A stretch of DNA of 64,000 nucleotides from NCBI GenBank assembly GCA_032622095.1, contig CP136067.1:131629990-131693989 (forward strand). Reading direction: 5' to 3'. Under the pieces are notes generated by a model that saw nothing but the letters and a program-made list of their open reading frames with translations, was not told the origin of the DNA and searched no databases. The position numbers and the translations under genes are program-made. The DNA comes from Siphonodentalium dalli (taxonomy: Eukaryota > Mollusca > Scaphopoda > Gadilida > Siphonodentaliidae). Shown here piece by piece: positions 1 through 64,000 of the stretch; position 1 is the first letter of the stretch; each line of letters opens with the position of its first letter.

Positions 1-548
1 GTAGAGAGATTCCGCTTGTATGTGTGTAACGTGTAGGCATTAAACCGACATTTTATGTAAATGTCTAATCGTAAACATGGTTTATTTTGTTAGGAAGATA
101 GTTCAGGTTTGATTATAATATAATATACTACGGTGATTGATCTTTCGAATTTATAACGCGTTATAACAAGTTCTTTTGACTGAAACTGCTACAGAGTGAA
201 AAGACATTTATCTATACTGCCAAAGTCTTGTTAAAATTGTACTTAGCGAGATGTTCCCTAATTGCAGCAATTGTTTGAGCTGTTGCCTAGTAATTGCCGC
301 TGTCACGTGCTGCAAGCTACATGTCAGCAGTTACAAGAGGGATCTCTCTAATGGTATTAATATCCCATTCGTATGTCCTGACAAGAATGGACGAATCCGA
401 TTGGTCTATCGCAGCGATATATCATACTTATAATATTTCTAAGATATTCCCGCATTGTTGTAAACTGACTGATCATATGGCTTACATAATATAGGGTACA
501 TTTGCTCTTGATATTTCAGTAGATGCCATACTTTGAATACTTTCAAGT
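1..548. other. intergenic, no gene seen
   Basis: AT-rich sequence without a coding signature. The short open frames near 251-494 have no recognisable domain and overlap in different frames, so I do not call them. Confidence 0.5.
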
Positions 549-780
549 AAACTTATTGTGTGGTAATATATGTTACCCAGTGGGCTGAGTTTACTTATTG
601 TGTGGTAATATATGTTACCCAGTGGGCCGAGTTTACTTATTGTGTGGTAATATATGTTACCCAGTGGGCTGAGTTTAGTTATTGTGTGGTAATATATGTT
701 ACCCAGTGGACTGAGTTTACTTATTGTGTGGTAATATATGTTACCCAGTGGGCTGAGTTTACTTATTGTGTGGTAATATA
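549..780. repeat. 42 bp minisatellite, about 5.5 copies
   Basis: A 42 bp unit containing TATGTTACCCAGTGGGC is repeated head to tail with a few substitutions (GGGCT/GGGCC/GGACT variants). Because 42 is a multiple of three the array stays open in frame and gives a 14-residue peptide repeat. That is a consequence of the period, not evidence of a gene. Confidence 0.95.
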
Positions 781-1002
781 GCAGACTTTGTTCTTATGCC
801 AATCAGAAATATGGCATAAACGGTATGTTATTGTCAAATGTTTTCCCTTTGTTGTGTAAACAAAAGCAAAAAAACGTTACAGAACCTGGCTTTTGTTTAG
901 ATCCGGATATGGTAAACATAAAGAGCGTTCTTTGTTACTGTTTTCCTGATATGGAAATAATAAAGAGCGTTTATATCATCTGTGTGTGATTAACAAAAAG
1001 AG
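781..1002 (+). repeat. left arm of a 2.8 kb inverted repeat
   Basis: This stretch matches the reverse complement of 3383-3592 over about 210 bp, with several indels. Shared blocks include AAAGAGCGTTCTTTGTT, CCTGATATGGAA and TGTGTGTGATTA. The two arms may be old terminal repeats of a transposon or an inverted duplication; no transposase frame is visible between them. Confidence 0.8.
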
Positions 1003-1055
1003 TTCGCTGATTAAAGCACTGAGAAGCTTCTGATGCAAATCTTAATTTACGATCA

Positions 1056-1307
1056 TTAACCCTTTACCCAACAGAACGATCCTGTGCCAATGCATTCTCT
1101 TATATATGCGAGGCGACCTATGGTCGACTCGCATATATAAGAGAATGCATTGGCACAGGGCATAACTGTAACCATCACAATGTGGTCAAGGAGCCGGTTC
1201 CAATGATATCCATATTTGTATGGTTCTATTGAGACAGACCGAAGATATTTTAGGCTGTTGAAGCTTTATTTGGGCGTTTTTGGCCGGTTTGTTGGGTAAA
1301 GTGTTAA
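1056..1307 (+). mobile_element. TTAA-flanked MITE (piggyBac-like), copy 1
   Basis: A 252 bp element bounded by TTAA on both sides, with terminal repeats TTAACCCTTTACCCAACA and its near-complement TTGGGTAAAGTGTTAA. TTAA targets and CCC-type ends are features of the piggyBac superfamily, so a non-autonomous piggyBac-like MITE is the likely identity. It has no coding capacity. This copy holds one 79 bp palindrome where copy 3 (59971-60435) holds two with an AT-rich spacer, so it probably lost the interior by recombination between the two palindromes. The right half (about 1160-1300) is nearly identical to 60289-60430. Confidence 0.85.
1081..1159. repeat. recurrent ~75 bp palindrome, single copy
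   Basis: Near-perfect palindrome with core GCGAGGCGACCTATGGTCG flanked by TATATA-rich arms and ends CCTGTGCC/GGCACAGG. The same palindrome occurs at 13734, 13878, 35820, 36115, 58507, 58659, 59996, 60213, 62397 and 62691, with decayed copies at 25758, 26857, 48425, 57480 and 57871. Confidence 0.95.
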
Positions 1308-3382
1308 CTCCATTTGACAAACACTGGCAGTTTCCCCGACCGAGATACTTATAATAAAGTGGACACAGTTCATTGCTTATAGCAGTAAGAATCTTTTGAT
1401 GCACAGTAGTGATAATAAAATCGATGGCAAAAAGCATAATGATCATAAACTTCCTCTTCTAATAAAAAGTGGACAAATGAGTACATACACGTACAGTGTA
1501 AACCCGCCCAATTATTAATCTTCCAAAACACAAGTTCATAATTTGTATATGGAACATAATATCTTCAAAAGAACAATGTAAGCAGTGGTTGATTCATCAC
1601 ATCACACGGTAAGCATGGGAATAAGCGTTGAACGGCTCCGACGTTCTTGATCTTGAGGCCGACTGAAAGCACTGCTACAGAGTATTATGTACATGTAGTA
1701 GAGTATCGGATGCAGGTTTCCGGGAGCCACCAAAAGATGCATCCGGTTTTTCCTGAGCGTTTTCACGGCCGATGAAAGGTTGTTTATTCTCATAGTGATC
1801 TCAGAGTATCGTTCGCGTGATGAAGTCTATTTCGCTTACAGTGTGGCGGTATACATCCACTTTGCCCGATATATTACATATATTGATAGTTGAGCTTCAT
1901 ATTTACTAGCATGTTTGTATATGTGTACATGTATTTGTGCAATCATGTTTGTGCGCCAATTTATTGTTAAATCAGTCATTATGAATTTATTATGTTTGTT
2001 GGCAATAAATATGCCCAAAATGGAACCTGGCGTTGAGTGAGTTCTGTCCCCTTCTCCAGGAAACAACGTAAATATTATTTACATAAGGGCGTGCCTCTGA
2101 CGAAGACTTACCCTTCATAGAACTAAATTAAGTTCTATGTAAATAGAGTCGAAACCTTGCGGAAACAACATGGTTTAAACCAACAAACAGCGTGTGGTGA
2201 TGCGCTTATATTTTACGCATTGTAAGGCGCTACATACATCGACTAAAACCTCTGAAGGAAACTGAGGTGTTGAGTATATAATCACATTTTCACTATACAA
2301 GCAAAACGTCTGTAACACGAGCAGGTTCTTGTTTGCGTACACCTTGACGACAATATACTATTTACGCACTGATTATGAACAAAACAATATATATTTTAAT
2401 ATTCCTTCTGTTGATGGCGATTTGAACAAATATGAATATTTCTGCAACGAACGCCGTCCGTGCCTTTAAAATCAAATTGTTAGATATATTTTAACGTATT
2501 CGGATCGAGCATGTTCAGCTGATGCTGTGTGATGTATATAATTACAAACTTTTGAAACTTGTGACCAAAGTTATAGGGTTGACGCCCAACCGCCTGTCGC
2601 TTCGACCCCGGTGAATGCCGGTCCATATCGAACCCTAACCCGGTCTGTATGTCTCTACCTTTGAGATGATAACTTTTGTGACATAATAATAGTGTGAAAA
2701 GCGAATGTGATAAATGACGATTTATAAATAAACAAATGGATGGGGCAACAATGTTGATACAGTCTTAGTCAATTGAGTTTTCTCCAAAAATGACCTTTAA
2801 TGGAATTTTCACGGAAAGGTAGGCACCCGGGTAATTTTACATATCTCGGGTATACTAATCAAAATGAGCCATCGTCGCCTGAGAAATATAATATTGTAAT
2901 CGATTTTTCCATTTTCCGAGAAATTTGAGTTTGAAATTTTGGTAGGTCAGTTTGATAGGTCATATTGGAAAATGCGACACTATAATGCATCACATCGATA
3001 TCTACTGTAATGGGGAATTTCATGACCAGTTGTTCACACGATTGCAAGTAAATGACGAAAACGTGTTTGGAGATACGACATTCTGCCTAAATAATCATCG
3101 TCGGGCTTCTGGATCATAATGTCGAAGGAGATACGACACTTTTGCATAGTATATCTCCTCTGTATGAAATACTGTCTATTGTTATAATACTGTTGGCTTT
3201 TAAAGGCACGGGAGGCCTTAGTTGTCGAAAATATTCATATCTGTTTCAATCACCGTAAACAGAAAAACATTAAAACGCATAAAGTTTTGTTCATATATAC
3301 CATGACCATCGCGTAAACAGCATGCTATCATAAAGACCTACTATATTTTACCTAAGCAAGAGCCTGGTTGTGTTACAGAAGG
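1308..3382. other. intergenic; diverged dispersed repeat near 2345-2480
   Basis: No gene is recognised. Positions 2345-2480 resemble 3564-3710 and 20821-21000, sharing a TTTTAATATT or similar run, a hydrophobic-coding stretch and a GCCGTCCGTGCC-like block. Positions 3190-3260 carry part of it in the opposite orientation. The rest shows nothing structured. Confidence 0.4.
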
Positions 3383-3592
3383 CAGCACAAGGTTACTGGC
3401 TAATCACACACAAATGGTATAAACGCTCTTTATTCGTTCCATATCAGGAATTCAGCAACAAAGAACGCTCTTTGTGTTTACCATCATAATATAAACACCA
3501 GGAAAGTAACTTTTTATGCTTTTGTTTACATAACAATGGTCAAACATATGACAATAACATACTGTGTATGCGATATTTCTTATTTGTATACG
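3383..3592 (-). repeat. right arm of the 2.8 kb inverted repeat
   Basis: Reverse-complement partner of 781-1002, including AACGCTCTTTATTCGTTCC and CAAAGAACGCTCTTTGTG. The sequence between the arms is non-coding and contains TTAA MITE copy 1. Confidence 0.8.
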
Positions 3593-5100
3593 GACAAAGT
3601 CTGTCTACATTTTAATATTTCAGTTTGTGGCGATTTTTGACCGGTGGAAATATTTTCACAGCATACCCACCGCCAAGGCCTCCCGTACCTTTAAAGCAAC
3701 TTGGTACATTTGCGATGGTCTAAAAATTTTACAGGCGCAGACAATCCACATACAGAGAGAAAATGAAAACAACTAGACATATATTGTTCTTATATTCATT
3801 GCCCCGATTTGGAGATTTTGGCGATTCTAATCATTGTTTATAAACAAAACCTGGATTTTATTGAAATTGGATGTCGTTTACTCTCAAACAATCATTATAA
3901 AATGTCAGTATCAGATTATCGTAACTTCAACAATACAAATAACCAATCTAAGACCAAGGTATGCCTATATCGTCATGTTCTGTCCATGTAAGTGCAAACT
4001 TTAACCCTCAGACCAATCGCGAATTAAGGCCTCCATCGCTTTGATTTGTGATTGAAAAGTATATAACTCAAAAATGCTTTATGATATTTGTAATACAATT
4101 ACCAAATGAACAAACAGACTAAAGATGCACTCAACGTAGTATACAGTATCACCACGTGTATGTGCCGTTTTCTTTGTTCTTTTCTATCTCATGAAATGTG
4201 CAAATCCATTGTTATTTCTACTGGGAAGAAGAACCAAATTTAACCCCGACTGAGAATCAAAAGTTAATAGTTCAGCACAAACACCGATCAGAAACTTGAA
4301 AATCAGCAACTCGATAACATCGAGTTGTTGTGGAAGCTGATTGTAAAACAGTTGCCCGAAGAAATACATGGGGGAAATGGATTATTAAAACAATATTATT
4401 TAAAAACTGACAGGGGAAACAGAAAGTTTTCGATTGGGATCAGAACCATTAAGAAACCGACAATTGTGCAAACACATATAACACAAAATATCAAAAAGAT
4501 TGAAATGCTGATAAACCTGCTTGAAATGTATTCAGCAGATACAAATAATGTATTAAACATATCGAAATATTTGAAGTAGCTGACAACTTCTCTTTCTGGA
4601 TGATTGATAAGATACGTATAATATCTGATGAATCTGGTGTGAGTCTTAATCAATTCATCAGGTTGACAATCGGGTGGCTGACTCAGTAGGTGATGCCTCA
4701 ACCAAAAGCCAGCCTCCCACCAATTTGCACGGGTGCCCCTTTACAAAGATGACCCTTTCTCTCGAAGCATCACATCGAACTTTGAAAACTCAAATTGAGA
4801 TAATAAATGTATATAGGCTCAAACATGAACCATAAGCCAAAAAGACATCGTTTTATTCTTGTTTCATGTTTCCTATTTTAGAGGTAGTCCGCTCAGCCGA
4901 TGTTAATTCGCTTCTTTTTTTGTTGTTGTGTAATGCCAATTAAATCCAGTATGTGTTCTGTGAGCAAGATTTACAAAGTTAATTAACTGCATTTGGCTAA
5001 TGACTCATTGAATGAAATTAATGACTGCAACTAATAGAAAATGAAAGATGATTTTGCATATTTAGACATGGAATTTTCCAGCAGAATGCGTACTAATGTT
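3593..5100. other. intergenic, no recognised gene
   Basis: The longest open frames here (plus 4325-4579, 84 residues; minus 4396-4701, 101 residues) lie on opposite strands of the same AT-rich stretch. They have no domain, no cysteine or glycine pattern and no visible splice context. I regard them as chance. Confidence 0.4.
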
Positions 5101-6699
5101 GCAAAATCAATAAAATAAAAATGGTCGGGGGTGCTGGAATACAGGCGGGCGGATCACCAGAAACACAGGTCTTTTTTTTTGCCTAAATAATAATGGCTTA
5201 AAGGAGTACTGTGTGCCATTTTCAATAAATTCCCGGTGATAACAACGATCTAATATCGATAATATATAGAAAACTAAGTAATTTGAGTCGAAGATGTATT
5301 CTGTAAAACTCTGCTTCTGAGAGTCAAAAGACTTGACCATAGGATCAACTTGCATAGATTATTTTGGAGGAGATGTCTCAACGACAGAAGCCGTATCCAT
5401 TACCTAAGCTACAGTTTCTGGAACAGGAATAATATCAGTCTCCTCAACTTGTGTTGCCATATGTAGTGATATACTGATGAGTTTGGTTTGACTCTGTCTC
5501 AGTGCTGACATCAACACACGTTGTTGTAGACATGATTGCTGAGTGTGTGATCTGTGGAATGGATGGTCGAGGACCAGCTATTTTCTTAGCATCTATATAT
5601 GACAGATGCTTCTCAGCTTTATATCGTTGAATCGTGAATTAATAGTCCCAAGTTGGACATGGACAATCCATTGCAACATGTGAACCTTGACGGTTTGAAT
5701 ATTTCTTAAGATTCGTACAATACTCATGACCAGAAATAGAACATCGTGCACATATGGTTTCTTTACTTTTACAATGTTCCTGGCGATGGCCATGGCCATA
5801 CCCCTAGCATTTAAAACATCGCAATGGGTTTGCAACGTATGTGCTTAAAGCCATCTTCATATATCCAGCCTTCAGTGTCGGTGGATGTTCGCCGCAGCGA
5901 TTTAAGGTAAGAAGTTAACTACCCAAAGGAACTTTTTGACCATCAACTGTCTTTGTAAATATACAGACTTATGTAACTCCCTGTGGTGCTCACTCAGCCA
6001 AAATCTCTGACTATTAGCTATATCGCGAGTTCTCAACACAACTCTGCTACTGTTCAATGTCTTGTGATGAGTAATCAGCACTGGTGTTTTGCAATAGATG
6101 TTAATTTCAAAAGAGCGTCCGCTTGAATTTGTCTTGAACATTCGATCAGAATAGAGCCATTTAGTGGCCCAGTTGATCGGTTTGACAGATTTTAAATGGC
6201 CAGCTATGTTTTGTAGCGTTTTATCAATCACAAATACAGAAGGGCTCTTGAAATTCGGATCAAAACAAAGTACCAGGTACTGAGGATAGGCATCATCATC
6301 AGTGGAACTTAGCAGGTGGTCAATCTTATGTGTTTGTTTTGAGTTGCCATATCAAAGGCAGATAATCGACAACTAGCCCAGCAGCCGCCTCGGTCTACCC
6401 ATAGAATTATGGTCAGGCAAAAGACTGGTATATATGTGAAGCCGTGACCCGTTTTGCCACTGCATATAGCAGCTTCCCGATACCGCCCCACGGTGAGACA
6501 GGCGTGAACATTACAAGATTGAAACACTTAAAAGCCACGACGACGAACTGCAAATAGATATAACACAAAAGAAACAACATAGACACCTGAAACAAAATAA
6601 AAACAGATGGCATAAATGTGGAGAGGCGCGACTAGCCGATTGGTTGAGCCCGGTCAACTCAATCACCCGTCTTGAAGAGATGTAGGACCAAAGAGGACC
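5100..6699 (-). pseudogene. LINE ORF1 (CCHC nucleic-acid-binding protein), decayed copy A
   Basis: Read on the minus strand this encodes the gag-like ORF1 of an APE-type non-LTR retrotransposon. It starts near 6345 with MATQNK. It continues through a fold containing HHKTLNSSRVVLRTRDI, then reaches a zinc-knuckle region near 5590-5835 with CFKC, GHGHRQEHCK, ICARCSISGHEYC and a DCPCPTW block. Family knowledge: such ORF1 proteins package the element RNA. Frameshifts split the N-terminal part, an in-frame TAG falls inside the first knuckle and a TAA follows the CPTW block, so it is dead. The 5' untranslated part is separated: it resumes at 10502 because a second LINE inserted at 6700-10488. Copy B at 12393-13412 is the same element type. 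Confidence 0.8.
6687..6699 (+). repeat. target-site duplication, left copy
   Basis: ACCAAAGAGGACC, repeated exactly at 10489-10501. It flanks the LINE at 6700-10488 and is seen once, slightly diverged, in the uninterrupted copy near 13300. Confidence 0.9.
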
Positions 6700-6726
6700 T
6701 ATACTCTTCTTGTACTTTCTATCCTG

Positions 6727-7022
6727 ATGGCAAATAAAATAAGACCCCATGTAGCACTGAGTATCATAGTATTGTGCTTTGTCATGTGGAACTACCTAAA
6801 CTTGTCGGAATCATTACTTAGAATTAGGGATTTGAGCACACAGAAACGTGTGTCAATGCCAAAAAACGTTGAAAATATTCCCATTTCCAATTCAAATTAT
6901 ACGGTCTTATGTATGATAGTGATACTGGCTGGGGCCATGTCTATGCTCTTACTACTTGCGGGTGATGTGGAAACTCACCAGGGCCACTTAACACAACTAA
7001 TACCGAACCCAATTGTTCTTTC
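6727..7022 (+). pseudogene. LINE N-terminal leader with degenerate 2A-like motif
   Basis: The first 90 or so codons of the LINE reading frame, starting at the ATG 27 nt inside the insertion. The peptide is hydrophobic (residues 9-21 and 59-78) and ends MLLLLAGDVETHQGH. In APE-type LINEs of sea urchin, amphioxus and molluscs the corresponding place carries a 2A-like ribosome-skipping motif ending GDVExNPGP. Here residues 79-83 GDVET are kept but NPGP reads HQGH, so skipping should be lost. A frameshift near 7000-7023 separates this frame from the endonuclease. The 2A assignment rests on position, the leucine-rich lead-in and GDVE. Confidence 0.7.
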
Positions 7023-9967
7023 ATGCTTCTCAATACTCAGTGTATACGTCGTAAAATTGCCACTATTGCCGCCGAAACGACTGAAGGCAAATATGATTTC
7101 TGTTTATTCACCGAAACCTGGCTTAGTCGATCTATACCCGACAGCGATATCAAACTTCCTGGATACCATGACCCTGTACGCCATGATTGGGACGATGGAA
7201 GAACAGGGGGTGGGGTTTGTATATATGTGCGCGACTCTATTCCATTCCACATCAGAAATGACCTCTTTTCCCCAGACATTGAAGCATTATGGATAGATGC
7301 CACGATTAAGAAAAAAAGGTTATTAATCGGCTGTTTCTATAGACCACCAAACACACCCGTGAGTATATGGAAAAAATTGACAAGAGTATAACAGTTGCAC
7401 GCGACGAAGACCTTGACATTGTAATAGGTGGCGATTTTAATGAAAACTATTTTGTAGACGGTAATGGAAAAATTAATGAACTCTGCAGCGAGCGGGGATT
7501 TACCAAACTAGTTAGCGACAAAACCCATTATACGGAGAGGACATCAACCACGTTAGATCTTTTCTTGACAAATAATAAGAGTATTATTGAATCTTGTAAT
7601 GTACATGGAAACTTTTTCGACAATACCGTGAGATACCACTGTCCGGTTGTCCTGCGACTAACTCTAGAACCGTTTAATACATCAACAACTCTAATGCGAA
7701 AGATATGGAATTATAATATGGCGAATTACAATGATATGAATAAAACTTTTAGCGATTGGAATTATAAGGAGCCTTGCAACTCCCCAGTTTCAAAACATGT
7801 TGAAATCTTAACAGATAAACTGATTACGAGATGCCGAGAATATATCCCGAACAGCTATTCGAAAAAGCAAGAGACAATTTGATAGCAAAAATGAAAAGCT
7901 GCTCAATGATCATACAACTGACCAATCATCCTGGTGGAAAACACTCCAGAGCTATCTCTTTTCTAATGATAGTAGATCTATTACCCCGATCGCGTCAAAT
8001 GGCGAATTCCTGATCTCATCAACTGACAAAGCCAACGCATTTAATACATATTTCTCTACTATTTCGTCAGTTGATGATACATGGGAAGAGCCTACCCCAA
8101 TCCGTACTTGACCCTGGCCGCCCACAAATATCTTTTATAAAACTTACATCTGTCGACGTGTATACCGCACTGAGGGGCCTCAAGGTGGCAAAATCCAGCG
8201 GACCAGACTGTGTAAGCCCAAAAGTCCTGAAGAATTGTGCATCATCATTGTGTGAACCATTATCATTTTATTTCAATTCTTTTATCCAGAATAGCTATTA
8301 TCCACCAGAATGGAAAATATCAAATGTCACGCCGATATTTAAAACTGGTGATACCAGTCTTGTGAACAACTACCGCCCAATCTCTCTTTTGAGTTGTGTA
8401 TCAAAAGTATTCGAGAAGTGCATTCACAAATATCTCTCGGAATTTCCTAAAGAAAACAATATCTTATCTAATTATCAATCGGGGTTTCTGAAGGGTGACT
8501 CAACTGTATTCCAGCTAACAGACATATACGATTACATAAGCATTTCTTTAAACGAGGGTAAAGTAGTCCGATGCATTTTTGTGATATCAGCAAAGCATTC
8601 GATAAGGTCTGGCACCTGGGACTAATCCATAAACTCGAAAAAGTCGGAGTATCTGGGAATTTGCTTAACCTCATCAAATCACACCTTGCTAATAGGAAGC
8701 AGAGAGTAGGGATTAAAGGAAGTTTTTCCGAATGGCAACAAGTAACCGCCGGTGTACCCCAGGGATATGTGCTTGGCCCTCTTTTATTTTTGGTCTACAT
8801 AAACGATATTGCAGTAAACATAACAAGTAACATCCGCCTCTTTGCCGATGATACCTCAATATACCTGACAGTTGAAAGTCCTGCGCTAGCGGCTAATGTA
8901 CTAAATGATGACCTATATACGCTCGATCAATGGTCAAAAAAATGGCTTGTCGAGTTCAATCCACTAAAAACCGAATCAATGTTAATAGCAAGAAAGGATA
9001 CAGACGTCCACCACCCCACTAACTATGGGAACTACCACCTTAATCGAAGTTCCTTTTCATAAACACCTCGGACTGATCTTCAATAACCGCGGTACGTGGT
9101 GCACACACATCCGCATCACGATCGAAAAGGCATGGAAACGGGTTAATCTAGTTAGGAAACACAGATTTACATTGAACCGTAAAACACTGGAAAGAATATA
9201 CTTTGCCTATGTAAGACCAGTGCTTGAATATGCATCACCAGTATGGGATAATTGTCCTAATTATCTCAGCAGTGATAGAGAAAATACAATTTGAAATGGC
9301 AAGGATCGTTACTGGAGCGACGAACAGCGCCAGTAAAGAGAGCCTACTATTAGATACTGGTTGGGAGACCCTGACATCGAGGAGGAAAAAACAAAAGCTT
9401 ATACAATTCCACAAAATAGTGTACCTACGAAATTATATTTGTCACTCTGAAAACCAAACCGGTTATAATCTTAGACATCATGCAATACGACTACCATTGG
9501 ACGCCACAAAGGATATTTATAAAGATACATTTTTACCCTCTACAATAAGCGATTGGAATAGACTGCCAGAGTGTGTACAAAATTGTACCAACCTGGACAA
9601 GTTTAAAGAGTCACTTGCTGACGATCGTATATACACACATCCATACTACTATCATTGCCATAGTCGCAAATCCCAAGTATACCACACACGATTGAGACTG
9701 AAATGTAGTTATTTGAACTTCGACCTCGTGACCAATTTTGTTAGGCCCGACCCATATTGTGCATGCGGTGCTGTTGAAACAGCCCATCATTACCTGTTAG
9801 AATGCCATTTATACCAGGCATCAAGATTGGAATTGCTATCATCTCTACCAAACATAATTTTATCAGAAAGAACCCTACTCGAGGGTTCACCCGAAAGTTC
9901 CATTAGGGAAAATCATAGTATTTTCGAGGCCGCACAAAGATACATAATTAGTACAAAACGATTCTAA
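7023..9967 (+). pseudogene. LINE endonuclease-reverse transcriptase (ORF2), multiple frameshifts
   Basis: The endonuclease covers about 7023-7700, with TETWL, GGVCIYVR and IGGDFNEN. Its expected SDH-C-P motif reads RYHCPV, so a catalytic aspartate position is altered. Reverse transcriptase covers about 8100-9060: SSGPD, NNYRPISLLS, AFDKVWH, AGVPQG, GPLLFLVYIND and the catalytic FADD near 8840. The thumb and C-terminal domain cover about 9060-9967, with HKHLGLIF, YVRPVLEYASPVWD and a Cys/His tail (CACGAVETAHHYLLEC). The frame shifts near 7000, 7370, 7880-8070, 8570, 9040 and 9260. The protein would nick target DNA and prime reverse transcription of its own RNA; this copy is inactive. The frames otherwise remain well conserved, so the insertion is not ancient. 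Confidence 0.9.
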
Positions 9968-10488
9968 ACGTAATACTATGTCACATGTCTTCTGCCATTG
10001 AGTCATATATAAAGTCATACATAATGTCATAACTCGGAAAGCCTGACTGCCCAGCTAACTCATGTAGTCTCTGTACACAATTGACATATAATTCTACAGC
10101 CGAATGTTAAACTACCCCGCCCCCATTGACCATCCTATCTTTCTGACCTTTCTTAAACCTAACTACTCTCCTTTCGTCCCATTGGTTACCTTTAATTCCC
10201 TAATCACACCCCACTCCAGTTCTTATCTTATCTCGTGTTATCTGTTGTTGAGTGCGATCTATATCAAAATCACCAATAAGTTATTTAAAGTACAAACCAG
10301 AAAAATTCCCGTCTGACACGCCCGAACGGCCTTATGAAGTTCGGAAAATTTAAGCGATCTGGGAGAGGACTTCCCAAAAAAGCCACAATAGGCTTGTTGT
10401 CTCATCCCTTTCCAATCACCCATACTCATCCATTAGCATTTTTGTAAAATATTCATCTTGTTTTGTATTGGGAATAAATATTGTTTAC
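9968..10488 (+). other. 3' untranslated region of the LINE
   Basis: Non-coding sequence between the last LINE codon and the right target duplication. It has no poly(A) tail and no obvious short terminal repeat. The 70-residue open frame at 10104-10316 is not recognisable. Confidence 0.7.
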
Positions 10489-10501
10489 ACCAAAGAGGAC
10501 C
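10489..10501 (+). repeat. target-site duplication, right copy
   Basis: ACCAAAGAGGACC, exact match to 6687-6699. It fixes the 3' end of the LINE at 10488. Confidence 0.9.
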
Positions 10502-10690
10502 ATGAGCTATGTCGTATCCACAGGTCGATGCCTCACATGATACGGCCATCCTAGTACCACCAGAACTCCTACTCCACACCTCACGGGATGCACACCACGG
10601 CAAACAGGCTGCCACATTAGGGGATTCTTACCCCTCTCAGTGGGGCGGTAGGCCTATTCTACCCCGGGCCCACACGGGGTAAATATATCG
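10502..10690 (-). mobile_element. 5' part of the split ORF1-bearing LINE (copy A)
   Basis: Matches 13313-13412 in blocks (ATGAGCT, GTGCCACATTAGGG, CAGTGGGGCGGTAGG, CTACCCCGGGCCCACACGGG) and so continues copy A beyond the inserted LINE. It carries about 80 bp that copy B lacks (roughly 10523-10610). The block is GC-rich compared with its surroundings and is probably the 5' untranslated/promoter end of that LINE family. Confidence 0.75.
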
Positions 10691-12044
10691 GCTTCATGTG
10701 CTGTGAACAATACTTGCTGTGGCCATCGCCATCATCTGAAACCATCAGGGACGGATACGCGGTCAGGCAGACACACTGACCGACGGATGCACAAACGAAT
10801 TTGTTTTCGAAGAACAAACATGCATATAAGTTAAAACCAGTTATGTGCTAATAATAATTTCTCAGTAGAACCACATATTGATTTATGGATTGGACATTAT
10901 TTAGATAATTATATATGCTGAGAGTGCCGCCATGAACAATTCAGTGTTATCTCACCAAAGAGTGGTATACGCTTAGTTACAGGAAATAGCCAAATGCCGT
11001 GATAACGATATAATGGAATCACACAAAGATATACACACAATGCCATTGTTCTCTTTATATTACGTCACGGTAGTTGATGCAAGCCTGAGGTAAAACTGAG
11101 CACTTAAATTATTCAGTTATCTAGAATGCCCAATTCCCATGTCGTATTCCTGTACATATTTTATTTGTCGTATATGATGACGACGCATATAAATACAGTA
11201 ATGCCCTAAGTAATCGACCTCTTAACCACAGCAGACTTATTGGTAACTTTTCAGGATTTAGTCGGGAATATGGCTTGTTGGCATTCATTGGAAAGCTCTC
11301 GGTGCGCTAATGTGCTAGTTTTATTTATCATACCACAGCATGATTGGAAGGGTATAGGGGGTGTCTTGCCCTCAACTTTGGTCAACACTTGCATCAGTTG
11401 AAATTACATGCCTGGATCGATATTGGTTATAAATGTAATACCACATACATAGGTAGAAATTGTTGCATTGATTGATAGTCTAACCAGTAATTAGCCGGCA
11501 ATTTTTTCTTTTAGACCTTGTTTTGTTCTAATTTGGTTACAATTTTCATTTGATATTCCAGTCAGTTGGAAATTTTCCAACCCATGGGTTGTCAGATTGG
11601 ACATTTCTAAGAGTTAGAAAGCGTGAGGCACCAGATGGAAAGTTTGAACAAAAGGGGGTGAAAATTGATTGATCTGGTCAAGTGGTGCAGTTGGAAATGC
11701 ATGGTCTACGTACACACCAAAAAGTGAACATCGAGCCACATCCCTGTGCGGGGACAAGTTCGTAACGATAGGCGGTTTGATGAAACAAAATGACACAAAA
11801 ATAGGTTGCACTGGCGATATTTTGAATAACATTTTTGTTTTTAATTTATGAGTTCAAGACTCGATGTCATAAATAAAAGTTTAATATGACCAGATAATGT
11901 CGTGGTGTCAACAGGGACGTGGCTAGTGGATCTCCGTTTGGGGGTGTCCACATTGGAACAGCACCTCCGTCTTGAGCCAGACCAAAGTTTCCATATGCAC
12001 CCCCTTCCCCTGTGGTTTTGGATGCTAGCCTGAATTTCGTTGCT
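10691..12044. other. intergenic with one repeat arm
   Basis: No gene is recognised. Positions 11195-11312 are a single arm of the palindromic element that is complete at 47690-47908. Confidence 0.5.
11195..11312 (+). repeat. single arm of the 47.7 kb palindrome family
   Basis: Shares TTAACCACAGCAGA, TTTTCAGGATTTAGTCGG, AATATGGCTTGTTG and GGAAAGCTCTCGGTG with the left arm at 47690-47800, but the opposing arm is absent. It is either a solo arm left after deletion or a related non-palindromic element. Confidence 0.8.
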
Positions 12045-12392
12045 CAATATTGATTGGTGAAGATTAATGTTTGCGCCTTCATACAGCGAATACTTGCTTA
12101 CAAATCACAATTCAATTTTTGCGCTTTCAGCGACAGTCCATACGCACAGTTTATTAACATGGTTAAGTAGTGATACTACATGCACTTCATCTATTATCGC
12201 GGTAACGACAACTTTTAGAAATTGTTTCTCGAAATTTGCAGAAACGTTATTTGGACATATTGGAGTATCGTGTTGAAAAAGTCCACACGTTTGTCTTGAT
12301 GCAAGTAATTTGATTCATACCCTTATTTATTTTTTTATTATTCGCCAATTATAATCGAAAGGGAATATACTCTCAAGTTTGTCTAGCGAACT
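12045..12392 (-). repeat. inverted duplication, left member
   Basis: Reverse complement of 14448-14800 joined to 15110-15225. Shared blocks include TTTGCGCCTTCA, CTTGCTTACAAATCACAATT, GCACAGTTTATTAACATGG and ATTCGCCAATTATAATCGAA. The right member has an extra 300 bp or so, including a hairpin at 14962-15100. The function is unknown. Confidence 0.8.
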
Positions 12393-13412
12393 TGGCTGGT
12401 ATTTAAAACATCGTAATGGATATGGAACATAGGTACCTATATCTATCTTCATGTACCCAACCGTCAATGTCGGTGGATGTTCGCACCGATTGAAGGTCAG
12501 AAGATAACTATTCGGAGGAACTCTTAGTCCATCAACAGTCTTTGTAAATATACGGACTTCTGTAACTCTCTGTGGTGCCAACTCCGCCAGTATTTCTGAT
12601 TCCGATGAATCAACTATATCGCGGGTCCGCAACACAGCTCTGATACTATTTAATGTCTTGTGGGGAGTAACCAGCACTCTTTTTGTGCAACAGCTGTTAA
12701 CTAACTGTAGCAGAGCATCGGATTGAACTTTCTTCGACCATTCAATCAAGAGAGAGAGAGAGAGCCACGTATTGACCCAGTGCTGATTGGTTTAACAGAT
12801 TTCAATTGTCTAGCAATGCTTCGTAGCACATTTGGATCAAAGCCAAGCACCAAGTACTGAGCGAATACCACAGCATCATTGGAACTTGGTAAGTCATCAT
12901 TCTTACGAACAATACGTTGTTTTTTGTTTTGAGTTGCCATACGAAAAGCAAAAAATCGAAAACTAGCCCAGTACCCTAGAAATTCCGGTCGGGCCAACGA
13001 CTGGTACATAGCTGAAGCGGTGACCCGTTTAGCCACTGATAAATAGCAGCCGCCCGGTACCTCTCAACAGTGAGACAGGCGTGAACAATACAGGATTCAA
13101 CACTCAACAATCATCTGGACGAACACAAAAGAGACAGGAGAGAACAGAAACACCATACATGCAAAAAACAGAAAATAATACTTCAGTCAGCAGGCGAGCA
13201 ATACAACATATAACGAAAAATGAATCTGAAACACTGTGGAGAGGCTTGAATAGCCGATTGATTGAGCCGGGTCAACTCAACCACCCGTCTTGAAGAGATG
13301 TAGGACAAAGATTACCATGAGCTGAGTCGTATCCGCAGGGTGCCACATTAGGGTATTTTACCACTCGCAGTGGGGCGGTAGGTCTATTCTACCCCGGGCC
13401 CACACGGGGGAT
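12393..13412 (-). pseudogene. LINE ORF1, decayed copy B (holds the empty site)
   Basis: Same family as copy A. On the minus strand the 5' end is near 13412 (CCCCGTGTGGGCCCGGGG), followed by about 470 nt of leader. A frame then starts near 12940 with MATQN and runs through PHKTLNSIRAVLRTRDIV, VTEVRIFTKTVDG and YVPYPLRCFK. It stops abruptly at 12393, at the start of the zinc knuckle, where it abuts an inverted duplication. An AG-repeat near 12750 disrupts the frame. It is 5' complete but 3' truncated, the reverse of the usual LINE 5' truncation, so a later rearrangement probably removed the 3' part. Positions 13295-13320 are the uninterrupted version of the site occupied at 6687-10501. Confidence 0.8.
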
Positions 13413-13586
13413 GCATAAGTTAGATGTGATAGTTTTCTCATTCAAAAAGTATTTAAGAAAGTGGATCTTGCCATTAATCAATACTCCAGCTACGTATACG
13501 GAGACCATAGTCCACCAGTACAAAAACTGGGAACGTTTTTAAGTTCTGACCCGTTCTGACCTGTTCCTACAGGGAACTTTATAACA
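13413..13586. other. short spacer
   Basis: No feature seen between the LINE copy and the MITE. Confidence 0.4.
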
Positions 13587-13976
13587 TTAACCCTTTACCC
13601 AACAAACCGGCCAAAACCGGCCAAATAAAGCTTCAACAGCCTAAAATATCTTGGGTCTGTCTCAATAAAACCATACAAATATGGATATCATTGGAACTGG
13701 CTCATTGACCACATTGTGATGGTTATAGTTATGCCCTGTGCCAATGCATTCTCTTATATATGCGAGTCGACCATAGGTCGCCTCGCATATATAAGAGAAT
13801 GCATTGGCCTAAAACAAATATTTTTTTACCATTTTTTCTTACATTCTTTAACAATTTTATAATTTTTAATGTGTTAAGCCAATGCATTCTCTTATATATG
13901 CGAGGCGACCTATGGTCGACTCGCATATATAAGAGAATGCATTGGCACAGGGCCGTTCTGTTGGGTAAAGGGTTAA
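13587..13976 (-). mobile_element. TTAA-flanked MITE (piggyBac-like), copy 2
   Basis: A 390 bp element bounded by TTAA. Its termini are AACCCTTTACCCAACAAACC and the complement GTTGGGTAAAGGGTT, and it is inverted relative to copies 1 and 3. It contains a pair of palindromes at 13734-13808 and 13878-13952 facing each other across an AT-rich spacer. Confidence 0.9.
13734..13952. mobile_element. palindrome-ended short element (219 bp)
   Basis: Left end CCCTGTGCC plus a palindrome with core GAGTCGACCATAGGTCGCCTC. The right end is its reverse complement, core GAGGCGACCTATGGTCGAC, ending GGCACAGGG. The 70 bp interior is AT-rich and includes TTCTTACATTCTTTAACAAT, the complement of the internal repeat seen in other copies. 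The open frames across it only reflect the palindrome. Confidence 0.9.
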
Positions 13977-14447
13977 ACAGACACGGCGTTGAGTATATTT
14001 CTTTGTTGATACTTGTTCTTCAATAACCTATTTCACATTAGGCGGTGGTCCCAGCTCGAGATTTTATGTTTTTATGTCACTGTTGTCAGCTGATATCGCA
14101 ATAAACATTGACTTAGTTACCCCTGAGAAATTAAATAATTGCATGTAAGCGACGCAATGCAAAATCGCTCATAAAGTCACTTAAATCGTGCAATTTCGAG
14201 TTGCGATCTTTACATAGAGAAAAGCACACTAATACGAAGCAGGTAATAGGTAAGAAATATATTACCTGGACTGTATTTTAAATGGTGTACATTCCCCTGT
14301 CACAACATAAAAAAGTTCCTAGGTTTATACAACTGGCTGGTGGAATATGAACTATACGGGGGTAGCTAAAGTACAGATTCATGGCATGATCTCAAAGAAT
14401 GATACAAAGAACAGATCAAACTGTACTTCGATGTGTGTCAGCAGACA

Positions 14448-15225
14448 TATTTGCTAGACAAAGTATTCCCTTTCGATTATAATTGGCGAATGATAAAAAA
14501 TGAAATAAGGGTATGAATCAAATTACTTGCATCAAGACAAATGTGTGGACTTTTTCAACACAATACTCTGTCCAAATAACGTTTCTGCAAATAAGAAAAA
14601 AAAATATTCGAATTCCACAACAACAAATATTGATGAGAGTGGTATATTTGTCAGTGAAACACTTAATTGCGTTAAACTACTTGAAAACAGAAAATCTTCT
14701 GAGTATGGAAATTTCGAGAACGAATTTCTAAAAGTTGTCGTTCCCGCGATAAAAGATGAAGTACATGTAGTATCACTATTTATCACATAATTTGGCCATA
14801 AAAGCAGTTTCATAATTATCGGTAATAGACACGTTTAATATCATCGCGTGCGATGACGTCACGGCGTTCTTCAAATAACTTGCGATCGCTGTAGTTTATG
14901 ATTGTTGTTTTCGATGAATATTTCGCGTTGCTTCGGGTTTATTGATCATATGATAAAAGGTATCTCACACTCGTCCTATTTTATACGTAATTTATCAACC
15001 TCGTCCTTTAAATTCTATTTGAGCCTCGGTAAACCTCGGCTCAAATTGAATTTAGTGAACTCGGTTGATAAATTCCGTATAAAATAGAAACTCATGTGAG
15101 ATCCTCTATTTAACCATGTTAATAAACTGTGCGTATGGACTGTTGTTGAAAACGCAAGTTGAATTGTGATTTGTAAGCAAGTATTTGCTGTTTGAAGGCG
15201 CAAACATTAAACTTCACAAATCAAT
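14448..15225 (+). repeat. inverted duplication, right member, with an insertion
   Basis: Positions 14448-14800 and 15110-15225 are the inverse of 12045-12392. The intervening 14800-15110 includes a foldback hairpin absent from the left member, which looks like a later insertion. An 87-residue frame at 14527-14790 spans the duplicated part but the left member does not keep it open, so it is not supported as a gene. Confidence 0.75.
14962..15100. repeat. foldback hairpin, arms about 62 bp
   Basis: Arms run from CTCACACTCG through ATTTATCAACCTCG and TTTGAGCC, then back through GGCTCAAATTGAATTTAG, CGGTTGATAAATTC and ATAAAATAGAAACTCATG. The loop is about 12 nt (TCGGTAAACCTC). It looks like an inserted MITE-type hairpin. 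Confidence 0.85.
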
Positions 15226-15565
15226 ATTGAACAAAGAAATTCAGACTACCGACGACTGTGGAATAAATTGAGCTGGCACCCAATAGAGCTATAGCTGAGG
15301 CAAACATTATTCTCACACGATATTGAATAAAGAAATTCATCGTTGTCAACTTGGACTTTTTATTTCAAAGATGATAACCTTCTGGCGACACGAACTTATC
15401 TAAAGCTTTAAATGGACAATGGCGCTAAAGGTCTTTGTTTGCTGTGCATTGAACTGAGAAACCTGTGTCCACTGTCCAGCCTACCGGCGACTCTGTGAAA
15501 TGAATCGTACTGTCAACTAATGGAGCTATATCGCACGCAAACATTTATATTCTCACACAATGCGT
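15226..15565 (+). repeat. imperfect direct duplication, period about 235 bp
   Basis: The blocks at 15245-15325 and 15480-15560 share CTACCG(A/G)CGACT, a run of AATAGAGCTATA or similar, and GCAAACATT with CTCACACA. It has no coding meaning. Confidence 0.6.
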
Positions 15566-18217
15566 GTTTTTAAAGATAAATGTGTTGTCCGCGATGGTTC
15601 AATATGGTGGCTTTATACAGCAGTGCGTCCTTTTCCTATTGGAAGTCAGTTATTTTTCATGGCATCTCTTTTGAACAACTATACGGGTATCACAAATAAC
15701 CACAGCCTGTCCTCTATCTGTTATATTTGTTTAAAGTCCGCATGAGTATACCATTGTGTAATATTCTACGAACCCGGCTTTATTCAGTGCACACGACCAA
15801 GTTGAACTAAGTATCCACGTTGTGGGGGGGGGGGGGTCTAACAGTTTTTTCCCGGAACGTATGACGCTGTTGGTGGATGGTCAAGGGGCCCCAAAAGCAA
15901 TTTTTCAACAACTCAAAATATGTTTTCCTCTTTCTTTTTACTTGATTTAGTCTCAAACTTAGGAACAATGTTGGTTAACATTCAAATTACTTGCAAACAA
16001 TCATATCATCACTTAGTATCTTGTTGAACACTACTGTGTTTATTTTTTTCAATTCAATGAGAAGAGATAGGAATTATAATATTCCATTATATAACATTAG
16101 GTATACAATTAGGAAATTAATGTAGTGGGTGTGTGTGTGCTATTCGTTGACACGGCGCTGTGGCCGTTTGGACACCCACTTAATTCAATTCTAATATTTA
16201 TACAGCTTTTTTCATTTTTTATTCCCATGAAAAAGCTGAGTGGATTCCTATTTAAAATATTTAAAACATCTGCCGAGAATTTTATACTTGACCATGCAGC
16301 GCATTAAGTCGGCCCACTATAAGATTATCAAGACTTAGCAACGATAACGTGATCGATATATAAATAACTGGCATCAGTTGAACTTTGAAAAGCATGCCCA
16401 ATTATTCTTCTGGCAGCTTTTTGTGATTTGGTGAACAATGTGTAACCCCGTGTTCGTGTTACGGTCTGTTTTATTGTGGTATGAAACATGTGACCCAATT
16501 GAGAGTTGATCAATCACCGAACAGGATTTAGTGTAACTCGGACGGGCTATGTAAATATTAGGCTAATGTATTTACTAAACCGCAGATTGATTGAGATGCG
16601 TTATTGAGCATGGTTGTAGTAGCACAACTCAATAGCATATGATGGCTAGAGTTGTAACATATATGGCATGGAACATGTGTGTGTAATAACGTTCACTTGA
16701 TTCACATTATTGTGCGGTTCTGTGTTAAGTACATATCAACAACAATGTAATCGACTGAAATGTGCATAATTTGCATTGATGGGTCCGGATGGATTTATAA
16801 ATAAAATTTATTCCCAACCATTTCTGTGTACAAAGAATTCAACAAGGGATTCACCAACGCGTACTTGTAATAAATGCTTTACTTTATTAAGGATGGTGAT
16901 ATTTGGTAGCAAAAAAAACAATTTCATCAATGTTATACAAGTTAATAGCTCACGTTAAGCGTACAATAAAGATAATGATATACAATTAAGTCGGATTAAG
17001 TGGGAAATTGTGTTTCCTTCTTGTCAATCAGCATGTAGTCCAGGAACATTTGGCTAAGACAGCCACAGTAAGGAACAAAACAAAAGTACCACCGAAGAGT
17101 TGTGTTGTCTGCTGATGCGAAATAACATCACAGACACTATACTAAAAGTCCCCGAACATCAGACGTGATAATTTTGAGTTATTCCATATTTTTGGTATCC
17201 ACCCGATTCCACAAAAATAGGGCACAAGGTAGTGAATATTCATGGAATATAAACTTCGTCGTTGTATAGTTCACATATACAGTTATGTAGTGTATGGTAT
17301 TAAGAATATATATGTGGTTATATAAACCTGAATGTTTAGGCAGAAACGAATCCCAGATGAATGTTAGTTGCAACAAATCATTTAAATTTGTATTTTTCAC
17401 ACTGTATTTTCAAATAATCCCCAGTCTTCAAAGACCTGGTTACATTCAGTAAACATCTGTTCAGCCTTTGTTTAGTTTTAATAACTACCTTGGTCTTATC
17501 GAAACACATCAATATAATACAAAACATATCTAGTCCAATATTTGTACCCAGGATCTCCAAAAAAATAATATATTTATTATTAGTCGTCTCGCTATTAACT
17601 CTTTGCATAATATGGGACCAGCTTCTGTTTGATACTGAATCGAGAGTACTCTTCGATGAGGAATTCGTTGGCCCCGTCCATCGCTTGTATAATAAGGGCC
17701 GTATTCCTATTTTAGGGACCATAACCCAATTTTGGGGTTCAGCCCTATTTTCTGACATTTTGGTCCTAATTGATATATCTACATGGTAACCACATACATA
17801 CATCATTTATTTTATTTCCTGTGACATTCTATGATGGGATTGCCCATCTTGGAGTACCTTATCCCCAAAACGCCAAACGTTATCAACTACAAAATTGACC
17901 AAACCAACAATTTCAGAATGGTGCCAAATATTAGATACTTGTTCCCGTGCCAGCTTGTCATAGTGTGAATTTGTTGTTTAATCATCAACGAGACAGTTAT
18001 ATCAATAGATATACACACAGCAGTGAACGTATAGACACCCATATTTATCAAAGAAAAAGAGATACTGACATAAATTCTACCGAGGATAGTGAAGGTGTCG
18101 CCCATATCTCGCTGAATGTCTTCCTTCCATCGACCGAATGTGACCAGGTTGCTCACAAGTACTATTGACCCATAAACTATTACTTGCGTGTGTGTATAAG
18201 AGCTTTCTCTATTACAA
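15566..18217. other. intergenic, no recognised gene
   Basis: A run of 13 or more G occurs near 15822. Two longer frames, plus 17490-17789 (99 residues, one hydrophobic segment) and minus 17887-18249 (120 residues, hydrophobic), show no known domain. I leave them uncalled. Confidence 0.4.
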
Positions 18218-18280
18218 AGAGTGTGAATGAACTTAGCGATACATAGCATTGCTATGTATCGCTAAGTTCATTCACACTCT
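18218..18280. repeat. perfect 63 bp palindrome (31 + 1 + 31)
   Basis: Arm AGAGTGTGAATGAACTTAGC continues to CGATACATAGCA; a single T is followed by the exact reverse complement. No mismatch is seen. It is unrelated in sequence to the recurrent palindrome family. Confidence 0.97.
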
Positions 18281-21200
18281 ATGATAGCAATACCGCTTTG
18301 AAAGTAGCCAACGCCATCGACCCCCACAGCTTCAACGTATATGTCTTTAAATTATATCTGCCATATAACACAGGCAAACTATCAACATAGTCATCAAGGA
18401 TAGTTTATAGACTGAATTAGTGCTCACAAGTTATCAAAACTCGGGTAGTCCGCTCTACCTATATACATAAAGTAGGTGTCATATCATAGAAATAATTGAA
18501 CATTCCTCAAATATATCTAAGTACAAACAGAGCAGGGACTTAGTAACTGGCACCATATGCATAACAACTATTAACGGAGAATATTGACAATGTAATCAGA
18601 GATTCAAAATCGTAGAACAATTTTACTTGTTGCTCTGCCATCTTAATATGCGACCGTGATACTTGTAAATGCGTTTGAGCCACACTCGACATGACACATC
18701 GAGCCCATCTAGAATTCCGAACCAAAGCACCATGTTGCTTCTTAATCCGGCCATCATATTACTCTTAAGTTACCAATGACAGTTTTCGGGACCAATAAAC
18801 TTTTACTTACAATATCAAACCTTATACATTGTCGCTCATACAATAAACATGAAATGTTTTCCAATCCTTATAATTTACAATAATATTTTAGTTCTCAAAA
18901 GTTGCAAACTGTTCAAAAAGCCAAGAACCTTGGCTCAATTGATTAATTTGCAGGTTTGAGTGATTGGTATTTGTAACAGCTGCTAGTCATTACTATGCTT
19001 GCTACATTGAAAAGGTTGCAGTAGGCAACTGGGCAAATTTATTTTGAAATTTATGTATATATCAATGTTTTATTCTCGAATCATTCACATGACAGGAATT
19101 GGAAATCCGGAAAAAAAATTTCGCCCCAAATTATGTATTTTTCGTTTTGGTAACACTATCAAAACGTTACATTGTAGTTATGATAATGGAGGATTGTCTG
19201 AATTGTTGTACAAATCGACAGTTAAGATTCAGCATTATCCATGGAGCAAAGGCACAACGATGGTATGGGATTATAAAGACACCGTGGTCACCACTCACTA
19301 CACATAGAAAACAACCAACCGTTCGTGTGTGACTGAAAAGCACACAATATAGTAGATGTCTTTTCCAGGTTTATCACTTTATTATTTATAATAGCGCCAT
19401 GTGGACAGTTAAGCCATTCAAGTGATACTTTTCTAGACCATTTACTACCAGATTAGCTCATGGGAAGCAATGACAATGGTGAATACATCAAAAAGTTGTT
19501 GTGCGTTTTAGCCAACCACAAAAAAAAACAGAAGATGCAGTTGGTTTGAACTTTGATGTGAAGTATAATGTCTTCTGGTACAGCATGTCAGTCTGCGCAG
19601 GTGGAAACTTCAAAGTGATGTTGGAACTTCGCTCACGTTAGCAGACACTAGATATGCTTTGTGGATAACTAGACTTTAAAGTTGCACAACTAATCGACCA
19701 GAATAACAAGTTGATGCTTGTCTTTCCTGTTAGTTCCCACACCTATGAAATTTGCAGAATCAGACGAGAGACTTTCATTATCACTATAAATTAAGGTGAT
19801 AACTACTTTGGTTCTCTGAATAAATCATGCAATTTGCCAAATTCTTATTGGGGCTAGATGTTCCTGTTGCTGTGGAGTGACCTTTTGGTGAAATAATTGT
19901 GTGCCTTCAAATTATGAAAGGAATAACATGAATTATCCTACCGTAATTATAAAAGGTGCCTGGGCCTCTGCCGTTTGGGAAAATCTTAACCAATGGCTGT
20001 TCAATTAGACATTTTCAAGCAGGTGAACCCCTTACATATATAGCCCGCGATTTGTAGGCGTAAACCAGCCTGTGATATCGGTAGAGCGAGATGCTACCAC
20101 CCCGCTGTCAAAATTTATACTGAAATCAATCACCTTGAAATTTCAGATTAGAAATTGGGCAAAATATGGTACTTTTGGCATTAGAATATTGACATGTATT
20201 CGGCTCCTAGTTATATCAAGGATCCTCTTTGAACATCGTCGTAATATGACAATGCGGCTGAAAACACATCATTCATGACAAACGAAACCAATCTCATACA
20301 GCATCCCTAAATCCTTTCTGTGGAGTTTTTTTTCTTCAGACCAGTGTGTCTGCCACCAGCCAATGCAGACACATAGCAGCATTCATTGACTGGCTATGTG
20401 CCAACGGATTATGGATATTATGGAATGAAAGTATGGGTTTCAATCCGCTTGCAACAAAATCATATTTAAATGTCATAAACCTCGGCTGAAAAAGTGGATG
20501 TTCCAAATGTATATGGATGGGGTAAGGCACGTATATACTGCTTATGCATATTTTGCCAAGAGACCAAATGCATGACTATTGTGTACAGGGGCTCAGCTGT
20601 GCGTGAATGTAATAGCATATGAGTGGTTTACCAACTCGTTGTCTGGTGTGTTTACCCGCATGTCTTGAATTCAAGTTGCAGTGTAGGTAACATGACTGTA
20701 GGGTTCTAAACTGCTCAAATGTATCACGATGCTAGTCAGATAGCAATTGCCCCGTCGTTCAGGTAACGTGTGGCAGAAATATTGATTTGAGTATGATGAT
20801 GTCACGAACATCACCAGGAGTTGTACCCCCAGTGTCGATACGCGATATTTATGATTAGTATAAGAACAACATCTGTCTATTATATAATATTATTTCTGTT
20901 TATGGTGGTTTTAGTGGATGTGACTATTTTAAAACCTATATCGACAGGGAACGCCGCCCGTATCTCTAACTCGATCAGCCCTGATATATTTGGCGATCTT
21001 TATAAAACTCTGGTTGAAAAACACTCTGTTTGGTCTGTTCTTTAATGATGCATGCATGTATGTTCCATTCAATGTGTTCTGATACGACTTTCAGAATCCT
21101 TAAAATCTCTAGTTTATTGAGAACAATTTAATGTTCGGTATTTGGCCAATTTTGACATTGGAATATTCGGCCAACTCAACGAGTGAATATTCGAACGATA

Positions 21201-22604
21201 TTCGAAAGTTGTTTAAAGAAACAAGTCAATAACTGCACCATGAAAGTTTTGTATAAGCTGTACAACAACATAAGTAAATGTCAATAGTGTTCCGAATGAA
21301 GGTTATATTTGTGGCACTCTATTGAGATATCTCCCATCCCGAGTATGGTCTCCTCCATACTTTTCGTGAAATTTCACAGACTAGTTTGGCATTGCATAAG
21401 ACTTTCTTGTTATAAAATTATCCCAAATATCCGATATCAGACCTAAAACCATCTTTTAATATATGAACTTCTAAGAACCCCTATATATGACCGTGTTTCC
21501 CACTGACCGATATATGCAACAGCAATTCCAATGTGAAACAACACGTAATACCAGGATTTTTTTTCAGTTTCAATATTATCTAATTTTTTTTCTATAAAGT
21601 AATTGTAGCTCTTTAAAACACTTCTCTAGTGTCGAAATATTTCATCGCGAAAACAGTTGTATGAGGGTTAATTACTGTCAGCAGATGGTCATCTTTTAGA
21701 TATCTAACAGGGCGGTTCTCACTTATTGTAAGGGGTGTCTAGATTCTGCCGATAATAAGGTTTATACTGTAACTAAACAGTTCTAACATTTGTGGAACTG
21801 TTAAAATGGCCTAGTGGAGGAAAAACGTACCGGATTCATGCAATATATGTGTGCTGGGTACAACGCTTAGCTTAGGTCGGCCTAATTGTCAGCGTTGTAA
21901 CAACACAGCCGATCGCACGTTCATGTAATCCCCTGCCGCATTTCTGTAAAGTGAGACCAACCAGTTATAACGTCGGAAGACTGGCGACTTATATACATGT
22001 GTGTATATCAAACATAATTAACCAGTTATGTCACTGCATGAATAATATAGAAGAGTAACATATTAAATCTGATATGATTCTTTTTGGGGAAACGGAATAT
22101 ATCCACCAAGCTACTGGGTGGTTATTCATCCACTCAATTACAATATTATAGACTGTTTGCATTGTGAATGTTGGAGTAGTTAAATATAAACCTGTCTATA
22201 TACTGTTTAAATATGATAAGGTGTCGGCTTCGGACATATTTTAGATCCATATTGTTCCATGTGGCAAGAAGACTTTTATGCATAGAATGATTCAGACATT
22301 GCCAATATTGAAATAGAACAAGATGGAACTAAGAAATTATATCCACTTGAGTTATTGACCACTATGGTTCCGGTCCCCAATGTGCATGGAAGCAGATGGA
22401 ACAAGTCAGTTCTCAACACAACTCACTTTCACGTACTTCGAACAGTAAATAACCGTGATTTACGGCGTTATTGTTCGAGATATCGCTTTGGTGTTACAAC
22501 CATCATGTAGAAAATTTAATTCCAGTTCAAACGGTACCCCAACGGACGTTTCGTACCACAACTGTACTTAGGACAGATTGGAACTCAGGTCGCGAATTGT
22601 TAAA
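18281..22604. other. intergenic, no gene recognised
   Basis: More than 4 kb of AT-rich sequence with no domain-bearing frame. Positions 20821-21000 are the third copy of the hydrophobic-leader repeat also seen at 2345 and 3564. Confidence 0.5.
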
Positions 22605-22740
22605 GAATGTAAGAAAAAAATGATTAAAGATGAAAAAATTGTTAAAGAATATAAGTAAAAATTTAAAAAAAAAAAAAAAAAAGTTATCGAATGTAAGAAA
22701 AAATTATAAAAAAATTTATAAGAATTGTTAAAGATTATTA
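22605..22740 (+). repeat. AT-rich TTGTTAAAGAATGTAAGAAA array without palindromes
   Basis: Degenerate copies of the roughly 32 bp unit TTGTTAAAGAATGTAAGAAA followed by AT-rich filler, with a long A run. The same unit forms the interior of the palindrome-ended elements at 57480, 58507 and 59996. Here the palindromic ends are missing, so it is probably an element remnant. Confidence 0.75.
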
Positions 22741-23595
22741 TTTCACTTATAATCGGACGCCGTGCTTATAACGTATATTTATAACTACAGCGAGATCCCC
22801 TCACATTTAGTCTAGTTATAACAACACCAAGGTTTCCTTACAGTCAACTCTCAGACTAGAGACACCGGTACATAAATTTATTTACAAGACGGACGGGGAT
22901 TTCCCCACTGCGACAGCTTATTAATAGTCATGTTTCTAAATAAAGCACGTCAACACTGGAATGTGTGCAGTGGGTCAAAGGTCAGTGATCGTAGATTGCG
23001 GTTTACTGTTTTGATTGACGTGCGACATTTCCTAAGTGAGTAAATAACAATTGCTGTTGCTTCAATCCCCATAAAGCCAATTCGTTCTGAAACGAATTAC
23101 CATATCCGTCTTTTCTGGTTATAAATAAGTTCCGTATAATATTGTCCTGTCTTGTTTCAACGAAATAATACGTAATATTTGCAATACGTTCTTCGTTGCA
23201 ATTTTGATCATTTGGATTTCCCCAAAATCAGCCATTGTTTTCGTAAAGCCTCGCTTTCATTCATCATTTCATTCATCATTTCCACCTTCCGTAATACTTA
23301 TTTTTAGAAATATTGGGCGGGGCTTGTATGAATAATTATTTTTGAGTGCAGAATGTGAACGGTTTTGCAGGAAGCTATTGATTGGTCGAGCAAGGCACTC
23401 TTTGATGCGCATTGGTTGGATTTCTCCCGTTTGAAATAATTTATTCCATGAGTGTCTCAATACTGTAAGTTGAAAGTAATGAAAATTAGGTCTAGTTTTA
23501 ATAAGACTGCTTGTCATTATGTGTATGTAATGGCGGTGATATAAGGCCAACGTATAGCATTGATCATATTTCTGCCTTGTAGTTTGCCTACGATA
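22741..23595. promoter_or_regulatory. upstream region of the lectin gene
   Basis: No coding feature. A TATA-like GATATAAGG lies at 23538, about 58 bp before the start codon, which would suit a short leader. This is only a positional guess and no initiator or CpG cluster supports it. Confidence 0.25.
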
Positions 23596-23896
23596 ATGGA
23601 GATCTTTACTATTGCCTTGACCTTGATTCATCTTATCGGCGCAGAGGAGTCAGTGGCAGGCAGATTCAAACGGATCCTTGCGTTGGACGGAGCACACGGA
23701 TCAGGTGCGTTCCAGACTCACTCCGGAATTCGCAGCGACATCAAATGCGCTGGATGGTGCCTCGCTGATGCGTGCCTGACTTTCGTTTATCACGTCGGAG
23801 ATAAGAAATGTTATCTGTACGACAAGTGGCTGTTGTCGACAACCTCAAATCTCACCTTCCCAGGAGGCAGCGTGGTTTACTTGGCCACGCACGATG
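23596..23896 (+). CDS. secreted PAN-like/C-type lectin protein, exon 1
   Basis: Encodes residues 1-100 and the first base of codon 101. Residues 1 to about 17 form a signal peptide (MEIFTIALTLIHLIGA). Then comes a small cysteine module with C51, C55, C60 and C72 in the order CAGWCLADAC...CYLY. This resembles a PAN/apple-type fold, a disulphide-linked binding module often placed before other secreted domains. An in-frame ATG lies 36 nt upstream, but starting at 23596 puts the hydrophobic stretch at the N-terminus, as expected for secretion. The exon ends at ACGATG|GTGAGT, a consensus donor. The product is probably extracellular, in innate recognition or mucosal binding; that role is inferred from the domains. 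Confidence 0.8.
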
Positions 23897-23911
23897 GTGA
23901 GTAATCTGTCT

Positions 23912-24170
23912 CAAATGTAATCAATCCGATTCGATGGTCCCCATATCATCAGGCTCCAACAACAACAACAAAACGCCGATTCGGTTGTCAGAACCGATTA
24001 ATTGCCCAAAAATAATGCTAACCACATATAGCCCAAAACCTGTTATTTATTAACATGTAGTTCAATGAAATATGCCCGGAATGTCAAATATCTAATATCT
24101 AAAGCCACTTGATTTTAGAGTTATCCATCTTCGTTCGCAATTTGGTCCGAAATTTAACCTCTGATTGAAT
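23912..24170 (+). mobile_element. partial TTAAAGG-end MITE in intron 1
   Basis: Left two-thirds of the family that is complete at 35178-35618: AATCCGATTCGATGGTCCCC, AACAACAACAA and GATTTTAGAGTTATC are shared. The right end is lost. Confidence 0.8.
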
Positions 24171-24247
24171 GATTATTGATAGGTAATCCATCGTATTGAA
24201 TTTGGCTCAATTCCACTTTCCTCTGGGTGTAAATCGGTTTATAAATA

Positions 24248-24346
24248 TGTTATAACCCGCTTGGGTATATGTACACAAAATACAGACCGCGGCGCTAACG
24301 CGCCTTTGTTTATATTTCTTGTACAGATACCCAAGCGGGTTATAAC
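24248..24346. repeat. hairpin in intron 1, 20 bp arms
   Basis: TTATAACCCGCTTGGGTAT and its complement ATACCCAAGCGGGTTATAAC lie about 57 nt apart, immediately before the exon 2 acceptor region. The loop contains CGCGGCGCTAACGCGCC. Confidence 0.85.
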
Positions 24347-24368
24347 CTGTACTTCTATCTTTTTTCAG

Positions 24369-24563
24369 TGTTGGTACCTGGCCGATTCCTAGCGCACTAT
24401 AGTCCAAGTAAAGGTGATATTTGGTACTTCGATCTCCGAGTTAATAACCCTGTCACATGGTCGCAAGCTTCTAGCGCGTGCTCAGAGATGGGGGGAGAAG
24501 TGTTGCCGGTTCTAGGATATGACATATATGAAAGAATTGATGCTATAGATGCAGCATATCCCG
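24369..24563 (+). CDS. secreted PAN-like/C-type lectin protein, exon 2
   Basis: Encodes residues 101-165 and one base of codon 166. The acceptor is a T-rich tract ending TTTTTTCAG|TG and the donor is CCCG|GTAAGA, so the intron phase is 1 at both ends. The peptide is the first half of a C-type lectin-like domain: DIWYFDLRVNNPVTWSQASS supplies the early aromatic strand and TW helix start, C138 is the first canonical cysteine, and GGEVLPV corresponds to the GGxLxxI region. Reading on past the donor gives a stop near 24638, so splicing is required. The other half of the domain is 19.1 kb downstream. Confidence 0.85.
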
Positions 24564-24712
24564 GTAAGATTTGTGTTACAAATAGCAAACTAGTAAGATG
24601 GGTAGATGTAGAGTTACTGTATGTAAAGATTCTATGATCAGCAAAACACACAACACAGAGGAAGCCCCAATCACAGGGACCTTGTAGAAAAACAAATATT
24701 TATAAAATATAC

Positions 24713-25020
24713 CTTGAAGGATTACACCGGTTAATTTTTCTCAGTTATTATCGATGCCCGCTAATCCACTGAGCACGTTGCAAAATATTTCTGTGATAGC
24801 CGCCCGTAACTGAAGTTATGCTAGTAGTCCCTCATGTGACGTCACATGAAGGAAAATTAATGGGTCAGACTGCATAATCCATAATGTAATATTCAATCGA
24901 ATGAATCTCCATAACTTCAGTTACGGGCAGCAGATCACAAAACTCTTTTCGGCAACGGGCTCAGTGGATAAGCTGGCATCGATACTGAGTCAGAAAAATT
25001 ACACCGGTGTAATCCATTCA
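24713..25020. repeat. 308 bp foldback element, arms about 110 bp
   Basis: Outer ends GGATTACACCGGTTAATTTT and the complement AAAATTACACCGGTGTAATC. Inner arms GCCCGTAACTGAAGTTATG and CATAACTTCAGTTACGGGC. The loop is about 80 nt. It lies in intron 2 and has no coding capacity. Confidence 0.9.
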
Positions 25021-25757
25021 AGAATAAGAAATGGGGGGCAACATGTTGTACCCAACACAATATATTGTATAGATATAATTCAGTGAATGTGCACGCGATT
25101 ATTATTCAATCTGTTGCCACGCGGTGTGAGGATTGTATTTTTGATTAAGTATCCTGAGTTAATCAGAAGGGTGATAAGACAAAACGTTTGACTAAATAAC
25201 GGGGATTTGTCTGAAACAGTTTAAAACTGTTTAAAATCACTTCAAAAAAAAAAACCCGCTCTTTAAAAGAGTTCTTTGAAAACGCTCTTTAAAAACGCTT
25301 TTTAAAACACTTCCGGTACAAAAATGTTTTGTATTTTTTTATTTTTGAATATCTCCGTTATTCAGTGAATATAATCATTCCAAAATAAAGTAGATTTAGT
25401 AGTGGATAGTTGGCTCCGGTTACCCCCCTTAGATTATGTCAGGCTACTCATTTTGAAATACACTCCTAACATCGCGTGCATATGGCACCTGCCTAGATGT
25501 CTAATTTTGGTACGCAGCAAAATATCAGAACTTTTGTACCCTGTTGTTACGTCGGCGTACCACAATTTTCCATATATGCACCTGCCACGTGGACCTTGAA
25601 GAATTTGTTTCTATTTCTTGTTTTTTTTATATAAAATATAACAAAGGGGGACTTACTCCACCGATTGCGGCTGGGTAAACGGCATTATCGAACCACGAAT
25701 GGCGGTGATTGTAGGAAGTTTTCGTTTTTCATTTGCCGAGTAAGCTAAACATTAACA
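25021..25757. other. intron 2 sequence, no gene seen
   Basis: AT-rich, with a poly(A) run near 25244 and short repeats of CTCTTTAAAA. Nothing else is seen. Confidence 0.4.
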
Positions 25758-25785
25758 GCGCATATATAAGAGAATGCATTGGCTT
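25758..25785. repeat. half of the recurrent palindrome (decayed)
   Basis: CGCATATATAAGAGAATGCA followed by TTGGCTTA: one half-arm only, with no partner. Confidence 0.85.
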
Positions 25786-25822
25786 ATAGTGTCAAGGTAA
25801 ATACTGTTAGTAATGTATTTAA

Positions 25823-25921
25823 GAAATAAATACACGGTGTAGAGGTGTGTATGGTCAAGTTGTACCACAAAAAACTGATTGTAGGACGACGCGTACACCG
25901 ATACACCGTGTATTTATTTCT
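25823..25921. repeat. hairpin ends, 21 bp arms
   Basis: AAGAAATAAATACACGGTGT and ACACCGTGTATTTATTTCTT bound a 99 bp stretch. It may be a small MITE; no target duplication was identified. Confidence 0.75.
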
Positions 25922-26856
25922 TTTGTAATACGACTGAAAGTTTATGGTCACAATTCGACTGAATAGTCAACGAAATACTGCGCTTTTTCGGTCTCAGGTG
26001 AGAAAACATTTCGTGGTGTAATTCGTATTGGGCGTACTCGATTTCTTTGCATGGAGTACTCCGGTAATCTTGTCTTGTTATGAAATTCCCCCGTTGACTT
26101 TTCGAGGCACCTCTTCTAGAAAATAATCGTTGTGATTGGCTAAAAAACGATGTGTTTTTTAAATTGTACAGGAAATACGATGGCGGTCATTTCTGTGTTG
26201 AACGTTGTTGGGACAACATGAATATGATCATCGACTATGGACCATTTTCCTTACACAAAGCGATCTAAATGATCTAGTTTACTAAACTAATCTTATCCCC
26301 CTTCTGTACTGGTGAACAAACGCTTTCATTTTCAACTTGATTCCGAAATATCGAATATGATCGAGATTCGAATCGACGAATGCACAGCCCGGCCCCATGG
26401 ATTTATTTTGTCATTTAATATACTTATTAAGTAACTTTCTTTGGTCGTAACATATATCAATATACCATAACATCATTTGGACCATATTCATTGGCAACCA
26501 AACTGGTTTCAAGCGACAAATCGCTAGAAAATTCGCAAGATTGTCAAGATGTAGCAAAATTCAAAGGGTTACGGGTGCGGGTGTACTCCGTTGATGCCCC
26601 GTTTGCGCGGAGTTAGAAAAGACGGGAAAAGTCGCGTGCGGCGATCTGAAATAACCGATTTTTTTCGTGGTACAATCGGAAAAAGTAGAATTGTACCACA
26701 AAACTGGAACGAGATAGCCATGGTAACTCGGGCCACTGGCCAATCAGAACATGGCTTTTAAGCATAGTTAGGCAGGGTCGTATTACAATATCTTATATAT
26801 GCAAGTCTCTGTTTTTAACTCTTTCATGACGGGAACTTCCTGAATTTTTACGAAAA
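25922..26856. other. intron 2 sequence, no gene seen
   Basis: A short inverted pair GTGGTACAAT/ATTGTACCAC occurs near 26668-26699. No coding signal. Confidence 0.4.
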
Positions 26857-27075
26857 CCCTATGCCAATGCATTCTCTTACATAGGTCGACTCGAATATAT
26901 AAGAGAATGCATTGGCCTAACAATTTTTTTATTATTTTGTATAATTGTTAAAAAATGTAAGAAAAAATGAAAAAAATGATAACAAATTATTTAAGAATGT
27001 AAGAAATAATGATCAAAAATGATACAAATTGTTAAAGAATGTAAGAAAAATTGATAAAATTGTTATAGAAAGTTT
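26857..27075. mobile_element. decayed palindrome-ended element with AT-rich array
   Basis: The palindrome at 26857-26917 lacks its centre (TTACATAGGTCGACTCGAATAT) but keeps ATGCCAATGCATTC and GAGAATGCATTGGCCTAAC. It is followed by about 150 bp of TTGTTAAAGAATGTAAGAAA repeats. The right palindrome is missing. It is preceded by TTAACTCTTTCATGACGGGA, matching the left end of the TTAA element at 57438. Confidence 0.8.
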
Positions 27076-27439
27076 GATTATTGATTATTAGCATTGGGTG
27101 GCTTTTTGCACTTCCTTCTTATCTTTATAAAGTATTCCATATATCGGTCTAAGATGAGAAATGAAATCCCAAGCTTAGTCGGATTAAAAAAGATTTTAAA
27201 TATTACTACAATGTTGATAAAGTTTCTATCAAAAATGTAAATACTTCAATTGCCGAATGATTGAAGCCCAGTATCGTCCATAAACTCACAAGGCTGTCTT
27301 GTCATTCACTGAACGTACATGCAGCTACTTTATATATACAAAATTTTCAAACCAGGAGGCAGAAACACAACTCAAGAACTTATTAATCGTTAGTGTTTAA
27401 ATAAAACTTGCATACCAGTCTACGCCACATGCACACACT

Positions 27440-27440
<1 letters not shown>
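27076..27440. other. intron 2 sequence, no gene seen
   Basis: AT-rich with no recognised feature. Confidence 0.4.
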
Positions 27441-27489
<49 letters not shown>

Positions 27490-27502
27490 CCTCTCTCTCT
27501 CT
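27441..27502. repeat. CT microsatellite
   Basis: (CT)n of about 55-60 bp with a CCCTCCC interruption. It creates a long RE-rich pseudo-frame on the minus strand that is not a protein. Confidence 0.97.
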
Positions 27503-27519
27503 GTAATGGCCAGCAATAA

Positions 27520-28188
27520 CGTCGCCTGAGTGCTTAACAGTTCTAAGTCCATTTTTCTGTTTTGTTGGGAAATCGAGTTTGAAGTTTTGGCATCTGCAGT
27601 TCACATACTTCTTACATATTTTGATCATATTTGATAGACTCATATTGTTGCTAGTAATTATAAATGTGAAAATAACAAGTTTGGTGCCAATAGAACACAT
27701 AATTTATTAGAAATTAGCAAACATGTGTTTTGATAAAAGTGGACATAGAACATTTTTCAAAATAATTTGCATATCTGTTTCAGTGCTTAAATGTTTTTTT
27801 CCATATATCCGCCGTATATTGATGTTAAACTGAAAATAATACTGATATTTTACATTGTATTTACCAGATCTTTTTTAAAAAGTAAATATATATTGCGTCT
27901 GGGGATAATTGGCATCGTTAATCTGTTTTGAGATATCGGGCCCTAAAAGCTGGAGATAGAACAAATAAGAACCCAAACCATCATCACGTGACACAATAAT
28001 GACATCTCATTGGTTCGTGATGGACATAGAACACTCTTGCACTCGATTTTGAAACTGATTTATCCCGATTGTGAGTACATGGAACATCCGGGGCACGATG
28101 TGTAGAGCTGGACGAGACGAATCGAACGGTACCCATAACTCATTTTCCCGCCAAAATGGACTTAGACCATTTAAGCACTCAGGCGACG
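27520..28188. mobile_element. 669 bp element with ~36 bp terminal inverted repeats
   Basis: Ends CGTCGCCTGAGTGCTTAA and TTAAGCACTCAGGCGACG, continuing inward with TCTAAGTCCATTTT and AAAATGGACTTAGA. The interior is AT-rich and non-coding. The target duplication is unclear because of ATT repeats on the right flank. It directly abuts the 3' side of the Ty3/Gypsy element. Confidence 0.85.
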
Positions 28189-28526
28189 ATTATTATTATG
28201 ACACAATAAAGAATAAAATAACACACAACTGACTGGTTCGATGAGTTTATTAAACGTCCCAATATAATACGAACTATGCCAGCGGAGGGACACATCGTGC
28301 TATTCATTCACCACAATCAACGGACCGATCGTGGAGTGAGACATAATGAGTTCATGCAATGAGTGGTTATCAATTCAATCGTAACTGACCAGAGATACAC
28401 ATTCTTAAGGTCGACGACGTACATTGAACAATAATACACAATAAATATATAACATGAAATGTTATGGATATTATATTTCACCCGGACTTTGTAATAATAA
28501 AGTTTAACAGAACTTATTATACAAAT
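28189..28526 (-). mobile_element. possible 3' LTR/untranslated remnant of the Ty3/Gypsy element
   Basis: The sequence downstream of the integrase stop on the minus strand is non-coding and contains AATAAA (in TTTAATAAACTCATCG). No second LTR exists upstream for comparison, so the LTR boundaries cannot be set. Confidence 0.35.
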
Positions 28527-29580
28527 TCACATGTCCTCAATGAGGCGTCTGGGTTTTGTTCTTGTACGTGTAGGATATATTCTGTCGTTATCAAAATTCT
28601 GAGCTGACTCAGCTTGTGCAGTTGGGACTTCCTCAAATTCATCTTCAGAAAAAATATCTAATTGAATGGGAAATTCCACCACTTTGAAATGAGATGCATT
28701 TCTACAAATGCTGTGTTTAGAATTTTGAGCAGTTACCATGGAACCCTTAACTTTGATAACTTTGTACGGATATGGATCAAAATTTGGAACAATCTTCCAC
28801 TTCTTTTGGTTTAAGACAATGACAGAATCATCAACTTTTATACATGACATTTTAGCATGATTCCGTTTGTCTGCTAATTTCTTCATTTTATCTTTTTCTT
28901 TGGAATCATATTTCCTCACCTCTGCATCAGATACTTTGAGCGCAACATGAGGCAGTTTTGTTCGAATGACTCTTCCAAACATTAATTCATTTGGAGGTTT
29001 GCCAGTCGATGAGTGAGGTGCAGATTTAAAATTCCGAAGAAAAATAAATAACTCTTGCTTGTAACATTTCCCTTCAGTGTATGCTATTTTCACACGTTTT
29101 CCAATTGTTTCCATGAATCTTTCCACAGTGCCATTAGCCCTTGGCCAATAAGGAGTAACTTTCCTATGCACAAACCCCAAATTTGCTGCAAAATTAGCTA
29201 ATTGTGAACTGTTAAATGGACTTCCATTATCACTTTTAAGAACTTGAGGGATTCCTAAAGTTGAGAAAATTTTGTCCAACTTTGGAATAATAGCAATCGC
29301 AGATGTGGATTTCACAAAATCAATTTCAGGAAAACGAGAATATTCATCCATTACAACAATAATGTATTCGCCATTGGGTAATGGTCCATATAGATCAACT
29401 GCAATATCTTACCATACCTCTCGTGGTAGCTCGGTCATGATTAATGGTTCAAGCGTGCAAGCCTTAATCAGCTTTTCAACCATTGAATCAATTCTGGGAA
29501 ACCACACTTTCTCTCTCAGCAATTGTTTGGTTTTTACCAAACCGAAATGACCTTCGTGGCAAATTGACAGTACTCTACCT
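28527..29580 (-). pseudogene. Ty3/Gypsy integrase
   Basis: Read from 29580 downward. The N-terminal zinc-binding part (HEGHFG near 29555, then a C-T-L-E-P stretch missing one expected cysteine) is followed by LPREVW and an in-frame TAA at 29409-29411. After it come DLYGPLPNGEY, DEYSRFPEI, SDNGSPF and NGTVERF, which supply the DDE residues. The C-terminal part contains YPYKVIKV (GPY/F-like), and the frame ends near 28527 with a basic tail. The enzyme would insert element cDNA into host DNA; the stop and the lost cysteine make it inactive. Confidence 0.88.
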
Positions 29581-29958
29581 GAGTTTCTCAGGAATAACTA
29601 GCTTTGTACCACGTAAAACTATGTTATCAGATATACTCAACTTTTCTTTCACATTGTAAAACGACTTCAAATCATCAGTAATTATCTGCGAGTCTGAAAT
29701 TATTTCTATTTCATTCCAGCAATTATTAATGACTATGTATATCAACTTCTGCATTGTAGCATCATTCAAGTTTTCATTCCGTATTTCCTCTAATGACATT
29801 GCTTTAGGAACTGAGTGAGAACTTATGAGATTTACATAATTTTCAGCTTTAGACATTTGAGAACTTTTCTCGGTTTTCACCGGATGGCGTGACATAAAAT
29901 CGGCTGGATTATTGTCCTTGCCAGATCTGTGAATAATCTTGAAATTATACTGTTGCAA
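29575..29958 (-). pseudogene. Ty3/Gypsy RNase H end and connection region
   Basis: Frame beginning MQQYNFKIIHRSGKDNNPAD, the typical end of Gypsy RNase H, with NPADFMSRHP. It then runs through a linker to LVIPEKLR just before the integrase zinc-binding part. A frameshift near 29978 separates it from the preceding RNase H frame. Confidence 0.85.
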
Positions 29959-29975
29959 TTGTAATCCCCAACGTT

Positions 29976-30383
29976 CTATTCTAGCACATGGTTTAGATTT
30001 TGGATTCCATAGATCAATTGCAAGGCTTTCTGATCGGTGAAAATTGTAAATGTATCTGCACCATAAATGTATAAATGGAAATGATTACATCCCCAAACAA
30101 TAGCTAAGCCTTCTTTCTCTATTTGACTGTACTTCTGTTCTATCGCAGTTAAACTGCGACTAGCATAAGCAACTATCTTCGGCGATTCCGAATCAGATTT
30201 GCGTTGTGCTAACATTGCTGAAATTCCAACCGGACTAGCGTCTACTGTTAATTCAGTTTGAAATTTGGGATTGAAATACGTCATAACTCTGTCTGACACT
30301 AATGAATTCTTGATAGCGTCAAATGACCTTTGCTGTATATAGATCAGTCCATACGAATTGCGAACTTTTCTTTGTGAGTTCAC
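29976..30383 (-). pseudogene. Ty3/Gypsy RNase H
   Basis: Contains TVDASPVGISAMLAQ and VAYASRSLTAIEQKYSQIEK, with FTIFTDQKAL, the expected RNase H acidic motifs. It would remove the RNA strand during cDNA synthesis. It begins after a frameshift near 30350 relative to the reverse transcriptase. Confidence 0.88.
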
Positions 30384-31240
30384 TTAAAGGAGCATTTAGT
30401 GTAGCAAAATTTGGAATGAACCTTGAACAATAACTTGCCATACCAAGGAAAGATTTCACGGCACTTGCATGCTTTGGTATGTCAACATTCTCAATTGATG
30501 AAATTTTCTTTGGGTCTGGCTGTACGCCTTCTGATGAAAATATGTGACCGAAAAATTCCAACTTAGACTTGTTAAATTGGCATTTGGTTATGTTGAGTGT
30601 CAGGTTACTTGATTTCAAACATTTGAGAACTTGTTCAAGTGCATCGTCGTGTTCTGACTGAGATTTCCCGAATATCAAAATATCGTTGCTGATATTAATG
30701 GCGTTGGGAACGCTCTGAATTTGTTGACTAATGACATTTTGAAATTGTTTCGCTGCACTTGTGACCCCGAAATTTAGGCGATTGTACCTAATTAGTCCAA
30801 CATGTGATGAAAAAGTAGTTAGATACCTTCAATCTGGGTGAAGCTCCAGTTGATGGTACCCTTTTACTAAATCACAACGGCTAAATACTTTAGCTCCACT
30901 GAGTTTAGCTAAAATATCTTCAATTGTTGGAGTAATGTGCCTTTCTCTTTTGATAGCAGTATTTGGCAGTCTCATGTCTACACAAATTCTGACATCATTG
31001 GAGTTATTCTTAGGTACATTCCACAATTGGAGATACCCAAGGTGTGGGACCTTCAGTTTTTTCAATGATGTCATTCTCGATCAGTGAATTTAATTCTATC
31101 TCAATTTTCTTGCGTAAATGGAATGGAATACTACGATGCGGTTGAGCAATGGGTGTGACACTCTTACCAACATGTAGAACAATTGGTGGGCCATTGAATT
31201 TTCCCATACCTTCAAATACACATGCATACTCATCAATCAA
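30319..31240 (-). pseudogene. Ty3/Gypsy reverse transcriptase with altered active site
   Basis: Read downward from 31240: PHRSIPFHLRKKIE, WVSPIV, a frameshift near 31020, VRICVDMRLPN, FSRCDLVKGYHQLELHPD, then an in-frame TGA near 30825. It continues through VGLIRYNRLNFGVTSAAKQF to NISNDILIFG near 30665-30700. In this group the active site is normally NISDDI; here one catalytic aspartate reads asparagine (AAC for GAC). It resumes with HDDALEQVLKCL and ends with FLGMASYCSRFIPNFA. Confidence 0.88.
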
Positions 31241-32045
31241 TTTATTCTTGAAGTTTGAATATTATTCAAATTGCAAATTGTAATTAATCCTAAGTTACAT
31301 GCAGATTCACAACCAATTATATTACCAAATTGACCTTTGACTACATTGAACATGAAATTTACATTACAATTTTGGCTATATACTTCACAATTGAATGTTC
31401 CCATTATTGGTAATGGCACATCTGATCCGTATGCATAGATTTTCCTTGCATCTCCGGACAGCTTCGGTTTTGGCATCATATTGTTATATGTTGATTCATC
31501 TATAAGATTCACAGTCGCTCCAGAATCAATCATGACACTAATTGACGAATCACAAATTTTAACATTTGCACTTGGACCTTTCATTTTCTTCGATTGCAGA
31601 TTTGTATTCGCGAACACATATTCATCATCACTTGATTCATTTAGAAATCGAACAGTTTCATGAGCTTTTGAGAATTGTTTGGATGAATTAGAACTTGATT
31701 TCCGAGTATATTTACAAACTCTTGCAAAGTGATGCAAAACGGAACAATTTCGGCAGGCTTTACCACGTGCAGGACATGGACCTTTGTTCGGCCAAGTACC
31801 ACCACAACCGAAACACGATTTCTTTGAATCTGACTGCATTTTCTGGAATTTTCCAGGACGGTAAACAGATTTTTTTCCGCTGGAATTTCCTAATCCACGT
31901 GCAGCAACTTCACGGGAAACATCTGACTCTATATTCGATGCTTGAATCTCACTGATTTCGAATGATCTCGCTGTATCAAGAATATGCTTGAGGGTTAAAT
32001 CACCACGAAGCGCTTTTCGTCTCAGACTACTTGAAACGCAACTAC
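31237..32045 (-). pseudogene. Ty3/Gypsy gag zinc knuckle and aspartic protease
   Basis: Frame open from about 32045 down to 31237, with no start codon at its upstream edge. Features in order: a gag C-terminal part, two CCHC-like knuckles (CFGCGGTWPNKGPC and CRNCSVLHHFARVC) near 31735-31820, then a retropepsin with MIDSGATVNLID near 31520. The gag N-terminus is cut off by the CT-rich tract. The protease frame stops at 31237 and the polymerase follows in another frame, which could be a damaged junction. Confidence 0.85.
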
Positions 32046-32170
32046 ATTACACTCTCTCTCTCTCTCTTTTCTCCTCTTTCTGTAGCCCCCATGTACCCAA
32101 CTCTCTCTCTCGTGCTTTCTCCGACTCTCATCTATCACTCTGTCATTTCTCTCATAAACTGAAAAAAACG
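32046..32170. repeat. CT-rich low-complexity tract
   Basis: Several (CT)n runs between 32050 and 32155. It marks the break at which the Ty3/Gypsy gag reading frame ends. Confidence 0.9.
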
Positions 32171-32978
32171 AAATATATTAATCGAATCTTTTCTATTTTA
32201 GATTAATAGTGTGACTTATTATGAAAATTAATAAGGAAACTACTAAACAAGGAGTATATATTAAACGATTACATGTTAATATGATGTTGTGAGATTATAT
32301 GTGACTATATATTTTGGAAATATAAATTATTAAAAGAAAATAATAATGCTAGCCTTTGTCACGTTCTGGTCAGGTTCTGCTGAGATTGGTAAGATAATAA
32401 CTACAAACGTACTGTGGATGATTCAACGATATTGGTCATTTGAAAACAGGTCGGTGCCTGTGTAAACGTGGGACCCCCACGCGTCGGTGTCAATCACATG
32501 ATTGTGCTTTGATCTGTCTACACCATCAATTCTTCTAGCAACACAGATACATCGTAACCTAACCACTCCAATATGGCCACCAGGGATATGTTTGTAAATT
32601 TGTAAAATTGAAAAAAATGTCATAAACTTCACATAATTGACAGAAAATAACTAAAATATTTCATATGTAGTAAATAAGGCTATACAGATGGCAGGTTTTA
32701 AAAACATGTGACACTTACTTACCAACCAAAATCTGAATTAAATTAGGTTCCATAAATGAAAGTATATTTTGAATCAGGAGAACGGAATAAGAAATGTGTT
32801 GTTGAGATATCCACAGTTTATAGTACCAAAACGTATTATTTTCCAAAGTGATGCCATGAGTTGAGACTCAATTTCACCAGAAAGTAAACAGCTGGGTTTT
32901 GGCATTGACTGAAGTGTCTTGCTTGATACACAATGAGCCAGGTTCACTCAACCAGTCAAGCAACCAGTTTGACATAGC
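32171..32978. other. intron 2 sequence, no gene seen
   Basis: AT-rich with no recognised feature. Confidence 0.4.
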
Positions 32979-35018
32979 CAGAGTCGTTATTTGGTGGGAT
33001 AATCTGGATTCAGATTACTGATTAGTCCCCGTACGACTTGGTTCGGTAAACGAACAGACCAGAATCAGTAAACGAACAGACCGTAATCGTATCACTCGTT
33101 ATTTCGTCGTAATCCAGATTCATATTCTGATTCCGATTACGGACTCAAACGTTCATAATGTAAACAAACCGATATTTCGCCACCTCGGATTTTAAAAACA
33201 CAATAAAACATAAGAATCCGTCCCTTGTGTACACATTATTGCAGAATATAAACGATCTATATCAAAGAATTTTAAATGCGGAGACAAATTTGTTTTATCG
33301 AGTGTAAACTGGGAGAATATTAATGAAATTAGCCAATTAATAATGTTATTGATAGTAACGCTGGGGGAGCACTTTGGTTGATAGCGAACTTGAAGAAAAT
33401 TTCATTGTCACTTTCGTCATGTTAATTTCATTATTCCATCCATAAAATACCGCCCGAATGCATGTCGATTTCAAATTCGGCGGATACGTCACCATTGACC
33501 GAATTCACGTGAACCTGCATGGATATGTCTTCTGCTTTGTTCGTTATTATATGTTCCTTCTTATTCAAGCAATAGTATAGGATTATATAATATCGATGGA
33601 TTATCAGATACACGTATGTACTATCTAGTCCTATAGCAATTTCATATTTAAAATGTTCTGTTTCGTTAAATGCAGTCGTTTTGCACAATAGTCTCTGTAT
33701 AGTGCGGAAACACAGGCATTTATTGGCCAACGTGCTGTACATTAGTTGGAAAATTAAGCTTTTCCCATGAAGCTAATGTTGTTGTCTTGTGCATCTCCCA
33801 ATCGCACAAGCGTAAAGCTAATTCTAGGATCTCAGGACTATATAGTGGAAATGTCAGTCAATTTATTGATTAAGTACCCACACGTACAAGTTCTAGAGAC
33901 GTGGCTAGAGGTTTCCTCAAATTTCCAGCCAACTGCACACCCCCCCCCCCCCAACCAAACATCAATCTCACAGGTTCGCAGAATTCTATTTGCACCCCAT
34001 TGGAATATCCAACCTGACACACCCTAATATTGGAAAATTACCAACTTTCACTGGTTGAAAAAATCAAACAATGAGAACAGTTCCAACCTATATATGGTGT
34101 CAAATTAATGTCCAACTAATGTTGTGTCATGCATGAAATTTCCAACTGCTGGAAATGTACCAAAGTTTAGTTTAAACATATCTATTTAAAATATTTGTCA
34201 AATTTAGATAACACATGATATATAACACATACATTTGTTTATACAGACAATGGGATTGGAGGACAGGTGCTGACTCACTTAAGGGTACCCCCTCTCCCAT
34301 ATGTTATTACACTTAAAAATAAATAATTAGTAATGGCAAAGCAACATGACTACCAAAACAAGTTGAACATATATACAGATCACCGGTCACACCCTCCCCC
34401 GAGTTAGTCATAAGTTGTATATGTATTTATTTAAAATCGGGTTTGTTTGTTGCGTTTGCTGGTTTGTACGTATCATTATTTGGAGCAGTTAGTCAAAGGA
34501 ATCCTGATTTGCCTCACGTATGAATGTCTGTACAGCTAAGAAAATTGTACCAAAGTTCGGGGGGGGTCGAGACACCCCAGCCGACCCCTATCACTACGTC
34601 CCTGTACAACTGAAAAGTTTCGTGTGTTCTCCACAACGTCTTCGGAATTTTATTCAGGAGACATAGAGCTGTTAGAAATGCTTGCCCTCTTGACCCTCAT
34701 CAATAATCACACTTTAACTTGAGTTAAAGATGCGATTAAGTCGGATTGGCAGATAATTAGGTGCCATGTATATATACATATAGAAGAAAAGCATGACTTT
34801 CACAACAACACACAGCACACCTTTATAAATATAAGATACAAATGAAACTTGTGCCAAATACATGAGCCATGTTTGACGCTGGGGGAACATTAAACATAGT
34901 ATCGGAGACCACGTGGATTTCAAAATCTGACCTAGAATCCGTGTAATCTCGATTTAGCCCCGCCCCGTAATCGGTTTCGGATTCTGAATCTGGATTCTCT
35001 CACGAAATAATGACTCTG
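32979..35018. mobile_element. possible 2.0 kb element with inverted ends
   Basis: The left end CAGAGTCGTTATTTGGTG with AATCTGGATTCAGAT is mirrored by AATCTGGATTCTCTCACG and AAATAATGACTCTG at the right. A second related block (GTAATCCAGATTCATATTC) lies near 33113. No transposase is seen; a run of 13 or so C occurs near 33942. Positions 33431-33742 minus hold a 103-residue frame of unknown nature. Confidence 0.5.
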
Positions 35019-35177
35019 CCTGGTCCAGATCCCAATCAGGATTAATCAAGAGAGTATAGTTAATGAATGCCCACTGTCTTCTATAATCTGGATTCAGTGA
35101 TAGTCAAACAGAGAATAAAGTCAAATGATGTGTGTAATGGGTGGCTTTCTCGACAAATCATTATTGATTGATATCTC
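35019..35177. other. short spacer
   Basis: Contains further AATCTGGATTCAG-like words; otherwise featureless. Confidence 0.35.
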
Positions 35178-35618
35178 TTAAAGGTACTCAATCCGATTCG
35201 ACAGTCCCCATATCATCAGATCCAAACAACAACAACATTTTTTGAAATGCCGCTTCAGTTATCAGAATCGATTAATTGTCCATAAATAATGCTAACCACA
35301 GTCATAAAATTCCCCAAAACCTGTTATTTATCAACATTTTGTCCAACGAAAGTTTGCCGGTTTGTCAAATATCTGACACAAAAAAGCCACTGGATTTTAG
35401 AGTTATCGATCTTCATCCGCAATTTGGTCAGAGAAGTTCTTCTCCTCGACTGTTTACTGGGCCACATAAAATTAAAATAATAGATTTCAAACATCGATAT
35501 CTGATCACTCTGAGATTTGATGGATGGGTTCCTTGACTCGAATCAAATATTTGTTAACCCCGAATGAATCCAAGGAAATCGTAATTTGCGGGCGTTAATT
35601 CGGATTGAATACCTTTAA
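35178..35618 (+). mobile_element. TTAAAGG-end MITE, complete copy (441 bp)
   Basis: Terminal inverted repeats TTAAAGGTACTCAATCCGA and TCGGATTGAATACCTTTAA. It contains CAACAACAACA, AACCTGTTATTTATCAACA and GATCACTCTGAGATTTGATG blocks that recur at 23912, 43996 and 52737. It has no transposase. The 86-residue open frame inside is not conserved in the other copies. Confidence 0.85.
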
Positions 35619-35819
35619 ACATTATTTACTTTTATATTTGGGTATTACTCAACTACAAACCCTGAAATGTCGTATTTTAGTTGGGGAAAACGTATCATAT
35701 GTTTCCAATTTATGTCACATGTAAAGTTGTATTTCCTATATATCCTACACGTAAACATATAGTTGTTTTATCCACACCTTAAAGTGGTACTTAACTGAAA
35801 TGTTGCTGTTGTGGATTTA
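35619..35819. other. intron 2 spacer
   Basis: The last 13 bp (TGTTGTGGATTTA) are mirrored on the far side of the following element. Confidence 0.5.
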
Positions 35820-36189
35820 CCCTGTGCCAATGCATTCTCTTATATATGCGAGTCGACCATAGGTCGCCTCGCATATATAAGAGAATGCATTGGCCTAACA
35901 ATTTTTTACAATTTTAATACTTTTTTCTTGTATTCTTTGACAATTTTATAATTTCACCCATACAGAGCCCCAGACAAACATGAGCAGACGACACTCTTCT
36001 ATATGCTTCTATATATGTGTGGGGCTCCCTGCAGAGTAATGGATGTTTTGTTTTTTTTATGTCCTAAAAATTGTAAGATACATTTATTTTTTTTAAATGA
36101 TAAAAAATTGTTAGGCCAATGCATTCTCTTATATATGCGAGGCGACCTATGGTCGACTCGCATATATAAGAGAATGCATTGGCACAGGG
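35820..36189. mobile_element. palindrome-ended element, 370 bp, with internal hairpin
   Basis: Palindromes at 35820-35895 and 36115-36189 form its two ends. The interior holds AT-rich sequence and a block (35966-36029) with GAGCCCCAGACAAACATG and the complement end GTGTGGGGCTCCC. The copy at 62397-62765 has the same length within one base and the same interior. Confidence 0.92.
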
Positions 36190-36494
36190 TAAATCCACAA
36201 CATGTCACAATATTTTCTGCGTTATTATAGAATATGGTCAACAGATTTCAATTATATGACTGTCTGCTCAGGATGAATCACCAGGCGAGAATGTTACAGC
36301 TGACATATTAGTCGGGGAGCCAATAAGGTCCACCTGCACCCCCCCCCCCCCGATGATTACAAATAACCTTATTTTTATTGTTCCCTATGGTATCCAGATA
36401 AAGAATCCGGAATTCACCGAAAAATAAAGGTGGCCCTACTGGGTGCTAGAGCCATTTTAATCCAAGATGGCCGCCATTTCCTCTAACTCCGACC

Positions 36495-37215
36495 AGATGT
36501 ATTTAATCGTTGTAATAGATCGGTTGTTAGCAAAAGACACAGACAAAATGTATGCCATTTTGTTGGTATGATGTCCATCTTCAAAATGACGGCAAATAAT
36601 TTCGAAAATAATTCAAAATGGCCGCCGAAAAATGACGTCATATGCACGAAAATAGGAAATTTAATTAATATTTCACCATATCTTCCATTTTTCTTCACAT
36701 TAATCCTAGTAAATGGCAATGTATTTGAGACAGGCATCAAGCGTGATATTATAGCGTCATTTTAAGACATTTGCCATTGACGAGGGTTCAGTAATAGATA
36801 CAGAAAGAGGATTTGAAAAATAGGGGTGAAATTTTTGATTTTTTTTGCAAGACGATTTTGATGTATTTAATCGTTGTAATAGATCGGTTGTTAGCAAAAG
36901 ACACAGACAAAATGTATGCCATTTTGTTGGTATGATGTCCTTCTTCAAAATGCAGGCAAATAATTTCGAAAAAAATTCAAAATGGCCGCCGAAAAATGAC
37001 GTCATATGCACGAAAATAGGAAATTTAATTAATATCTCACCATATCTTCCATTTTTCTTCACATTAATCCTAGTAAATGGCAATATATTTGAGACAGGCA
37101 TCAAGCGTGATATTATAGCGTCATTTTAAGACATTTGCCATTGACGAGGGTTCAGTAATAGATACAGAAAGAGGATTTGAAAAAGAGGGGTGAAATTTTC
37201 GAATTTTTTGCAAGA
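36495..37215 (+). repeat. tandem pair of ~360 bp units in the left foldback arm
   Basis: The block starting GATGTATTTAATCGTTGTAA repeats from 36855 with few changes. Both copies contain AAAATGGCCGCC and TGACGTCATATGCACG. Open frames of 85-115 residues on both strands come from this repeat. Confidence 0.9.
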
Positions 37216-38075
37216 CGGTCTTGATAATCATTTTAACGACAAACCACACAGGATGTTAATATAGAATGTCAACAACTATGTGCTTTATTTTATTGGACGG
37301 ATGTTTTAATTCAATGGGAATGAAATTGGTGTAGAACATTTCCAAAATGGCCGCCGAAAATATGAAAAATGGTAAATATTGTCCCAGGGTGTCCTGCAAT
37401 GGCTTACAAGTTGTGGTTGATATATACAATTGGCTAATCTGTATTATATACATTGAATACTTACATGTCTGATGCACCATGGATCAATGTTTCTATTGTC
37501 ACCACTGACATCACCAGAAATATTGGATATTTCTCTCACAAACTTGACATAAATATCGGCAAAAATTAACTTTTCAGGGTTGGACAATTTTTTTAAGTAA
37601 AATGCAACTATCATTGGTATCAAAGGTATTTATTGTTTTGGTCTATCTTAAATGTGTCACACTACGGTGTTTATAGACCAAATTGCTCAAGATGGCTTCC
37701 AAAATGGCAACCAAATTTGTAAAAAGTTAATTTTTTACATATATCCCGAACATTATTATCTGCGTTATTCGACAAGGTAGCAAACTGTGACTCACTTGGT
37801 TATTATACGTGTTAGTTAATTAACCGACAACTACGTTCTATTCTGTTTGTCCCAGTTCCGTATGGGGCATGACAAATTCATTTTAAAGTTGCAGTATGGA
37901 ACCTCTTTTGTGATTCTGGCCATATTATTGAAAGGAAATGGGCAAAACTTTGAGACGGAACTGAGATGAACCGTAATATGTGGCTATTCTGGCACATCAT
38001 GATAAAAAGTGATCAACTGGATAAAAGATGGATGCCAATATGGCAGCCAGGGAGTTACTGTATGATCATAGGTGA

Positions 38076-39190
38076 TGTGAATAGGTATACAGGGAGTTAC
38101 TGTATGGTCATGAATGATGTGAATAGGTATACAATGAGTGACTATATGGTTATGAGTGGGGTGTCCATGGTGAGATGCATAGGAATATAAGGAGTGGCTG
38201 TATGGGCATGTGTGAGGTGAATCGGTATACATGTAGTGACTGTACGGTATATTGTGTGTGGCCGATGTGATCGTATGGGCATTGCTGTGGTTTATAGATA
38301 TAACGAGAGTAGCTACATGGTCATCCGTGTGTTGTTTATGTATATATGGAGTGACTGTAAGGTCGTGGTGGTCGTGATGTATATGTGTACCGTGTGTGGC
38401 TGTATTGTGACATGTGGTGTATATGTATATTTGTGCTGTCTGTATGATCATGGATGGATTGCGTAGATAAATAGGGTGTGATTTTATGGTTATGGGTAAT
38501 GTGTATAGGTGCACATGGTATGCCTGTGGTCAAGATTGAAGTTATATGCATACCTGGAATAAGCTTTATGGTTATTGACGAGCGTGTGGCTATATAGGGA
38601 GTGCCATTTTGGTAACGGGTGGGTCGTATATTGATATATGTTGTGGATGTATTATCATCGGTGGTGTATATGGTGTAGATGAATGATCATGGATGGCATG
38701 TATGAGTATACAGTGAGTTGATTAATTGTCATGTGTGAGGTGTATATGCAAGTATGAGACTTATGAGTGGTCGTGTGTGCGGGTATTGGTATATTTGGAA
38801 GGGCTCACCATTGGTGGGTGAGGTGTATATGTATATCTGAATTGACTCTATGGTCATGGGTATGGCGAATAGATATACATGTAGTGGCTGTATGGTCCAT
38901 GGTGAGATGAATAGGTATAAAATGAGTGACTGTATGATCGTGAATGTGAAATAATATGTATACATAGAGTGACTATATGGTCAGGTGTAGGAGTATACCT
39001 GGTGTTCATGCATGGTGATTCATGGCTGTATCGTCATTTGTGACATGTACCGGTATAGCCAAATAAGGCTGTATGGTCAGGTCTACGTGTATAGAGTGGG
39101 TGACTATATTGTCATTTGTGTGGTGTGTATGTACATATGAGGTCATGGGATGCGTTGTACATGTATAATTTGGGTGGCTATCGCTTTCCA
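38076..39190 (+). repeat. degenerate minisatellite, left half
   Basis: Roughly 40-45 bp units built on TATGGTCATG, GGTGTATAGG and TATACATGGAGTGACTG, strongly diverged. Apparent proteins here are translations of the repeat. Confidence 0.88.
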
Positions 39191-39289
39191 CAATAACTCA
39201 AGGATATGTTAATCAATAGAGAGGTCATGTCAAAGAGTTCTCCACCTTGATAGTGTTTGTGTACATGGGGAACTTTAAACGTGAAAAGC

Positions 39290-40184
39290 GATAGCCACCC
39301 ATTACCACACAGTCATTCCATATATGCATAAACACCACATACATAACAATATAGTGACCAACTGTATAAACGTACACCTGACCCATGACCATGGATGGCC
39401 ATACAGCCATGCGTCACAATGCAAGTACACTGGGTATAATCCAAAAGATGACCCATAACCATAGAGTCACTCCTTGTATACCCATTCACCTCACCATTGG
39501 CCATACGGTCATCCCATGTATACCTATTCTCCACACACACATGGTCAAATAGACATTCAATATATACATCAACACCGCAACAATGACCATATAGTCACCT
39601 CGGGTATACATATCCTCCTCACCAATGGTCATATAGCCACTCGCTTCATACACATACCCTCATCCGTGGCACCTGGTATACTCCTTCGTCTGACCTATGG
39701 CCATATAGTCACCCCGTGTGTACCTATTCAAAACATTCATACATGATCATCGTCAATCATTGTATATATATTCACCTCACCCTTGGCCATGTCACTCCCT
39801 GTATCCCTATTTGTCACACCATAGCAGAATAGCCACTCAAGATATACTAATACTCCCCAGCCATGTCAGTATATTCAATCCATGTATGCATATGCACATC
39901 ATCCATGGCCATATAGCCGCTCGCTATATACACATACCCCTCGCCCATGACCATATAGCAACACATGTGTATGCCCGTATAACCTACACATGACCATACC
40001 GCAACGAGTCACCAAGCAGGAACACCGGGTATACTCATACACCTGACACATGACAATTTAGTCACTCCCTGCATAGCTATTCATTACATTTATGATCATA
40101 CAGTCACTCATTGTATACATACATGTACTCGTCTCACCATTGACCATATAATAACTCCATGTATACCTATTCACCTTACCTATG
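39290..40184 (-). repeat. degenerate minisatellite, right half (inverted)
   Basis: The reverse-complement version of the left half (GACCATATAGTCACTCC, GTATACCTATTCACC). It makes the whole element a palindrome down to its core. Confidence 0.88.
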
Positions 40185-41049
40185 ATCATATAGTAACTCC
40201 CTGGCATTCACCCTATATCCAGTTGATATGTTTTATCATAATGGACCAGAATAGCCACATATTATGGTTCATCTCAGTTCCGTTTCAAAGTTCTGCCCAT
40301 TTCCTTTCAATAATATGACAAGAATCACAAAAGAGGTTCTCCGCCAAATTTCATACTGCAACTTTAAAATGAATTTGTCATGCCCCATACGGAACTGGAA
40401 CAAACATAATAGAACGTGGTTGTCAGCTAATTAACTAACACGTATAATGACCAAGTGAGTCACAATTTAATACCTTGTCGGATAACGCAGAGATTATGTA
40501 CGCAGAGATATATGTAAAAAAATTACTTTTTACAAATTTGGTTGCCATTTTGGAAGCCATCTTGAGCAATTTGGTCTATAAACACCGTAGTGTGACACAT
40601 TTAAGATAGACCAAAACAATAAATACCTTTGATACCAATGATAGTTGCATTCTACTTTTAAAAATTGTCCAATTGTCCAATTGTCCAATTTTTGCCGATA
40701 TTTATGTCAAGTTTGTGAGAGAAATATCCAATATTTCTGGTGATGTCAGTGGTGACAATAGAAACAATGATCCATGGTGCATCAGACATGTAAGTATTCA
40801 ATGTATATAATACAGATTAGCCAATTGTATATATCAACCACAACGTGTAAGCCATTGCAGGACACCCTGGGACAATATTTACCATTTTTCATATTTTCGG
40901 CGGCCATTTTGGAAATGTTCTACACCAATTTCATTCCCATTGAAGTAAAACATCCGTCCAATAAAATAAAGCACATAGTTGTTGACATTCTATATTAACA
41001 TCCTGTGTGGTTTGTCGTTAAAATGACTATCAAGACCGTCTTGCAAAAA

Positions 41050-41775
41050 AATCGAAAATTTCACCCCTCTTTTTCAAATCCTCTTTCTGTATCTATTACT
41101 GAACCCTCGTCAATGGCAAATGTCTTGAAATGACGCTATAATATCGCGCTTGATGCCTGTCTCAAATACATTGCCATTTACTAGGATTAATGTGAAGAAA
41201 AATGGAAGATATGGTGAGATATTAATTAAATTTCCTATTTTCGTGCATATGACGTCATTTTTTGGCGGCCATTTTGAATTTTTTTCGAAATTATTTGCCT
41301 GCATTTTGAAGAAGGACATCATACCAACAAAATGGCATACATTTTGTCTGTGTCTTTTGCTAACAACCGATCTATTACAACGATTAAATACAGCAAAATC
41401 GTCTTGCAAAAAAAATCGAAAATTTCACCCCTATTTTTCAAATCCTCTTTCTGTATCTATTACTGAACCCTCGTCAATGGCAAATGTCTTAAAATGACGC
41501 TATAATATCACGCTTGATGACTGTCTCAAAAACATTGCCATTTACTAATGATTAATGTGAAGAAAAATGGAAGATATGGTGAAATATTAATTAAATTTCC
41601 TATTTTCGTGCATATGACGTCATTTTTCGGCGGCCATTTTGAATTCTTTTCGAAATTATTTGCCGTCATTTTGAAGAAGGACATCATACCAACAAAATGG
41701 CATACATTTTGTCTGTGTCTTTTGCTAACAACCGATCTATTACAACGATTAAATACATCTGGTCGGAGTTAGAGG
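41050..41775 (-). repeat. tandem pair of ~360 bp units in the right foldback arm
   Basis: Inverted counterpart of 36495-37215, with the same two-copy structure and the same flanking order. Confidence 0.9.
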
Positions 41776-42149
41776 AAATGGCGGCCATCTTGGATTCAAA
41801 TGGCTCTAGCACCCAGTAGGGCCACCTTTATTTTTCGGTGAATTCCGGATTCTTTATCTGGATACCATAGGGAACAATAAAAATAAGGTTATTTGTAATC
41901 ATCGGGGGGGGGGGTGCAGGTGGACCTTATTGGCTCCCCGACTATCTGGAGTCACTGTTTAACAGCAATCGCTACTACATGATACTGGTGGGGTCAAGGT
42001 CACCTGAAACAATATTTTTCAAAACTCAAACACATCCTCTAAAAATCCACAAATTCATAACTAATCTTCTCTCAATAAACATGCCACATTCAGAAAACAC
42101 TGATACTCTATTCTAAGAAAATTCCCTCTACTGATCATTCGAAACTGTG

Positions 42150-42600
42150 GAGTGTCACCAGAATGAATTGTAGTATAATAATAGAGTTATTTCCCCTGCA
42201 TGGCATAGTGAGTGCGCTTCAAGATGAATTGTGGTATGGTAGATAGAGTTATTTCCCCTGCATGGCATAGTGAGTGTGCTCCAGAATGAATTGTGGTATG
42301 ATAGATAGAGTTATGTCCCCTGCATGAAAGAGTAATTACGCTACATAATGAATTGTGGTATGATAGATATTGCTATTCCCCTGCATGGCATAGTGAGTGC
42401 GCTCCAGAATTAATTGTGATATGATAGTGTTATTTCCCATGCATGACATAGTGATTGCGCTCCAGAGTAAATTGTGGTATGATATATAGAGTTATTTCCC
42501 CTGCATGACAGAGTGAGTGCGCTCCAGAATGAATTGTGGTTTGATATATAGAGTTATTTCACCTGCATGACATATTGAGTGGGCTCCAGAATGAATGCAT
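42150..42600 (+). repeat. ~62 bp minisatellite, about 7 copies
   Basis: Unit GAATTGTGGTATGATAGATA, then GAGTTATTTCCCCTGCATG and CATAGTGAGTGCGCTCCAGA, with substitutions and small indels. Confidence 0.93.
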
Positions 42601-43059
42601 CGCTTTAGGAATCAGGAAGCTAAATGTGTTCCAGAGTCGGGGAGCGAGTGCATCGTGAAGGTGATTGTAACTGAAGAATGACCTTCACCTGATACCTATG
42701 ACACGTTATTAAAGGATGACATCGTGTTTATTTTTATTTGTACATACTATCTGAATAAGTTAATCTTGTGAATTAATGTGAGAATGGATTTTTGTGAGTG
42801 CGAAATTTATTTAACCCGCTGCTGTAGTTCTGGGTTTTTCCAGATCAAATTTGGCTATGGGATAGCCATGTCGTACACTTGGGGATTTATTTTTAAAAGT
42901 AAACACATGACCTATGATTTTTCTTGCATTTTCGTGATCAACTGGTGTCAATCTAGCTGGATAAACATCACTGGAGTGGCCTGCAGGCTTCAATTCAGTG
43001 GATTTGGCCAAAACGTTAACACTGTCGCCTATGGGAAACTATTTAGTTCAGTGATTCCT
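42601..43059. other. intron 2, no gene seen
   Basis: The open frame at 42778-43110 has no domain and runs into the splice-acceptor repeats; it is not called. Confidence 0.4.
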
Positions 43060-43690
43060 TTATTATCTCCTTGCGTTCGTTTCAGGAGTAATGCGAATAG
43101 GGGATTATGAATGTGTCGCTTTATTAACTCCTTGCGTTCGTTTCAGGGGTGCATTATGAATGTGTCGCGATCGCTCTATTAACTCCTTGCGTTCCTTTCA
43201 GGAGCAATACGGATATGGGATAACGTTTGCATCCTTGCGTTCAGTACATGTATCACATTTAAAATAGCTACTCGATAATCTTATTGGAATTATGAAGCAT
43301 GGGTTGGGTGGTGAGACCAAAATTAGACTTAAAATAAATATACAATGATATATGTAAAAACTTGTAAATATGTTATACCTATTGTGTTGACAACCCAAAT
43401 ATTATATATCATTGTTTATAACGGATATTGGGAGAGGGAGCATGCATAAGTGGATCGCATCTGTCCTCCAATCCAAATGCCAATTTGTATTGTAATATAC
43501 TTATTAGTAACAGATATGTTTATACCAACTCCTTGCGTTCGTTTCAGAAGTAATACGGATAGGGGGTTATGAATGTGTCGCTTTATTGACACCTTGCTTT
43601 GTTTCAGAAGTAATACGGATAGGGGATTATGAATGTGTCGCTTTATTAACATCTTGCGTTCGTTTCAGGAGTAATACGTATAGGCGATTA
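43060..43690 (+). repeat. tandemly repeated splice-acceptor/exon-start units
   Basis: A unit of about 60 bp contains CTCCTTGCGTTCGTTTCAG followed by an exon-like start such as GAGTAATACGGATAGGGGAT. AG acceptors fall at 43085, 43146, 43201, 43547, 43607 and 43668, in two groups of three separated by about 340 bp. The last is the acceptor of exon 3. Spacings of 55, 60 and 61 bp mean most upstream acceptors change the reading frame; use of 43607 runs into a stop within about 26 codons. Confidence 0.9.
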
Positions 43691-43916
43691 TGATGGTTAC
43701 TGGACCGCGATGAAGTTGGAGAGCAATGGACAATTTGTAAACACTGACGGATCGGTAGCCACGCCCATTCTCTGGCACGCCACACAACCAGATGGAGGCA
43801 ACTGCGTCATCTTAGACCATTATGTTGTTTTCCCAGATCCCAGATTCAGACTTGATGATGTTGCATGTAACACAGATTCGTGGGTGCGGTATTTGTGTAG
43901 ATTGAATGGATTTTGA
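43669..43916 (+). CDS. secreted PAN-like/C-type lectin protein, exon 3
   Basis: Encodes residues 166-247 and the stop. The acceptor is GCGTTCGTTTCAG|GAG; with phase 1 the junction codon is GGA. The peptide completes the C-type lectin-like fold: VIRIGDYDGYWTAMKLE, then QPD at 205-207, C211 in GGNCVIL, LDDVAC232 in place of the usual WND-x-x-C, and C242 in YLCRLNGF at the end. C138-C242 and C211-C232 would be the two conserved disulphides. QPD is the motif of galactose-type lectins, but without EPN/WND in full, calcium-dependent sugar binding is uncertain. An ATTAAA lies at 43969-43974 as a possible polyadenylation signal. Confidence 0.87.
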
Positions 43917-43993
43917 TTTAATTATATCAGTGAAAACAGGAACTTGAAAACAGGGATGAAACAGCAACATTAAATGATAAAATTGTTTTTACA

Positions 43994-44150
43994 GTTAAAG
44001 ATACTCAATCCGATTCGATGCTCCACACATCATCAGATTCCAACAACAACATTTTTTTATAATTACTTTGTAAAGTTTGGGCTATTGGGTTGGGTAATCC
44101 AACAACAACATTTTTTTATAATTACTTTGTAAAGTTTGGGCTCGTGGGTT
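43994..44150 (+). mobile_element. left end of a TTAAAGG-type MITE plus a small tandem duplication
   Basis: TTAAAGATACTCAATCCGA followed by CCAACAACAACA, the left end of the family at 35178. A block of about 60 bp ending GTAAAGTTTGGGCT then repeats. The right end is absent. Confidence 0.75.
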
Positions 44151-44940
44151 GGCGTCCGTCGTCCGTGCGTCCGTAATTTCATTTGGCTCACACAACATCC
44201 CTCACCCGATCATCACCAAACTTCACATGAATCTTCGGGGTGACCCCTAGATGGAAGCCATCAATTTTTTATAAAATTCGTTAAAAAAACATGGCCGCCA
44301 GCAGCCATTTTGGATTTTACTCATTGCATGACTCCGTTGGCACACCCTACATATCACATTCCTCACATAATCGCCACCAAACTGCATACGGACCTTCGGG
44401 CTGATGGGAGCCATTGATTAAAGACATGACCGCCAGCAGCCAACTTGGATTTTACTCTTTGCATGACTAAATCCATTGGCACACCCTACAGGCCACATCC
44501 ATCATCCGATCGTCATGAAAATCCATACGAATCTTAGGGGAAACCTCTAGGTGAGAGCCATCGAATATTTATGAAATTCGTTAAAAACCTGGCCATCAGC
44601 AGCCATCTTGGATTTCAAATTTGAATATATGGGCATAATCTGCACCCCGCATATATCTAAGAAAAGTTTTGGAAATGTACAGGCATGATTAGGATCACCT
44701 CTAGATGAGAGCTATCGAATTTGAACGATTTCCGATTAAAAACAAGGCCGCCGGCAGCCATCTTGTATTGTACTCTTTGCATGACTAAATCATTTGGCAC
44801 ACTCTACAGACCACATCCCTAGTCCGATCATCGACAAACTTTATATGCGTCTTCAGGGTGTCCTCCGAAATTCGTTGAAAAAGTATGGCTGCCAGCGGCC
44901 ATTTTGGATTTTACTATTTGCATGACTAAATCATTATATA
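44151..44940 (+). repeat. ~150 bp degenerate tandem repeat, five units
   Basis: The core GGCCGCCAGCAGCCATTTTGG recurs, with variants, near 44285, 44429, 44592, 44748 and 44887. Each is followed by a TTTGCATGACTAAATC-like block and an ACATCCCTCACCCGATCAT-like block. It is non-coding. Confidence 0.88.
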
Positions 44941-45129
44941 TCTTTTATATCATAATTCCATATATATTGTAGATACTACTTTTTGTACATGTGGATCGTA
45001 TACTTTACATTTTACTTATATAAATATCATGTTTTTTATACTATTGTCGGGAGCGAGGCCAAGATAAGTGTTTGAATTGGTGACTCAATCCCTTTCATCT
45101 AATTATGGATTCAAATAAAACATGTTTAC

Positions 45130-46450
45130 ATCAAGGGATCAAAGTGCTCCAGTTGGCAGTATCCTTTTTTTCCTGTTAATCAAATTATTTGCATATGCTA
45201 GTTTCGTGCTTACTATTGAAGCATGTGCATTATAGCTACGGTTTTCATCCATGGTAATACCTAGAAATCTAACACTCTTTTCTCTTAATTCTTCCCTGGC
45301 TAGCTCGACTGGAATATTAGTAATTCATATATGTATTTGTGAGCCTTTTGGGTATATTTATTGATGTTCGCCAACGTGTGCACGGCTGGTGACGAGTTAA
45401 CGAAGTTGTCCAGTTTGTTTTGGTCATTCAAACTGGGTCAATACTGCACCGTCTGAACGACGTTCAAGGCAATCGTAACGATACGCTCGTGTGAGCTTAT
45501 TCACACGACTGATTTTGCATTGGTTTAACTGGCTTGACACGGCGATCAAGCTTCACTCTACTCTTGCTTGAAGTTCCGCGTTGTATCCCCCCACCCACCC
45601 CATGATTGGGAGATGCTTATAACAATTGTAACACTATAATATTCGTCATTTCATGTCTTATTTGTTATATGACTGATCGTCTGCGAACGAAATCTATCGC
45701 TACACTTCACGTTTGTCCATTAAAGCTTACATTTAACATCATGCATTCGTTGTAGTTATTCCATAAATACTTTATGTTCGTGAGTTAGAACATAATACCA
45801 ATGAATTCACCGCCTCAGAATTCCGTTAAAACAACTAATCCTTCGAATTACATAAGCGATATATGTTTGATCTGGTTCCGTCATAACTTCAGATAAATTT
45901 GACGTCAGGATGCATCTTTTGAATGAGTCCATGTTTGATTTTGAACAGTGTCGTCTAATATCCAAGTTAGCCGAATTCAGTACTTTTTCCAATTATTTTA
46001 GATATAAAATACTCCAAGGTGATCAGAGACATCAGTAAGAATAGTTCCCGTGTGTATTTCTTTATCGTAATTATTAGTAATGTGTGATCGATATGCGTAG
46101 CAGAATGTCGGGTTAGCCATTTTTTGCAAGCCATTTTAAAACATATTGTTTATAAATTCATTATCTTCGTATGTGGACCAGATTAAGTAGATCAATAATA
46201 AAATTGTCCAAAATCATGACCCATTTCAATTTGTTCTACAAAAGTATTAATGTCAGCTTTTGGTGCTGTATTTGGTGGATAAATAGATGCGCATAGAATA
46301 CTTTTATTTTCTCAATGAAAATTTCAGCGACAATTGATTCGAAGACATCACTGTTGCTCATCTGTTCCCCGAAAATCATTCCTGTCCCGTTTTATGTTCC
46401 ACTTCGAAGTTGATTTTTGTTTACCTTCTTAGCGATTTTTTTACAAGAGG
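45130..46450 (-). pseudogene. decayed LINE: endonuclease and reverse transcriptase thumb pieces
   Basis: Read on the minus strand. Near 46290-46390 an endonuclease piece shows NSDVFESIVAEI and ILCASIYPPNT. Near 46040-46140 are shifted fragments of its C-terminal part (NEFINNM, a DVSDHLGVF block). Positions 45807-45992 hold CSKSNMDSFKR, a typical linker between endonuclease and polymerase. Near 45170-45330 a thumb piece reads VRFLGITMDENRSYN and INRKKRILPTG. The central polymerase is missing between 45330 and 45807, replaced by unrelated sequence. It is heavily frameshifted and older than the LINE at 6700. Confidence 0.7.
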
Positions 46451-47059
46451 GGGCACCTACACAGAAAAAGATGAGCTGGACTATAATTTATCGCATTTAG
46501 AAATGTCGCCGTTCGCATCGAGGCTCGGTAGATAATACTCAACGGTTATGTCTGGAAATTATTTGGTTGCAGGTTCTTAGTCATATGGAAATTTACACTG
46601 ATCACTAAGAGATATCACAATTTTCTTCAGTGACCGACAAAATAGTGGAAATTTCGCAAGCATAACGTAGATGTACAAACCTGCGATTGTAAATTACGAT
46701 AAAATACATCTTTACAAACGATTCACGACCTGTGTTATTTCAAGCATTACATTTATGGGCAATAGAAATTACTTTTTCGCCGAACCATATACATGTAGGT
46801 GCCACTTCTTAGTTAACAGATGCTCCCCTTCTTAGCTCCAAAAACCCAGCATGTTCCACTTCTTATCTCTTATCTTTCTGGAGTAGAGAGGGGCAAGGTT
46901 TAATTCATTTGTTTGAAACCTTTGACATAAGACGAAATAATAACAAAAATAAAACACAATAACTTCAAGTGTGGTATTTTTGACTGAAACATTCACATAC
47001 TAAATTTTGTTATCAATCAGAAACCTCAAAATATAAACATTTTAAGTTGAAATTAATAT
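46451..47059. other. no gene seen
   Basis: AT-rich with no recognised feature. Confidence 0.4.
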
Positions 47060-47400
47060 AAGTTATCATCCGGAAACCGCAAATCAGGTAAAATCTAAGT
47101 CGAAAAAGGGGCATAACTCAGTCAAAATCATGCGGACGAAGCCCATATTCGAACTTGATCTGTATTTCGGGGTGATAAACTAATACACAAAATTTAGTTC
47201 AGTTCACTTGATTCAATCTAAAGTTATCATCCGGAAACCGCAAATCAGGTAAAATCTAAGTCGAAAAATGGGCATAACTCAGTCAAAATCATGTGGACGA
47301 AACCCATATTCGAATTTGATCTGTATTTTTGTGTGGTAAACTAAAGTACGTAATTTGGTTCAGTTCACTCGATTCAATCTAAAGTTATCATCCGGAAACC
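47060..47400 (+). repeat. ~161 bp tandem repeat, just over two units
   Basis: Begins AAGTTATCATCCGGAAACC at 47060 and again at 47221 and about 47382. It includes GGCATAACTCAGTCAAAATC and GTTCAGTTCACT. It is non-coding. Confidence 0.92.
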
Positions 47401-47689
47401 AAAAGCGGGCGGACGACGGACGGGCAACCCATTTACATAATACGACAGTTTTTTTCAAACGGGCGTATAAAAGTCATTACATATTTCCTTATATATCTCA
47501 ATAGTGATGAATAGGAGCATGTGTTACCGCGCGAATTAATAATATATCGAAAAACCGCGCATTACACCAACATCAGACATTGAAAAAATGATTGCTTTGT
47601 TCATTAAAGTTAAATTAACGAAATAGGCACAAAACCAAAGAGGCAAATAGGGGAACTATATTTTTTGTCAGAGCCCGCAATACTGTCGT

Positions 47690-47908
47690 ATACGGTAATG
47701 CCCAAAGTAATTGACCACTTAACCACAGCAGAATTATGGGTAATTTTTCAGGATTTAGTCGGAAATATGGCTTGTTGCCATTCACCGGAAAGCTCTCGGT
47801 GAGAGCTTTCCGATGAATGGCAACAAGCCATATTTCCGACTAAATCCTGAAAAATTACCCATAATTATGCTGTGGTTAAGTGGTCACTTACTTTGGGCAT
47901 TACTGTAC
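47690..47908. repeat. 219 bp near-perfect palindrome
   Basis: Arms of about 105 bp, centred near 47800 on CTCTCGGTGAGAG. The outer ends GTAATGCCCAAAGTAA and TTACTTTGGGCATTAC continue inward through TTAACCACAGCA, TTTTTCAGGATTTAGTCGG and ATATGGCTTGTTGCCATTCA. A solo arm is at 11195-11312. Confidence 0.95.
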
Positions 47909-48170
47909 GGTTGTGAAGCCTCTCAGCCAATGCCGTAATATATGCATTTTACATGCATTTTTCAGCTTCTTTTAACGATTTTGATTTGTTAAAAAGGCAT
48001 AGTTCTATTTGTTTTCATGTGATTTACATTATCTTCAAACTCGTTATGTTGGGTTTTACTGAAATGGCCATCTGTTGGAAATTTTCAAAACTTAGGGGTT
48101 GTCAGGTTCTAAGTTCCAACACTTGGAAAACTTGAGGCGAGTCTAGATTCTCGGTATTTGCAATTTTCAT
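47909..48170. other. spacer, no gene seen
   Basis: No recognised feature. Confidence 0.35.
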
Positions 48171-48171
48171 G

Positions 48172-48412
48172 TTTAAAGACATATTATGTACTTGTTGGGT
48201 GCATGCGTAAAATTGACAAGTTAGTACTCAGGTGCTATGCCAACCTGGGGAATGTAGCATTCAACTAACATCGCCGAAAATGTCAAATAAATCGACTATA
48301 CCACTCCATAGAAAACATCGTCAGAATTACGCTCAATTGTAAATATTTACTACTCGATTCGGGAAGCATCTATCGGCGATAAACTAACGAAAACGATTTC
48401 GCCATGGAGAGT
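48172..48412 (+). repeat. outer inverted-repeat blocks, left
   Basis: Positions 48172-48282 mirror 52528-52622 (AAAGACATATTATGTACTTG, GCTATGCCAAC, GAATGTAGCATTC). Positions 48298-48412 mirror 51372-51478 (CGGCGATAAACTAACGAAAA). On the right the two blocks are separated by about 1 kb of extra sequence. A half recurrent palindrome follows at 48425-48458. Confidence 0.88.
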
Positions 48413-48424
48413 CAGCTGCATTTA

Positions 48425-48458
48425 ACCTATGGTCGACTCGCATATATAAGAGAATGCA
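48425..48458. repeat. half of the recurrent palindrome
   Basis: CCTATGGTCGACTCGCATAT continuing AAGAGAATGCA; the left half and CATTGGC end are missing. Confidence 0.85.
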
Positions 48459-48479
48459 GCATTTAATTCATATATAAGA

Positions 48480-51015
48480 ACTAGAAGATGACCCGACTTC
48501 GTCCGGGCTTTGACCTTGAATTGTCTATTTTGAAGGCCAAGGTCAAGTGGGGTCACGATTTGACCCGTCCAAAACACTGCCCGAACAAAAGTACCCGTCG
48601 AAATCCATCCGGTTTTACCCGATTTGACCTTGTAGAAGGTGACCCGACTTCGTCCGGGCTTTGACCTTGAATTGACCATTTTGAAGGTCAAGGTCAGGTG
48701 GGTCAAACACCAACACCTCAAAAATGGTGGAAATCGGCCCAGCGGATACCGGGAAATCGGCCCAGCGGATACCGAGATACCCTATGCATCAAATTTCGTC
48801 CGTAAAAATCCGCCAGTTTAACCCGATGTGATTTCCACTCAAGTATATAAAAGCGCCTCATATACACACGCTCATTAATTATCAAGTTTCAACGTAAAGA
48901 TAAATTACCATCGGTGCCCGAGATATCGCCAAAACGTCTGAAACAGTAAAATGCATCGGCCGGTTAAGCGTTAACGTGATCTAACGTTATGACCTCTAAC
49001 GACGTCATAGAAGTTACGCATTGTTTTTATCCTGATGGAAGATAGTACCACTTCTTCTTGATAATTTAGGCAGATAACTAAAACGGATACATACGCATTA
49101 TATATCGTTGGAAAGAGGAAACACGAAAGATTCTCACAGTGTCATTATTATGACTGGCATTTTATTATTCGCGCTGTTTCGAATCGATTTGTGAGCACCG
49201 AACTCAAATGAAAGTCCCGTAACACAGCGTAAAAACAGATTTGACCTCAGCAATTGAAAAGTTGACCTCGGATCTGAAAATCAATAGGCCCATGTTCGTT
49301 CCCGGGTCGAATTACGTGTCCGTACCAAGTTTGGTCGAAATCGGTCCAGCCGTGTTCGAGTCCATCGCGAACACACACACACACACACACACATACACAC
49401 ACAGATCTTCCAAAATATATAATAGACTAGAAGGTGACCCGACTTCGTCCGGGCTGTTCAAAAAACAAATTTCAAGTCGATAGCTCCACCCGTTTCCGAG
49501 TTCTGGTCTGCGCATGCGTATCCGGGGCAAGATACATACACATACCAAATTTCAAGTCGATAGCTCCACCCGTTTCCGAGATATATAGCACAATGTCATT
49601 TGTGGATACCTCGGCCGGTGATGAGTTAACGCGACATCGGCCGGTTAAGAGTTAACGCGATCACGTCACGATTTGTTGATGGCGTAATATATTTACGCAA
49701 TGTTTTTCGATGAGCGAAGCATGGTCCTGTGTTCTTCCCGATAATTAAGGTAGAAACTTTAAACGTACACAGGCGTGTGATACATCATTGGAAAGATGAA
49801 GCGCCACAGATTCTAACCGTGCAAATTATATGACTGGCAATTTATTATTCGCGTTATATCGAATCGATTTGTGAGCACCGAACTGAAATATATTAGCGCA
49901 AAACGGCGTAAAAACAGATTTGACCTCGGCACGTGAAAAGTTTAGCTCGGATCTGAAAATTAATAGGCCTATGCCACTTCCCGACAGAAAATACCCCCAC
50001 ATACCAAGTTTCATCGAAATCGGCTCGGTCGTTTTCGAGTCCATCGCGATCACACACACACACAGACACACAGATCTTCCAAAATATATAATAGACTAGA
50101 AGGTGACCCGACTTCGTCCGGGTTTGACCTTGAATTGTCTATTTTGAAGGCCAAGGTCAAGTGGGGTCACGATTTGACCCGTCCAAAACACAGTGCCCGA
50201 ACAAAAGTACCCGACAAAAGTACCCGTCGAAATCCATCCGGTTTTACCCGATTTGACCTTGAATTGACCATTTTGAAGGTCAGGTGGGGTCAAACAGCAA
50301 CACCCCAAAATTGGTAGAAATCGGCCCAGCGGATACCCTGAAATCGGCCCAGCGGATACCGAGATACCCTATGCATCAAATTTCGTCCGTAAAAATCCGC
50401 CAGTTTAACCCGATTTGATTTCCACTCAAGTATATAAACGCGCCTCATATACACACGCTCATTAATTATCAAGTTTCAACGTAAAGATAAATTACCATCG
50501 GTGCCCGAGATATCGCCAAGACGTCTGAAACAGTCAAATGCATCGGCCGGTTAAGCGTTAACGTGATCTAACGTTATGACCTCTAACGACGTCATAGAAG
50601 GTACGCATTGTTTTTATCCTGATGGAAGATAGTACCACTTCTTCTTGATAATTGAGGCAGATAACTAAAACGGATACATACGCATTATATATCGTTGGAA
50701 AGAGGAAACACGAAGGATTCTCACAGTGTCATTATTATGACTGGCATTTTATTATTCGCGCTGTTTCGAATCGATTTGTAAGCACCGAACTCAAATGAAA
50801 GTCCCGTAACACAGCGTAAAAACAGATTTGACCTCGGCACGTGAAAAGTTGACATCGGATCTGAAAATTAATAGGCCCATGCCACCCCCCGGCCGAAAAT
50901 ACCCCCACATACCAAGTTTCATCGAAATCGGCTCGGCCGTTTTCGAGTCCATCGCGATCACACAGACAGACACACACACACGCACACACACACAGATCTT
51001 CCAAAATATATAATA
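48480..51015 (+). repeat. 0.9 kb tandem repeat, about 2.7 units
   Basis: Units at about 48484-49432, 49433-50097 and 50098-51015. Each starts AGAAGGTGACCCGACTTCGT and ends GTCCATCGCGA, a CA-rich microsatellite, then ATCTTCCAAAATATATAATA. The middle unit has a different first half, with AAATTTCAAGTCGATAGCTC twice. Units 1 and 3 are almost identical, suggesting recent duplication or conversion. The frames found here are repeat shadows. Confidence 0.92.
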
Positions 51016-51019
51016 GATG

Positions 51020-51342
51020 ACCGTGTGTGTTGTCAATTTGGATGTACTATTTGTAAAACAAGATTATTCTCCATTTATATTAGATCACCATACCGGAGTG
51101 TTTCGCATCACTTTAACAATGTGATAAATAATTATGTTTCCATCTTCTCCAGTTCTAAACGCCGAAGCTACTCCGCATTTTCTTAATAAAATCTTTCCTT
51201 TCCAACCTCTGCTTCGCTTCCTCTATCTTAAAGTCATGTGAAACACCCCGGTAGGGTGATCAAATAGAAATGGAGAATAATCTTGTTCAAAGTAGTTATT
51301 TTTACAAATATCATATCTAAATTGACAATACACAACGTCATT
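51020..51342. repeat. foldback element, arms about 85-110 bp
   Basis: The left arm TTGTCAATTTGGATGTACTA, ACAAGATTATTCTCCATTT and CATACCGGAGTGTTTC is mirrored by GAAACACCCCGGTAGGGTG, AAATGGAGAATAATCTTGTT and TCTAAATTGACAATACACA. The central part is unrelated. Confidence 0.88.
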
Positions 51343-51371
51343 CTTATATATTAATTAGATGCAGTGACTGC

Positions 51372-52622
51372 CGATGGCGAAATCGTTTTCGTTAGTTTAT
51401 CGCCGATGGATGCGTCCCGATTCGAGTAGTAAATATTTACAATTTAGCGTAGTTCAGACGATGTTTTCTATGGAGTGCAGTCTGGAGTAAACTACATACC
51501 CACATATGACAAATAGTGGGTCTGACGACCTTTCGTTCAGTTTTCATTTCCCAAACCCGGGATTCCTTGCAATTACCGCCAATCAAAACTTAGCTCCAAG
51601 AAATGTGTGCCCCAATAAAAAACTAGTAACATGTCACGTGCTCTCGGTGTGGAAATTCCGAAGGTGTGGCTATATGTTGTTAAAATAGTATCCATGACGT
51701 CATTTATACCGGAAGAGAAATTCACAAATCGACAAATAAAGTAGATTGTTGACGAGCGGTCGAAAGTTTAAAATCAAGAATCACCGGAATTTGGATTGCA
51801 GGCAACTGTAATTAGGGTACAACTGGCCAATCTTTGGAGCTAATAATACGGCTGTGTAATGTCGGGAGGGTTTCGGTGGGGTTGGTGGTAGAATTGTGTT
51901 GCTCTACGCTCGTTTTGGCTGCGGTGGTACTACTGTCGGTACTGGGGAACTGATAGATCGTTTTGTTATGTCATTTAACTTTTTTTTAGTTCTGTAGTTG
52001 TTTTAGCAGATAGTCCCGACATTCATGTATTTTTGATTCGTGGCCGTTGATTTGTGTTATTTTTTGACAACATGGGAGACAAATCGCCTGGCCGATCTAA
52101 AAAATAATTCGTTCTGAGTCCAAGACTGGCAAGAGATCCACAGACATTTTTTATAATTTCAAGAAGATCTGTCTTAGTTATTGTACATATTATTTTGGAT
52201 CCCGGAAGCTAGCCCTTTATTGTCAGTAAAACAACCGCCGAACGAAAAGTCACAAACCCTGCAACTATTAATTCCGATTCTTAGAATCGGCTTCACATGG
52301 TTGAAGCGGCCATGACGGCACTGGCACGTGACCATGTTTACGCCTGTCAATCAACTAATTTCAGATTTATATTTAGTGCGGTGTGACGTAATTTGGTAGA
52401 AGCCCACAACCTTTCAGAAATGAAAAGTTGATGGGAATGCAATAGACTCAGTATCAGTATGAATCTGAGTGTATGTTTACATAGACTGTATGGAGTGGTA
52501 CGGTCGATTTGCTTGATATTGTCGGTTATGTTAGTAGAATGCTACATTCATCCAGTTGGCATAGCATCTGAATATTAACTTGTCAGTTTCACGCACCCGA
52601 ACAAGTACATAATATGTCTTTA
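51372..52622 (-). repeat. outer inverted-repeat blocks, right, with 1 kb between them
   Basis: Positions 51372-51478 and 52528-52622 are the inverse of 48298-48412 and 48172-48282. The 51485-52525 stretch is absent on the left and shows no gene, so one side has gained an insertion or the other a deletion. Confidence 0.85.
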
Positions 52623-52736
52623 AGTGCATGTTTCCTCCTGCAACTCCAACTCCTTTGTTTTCCAATCTCTCTCCACTGTTGCATTCCGTGTTAGATATTC
52701 CAACATTCCAGATTTTCTTTTCGGTACCGGTAGTAA

Positions 52737-53179
52737 AGTCCCCATATCATCAAGTTATAACAACAACAACAATCATCAAATTACGCTTTTGTTATCAAAA
52801 TCGATTAGTTGCAACAAAATGATACTAAGCGCTGTCAACTAGGGTATAAAATTTCCCAAAACGTGTTATTTATCAACATATTGTTCAACGAAATATGGCC
52901 GTATTATCACTTGAGTATCACGAAATTTGGCCGTATTACCACTTGATTTTAGAGTTATCCATCTTCATCCGCAATTTTGTCCGAGACCGTAGATTTTGAC
53001 GACTCTTTTCTGTGCCACATATAATTACACATTTCGAGAAAAAAGCAAATTTAAAAAATCGATATCTGATCACTCTGAGCTTTGATGGGTGGGTTCCTCG
53101 ACTCGGATCAAATAATTTTTACCCCCGAAGCCGAAAAAATAGTCATTTGATAGCGTTATTTCGGATTGTGCATCTTTAA
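52737..53179 (+). mobile_element. TTAAAGG-end MITE, left end eroded
   Basis: AAAGTCCCCATATCATCAAG, AACAACAACAACAATC and CTGATCACTCTGAGCTTTG match the copy at 35178. The right terminus TCGGATTGTGCATCTTTAA is kept and the left terminal repeat is gone. Confidence 0.85.
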
Positions 53180-53248
53180 AGACCATACTAGTTAAATAAT
53201 TATTTAGAAAGCATTTTCTTAAATGTGTAGGGGTAAGAGTGCTTCCAG

Positions 53249-55565
53249 TTAGTCCAGTGCATTTATGGTTTCACCTCAAAATAATTGCAACACAAAGTTT
53301 CTCAGTGGGAATAAGTACTTTAACCCATCACAAATACTATACTAAAAATCAACAAGAATCAAGAAATGCGAAATTGATGAATTTTGTGAAATAAATTTAG
53401 TAAAATTTGGTAAAATAATCATTTTATAGCTTTTTAAGGATGTTTACAAAAAACTTCCTTTCACAAGTCCTTCCATTTATATATCCATTTTGTAGAGTGC
53501 ACAACCCTGATTACAGAACAGAAAACTTTTCCTAGATACGTTCAGTATTTTTTGAGTTATGTGCCTCCAAAAAATGGAGTTTGTCTAATTTCGGAGGCTC
53601 AATTTCTCAAAATTAGTTGAAATCCATTTTTTATGGTCTTGTATTTTAAAAAATAAAGAAAATGAAGGGATTCCTTGTTGTTTTAGTCATTTCCTCTCTA
53701 GGTTGTGCACAAAATATGATTTCTTTATGCATCTATGATTGAGAGGACAAAAATATTCTTAAACAAAATGTGTGTTCCACCATTGTATGGACAGCCAAAT
53801 TTGCCTGTGGTCCAGAACCGGCGTGATAAAATAGCATATTTGATGTCATACAAATCAATAATTATATATCCATATTCCCTGTCTTTCTCATAATCACTTA
53901 AGTATACATCGTTAAACACATTGTAAAGGAATTTCTCAAATCATGGCGTAGAAAATCAAATTATGGCCCTATGAATCTTTAGAATTGACTCATCTAAAAA
54001 TGCCATTTAGGGGCGGTTTTTTTTTTCATTTTTAAAGGTTTTTGTGTATAAATTGTAAAAACAATGTATGTTCAATGTGCAAAATCATTTGAACTTTCCT
54101 CCTGAAACACTTTAGGGTTGAAATAAATGCCTTATGTTGGATATGTCAATGAATGTCACTGAATTTCACTAAATATTTTTCTGGAAACTGATGCTAAATT
54201 TGAATATCTGAAAAATGGGGTAGGGGAAACCATATTGACAAAATCTAGAAAATATGGACCTTGATGCATAAAACTTTAACATCACCAGCTCCTACAAACC
54301 TTATTCTTTCATACAGAGTAAACTGCTTCCTGTTTTGATGTTCATATTTAGAGCTACGATCCTTTTTGTTGTCACTCAATGGCGAAATGGCGAATCATTA
54401 TTTCGGGCTGGTTCTATATAACATGCTGATCAAGTTCTAAATAAACATCTAATATTTATTAAAGTACTAAACTGTTTACCATGCAAGAATAATCGGTACA
54501 AACTGGAATAAAACAACCCTTTGTCTCCAATGACTAGAATATGGTGACAAGATCATAGCCTTTGTGATTTCACCTACCCCATTATCAACATTCAAATTTG
54601 GAGTCAGTTTCTTGAAAAATATGTGAAATCCAGTGACTGTTGATTGGCATAACCAATGTAATCATATTTTTCCAACACTAAGTGTTTTAGGAGGAACGTT
54701 CAAATGATTTTACACATTAAACACTAATTGTATTCATTGTTGTTTACTATTTGTGCACAAAAAAAACTTTAAAATGGACAAAAACACCACAAAACAGTCC
54801 AAAATGGCATTTTTGGAAAAGAGTCAATAGAAAGGATTCATAGGGCCATAAGTTGATTATGGCACATATGTGTTTAGCAATTCCAGCACAGCGTATTTAA
54901 CCTAGTATACGTAAGAGGTTGTGAGAAATACAGGGCATATGGATATCAATTTATTGAGTTGTATGACCTCAAATATGGTATTTAATCACACCAGTTCTGT
55001 GTCACAAGGCAAATTTGGCTAAGTCCATACAATGGAACACACATTTTGTTTAAGAATATTTTTGTCTTCTCGATCATAGATGCATAACGAAATCATTTTT
55101 TGTGCCCAATATAGTGAGGCAACTAATACAACAGTAAGATATCCCTTCATTGTTCTCTAGTTTTTAAAATACTAGACCCTAAAATATGGATTTTAGCTAA
55201 TTCTTCAGAAATTGAGGCTCCGAAATTAGACAAACTCCCAATTTTGGAGGCAAATAACTCGAAAAATTCTCAACGTATCTGGAAAATGATTTCTGTTCTG
55301 TAATCAGGATTGTGTACTCAACAAAATGGATATATAAATGGAAGGACATGTGAAATGAAGTTTTTTATAAACATCCTTGAAAAGCTATAAAATGGTTATT
55401 TTACCAAATTTTACTAAATTTATTTCACAAAATTTATCAATTTCACCTTTCTTGATTTTTAGTATGTTGTTTATAATTGGTTAATAGACTTATTCCTGCT
55501 AAGAAACATTGTCTTGCAATTGGATTGAGGTTTGGCACTTTATTCTCATAAATGCACTGAACTAA
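53249..55565. mobile_element. 2.3 kb foldback element, arms about 1.1 kb
   Basis: The ends TTAGTCCAGTGCATTTATG and CATAAATGCACTGAACTAA are mirror images. Internal mirror pairs include AAAATAATCATTTTATAGCT with AGCTATAAAATGGTTATTTT, and CTGAAAAATGGGGTAGGGG with a CACCTACCCCATT block. The symmetry runs almost to the centre near 54390. Arms are about 85-90 % alike by eye, so it is older than the 36-42 kb foldback. Confidence 0.9.
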
Positions 55566-55581
55566 TAGGCACGAAGATAGT

Positions 55582-56040
55582 ATGAACATGGGAGGGAAAG
55601 ATGTTATGAGTTATGTATTCAAGCGAACATCCCAAGCAATAATAATGAGTGCTCCGTCTCTCAAGATCGACAACGACGTTGTACACATCGACCCACAACT
55701 CTTGTTTCAGAGGCTTATCACTGTTGCCAAAGCGCCGACCAGAGGTGATGTAACCTGCTGTGTCAGACTTTAGGTAGAAAAGGATTTCATTTACATACAC
55801 TATCACCAGCTGCAGTGTTGGAAGGGGCTTAATTTGGAACCAACTGATTGGGGATGGCAGGTTAAGGATGGGCGGCTTAATCCTATCAAATGTGAGGAAC
55901 CACCAGCTCCAAAAGAACTACTGAACATCATTCGTTGTAAATGTAAAACGGACTGCAAAAGTAATAGGTGCACATGCCGAAAACATGGAATTATGTGTTC
56001 TATGTCTTGTGGGGAATGCCAAGGTGCTGCAATAGTTTGA
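55582..56040 (+). pseudogene. fragment of a CXC-tail (tesmin/TSO1-like) element protein
   Basis: Two frames interrupted by a stop near 55773. The first has DVVHIDPQLLFQRLI, and the join reads through YHQLQCW. The second, from 55834, carries GWQVKDGRLNPIKCEEPPAP, then a C-terminal module CKCKTDCKSNRCTCRKHG followed by CSMSCGECQG. This spacing (CxCKxxCxxxxCxCRKxGxxC...CxxC) is that of a CXC-type cysteine-rich DNA-binding motif. It is seen at the C-terminus of large multi-copy proteins in many invertebrate genomes, which I take to be transposon-borne. No upstream part is present. It lies between the two right-hand copies of the foldback terminus, so it is plausibly the tail of that element's gene. 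Confidence 0.65.
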
Positions 56041-56469
56041 TTATTTGCTTGTAGTAACAACATGAAAAAAAAAACCAACAATTGTGGATATAACTATATA
56101 ACAATAGTTCCAAGCCCAGTTGTGACAATTTTACAACTGCATCAAGAGTTATTGTAGACTTCCAGTTTTCACTGAATTTTGGCAAATTTTTCAACTTTTT
56201 GACCCAAATTTCGAAAATTTAATCAATATTTATAGAATAAAATGATACAAATTCATGGATACAACTGTACCACAGTTTATCATTGTGAAAATATAACAAT
56301 TGTATGTTTACATCAAGAGTTATTAACAAAAAATGTTAATCTCCATTTTTCACCAATTTTTCATAATTTTCGCCACTTTTTGCCTCAAAAAGGCCATTTC
56401 GCATGTTCAGATTTTTGTTGATTTTTAGCTGAGTATACTCTATGATGCTCCCAACCAAAATAAAACAAA

Positions 56470-56531
56470 AACTTTTGTGTTGCAATTATTTTGAGGTTCA
56501 GCCCTATTTTCTCATAAATGCACTGGACTAA
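56470..56531 (-). repeat. second right-hand terminus of the 53.2 kb element
   Basis: GTTGCAATTATTTTGAGGTT and CATAAATGCACTGGACTAA match the inverse of 53249-53310 better than the terminus at 55565 does. The element may therefore be 53249-56531 (3283 bp) with an internal foldback. Confidence 0.75.
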
Positions 56532-56868
56532 GTAGTAATCTGGGATATATTTCTCCCTCAAAACAAACAAAATATCCTGACGTAAATCACGAGGAATGCC
56601 TGTTTCTCGTTTCCCGTTTGAACGTGAAACTTGGATTTCGCAACCTGCATATTGTCCAGCTTTACGAAACGTGTAGCGAAGAAGAATAATTCAATCTATT
56701 GCTTATCGAATAACAGATCAGCAGTGTGCAAGCAGAGATGACAAATAAAACAATAGGGTTATCTCGCTTTCTCTATATCTACAAGTTTCATTGGCCGCCA
56801 TATTTTAACGCCATAAAATCACATGACTTTTCCCGCCAATTGCATATCCATAGCAATACCATAGTAAC

Positions 56869-57194
56869 GCTGAAGGGGTCACTCTCACCAAAAGAAAACT
56901 GCTGAAGGGTACACATGGTTTGAAAATGTGCTGAAGGGTACACAGGGTTTGTGCACGGCACAAGCACCGTTACTAAAACTGTATTTCTGAAAGTCCGACG
57001 ACCATTAGCAGTTTGTGTTCAGTTCATTTTAATGTTCATTGGAACGCAAGCAATCATTCTCTAACAGAAACCATGGCAGATACGAAAACTAAACGTCATT
57101 TAGAACGAGATTTCAAAACATGTGTACCCTTCAGCACATTTTCAAAACCTGTGTACCTTTCAGCACATGTTTTGGTGAGAGTGACCCCTTCAGC
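56869..57194. mobile_element. 326 bp MITE with 9 bp target duplication
   Basis: Terminal repeats GCTGAAGGGGTCACTCTCAC and GTGAGAGTGACCCCTTCAGC, flanked by CATAGTAAC on both sides (56860-56868, 57195-57203). A 9 bp duplication is typical of Mutator-like elements, though other superfamilies are possible. Second-tier inverted blocks (GCTGAAGGGTACACA) lie inside each end. Confidence 0.92.
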
Positions 57195-57203
57195 CATAGT
57201 AAC

Positions 57204-57437
57204 ACACGGTACAAGTTATGCGTACGTGTGGCTTATCCTGGCTAAATATTCCAGGTAATTTTTGCCAGCTGTGTGAATGTACACTGAAACAATACAACAC
57301 AAAATGTATGCCAATGATTTCGTGACTTTTCTTGTGACTCAGCCAGGTTAGGATGCATCTTCTTCCCAGTCTGTACAAAGGACTAGAACTGCAATTAACA
57401 ACTCGGAATTTACACAATGATCACGTCGTGGAGGACC
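57204..57437. other. spacer, no gene seen
   Basis: No recognised feature. Confidence 0.35.
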
Positions 57438-57479
57438 TTAACCCTTTCATGGCGGAAGCTTCCTGAAAGTTTGCGAAAT

Positions 57480-57924
57480 CCCTGTGCCAATGTAACCTCT
57501 TATATAGGTCGCCTCGCATATATAAGATAATATATTGACCTAACAAATTTTATATTATTGTTTATAATTGTTAAAGAATTTAAGAAAAATATGAAAAAAA
57601 ATGATATAAAATTGTTAAAGAATGTAAGAAATAATGACAAAAAATTATAACAATTGTTAATGAATGTATATTAGACAAAATGATAAAAACTGATAAAATA
57701 AATGTAAGAAAAAATGTTCAAAAATGATTAAAAAATTTGTTAAAGAATGTAAGAAAAAATCATAAAAATTGTCATATAATGTAAGAAAACATTATAAGAA
57801 TGTAAGGACAAATAATAAAAAATCATAAAATTTGTTAAAGAATGTAAGAAAATTGATAAAAAAAATTTAGGCCAATGCATTCTCTTATATATGCGAGGCG
57901 ACCTATGGTCGGCTCGCATATATT
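57480..57924. mobile_element. palindrome-ended element with expanded AT-rich array
   Basis: The left palindrome is degenerate (CCAATGTAACCTCTTATATA); the right, from 57871, is cut off after GGTCGGCTCGCATATATT. Between them are about ten degenerate TTGTTAAAGAATGTAAGAAA units, the longest such array in the window. Confidence 0.85.
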
Positions 57925-57929
57925 ATAAG

Positions 57930-58068
57930 TTATTGTGGTGGATTGACAGTGATGGAGTGACATTGAAGGCTTGGAGTTTATGTTCAACCGAGTCGCGAAG
58001 CGACGAGGTTGAACATACGCTCCAAGAAGCCAATGTCACACAATGTTACCGTCAATTCACCACAATAA
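57930..58068. repeat. 139 bp hairpin, arms about 60 bp
   Basis: TTATTGTGGTGGATTGACAG, GACATTGAAGGCTTGGAG and TATGTTCAACC are mirrored by GGTTGAACATA, CTCCAAGAAGCCAATGTC and GTCAATTCACCACAATAA. The loop contains GTCGCGAAGCGAC, itself palindromic. Confidence 0.9.
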
Positions 58069-58506
58069 CGTGTATGTTCTGCCTACAGTCCTGGTCATTC
58101 TTAGAAATTTGACTTTGACTTTTGTTACCTGTTTATGTTCTTATAATTTATATTAATTGTATGCATTCTCTAAATATCTCCATGAATGGAGGAAATAAAG
58201 AATATATATATTACGTTGTTCAACGTAAATGGCGTCATGAAAAAAGCAGGCCAGCGAGAGACGATGAAAGGGTTGTCTTGGTTTCCCTTATGTTGACGAC
58301 TCGAGACGTAAACATAGGATATGTTGTGCGGCTCTCTGACTAGTCAACGACGCGGTTTCTTACTGGATGCGGAACAGAAGAGAGTGCATTGGCACTTTGC
58401 CTTTAATGTTGCGTGAAAGGGTTAAAAAAGTAAACCGCGATTCAATCCCGATGTTTCACATCTTGTAGGCGAAATTTGAATATCATTCACCAGTAAGATG
58501 GTTGTA

Positions 58507-58733
58507 CCCTGTGCCAATGCATTCTCTTATATATGCGAGTCGACCATAGGTCGCCTCGCATATATAAGAGAATGCATTGGCTTAACACATTAAAAATTAT
58601 AAAATTGTTAAAGAATGTAAGAAAAAATGGTAAAAAGTGTTAAAAAAAGATTTTTTAGGCCAATGCATTCTCTTATATATGCGAGGCGACCTATGGTCGA
58701 CTCGCATATATAAGAGAATGCATTGGCACAGGG
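58507..58733. mobile_element. palindrome-ended element, 227 bp
   Basis: Palindromes at 58507-58581 and 58659-58733 with a short spacer including TTGTTAAAGAATGTAAGAAA. The right flank CTAACTGTAACTATCACAAT resembles the flank inside the TTAA MITEs, so it is likely a remnant of one whose outer ends are lost. Confidence 0.92.
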
Positions 58734-59154
58734 CTAACTGTAACTATCACAATGTGAAAACCACGAAAAAAATGCTAATGACTTTTTCTTCGAATGTGAC
58801 CTTTATGCCGAAAACGGGCTTAATTAGGCTTTGCAACAGCTTGTCCGCTACAAAATTCACTCTGTAGAAACGCTACTTTTCGGTGACCCTAAACTGAAGT
58901 GTAAAGAAAATGGTTAAATTTTTAAGGCGGTTCAATCAATATACTGGTTGATTTGCTAGGTAGGACCCGATGAGCAATTGTTGTTTGCTTTTGTTTACTC
59001 ATTATCTTGTTAATCTCTCATTATCGTGTGTTTGTTTGTTTGTTTGAGAACAGCAGTGCTAAGGAAAGGTTCCTTCAAAACGAGTTTCCTAAAAATGTTG
59101 TTGTTGTTGTAGAAAGTGTGACCAAGAAGAGTACAAATGTTTTATAGTATATTA
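58734..59154. other. spacer, no gene seen
   Basis: GTTT microsatellite near 59026-59044; no recognised gene. Confidence 0.4.
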
Positions 59155-59847
59155 GTCAAGTCTGTTCGTACTAAAACCTGCTAAGATATTGGGAAAGCGA
59201 AAACTAACATCGGTTTGTTTACGTTTGTTTACGTTTTAAATGAAAGCCGAAGTGTTCCGTAATGTACTCGGCTTCTTTGCCATCAATCGAGTCCAACCAA
59301 CAATCGAATGCACCCTTATTCAAACATCGTGTCCTGTTAATATATTCCATCACTATTATGTGTTTATATTTATTGTAAGTGGTGATATGTTACTTATTAT
59401 TTGAACATTTCTTATTGCGGAACGTCTCGCGATATATATGCAATGTTTAGTTTACAAATTACCCGGTATACGTGATAGAATTAATTAAATTTACGACCAC
59501 GTTGTTTTGTTTGTGTTTACCTTACGATTGCTACAAATATTTTCGACGATATCATTTGAGTTCGCATACTTTTAAAAATATGTCAATACTGCGGTAAATG
59601 TCTCTTTTTACATTAAATTACCTCTTTCAATTGACAACTGATTTGGTGTTCAGAACAAATGTCATGTTTTCTATGAATAAATCCGTTTATTGTCGCAAAT
59701 GCGATACTTGATCACGTTTAATTGTGGTTGTAAATGAGCTGGTCACTAACGCGTAACGCATGTCATACAAGTGGTAAGTTCTCGTACTAAAAGCAGCATT
59801 TCGCTTTTGCAATATCTTAGCTGGTTTTAGTACGAGCAGACTTGGAC
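59155..59847. mobile_element. 693 bp element with ~55 bp inverted ends
   Basis: GTCAAGTCTGTTCGTACTAA and CTGCTAAGATATTGGGAAAG at the left are mirrored at the right by GCAATATCTTAGCTGG and TTTTAGTACGAGCAGACTTG. The interior is AT-rich and non-coding. The flanks are TA-rich and the target duplication is uncertain. Confidence 0.8.
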
Positions 59848-59970
59848 TATATGTATATATTCCATGGATTTCTCGTTTTGCATCCGAAACACAATAGAGG
59901 AAATAATCAGTAGGTTTAAGTGATGCCTGAAAATTTTCAGTCGCTTTAATACAAAAAGTGGCCTATTCAG

Positions 59971-60435
59971 TTAACCCTTTACCCAACAGAACGGCCATGT
60001 GCCAATGCATTCTCTTATATATGCGAGTCGATCATAGGTCGCCACGCATATATAAGAGAATGCATTGGCTTAACACATATTAAAAATGATAAAATTGTCA
60101 AAGAATGTAGAAAAATATTATAAAAAATGTTAAAAAATGTAAGAAAAAATTATAAAATTGTTAAAGAATGTAAGAAAAAATGGTAAAAAGTGTTAAAAGT
60201 TTGTTTTTTTAGGCCAAATGCATTCTCTTATATATGCGAGGCGACATATGGTCGACTCGCATATATAAGAGAATGCATTGGCACAGGGCATAACTGTAAC
60301 CATCGCAATGTGGTCAATGAACCGGTTCCAATGATATCCATATTTGTATGGTGTTATTGAGATAGACCGAAGATATTTTAGGCTGTTGAAGCTTTATTTG
60401 GGCGTTTTTGGCCGTTTTGTTGGGTAAAGGGTTAA
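59971..60435 (+). mobile_element. TTAA-flanked MITE (piggyBac-like), copy 3, most complete
   Basis: TTAACCCTTTACCCAACAGA at the left and TTTTGTTGGGTAAAGGGTTAA at the right, 465 bp. It contains the full palindrome pair (59996-60069, 60213-60288) with AT-rich spacer and the same right-hand 145 bp as copy 1. The flank GTGGCCTATTCAGTTAA occurs on both sides (59958-59974 and 60447-60463), 11 bp beyond the right TTAA. Confidence 0.92.
59996..60288. mobile_element. palindrome-ended element inside copy 3
   Basis: Both palindromes have picked up point changes (CGATCATAGG, CCACGCATAT, GACATATGG). The spacer holds four or five AT-rich units. Confidence 0.9.
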
Positions 60436-61689
60436 CGTGACGTGAAAGTGGCCTATTCAGTTAAACTGCGAATTTGAATCACCAGAACTCATTTTCAAAA
60501 CCACGATGAGTAATTTAATTTCACGATGTGCGGCTTGTTGTGGAAATTACCGGTGTATGTACGTCAGTTAAACCCCCACTTGAGACGCGCTAATCTATAA
60601 ATTGAAACCGTCCCAATTACCAAAATATATCGCCAAACAAAAGCAGTATATTGTGAAAGAGATAGCAATTTACTAATGCAACTTACACACGCGTGACGCG
60701 TTATGTTTTTTTCCGGATCACTCAACTGTTCATAGTATGATAACTAGTTTAACATATCTCTTCCATATCACATGCGATGGGAATTGAATAACAATCGCTC
60801 CAGGGGCCGGGGTATTATGCAACGCATTCTGACTATAAGAAATTCTAATGTTTTCGGCATTGAAGCAGTGAAAATGATTGAATCAGCATGGTTTATTTAC
60901 AGATGTGTGGTGTATATTCTAATTAGTAAGGTTGTTTGGCTCCGATTTTGGGCTCCCGTGGGAACATTATGAACAAATATAGAGACCATGCTCACGAACC
61001 AGTATATGGTCTCTACTTCAGACAAAACAATTTTAGACCCCCCCCCCTGGGGTTGCGACTGGGTGGTCTGATGACGTCACAAAGATGGCCGCCATGATCA
61101 TTTTCTTAAGTTCGCTATTGTTGGATTTCAAGATAAAAAAATTCACAAAGTCTTCGTATACTTGTTGTTGATTTCTGATTCATGATTTCGCTCATACAGT
61201 GGTATCGGGTCGTTTGTTTCAAAACCCAAGTTCCCAAGCCTGATAAATCAGTAAAACCGCAAAAGAAACGAGGATAGACTCTAAGCGGCAAACGATTTAA
61301 CTAAGGTATTATTGACACCTCGTGCAGGTACTCCTGGAAACAATATTCCAGGTTTCTGGAGAAACGCAAAGGACTCCACTGCGTACACAAGAACACAATA
61401 TACCAGTGGTTTGAGTTGATCAGATCACTCTGACTTGGACCCAGTTCAAGTCAAGTATATATTCATTCAGAAAAACAATTTAATCGAGTTAAGGTCTCCA
61501 GCGGATGAGTGACTCAGAATTCTTCCGGCGTCCACGATGCATTACATTTTTCACCAACTATAGATAGGGCCATTTCTCTATTTTATTCATAATGTGACCG
61601 GAACGTCAGAAGAAACCCGAATCACTCAAAACGGGCTCGCATCTGCATGCATCAAACAGACTATATATACATTGAGGACAACAATTTAT
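60436..61689. other. intergenic, no gene seen
   Basis: A run of C near 61039 and no domain-bearing frame. Confidence 0.45.
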
Positions 61690-62345
61690 CTCTTCTAACG
61701 CAGCTGTGATATAAGTCTTTTGCTATTAACCGATTCAATGAAATCTATATTCACTTTTCATTAGTGTATCAAATTTCTGTATGGTTGGCCAGTGAGAGTA
61801 GTATGTTCTCAGATATCGACGTCGTATATCATAGGCCGGACAAACCAGTAGAAAGTGATATTCATTTCCGGCCGCTTTTAGCTGACAACATTTGCACAAT
61901 CTCTTTTTCCTGTCTACGCCTGTATATCTACCTGTCTCATTTCTAAATAGTGAGCACTTATTCTAACTTTCGTCAGAGCTATTCGGAATTTCGGTTGCTT
62001 GAGGGTTGATAAATATGTTTCATATTCGAACAACAACAATTTCAACTTGCCGTAAGTACATCGTTTTGATGAAGAATCTATACAAGCATGCCTTGTTCGT
62101 ATAAACTGGTCGCGTAAACGCGATTTAATTACATTCAAATCAGATACGATACAATCTTTATTATACCACATATATCCTAAACCAAGTTTGTCTAAAGAAG
62201 ACTTCAACAAAAATGTCCAGTTTTTCTACTTACGCGACAAACCAGAATGACAGTCGTTCCGATTCGATTCATATAGATTAGAGAGTAATGGGTTTTGCTC
62301 CTGAATTAAATTAATCCATGCAGTACTTAAAGATTCGATATAATC
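61690..62345 (-). pseudogene. 3' end of a LINE ORF2
   Basis: Minus-strand C-terminal region downstream of the polymerase. It reads AWINLIQEQNPLLSNLYES near 62290, NWTFLLKSSLDKLGLGYMW near 62180-62235 and RLRDQFIRTRHACIDSSSKR near 62070-62130. A frameshift near 61930 is followed by LCKCCQLKAAGNEYHFLLVC, a cysteine/histidine block that usually ends such proteins. At least one stop and one frameshift are present. The polymerase part is absent, as expected for a 5'-truncated LINE. The sister fragment at 63466 has the polymerase of a similar family on the other strand. Confidence 0.75.
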
Positions 62346-62396
62346 GTAATATGTGACCCGCCATATCAAATCCAGTCGGAAGTCGGGAATTTTTTA

Positions 62397-62765
62397 CCCT
62401 GTGCCAATGCATTCTCTTATATATGCGAGTCGATCATAGGTCGCCTCGCATATATAAGAGAATGCATTGGCCTAACAATTTTTTACAATTTTAATAATTT
62501 GTTCTTGTATTCTTTAACTATTTTATAATTTCACCGATACAGAGCCCCAGGCAAACATGAGCAGACGACACTCTTCTATATGCTTCTATATGTGTGTGGG
62601 GCTCCCTGCAGGGTAATGGATGTTTTTTTTATTTTATGTCCTAAACATTGTAAGAAACATTTATTTAAAAAACATGATAAAAATTGTTAGGCCAATGCAT
62701 TCTCTTATATATGCGAGGCGACCTATGATAGACTCGCATATATAAGAGAATGCATTGGCACAGGG
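62397..62765. mobile_element. palindrome-ended element, 369 bp, with internal hairpin
   Basis: Near-copy of 35820-36189, with palindromes at 62397-62472 and 62691-62765 and the GAGCCCCAGGCAAACATGAG block at 62541-62605. The symmetry extends outside it: ATCCAGTCGGAAGTCGGGA on the left is mirrored by TCCCGACTTACGACTGGAT on the right. Confidence 0.92.
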
Positions 62766-63465
62766 TAAAAAAAATCCCGACTTACGACTGGATCGCTCGC
62801 TGTTACTTGTATCACCCTAAAACACTCCAACAATGACGACGGTGTTAGGAATAGCGATCAGCCGCCCTGATATGAGGTCCATGTTAAGTGAAAATAACTT
62901 TCGAATATCTGTGCAAGTTTGTGGGTATGTGGTTTATGTGTGCAGTAAATTGATTCCGCAGTGAGATCTGCACTGTCTTTCCACCACCCATAATCATACA
63001 ATGCCGTGATATGGCTTTGGAGCCATAGACCAAACCATAACCAAAATTTGAATATTTATATATCAAGGCTGATGGCTAGTGTTCATTGCGAATTTCATCA
63101 TGCCTGTTGCCATTTCATTTGTGTTTATACTTGCTACTAGCCTACTGTTTTTAATTACTAACCATTGTAACAAATTCAAATGCCACCTGACTTAAAAGAA
63201 TCATGGACAGAACATTTGTTTCCAGTGACATTCTGGTTTGCTAGTGGGTTGGCGTGTTTATGGATATAACCTAACGGCAATTATAAATGGAACACCAATG
63301 TGCATGTTCAGTGGAGATTACCGCCCATGTCAGCTATATATCAATACAATCAATATATTCGCATGAGAGATACTATATACATGTAGTCCGGACCCACGTC
63401 CCTAATAACTAATACAGCTACAATATCCGCCGGAGATACAGAAGATTCAATTTCAATTAGTCTAG
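62766..63465. other. intergenic, no gene seen
   Basis: No recognised feature. Confidence 0.4.
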
Positions 63466-64000
63466 TCCGAGGTTTGTAATAGTGAAGATCTTAATACCAA
63501 AAGTACAGAGGAAGAAATCCGTCTATGCATTAGTAAGTTGAAAAATAATAAAGCTACATCTGATGATGGCATTCGGAATGAATATGTAAGAGTTTCAGTC
63601 GATAAAATAATGCCAATTTATGTTTGCCTGTTCAATTTAATATTCGATTTTGGTTGCATACCAGATGATTGGTTGATCGGTAACATTCACCCTATATACA
63701 AGAAAAAAGGATCACGAAATGACCCCAATAATTACAGGGGAATCACAATATTGGTTTGGAAAACTATTTACCTCCGTATTAAATAACAGACTAAATCTCT
63801 TTATTGAATCTCGAATTGTATTAAACGATAACCAGGCAGGATTTAGAAAAGGATACTCTACTCTTGATAATTTGTTCACGCTGAGATCATTAAGTGAACT
63901 ATTTCAACTGCACTACAAGAACAAACTTTACGCGGCATTTATTGATCTCGAAAAAGCTTTTGATTTTGTTTGGAGGCAGGGACTTTGGTATAAGATGTCA
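63466..64000 (+). pseudogene. LINE reverse transcriptase, 5'-truncated, runs off the window
   Basis: Open from 63466, with no start codon. It reads LKNNKATSDDGIRNEYV, IPDDWLIGNIHPIYKKKG and DPNNYRGITIL. A small deletion near 63753 shifts the frame, which then reads FGKLFTSVLNNRL, DNQAGFRKGYSTLDNLFTL and LYAAFIDLEKAFDFVWR. These are the fingers and palm blocks up to motif A of an APE-type LINE polymerase; the YxDD part lies beyond position 64000. It is a different family from the LINE at 6700-10488. Confidence 0.85.

Follow-up and report, generated by a model that had tools for sequence, protein, structure and literature searches.

Mirror pairs of long palindromes that look like a small, apparently non-coding transposon family

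Mobile elements whose repeats are themselves palindromic have been described in several systems. In the cited part of PMC4067079, HINEs are described as carrying subterminal inverted repeats of 12-15 bp that are themselves palindromic, and the cited account of REPINs (PMC3116915) is of inverted palindrome pairs with a less conserved spacer between them. Here we compare with such systems a set of palindrome pairs from a 64-kb stretch of DNA, seemingly of an animal (the window, i.e. the whole stretch analysed). The initial annotation of the window knew of no described family with this design; as a claim that there is none, this would be too strong, because palindromic repeat ends are known in HINEs, REPINs and double-hairpin elements. 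The pairs resemble a small, apparently non-coding transposon family that is new but whose general kind is known, and its unusual points are the size of the palindromes and the location of two copies at the axes of unrelated palindromes.

The five pairs claimed in the initial annotation are all present, with D starting at 59995 (earlier given as 59996):

13734..13952, minus strand: pair A, within carrier MITE 1
35820..36189, plus strand: pair B, stand-alone; palindromes 35820-35894 and 36115-36189, spacer 35895-36114
58507..58733, plus strand: pair C; its right flank has 22 nt at 95% in common with carrier MITE 1, its left flank has no match
59995..60288, plus strand: pair D, within carrier MITE 1
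62397..62765, plus strand: pair E, stand-alone; 94% identity to B over 370 bp

In all five, two near-identical palindromes lie as inverted copies facing each other across an AT-rich spacer, as had been annotated. The intact pairs are 219-370 bp long, and the arms formed between the two palindromes of a pair measure 73-111 nt with 94-98% complementarity (5/5 pairs). Within a single palindrome, arms of 27-33 nt enclose a centre of 3-15 nt; with its outer tail the palindrome makes a near-perfect 75 nt, of which the stem-loop takes 69 nt (loop 3 nt), and the palindromic ends of the unit are of the CCCTGTGCC type. The middle of the pair is a variable AT-rich minisatellite. When 12 rows (two for each of pairs A-E plus a solo copy in both directions) were compared with a 75-nt consensus, seven were identical to it; the E rows departed from it at 1 and 2 sites and the D rows at 3 sites each, of which two adjoin an extra base; the solo copy, when taken in reverse, departed at 6 sites, as expected from its polarity. 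This polarity is set in each palindrome by a conserved stem mismatch and is the same in 5/5 intact pairs, across which the outer and inner junctions also recur. Because of this polarity and these recurring junctions the pairing is non-random and, with the mirror orientation added, the pairs are not chance neighbours.

According to the initial annotation, each palindrome can fold alone and the pair can also fold on each other; folding proved much stronger than in shuffles. Three single palindromes folded as DNA gave z scores of -14.3, -14.5 and -17.9 against shuffles, and pair B folded as RNA gave z -29.7; its minimum-energy RNA fold is a single long rod with the palindromes paired with each other and no separate hairpins. 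The palindromes diverged less than the spacers in 8 of 10 pairwise comparisons (p<0.01), and the A-D and C-D comparisons showed no difference between the two (p=0.73 and 0.14). With non-spacer DNA as the yardstick, constraint on the palindromes was weak, both between the solo copy and A (carrier 8/147 vs 0/75, p=0.054) and between A and D (11/150 vs 6/150, p=0.32). The AT-rich minisatellite spacer may simply mutate faster than the palindromes.

The density of copies in the 64-kb window is high, in line with what had been noted, i.e. five pairs, six partial copies and an 18-nt half-arm motif at 58378-58395. The partial copies are as follows:

1080..1160, plus strand: solo palindrome within carrier MITE 1, with CCTGTG and CACAGG at its two ends
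25757..25783, minus strand: single arm fragment
26857..27059, plus strand: left palindrome (26857-26916) with its centre deleted, plus the spacer array, without a right palindrome
48425..48458, minus strand: half palindrome from centre to mid-arm, flanked on each side by a GCATTTAA direct repeat (identified by eye)
57480..57923, plus strand: decayed sixth pair, palindromes 57480-57537 and 57871-57923 (right one truncated), and a long tandem array as the spacer between them

The palindromes at 57480-57537 and 57871-57923 are counted here as one decayed sixth pair, and the left flank of the 26857-27059 copy, judged by eye, resembles that of carrier 2 (below). In polarity the solo copy at 1080 matches a single member of a pair; its anatomy fits a past deletion between the two palindromes of a pair.

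Several copies lie inside longer elements flanked by TTAA:

13587..13976, minus strand: carrier MITE 1 with pair A, ends TTAA-CCCTTTACCCAACA
59971..60435, plus strand: carrier MITE 1 with pair D
1056..1307, plus strand: carrier MITE 1 with the solo palindrome
57438..58425, plus strand: probable carrier 2, with TTAA-CCCTTTCA at both outer ends

Pairs A and D and the solo copy occupy one common spot inside carrier MITE 1. Because this spot is shared, the three are not independent insertions, and the five pairs do not represent five independent insertions, as A and D share the carrier. The usual features of piggyBac-type elements given in the cited part of PMC10140906 are TTAA and CCC/GGG termini, and carrier MITE 1, judged by its ends, would be of this type, with TTAA on both sides and CCC termini. 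TTAA and the left start CCC are present in 3/3 copies; the right end of the solo copy reads CAC, not CCC (AAAGTG-TTAA). Carrier 2 has the motif GTGCCAATGCACTCTCTT 26 nt inward from its right end, and its two ends probably belong together. The Kolobok / KolobokP rule, in the cited part of PMC9587614, is TTAA with 5'-RR termini; the carriers start with CC, and we rejected this assignment.

The two stand-alone pairs differ in setting. Pairs B and E match at 94% identity over 370 bp in unrelated flanks, neither of which finds the other, and because the match covers the unit and leaves out the flanks, the unit, bounded by those ends, has been moved or copied. Each of the two lies at the axis of a separate palindrome, with TA on each side:

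35807..36202, unstranded: palindromic flank split by pair B, arms TGTTGTGGATTTA / TAAATCCACAACA, a 13-nt perfect mirror
62370..62793, unstranded: palindromic flank split by pair E, a 26-nt block at 92% (24/26) within 27/28-nt arms

The palindromy score of the B flanks was reached by 0 of 1000 random flank pairs, and that of the E flanks likewise by 0 of 1000. With eight element regions masked, perfect 12-nt arms (central gap 0-2) occurred at 1 locus among 61,666 centres, and 26-nt arms with no more than 3 mismatches at 2 loci in the window. Free-standing palindromes are also present in the window, at 18215-18283 and 47691-47907. The flanks of A, C, D and the solo copy showed no palindromy against random flank pairs (P 0.27-1.0), so that location at an axis is supported by two of the five pairs only. 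A decayed mirror flank suspected by eye at pair C, whose flanks are TA/CT, was dropped after an anchored test score of 0.

The B and E flanks are TTTA / TAAA, i.e. T on the left and A on the right, reading TTT/AAA. As the palindromic flank itself gives TA, a duplication and an insertion without duplication between TTT and AAA are inseparable. These flanks are not a TTAA duplication, and B and E were rejected as piggyBac-type; the Helentron / HINE target rule also failed, the flanks having T left and A right and not lying within TT. Spy, which inserts within AAATTT without duplication according to the cited part of PMC4482050, was rejected because the sites read TTT/AAA.

No DNA transposase domain was found by Pfam in any of the 95 ORFs of at least 80 aa, so the window contains no partner for the element, and none of the five ORFs of this length that overlap pairs A and B and the decayed pair has a Pfam family. 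LINE-like and gypsy-like domains are present; this domain content points to nuclear DNA. No tRNA was found in the window with the bacterial-code setting. Five strings of 20-26 nt had no exact match in viral contigs; two came from the palindrome, and carrier 1, the B/E spacer core and the minisatellite supplied one each. The sole match among bacterial genomes, of a 21-nt string in a Clostridium MAG, was taken as chance because the surrounding 161 nt, judged by eye, have no palindrome or similar flanks. Literature searches with four strings of the element and a fifth of carrier 1 gave no paper and thus no named family, and phrase searches returned the analogues cited here, this element being absent among the matches listed.

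All five intact pairs are short, present in several copies and bounded by terminal inverted repeats, as MITEs are. On balance we favour, with some reserve, the reading that the pair is a MITE-like small non-autonomous DNA transposon with palindrome-bearing ends, a transposase supplied in trans, axis sites and passenger copies. The ends of the element would be the long inverted repeats of 73-111 nt, each holding a near-perfect palindrome, and a transposase encoded elsewhere would recognise these palindromic ends and mobilise the unit. The stand-alone pairs B and E would have inserted at the palindrome centres at which they lie with TA on each side, and the other copies would have spread as passengers within the piggyBac-type, TTAA-flanked MITEs in which they are nested. 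Deletion between the palindromes of a pair could then leave a solo palindrome, since the two are direct and inverted repeats of each other.

Other explanations start from the carriers. The palindrome could have grown out of a sub-terminal repeat that was amplified in a piggyBac-type transposon. A TTAA element would at first have had the transposase-binding motif GTGCCAATGCAYTCTCTT close to each of its ends; the motif would then have undergone inverted duplication, the pairs being interior segments of TTAA MITEs and B and E rearranged pieces. The TTAA-CCCTTT ends, with a palindrome 20-38 nt inside them in three carrier-1 copies and probable carrier 2, are consistent with this, as is the 18-nt motif found once at the carrier 2 right end (1 mismatch, inward-facing), and canonical piggyBac has 19-bp, asymmetrically placed sub-terminal inverted repeats in the cited part of PMC10140906. 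However, B and E lack TTAA ends, the motif is missing from the right end of carrier 1, and the 18-nt motif is a single match whose pairing with the left end is presumed; we consider this origin unlikely. We are similarly doubtful of the proposal that B and E belong to two MITE families whose outer TIRs happen to differ, the pair being an old internal module in both, with no targeting. Nesting inside another MITE is indeed seen in carrier 1, but the proposal needs the pair to lie exactly at the inner edge of the TIR on both sides in two unrelated families.

The mirror arms of B and E might instead be a product of insertion itself: with neighbouring DNA copied by fold-back from a hairpin end, palindromic flanks would be created and not chosen as targets. 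In keeping with this, arm divergence roughly follows copy age, in that B has 0 changes in its palindromes and 13/13 matched in its flank, whereas E has 1 and 2 changes and 24/26 matched in the best flank block; moreover, no second copy of either flank palindrome was found in the window. Only two loci are involved, however, and the free-standing palindromes listed above show that palindromic targets exist, and we judge fold-back copying to be improbable. Retention of the palindromes as small-RNA (miRNA/siRNA) hairpin loci would suit the strong folding of the 69-nt stem-loops, but a 3-nt loop with a near-perfect stem is not that of a typical animal pre-miRNA and the window has no Rfam match at the gathering threshold, so that such a role seems very unlikely indeed. 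If the axis location proved genome-wide, the favoured MITE-like element would be a eukaryotic transposon responding more to DNA shape (the palindrome centre) than to sequence, a behaviour that has been described in some bacterial insertion sequences (cited part of PMC1525189). The copies would also offer a natural system for studying both the cellular upkeep of long near-perfect palindromes and the spread of a passenger element inside other MITEs.

Among described systems, mitochondrial double-hairpin elements and yeast GC clusters are likewise short palindromic DNA thought to be mobile, and the stems of yeast GC42 change less than its loops, a further likeness (cited parts of PMC7218506, PMC5910586 and PMC4478555); however, GC42 is mitochondrial, 42 nt long and flanked by AG, whereas the setting of the pair has LINE-like and gypsy-like domains. 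The bivalve tandem-repeat MITEs (pearl family, CvA, DTC84) share a modular, non-autonomous structure with an internal tandem array, and DTC84 resembles the pair in having a conserved palindrome near the repeat junction, but a mirror pair of long palindromic ends is not among the features described in the cited part of PMC5139131. ISPsy8 and ISRm22 insert at the symmetry axis of a palindrome, that of REP (cited part of PMC1525189); they are IS elements of bacteria, encode a transposase of their own and target REP, whereas the two palindromes split by B and E are unrelated. Plant LTR retrotransposons have a palindrome preference that is weak and concerns 5-6 nt (cited part of PMC6911290), and it was rejected as not comparable. 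Helentron-derived non-autonomous elements (HINE / DINE-1 like) share a non-coding character and palindromic inverted repeats near both ends, with tandem repeats in some copies, and similar elements have been annotated as MITEs; HINEs differ in a further palindrome near the 3' end and in insertion within TT (cited part of PMC4067079). Compared with the 12-15 bp subterminal repeats of HINEs, the palindromes of the pair are 69-75 nt and terminal at both ends, and the match is one of form only. With REPINs the element shares the inverted palindrome pair and the less conserved spacer, the spacer difference here depending on the yardstick; in addition, the pair is the mobile unit in REPINs and singlets are read as remnants, whereas REPINs are bacterial, shorter and proposed to be moved by RAYT transposases (cited part of PMC3116915). 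A REPIN with RAYT in a bacterial genome was rejected, given the eukaryote-type retroelement domains and the lack of a transposase domain in 95/95 ORFs by Pfam. It is a tentative and rather unlikely idea that the pair is an animal nuclear counterpart of REPINs, in which the ends would act as extruded hairpins and integrate at palindrome axes (cruciform tips) or make palindromic flanks, so that palindromes would breed nested palindromes.

The initial annotation described five near-identical palindromes facing near-identical partners across AT-rich spacers, and all five pairs are present, with pair D starting at 59995:

Pair A, 13734-13952, near-identical palindrome pair
Pair B, 35820-36189, near-identical palindrome pair
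Pair C, 58507-58733, near-identical palindrome pair
Pair D, 59995-60288, near-identical palindrome pair
Pair E, 62397-62765, near-identical palindrome pair

We aligned 12 palindrome rows (two each from A-E and the solo copy in both directions) to a 75-nt consensus, which seven of the rows match exactly. In this consensus an outer tail of 6 nt (CCCTGT) is joined to a stem-loop of 69 nt whose centre is 3 nt. A conserved T/C stem mismatch makes the palindrome slightly asymmetric, and the left and right palindromes are mirror images in 5/5 pairs. The outer junction is CCCTGT except at the left of D (CCATGT), and the inner junction is CTAAC or TTAAC in most cases. Such mirror orientation and recurring junctions are not expected of chance neighbours; because the two palindromes share this mirrored polarity and these outer and inner junctions, the pairing is not chance. 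The partial copies also reported were recovered by BLAST and a mismatch scan of the window (the relic was seen a second time in a later scan):

1081-1160, solo palindrome
25757-25783, palindrome fragment
26857-27059, left half-palindrome, then spacer (tandem) array
48425-48458, palindrome fragment
57480-57923, decayed pair
58378-58395, 18-nt relic of palindrome

By eye, the fragment within 48418-48466 is a half-palindrome that begins at the palindrome centre and is flanked by two 8-nt direct repeats GCATTTAA, which may reflect hairpin-tip breakage followed by capture with an 8-nt duplication. A further palindromic block (57952-58044, 45-nt arms, 78%) adjoins the decayed pair where its right palindrome is broken.

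Computed folds agree with both proposed foldings. Single palindromes fold alone (three, as DNA, at -36.1, -38.9 and -46.1 kcal/mol, with z between -14.3 and -17.9), and a pair folds on itself (pair B as RNA gives a single long rod at -228 kcal/mol, z -29.7). Any one strand can take up either the two hairpins or the rod, not both. Pair spacers consist of minisatellite sequence, for which the reported periods span 10-83 nt and are often ~42; the spacers of B and E are longer (220 and 219 nt) and have a non-repetitive core. By eye, this core (35950-36050, 62530-62630) contains an inverted repeat of its own, GAGCCCCA / TGGGGCTC, and is seemingly more conserved than the AT-rich spacer parts. The spacer array also occurs by itself at 22595-22738, with no adjoining palindrome match.

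The stand-alone pairs B and E share 94% identity over 370 bp (BLAST), and their flanks find no match in each other. Each pair's own flanks are mirror images, with 13 perfect nt at B and 24 matches in a 26-nt block at E; neither flank-mirror score was reached by any of 1000 random flank pairs. The same test found no flank palindromy at A, C, D or the solo copy (P 0.27-1.0). When eight element regions were masked, the 61,666 other centres in the window included one locus whose 12-nt arms are perfect at a central gap of 0-2 (two loci if the gap may reach 3), and two loci with 26-nt arms and at most 3 mismatches. Because of the random-flank result and the rarity of background palindromes, the location of two of the five pairs at palindrome axes is not chance. 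It could reflect target choice, nesting in palindromic MITEs, or mirror arms manufactured at insertion. TA adjoins B and E on each side, compatible with TA duplication or with insertion at a TTT/AAA junction without duplication. Free-standing palindromes also occur at 47691-47907 (near-perfect; 107-nt arms, 3-nt centre, 96% complementary) and 18215-18283 (34-nt arms, 1-nt centre, 97% complementary).

Pairs A and D and the solo copy are nested in a second element, carrier MITE 1:

1056-1307, with solo copy, TTAA both sides, CCCTTTACCCAACA ends
13587-13976, with pair A, TTAA both sides, CCCTTTACCCAACA ends
59971-60435, with pair D, TTAA both sides, CCCTTTACCCAACA ends

These copies are 92.7-94.6% identical over 147-150 nt right of the palindromes. 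Judged by ends only, the carrier fits piggyBac, which has a TTAA target and first bases usually CCC (PMC10140906). Kolobok was rejected, as the carrier ends do not match the RR termini given for it in PMC9587614. The decayed pair begins 38 nt inside a TTAA-CCCTTTCA end at 57438, and the motif GTGCCAATGCACTCTCTT lies 26 nt inward of an opposite TTAA end at 58425; the two ends probably belong to one element. Long inverted repeats 2-3 kb apart, taken from the best 25 of 80 pairs, enclose the solo copy (782-992 / 3401-3603) and pair A (12164-12367 / 14464-14782), with a further pair at 53354-53610 / 55204-55460; they are perhaps the ends of larger elements.

Palindromes were less divergent than spacers in 8/10 pair comparisons (Fisher p 0.007 to 2e-16), which share sequences and so are not independent, the exceptions being A-D (p 0.73) and C-D (p 0.14), where the difference was not significant. 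The spacer yardstick is AT-rich and repetitive, and the unlike-spacer alignments B-D and D-E are poor. With carrier DNA as the reference, the difference in divergence was not significant (p=0.054 and 0.32). Five of the nine consensus differences in D and E lie within the 15-nt core between the stems, a number too small to test. Constraint or gene conversion on the palindromes is suggested only.

Among the window's 95 stop-to-stop ORFs that reach 80 aa or more unsplit, Pfam gave no DNA transposase domain in any, and it identified domains of two other elements:

6966-9062, domains of a LINE-like element, Exo_endo_phos and RVT_1 (endonuclease and reverse-transcriptase domains)
28527-30828, domains of a gypsy-like element, RVT_1, RT_RNaseH and rve (reverse transcriptase, RNase H, integrase)

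No Rfam family reached the gathering threshold in the window, and no tRNA was found in it under a bacterial-code setting. An ORF at 23545-23904, possibly a host gene exon, has a weak PAN_1 match below the Pfam cut-off (20.9 vs 21.4 bits). Arrays at 36496-37225 and 41037-41757, each of two 364-365 nt units, match in opposite orientation, near long inverted repeats at 37580-38007 / 40231-40672. We take a repeat at 47060-47400 to be reminiscent of bivalve genomes.

Directly seen are the mirror palindromic ends, the 370-bp palindrome-spacer-palindrome unit in two unrelated contexts, the nesting in TTAA MITEs and the solo form with the outer tail at both sides. We propose that the unit would be mobilised in trans by a transposase and would favour palindrome axes, and that solo palindromes would arise through deletion between a pair's two palindromes.

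The idea that no described family has this design is overstated: HINEs have palindromic subterminal repeats, although shorter and with TT insertion (PMC4067079), and REPINs share the pair-and-spacer plan but are bacterial (PMC3116915). Double-hairpin elements and GC42 are mitochondrial (PMC7218506, PMC5910586, PMC4478555), and bacterial IS elements have been described that insert at the axis of a palindrome (PMC1525189). Among the matches listed in open-licence literature, no paper describes the element itself. The MITE is the closest kind for the unit, which is set apart as a variant by its large palindromic ends and axis location, and these features make the variant worth a genome-wide look.
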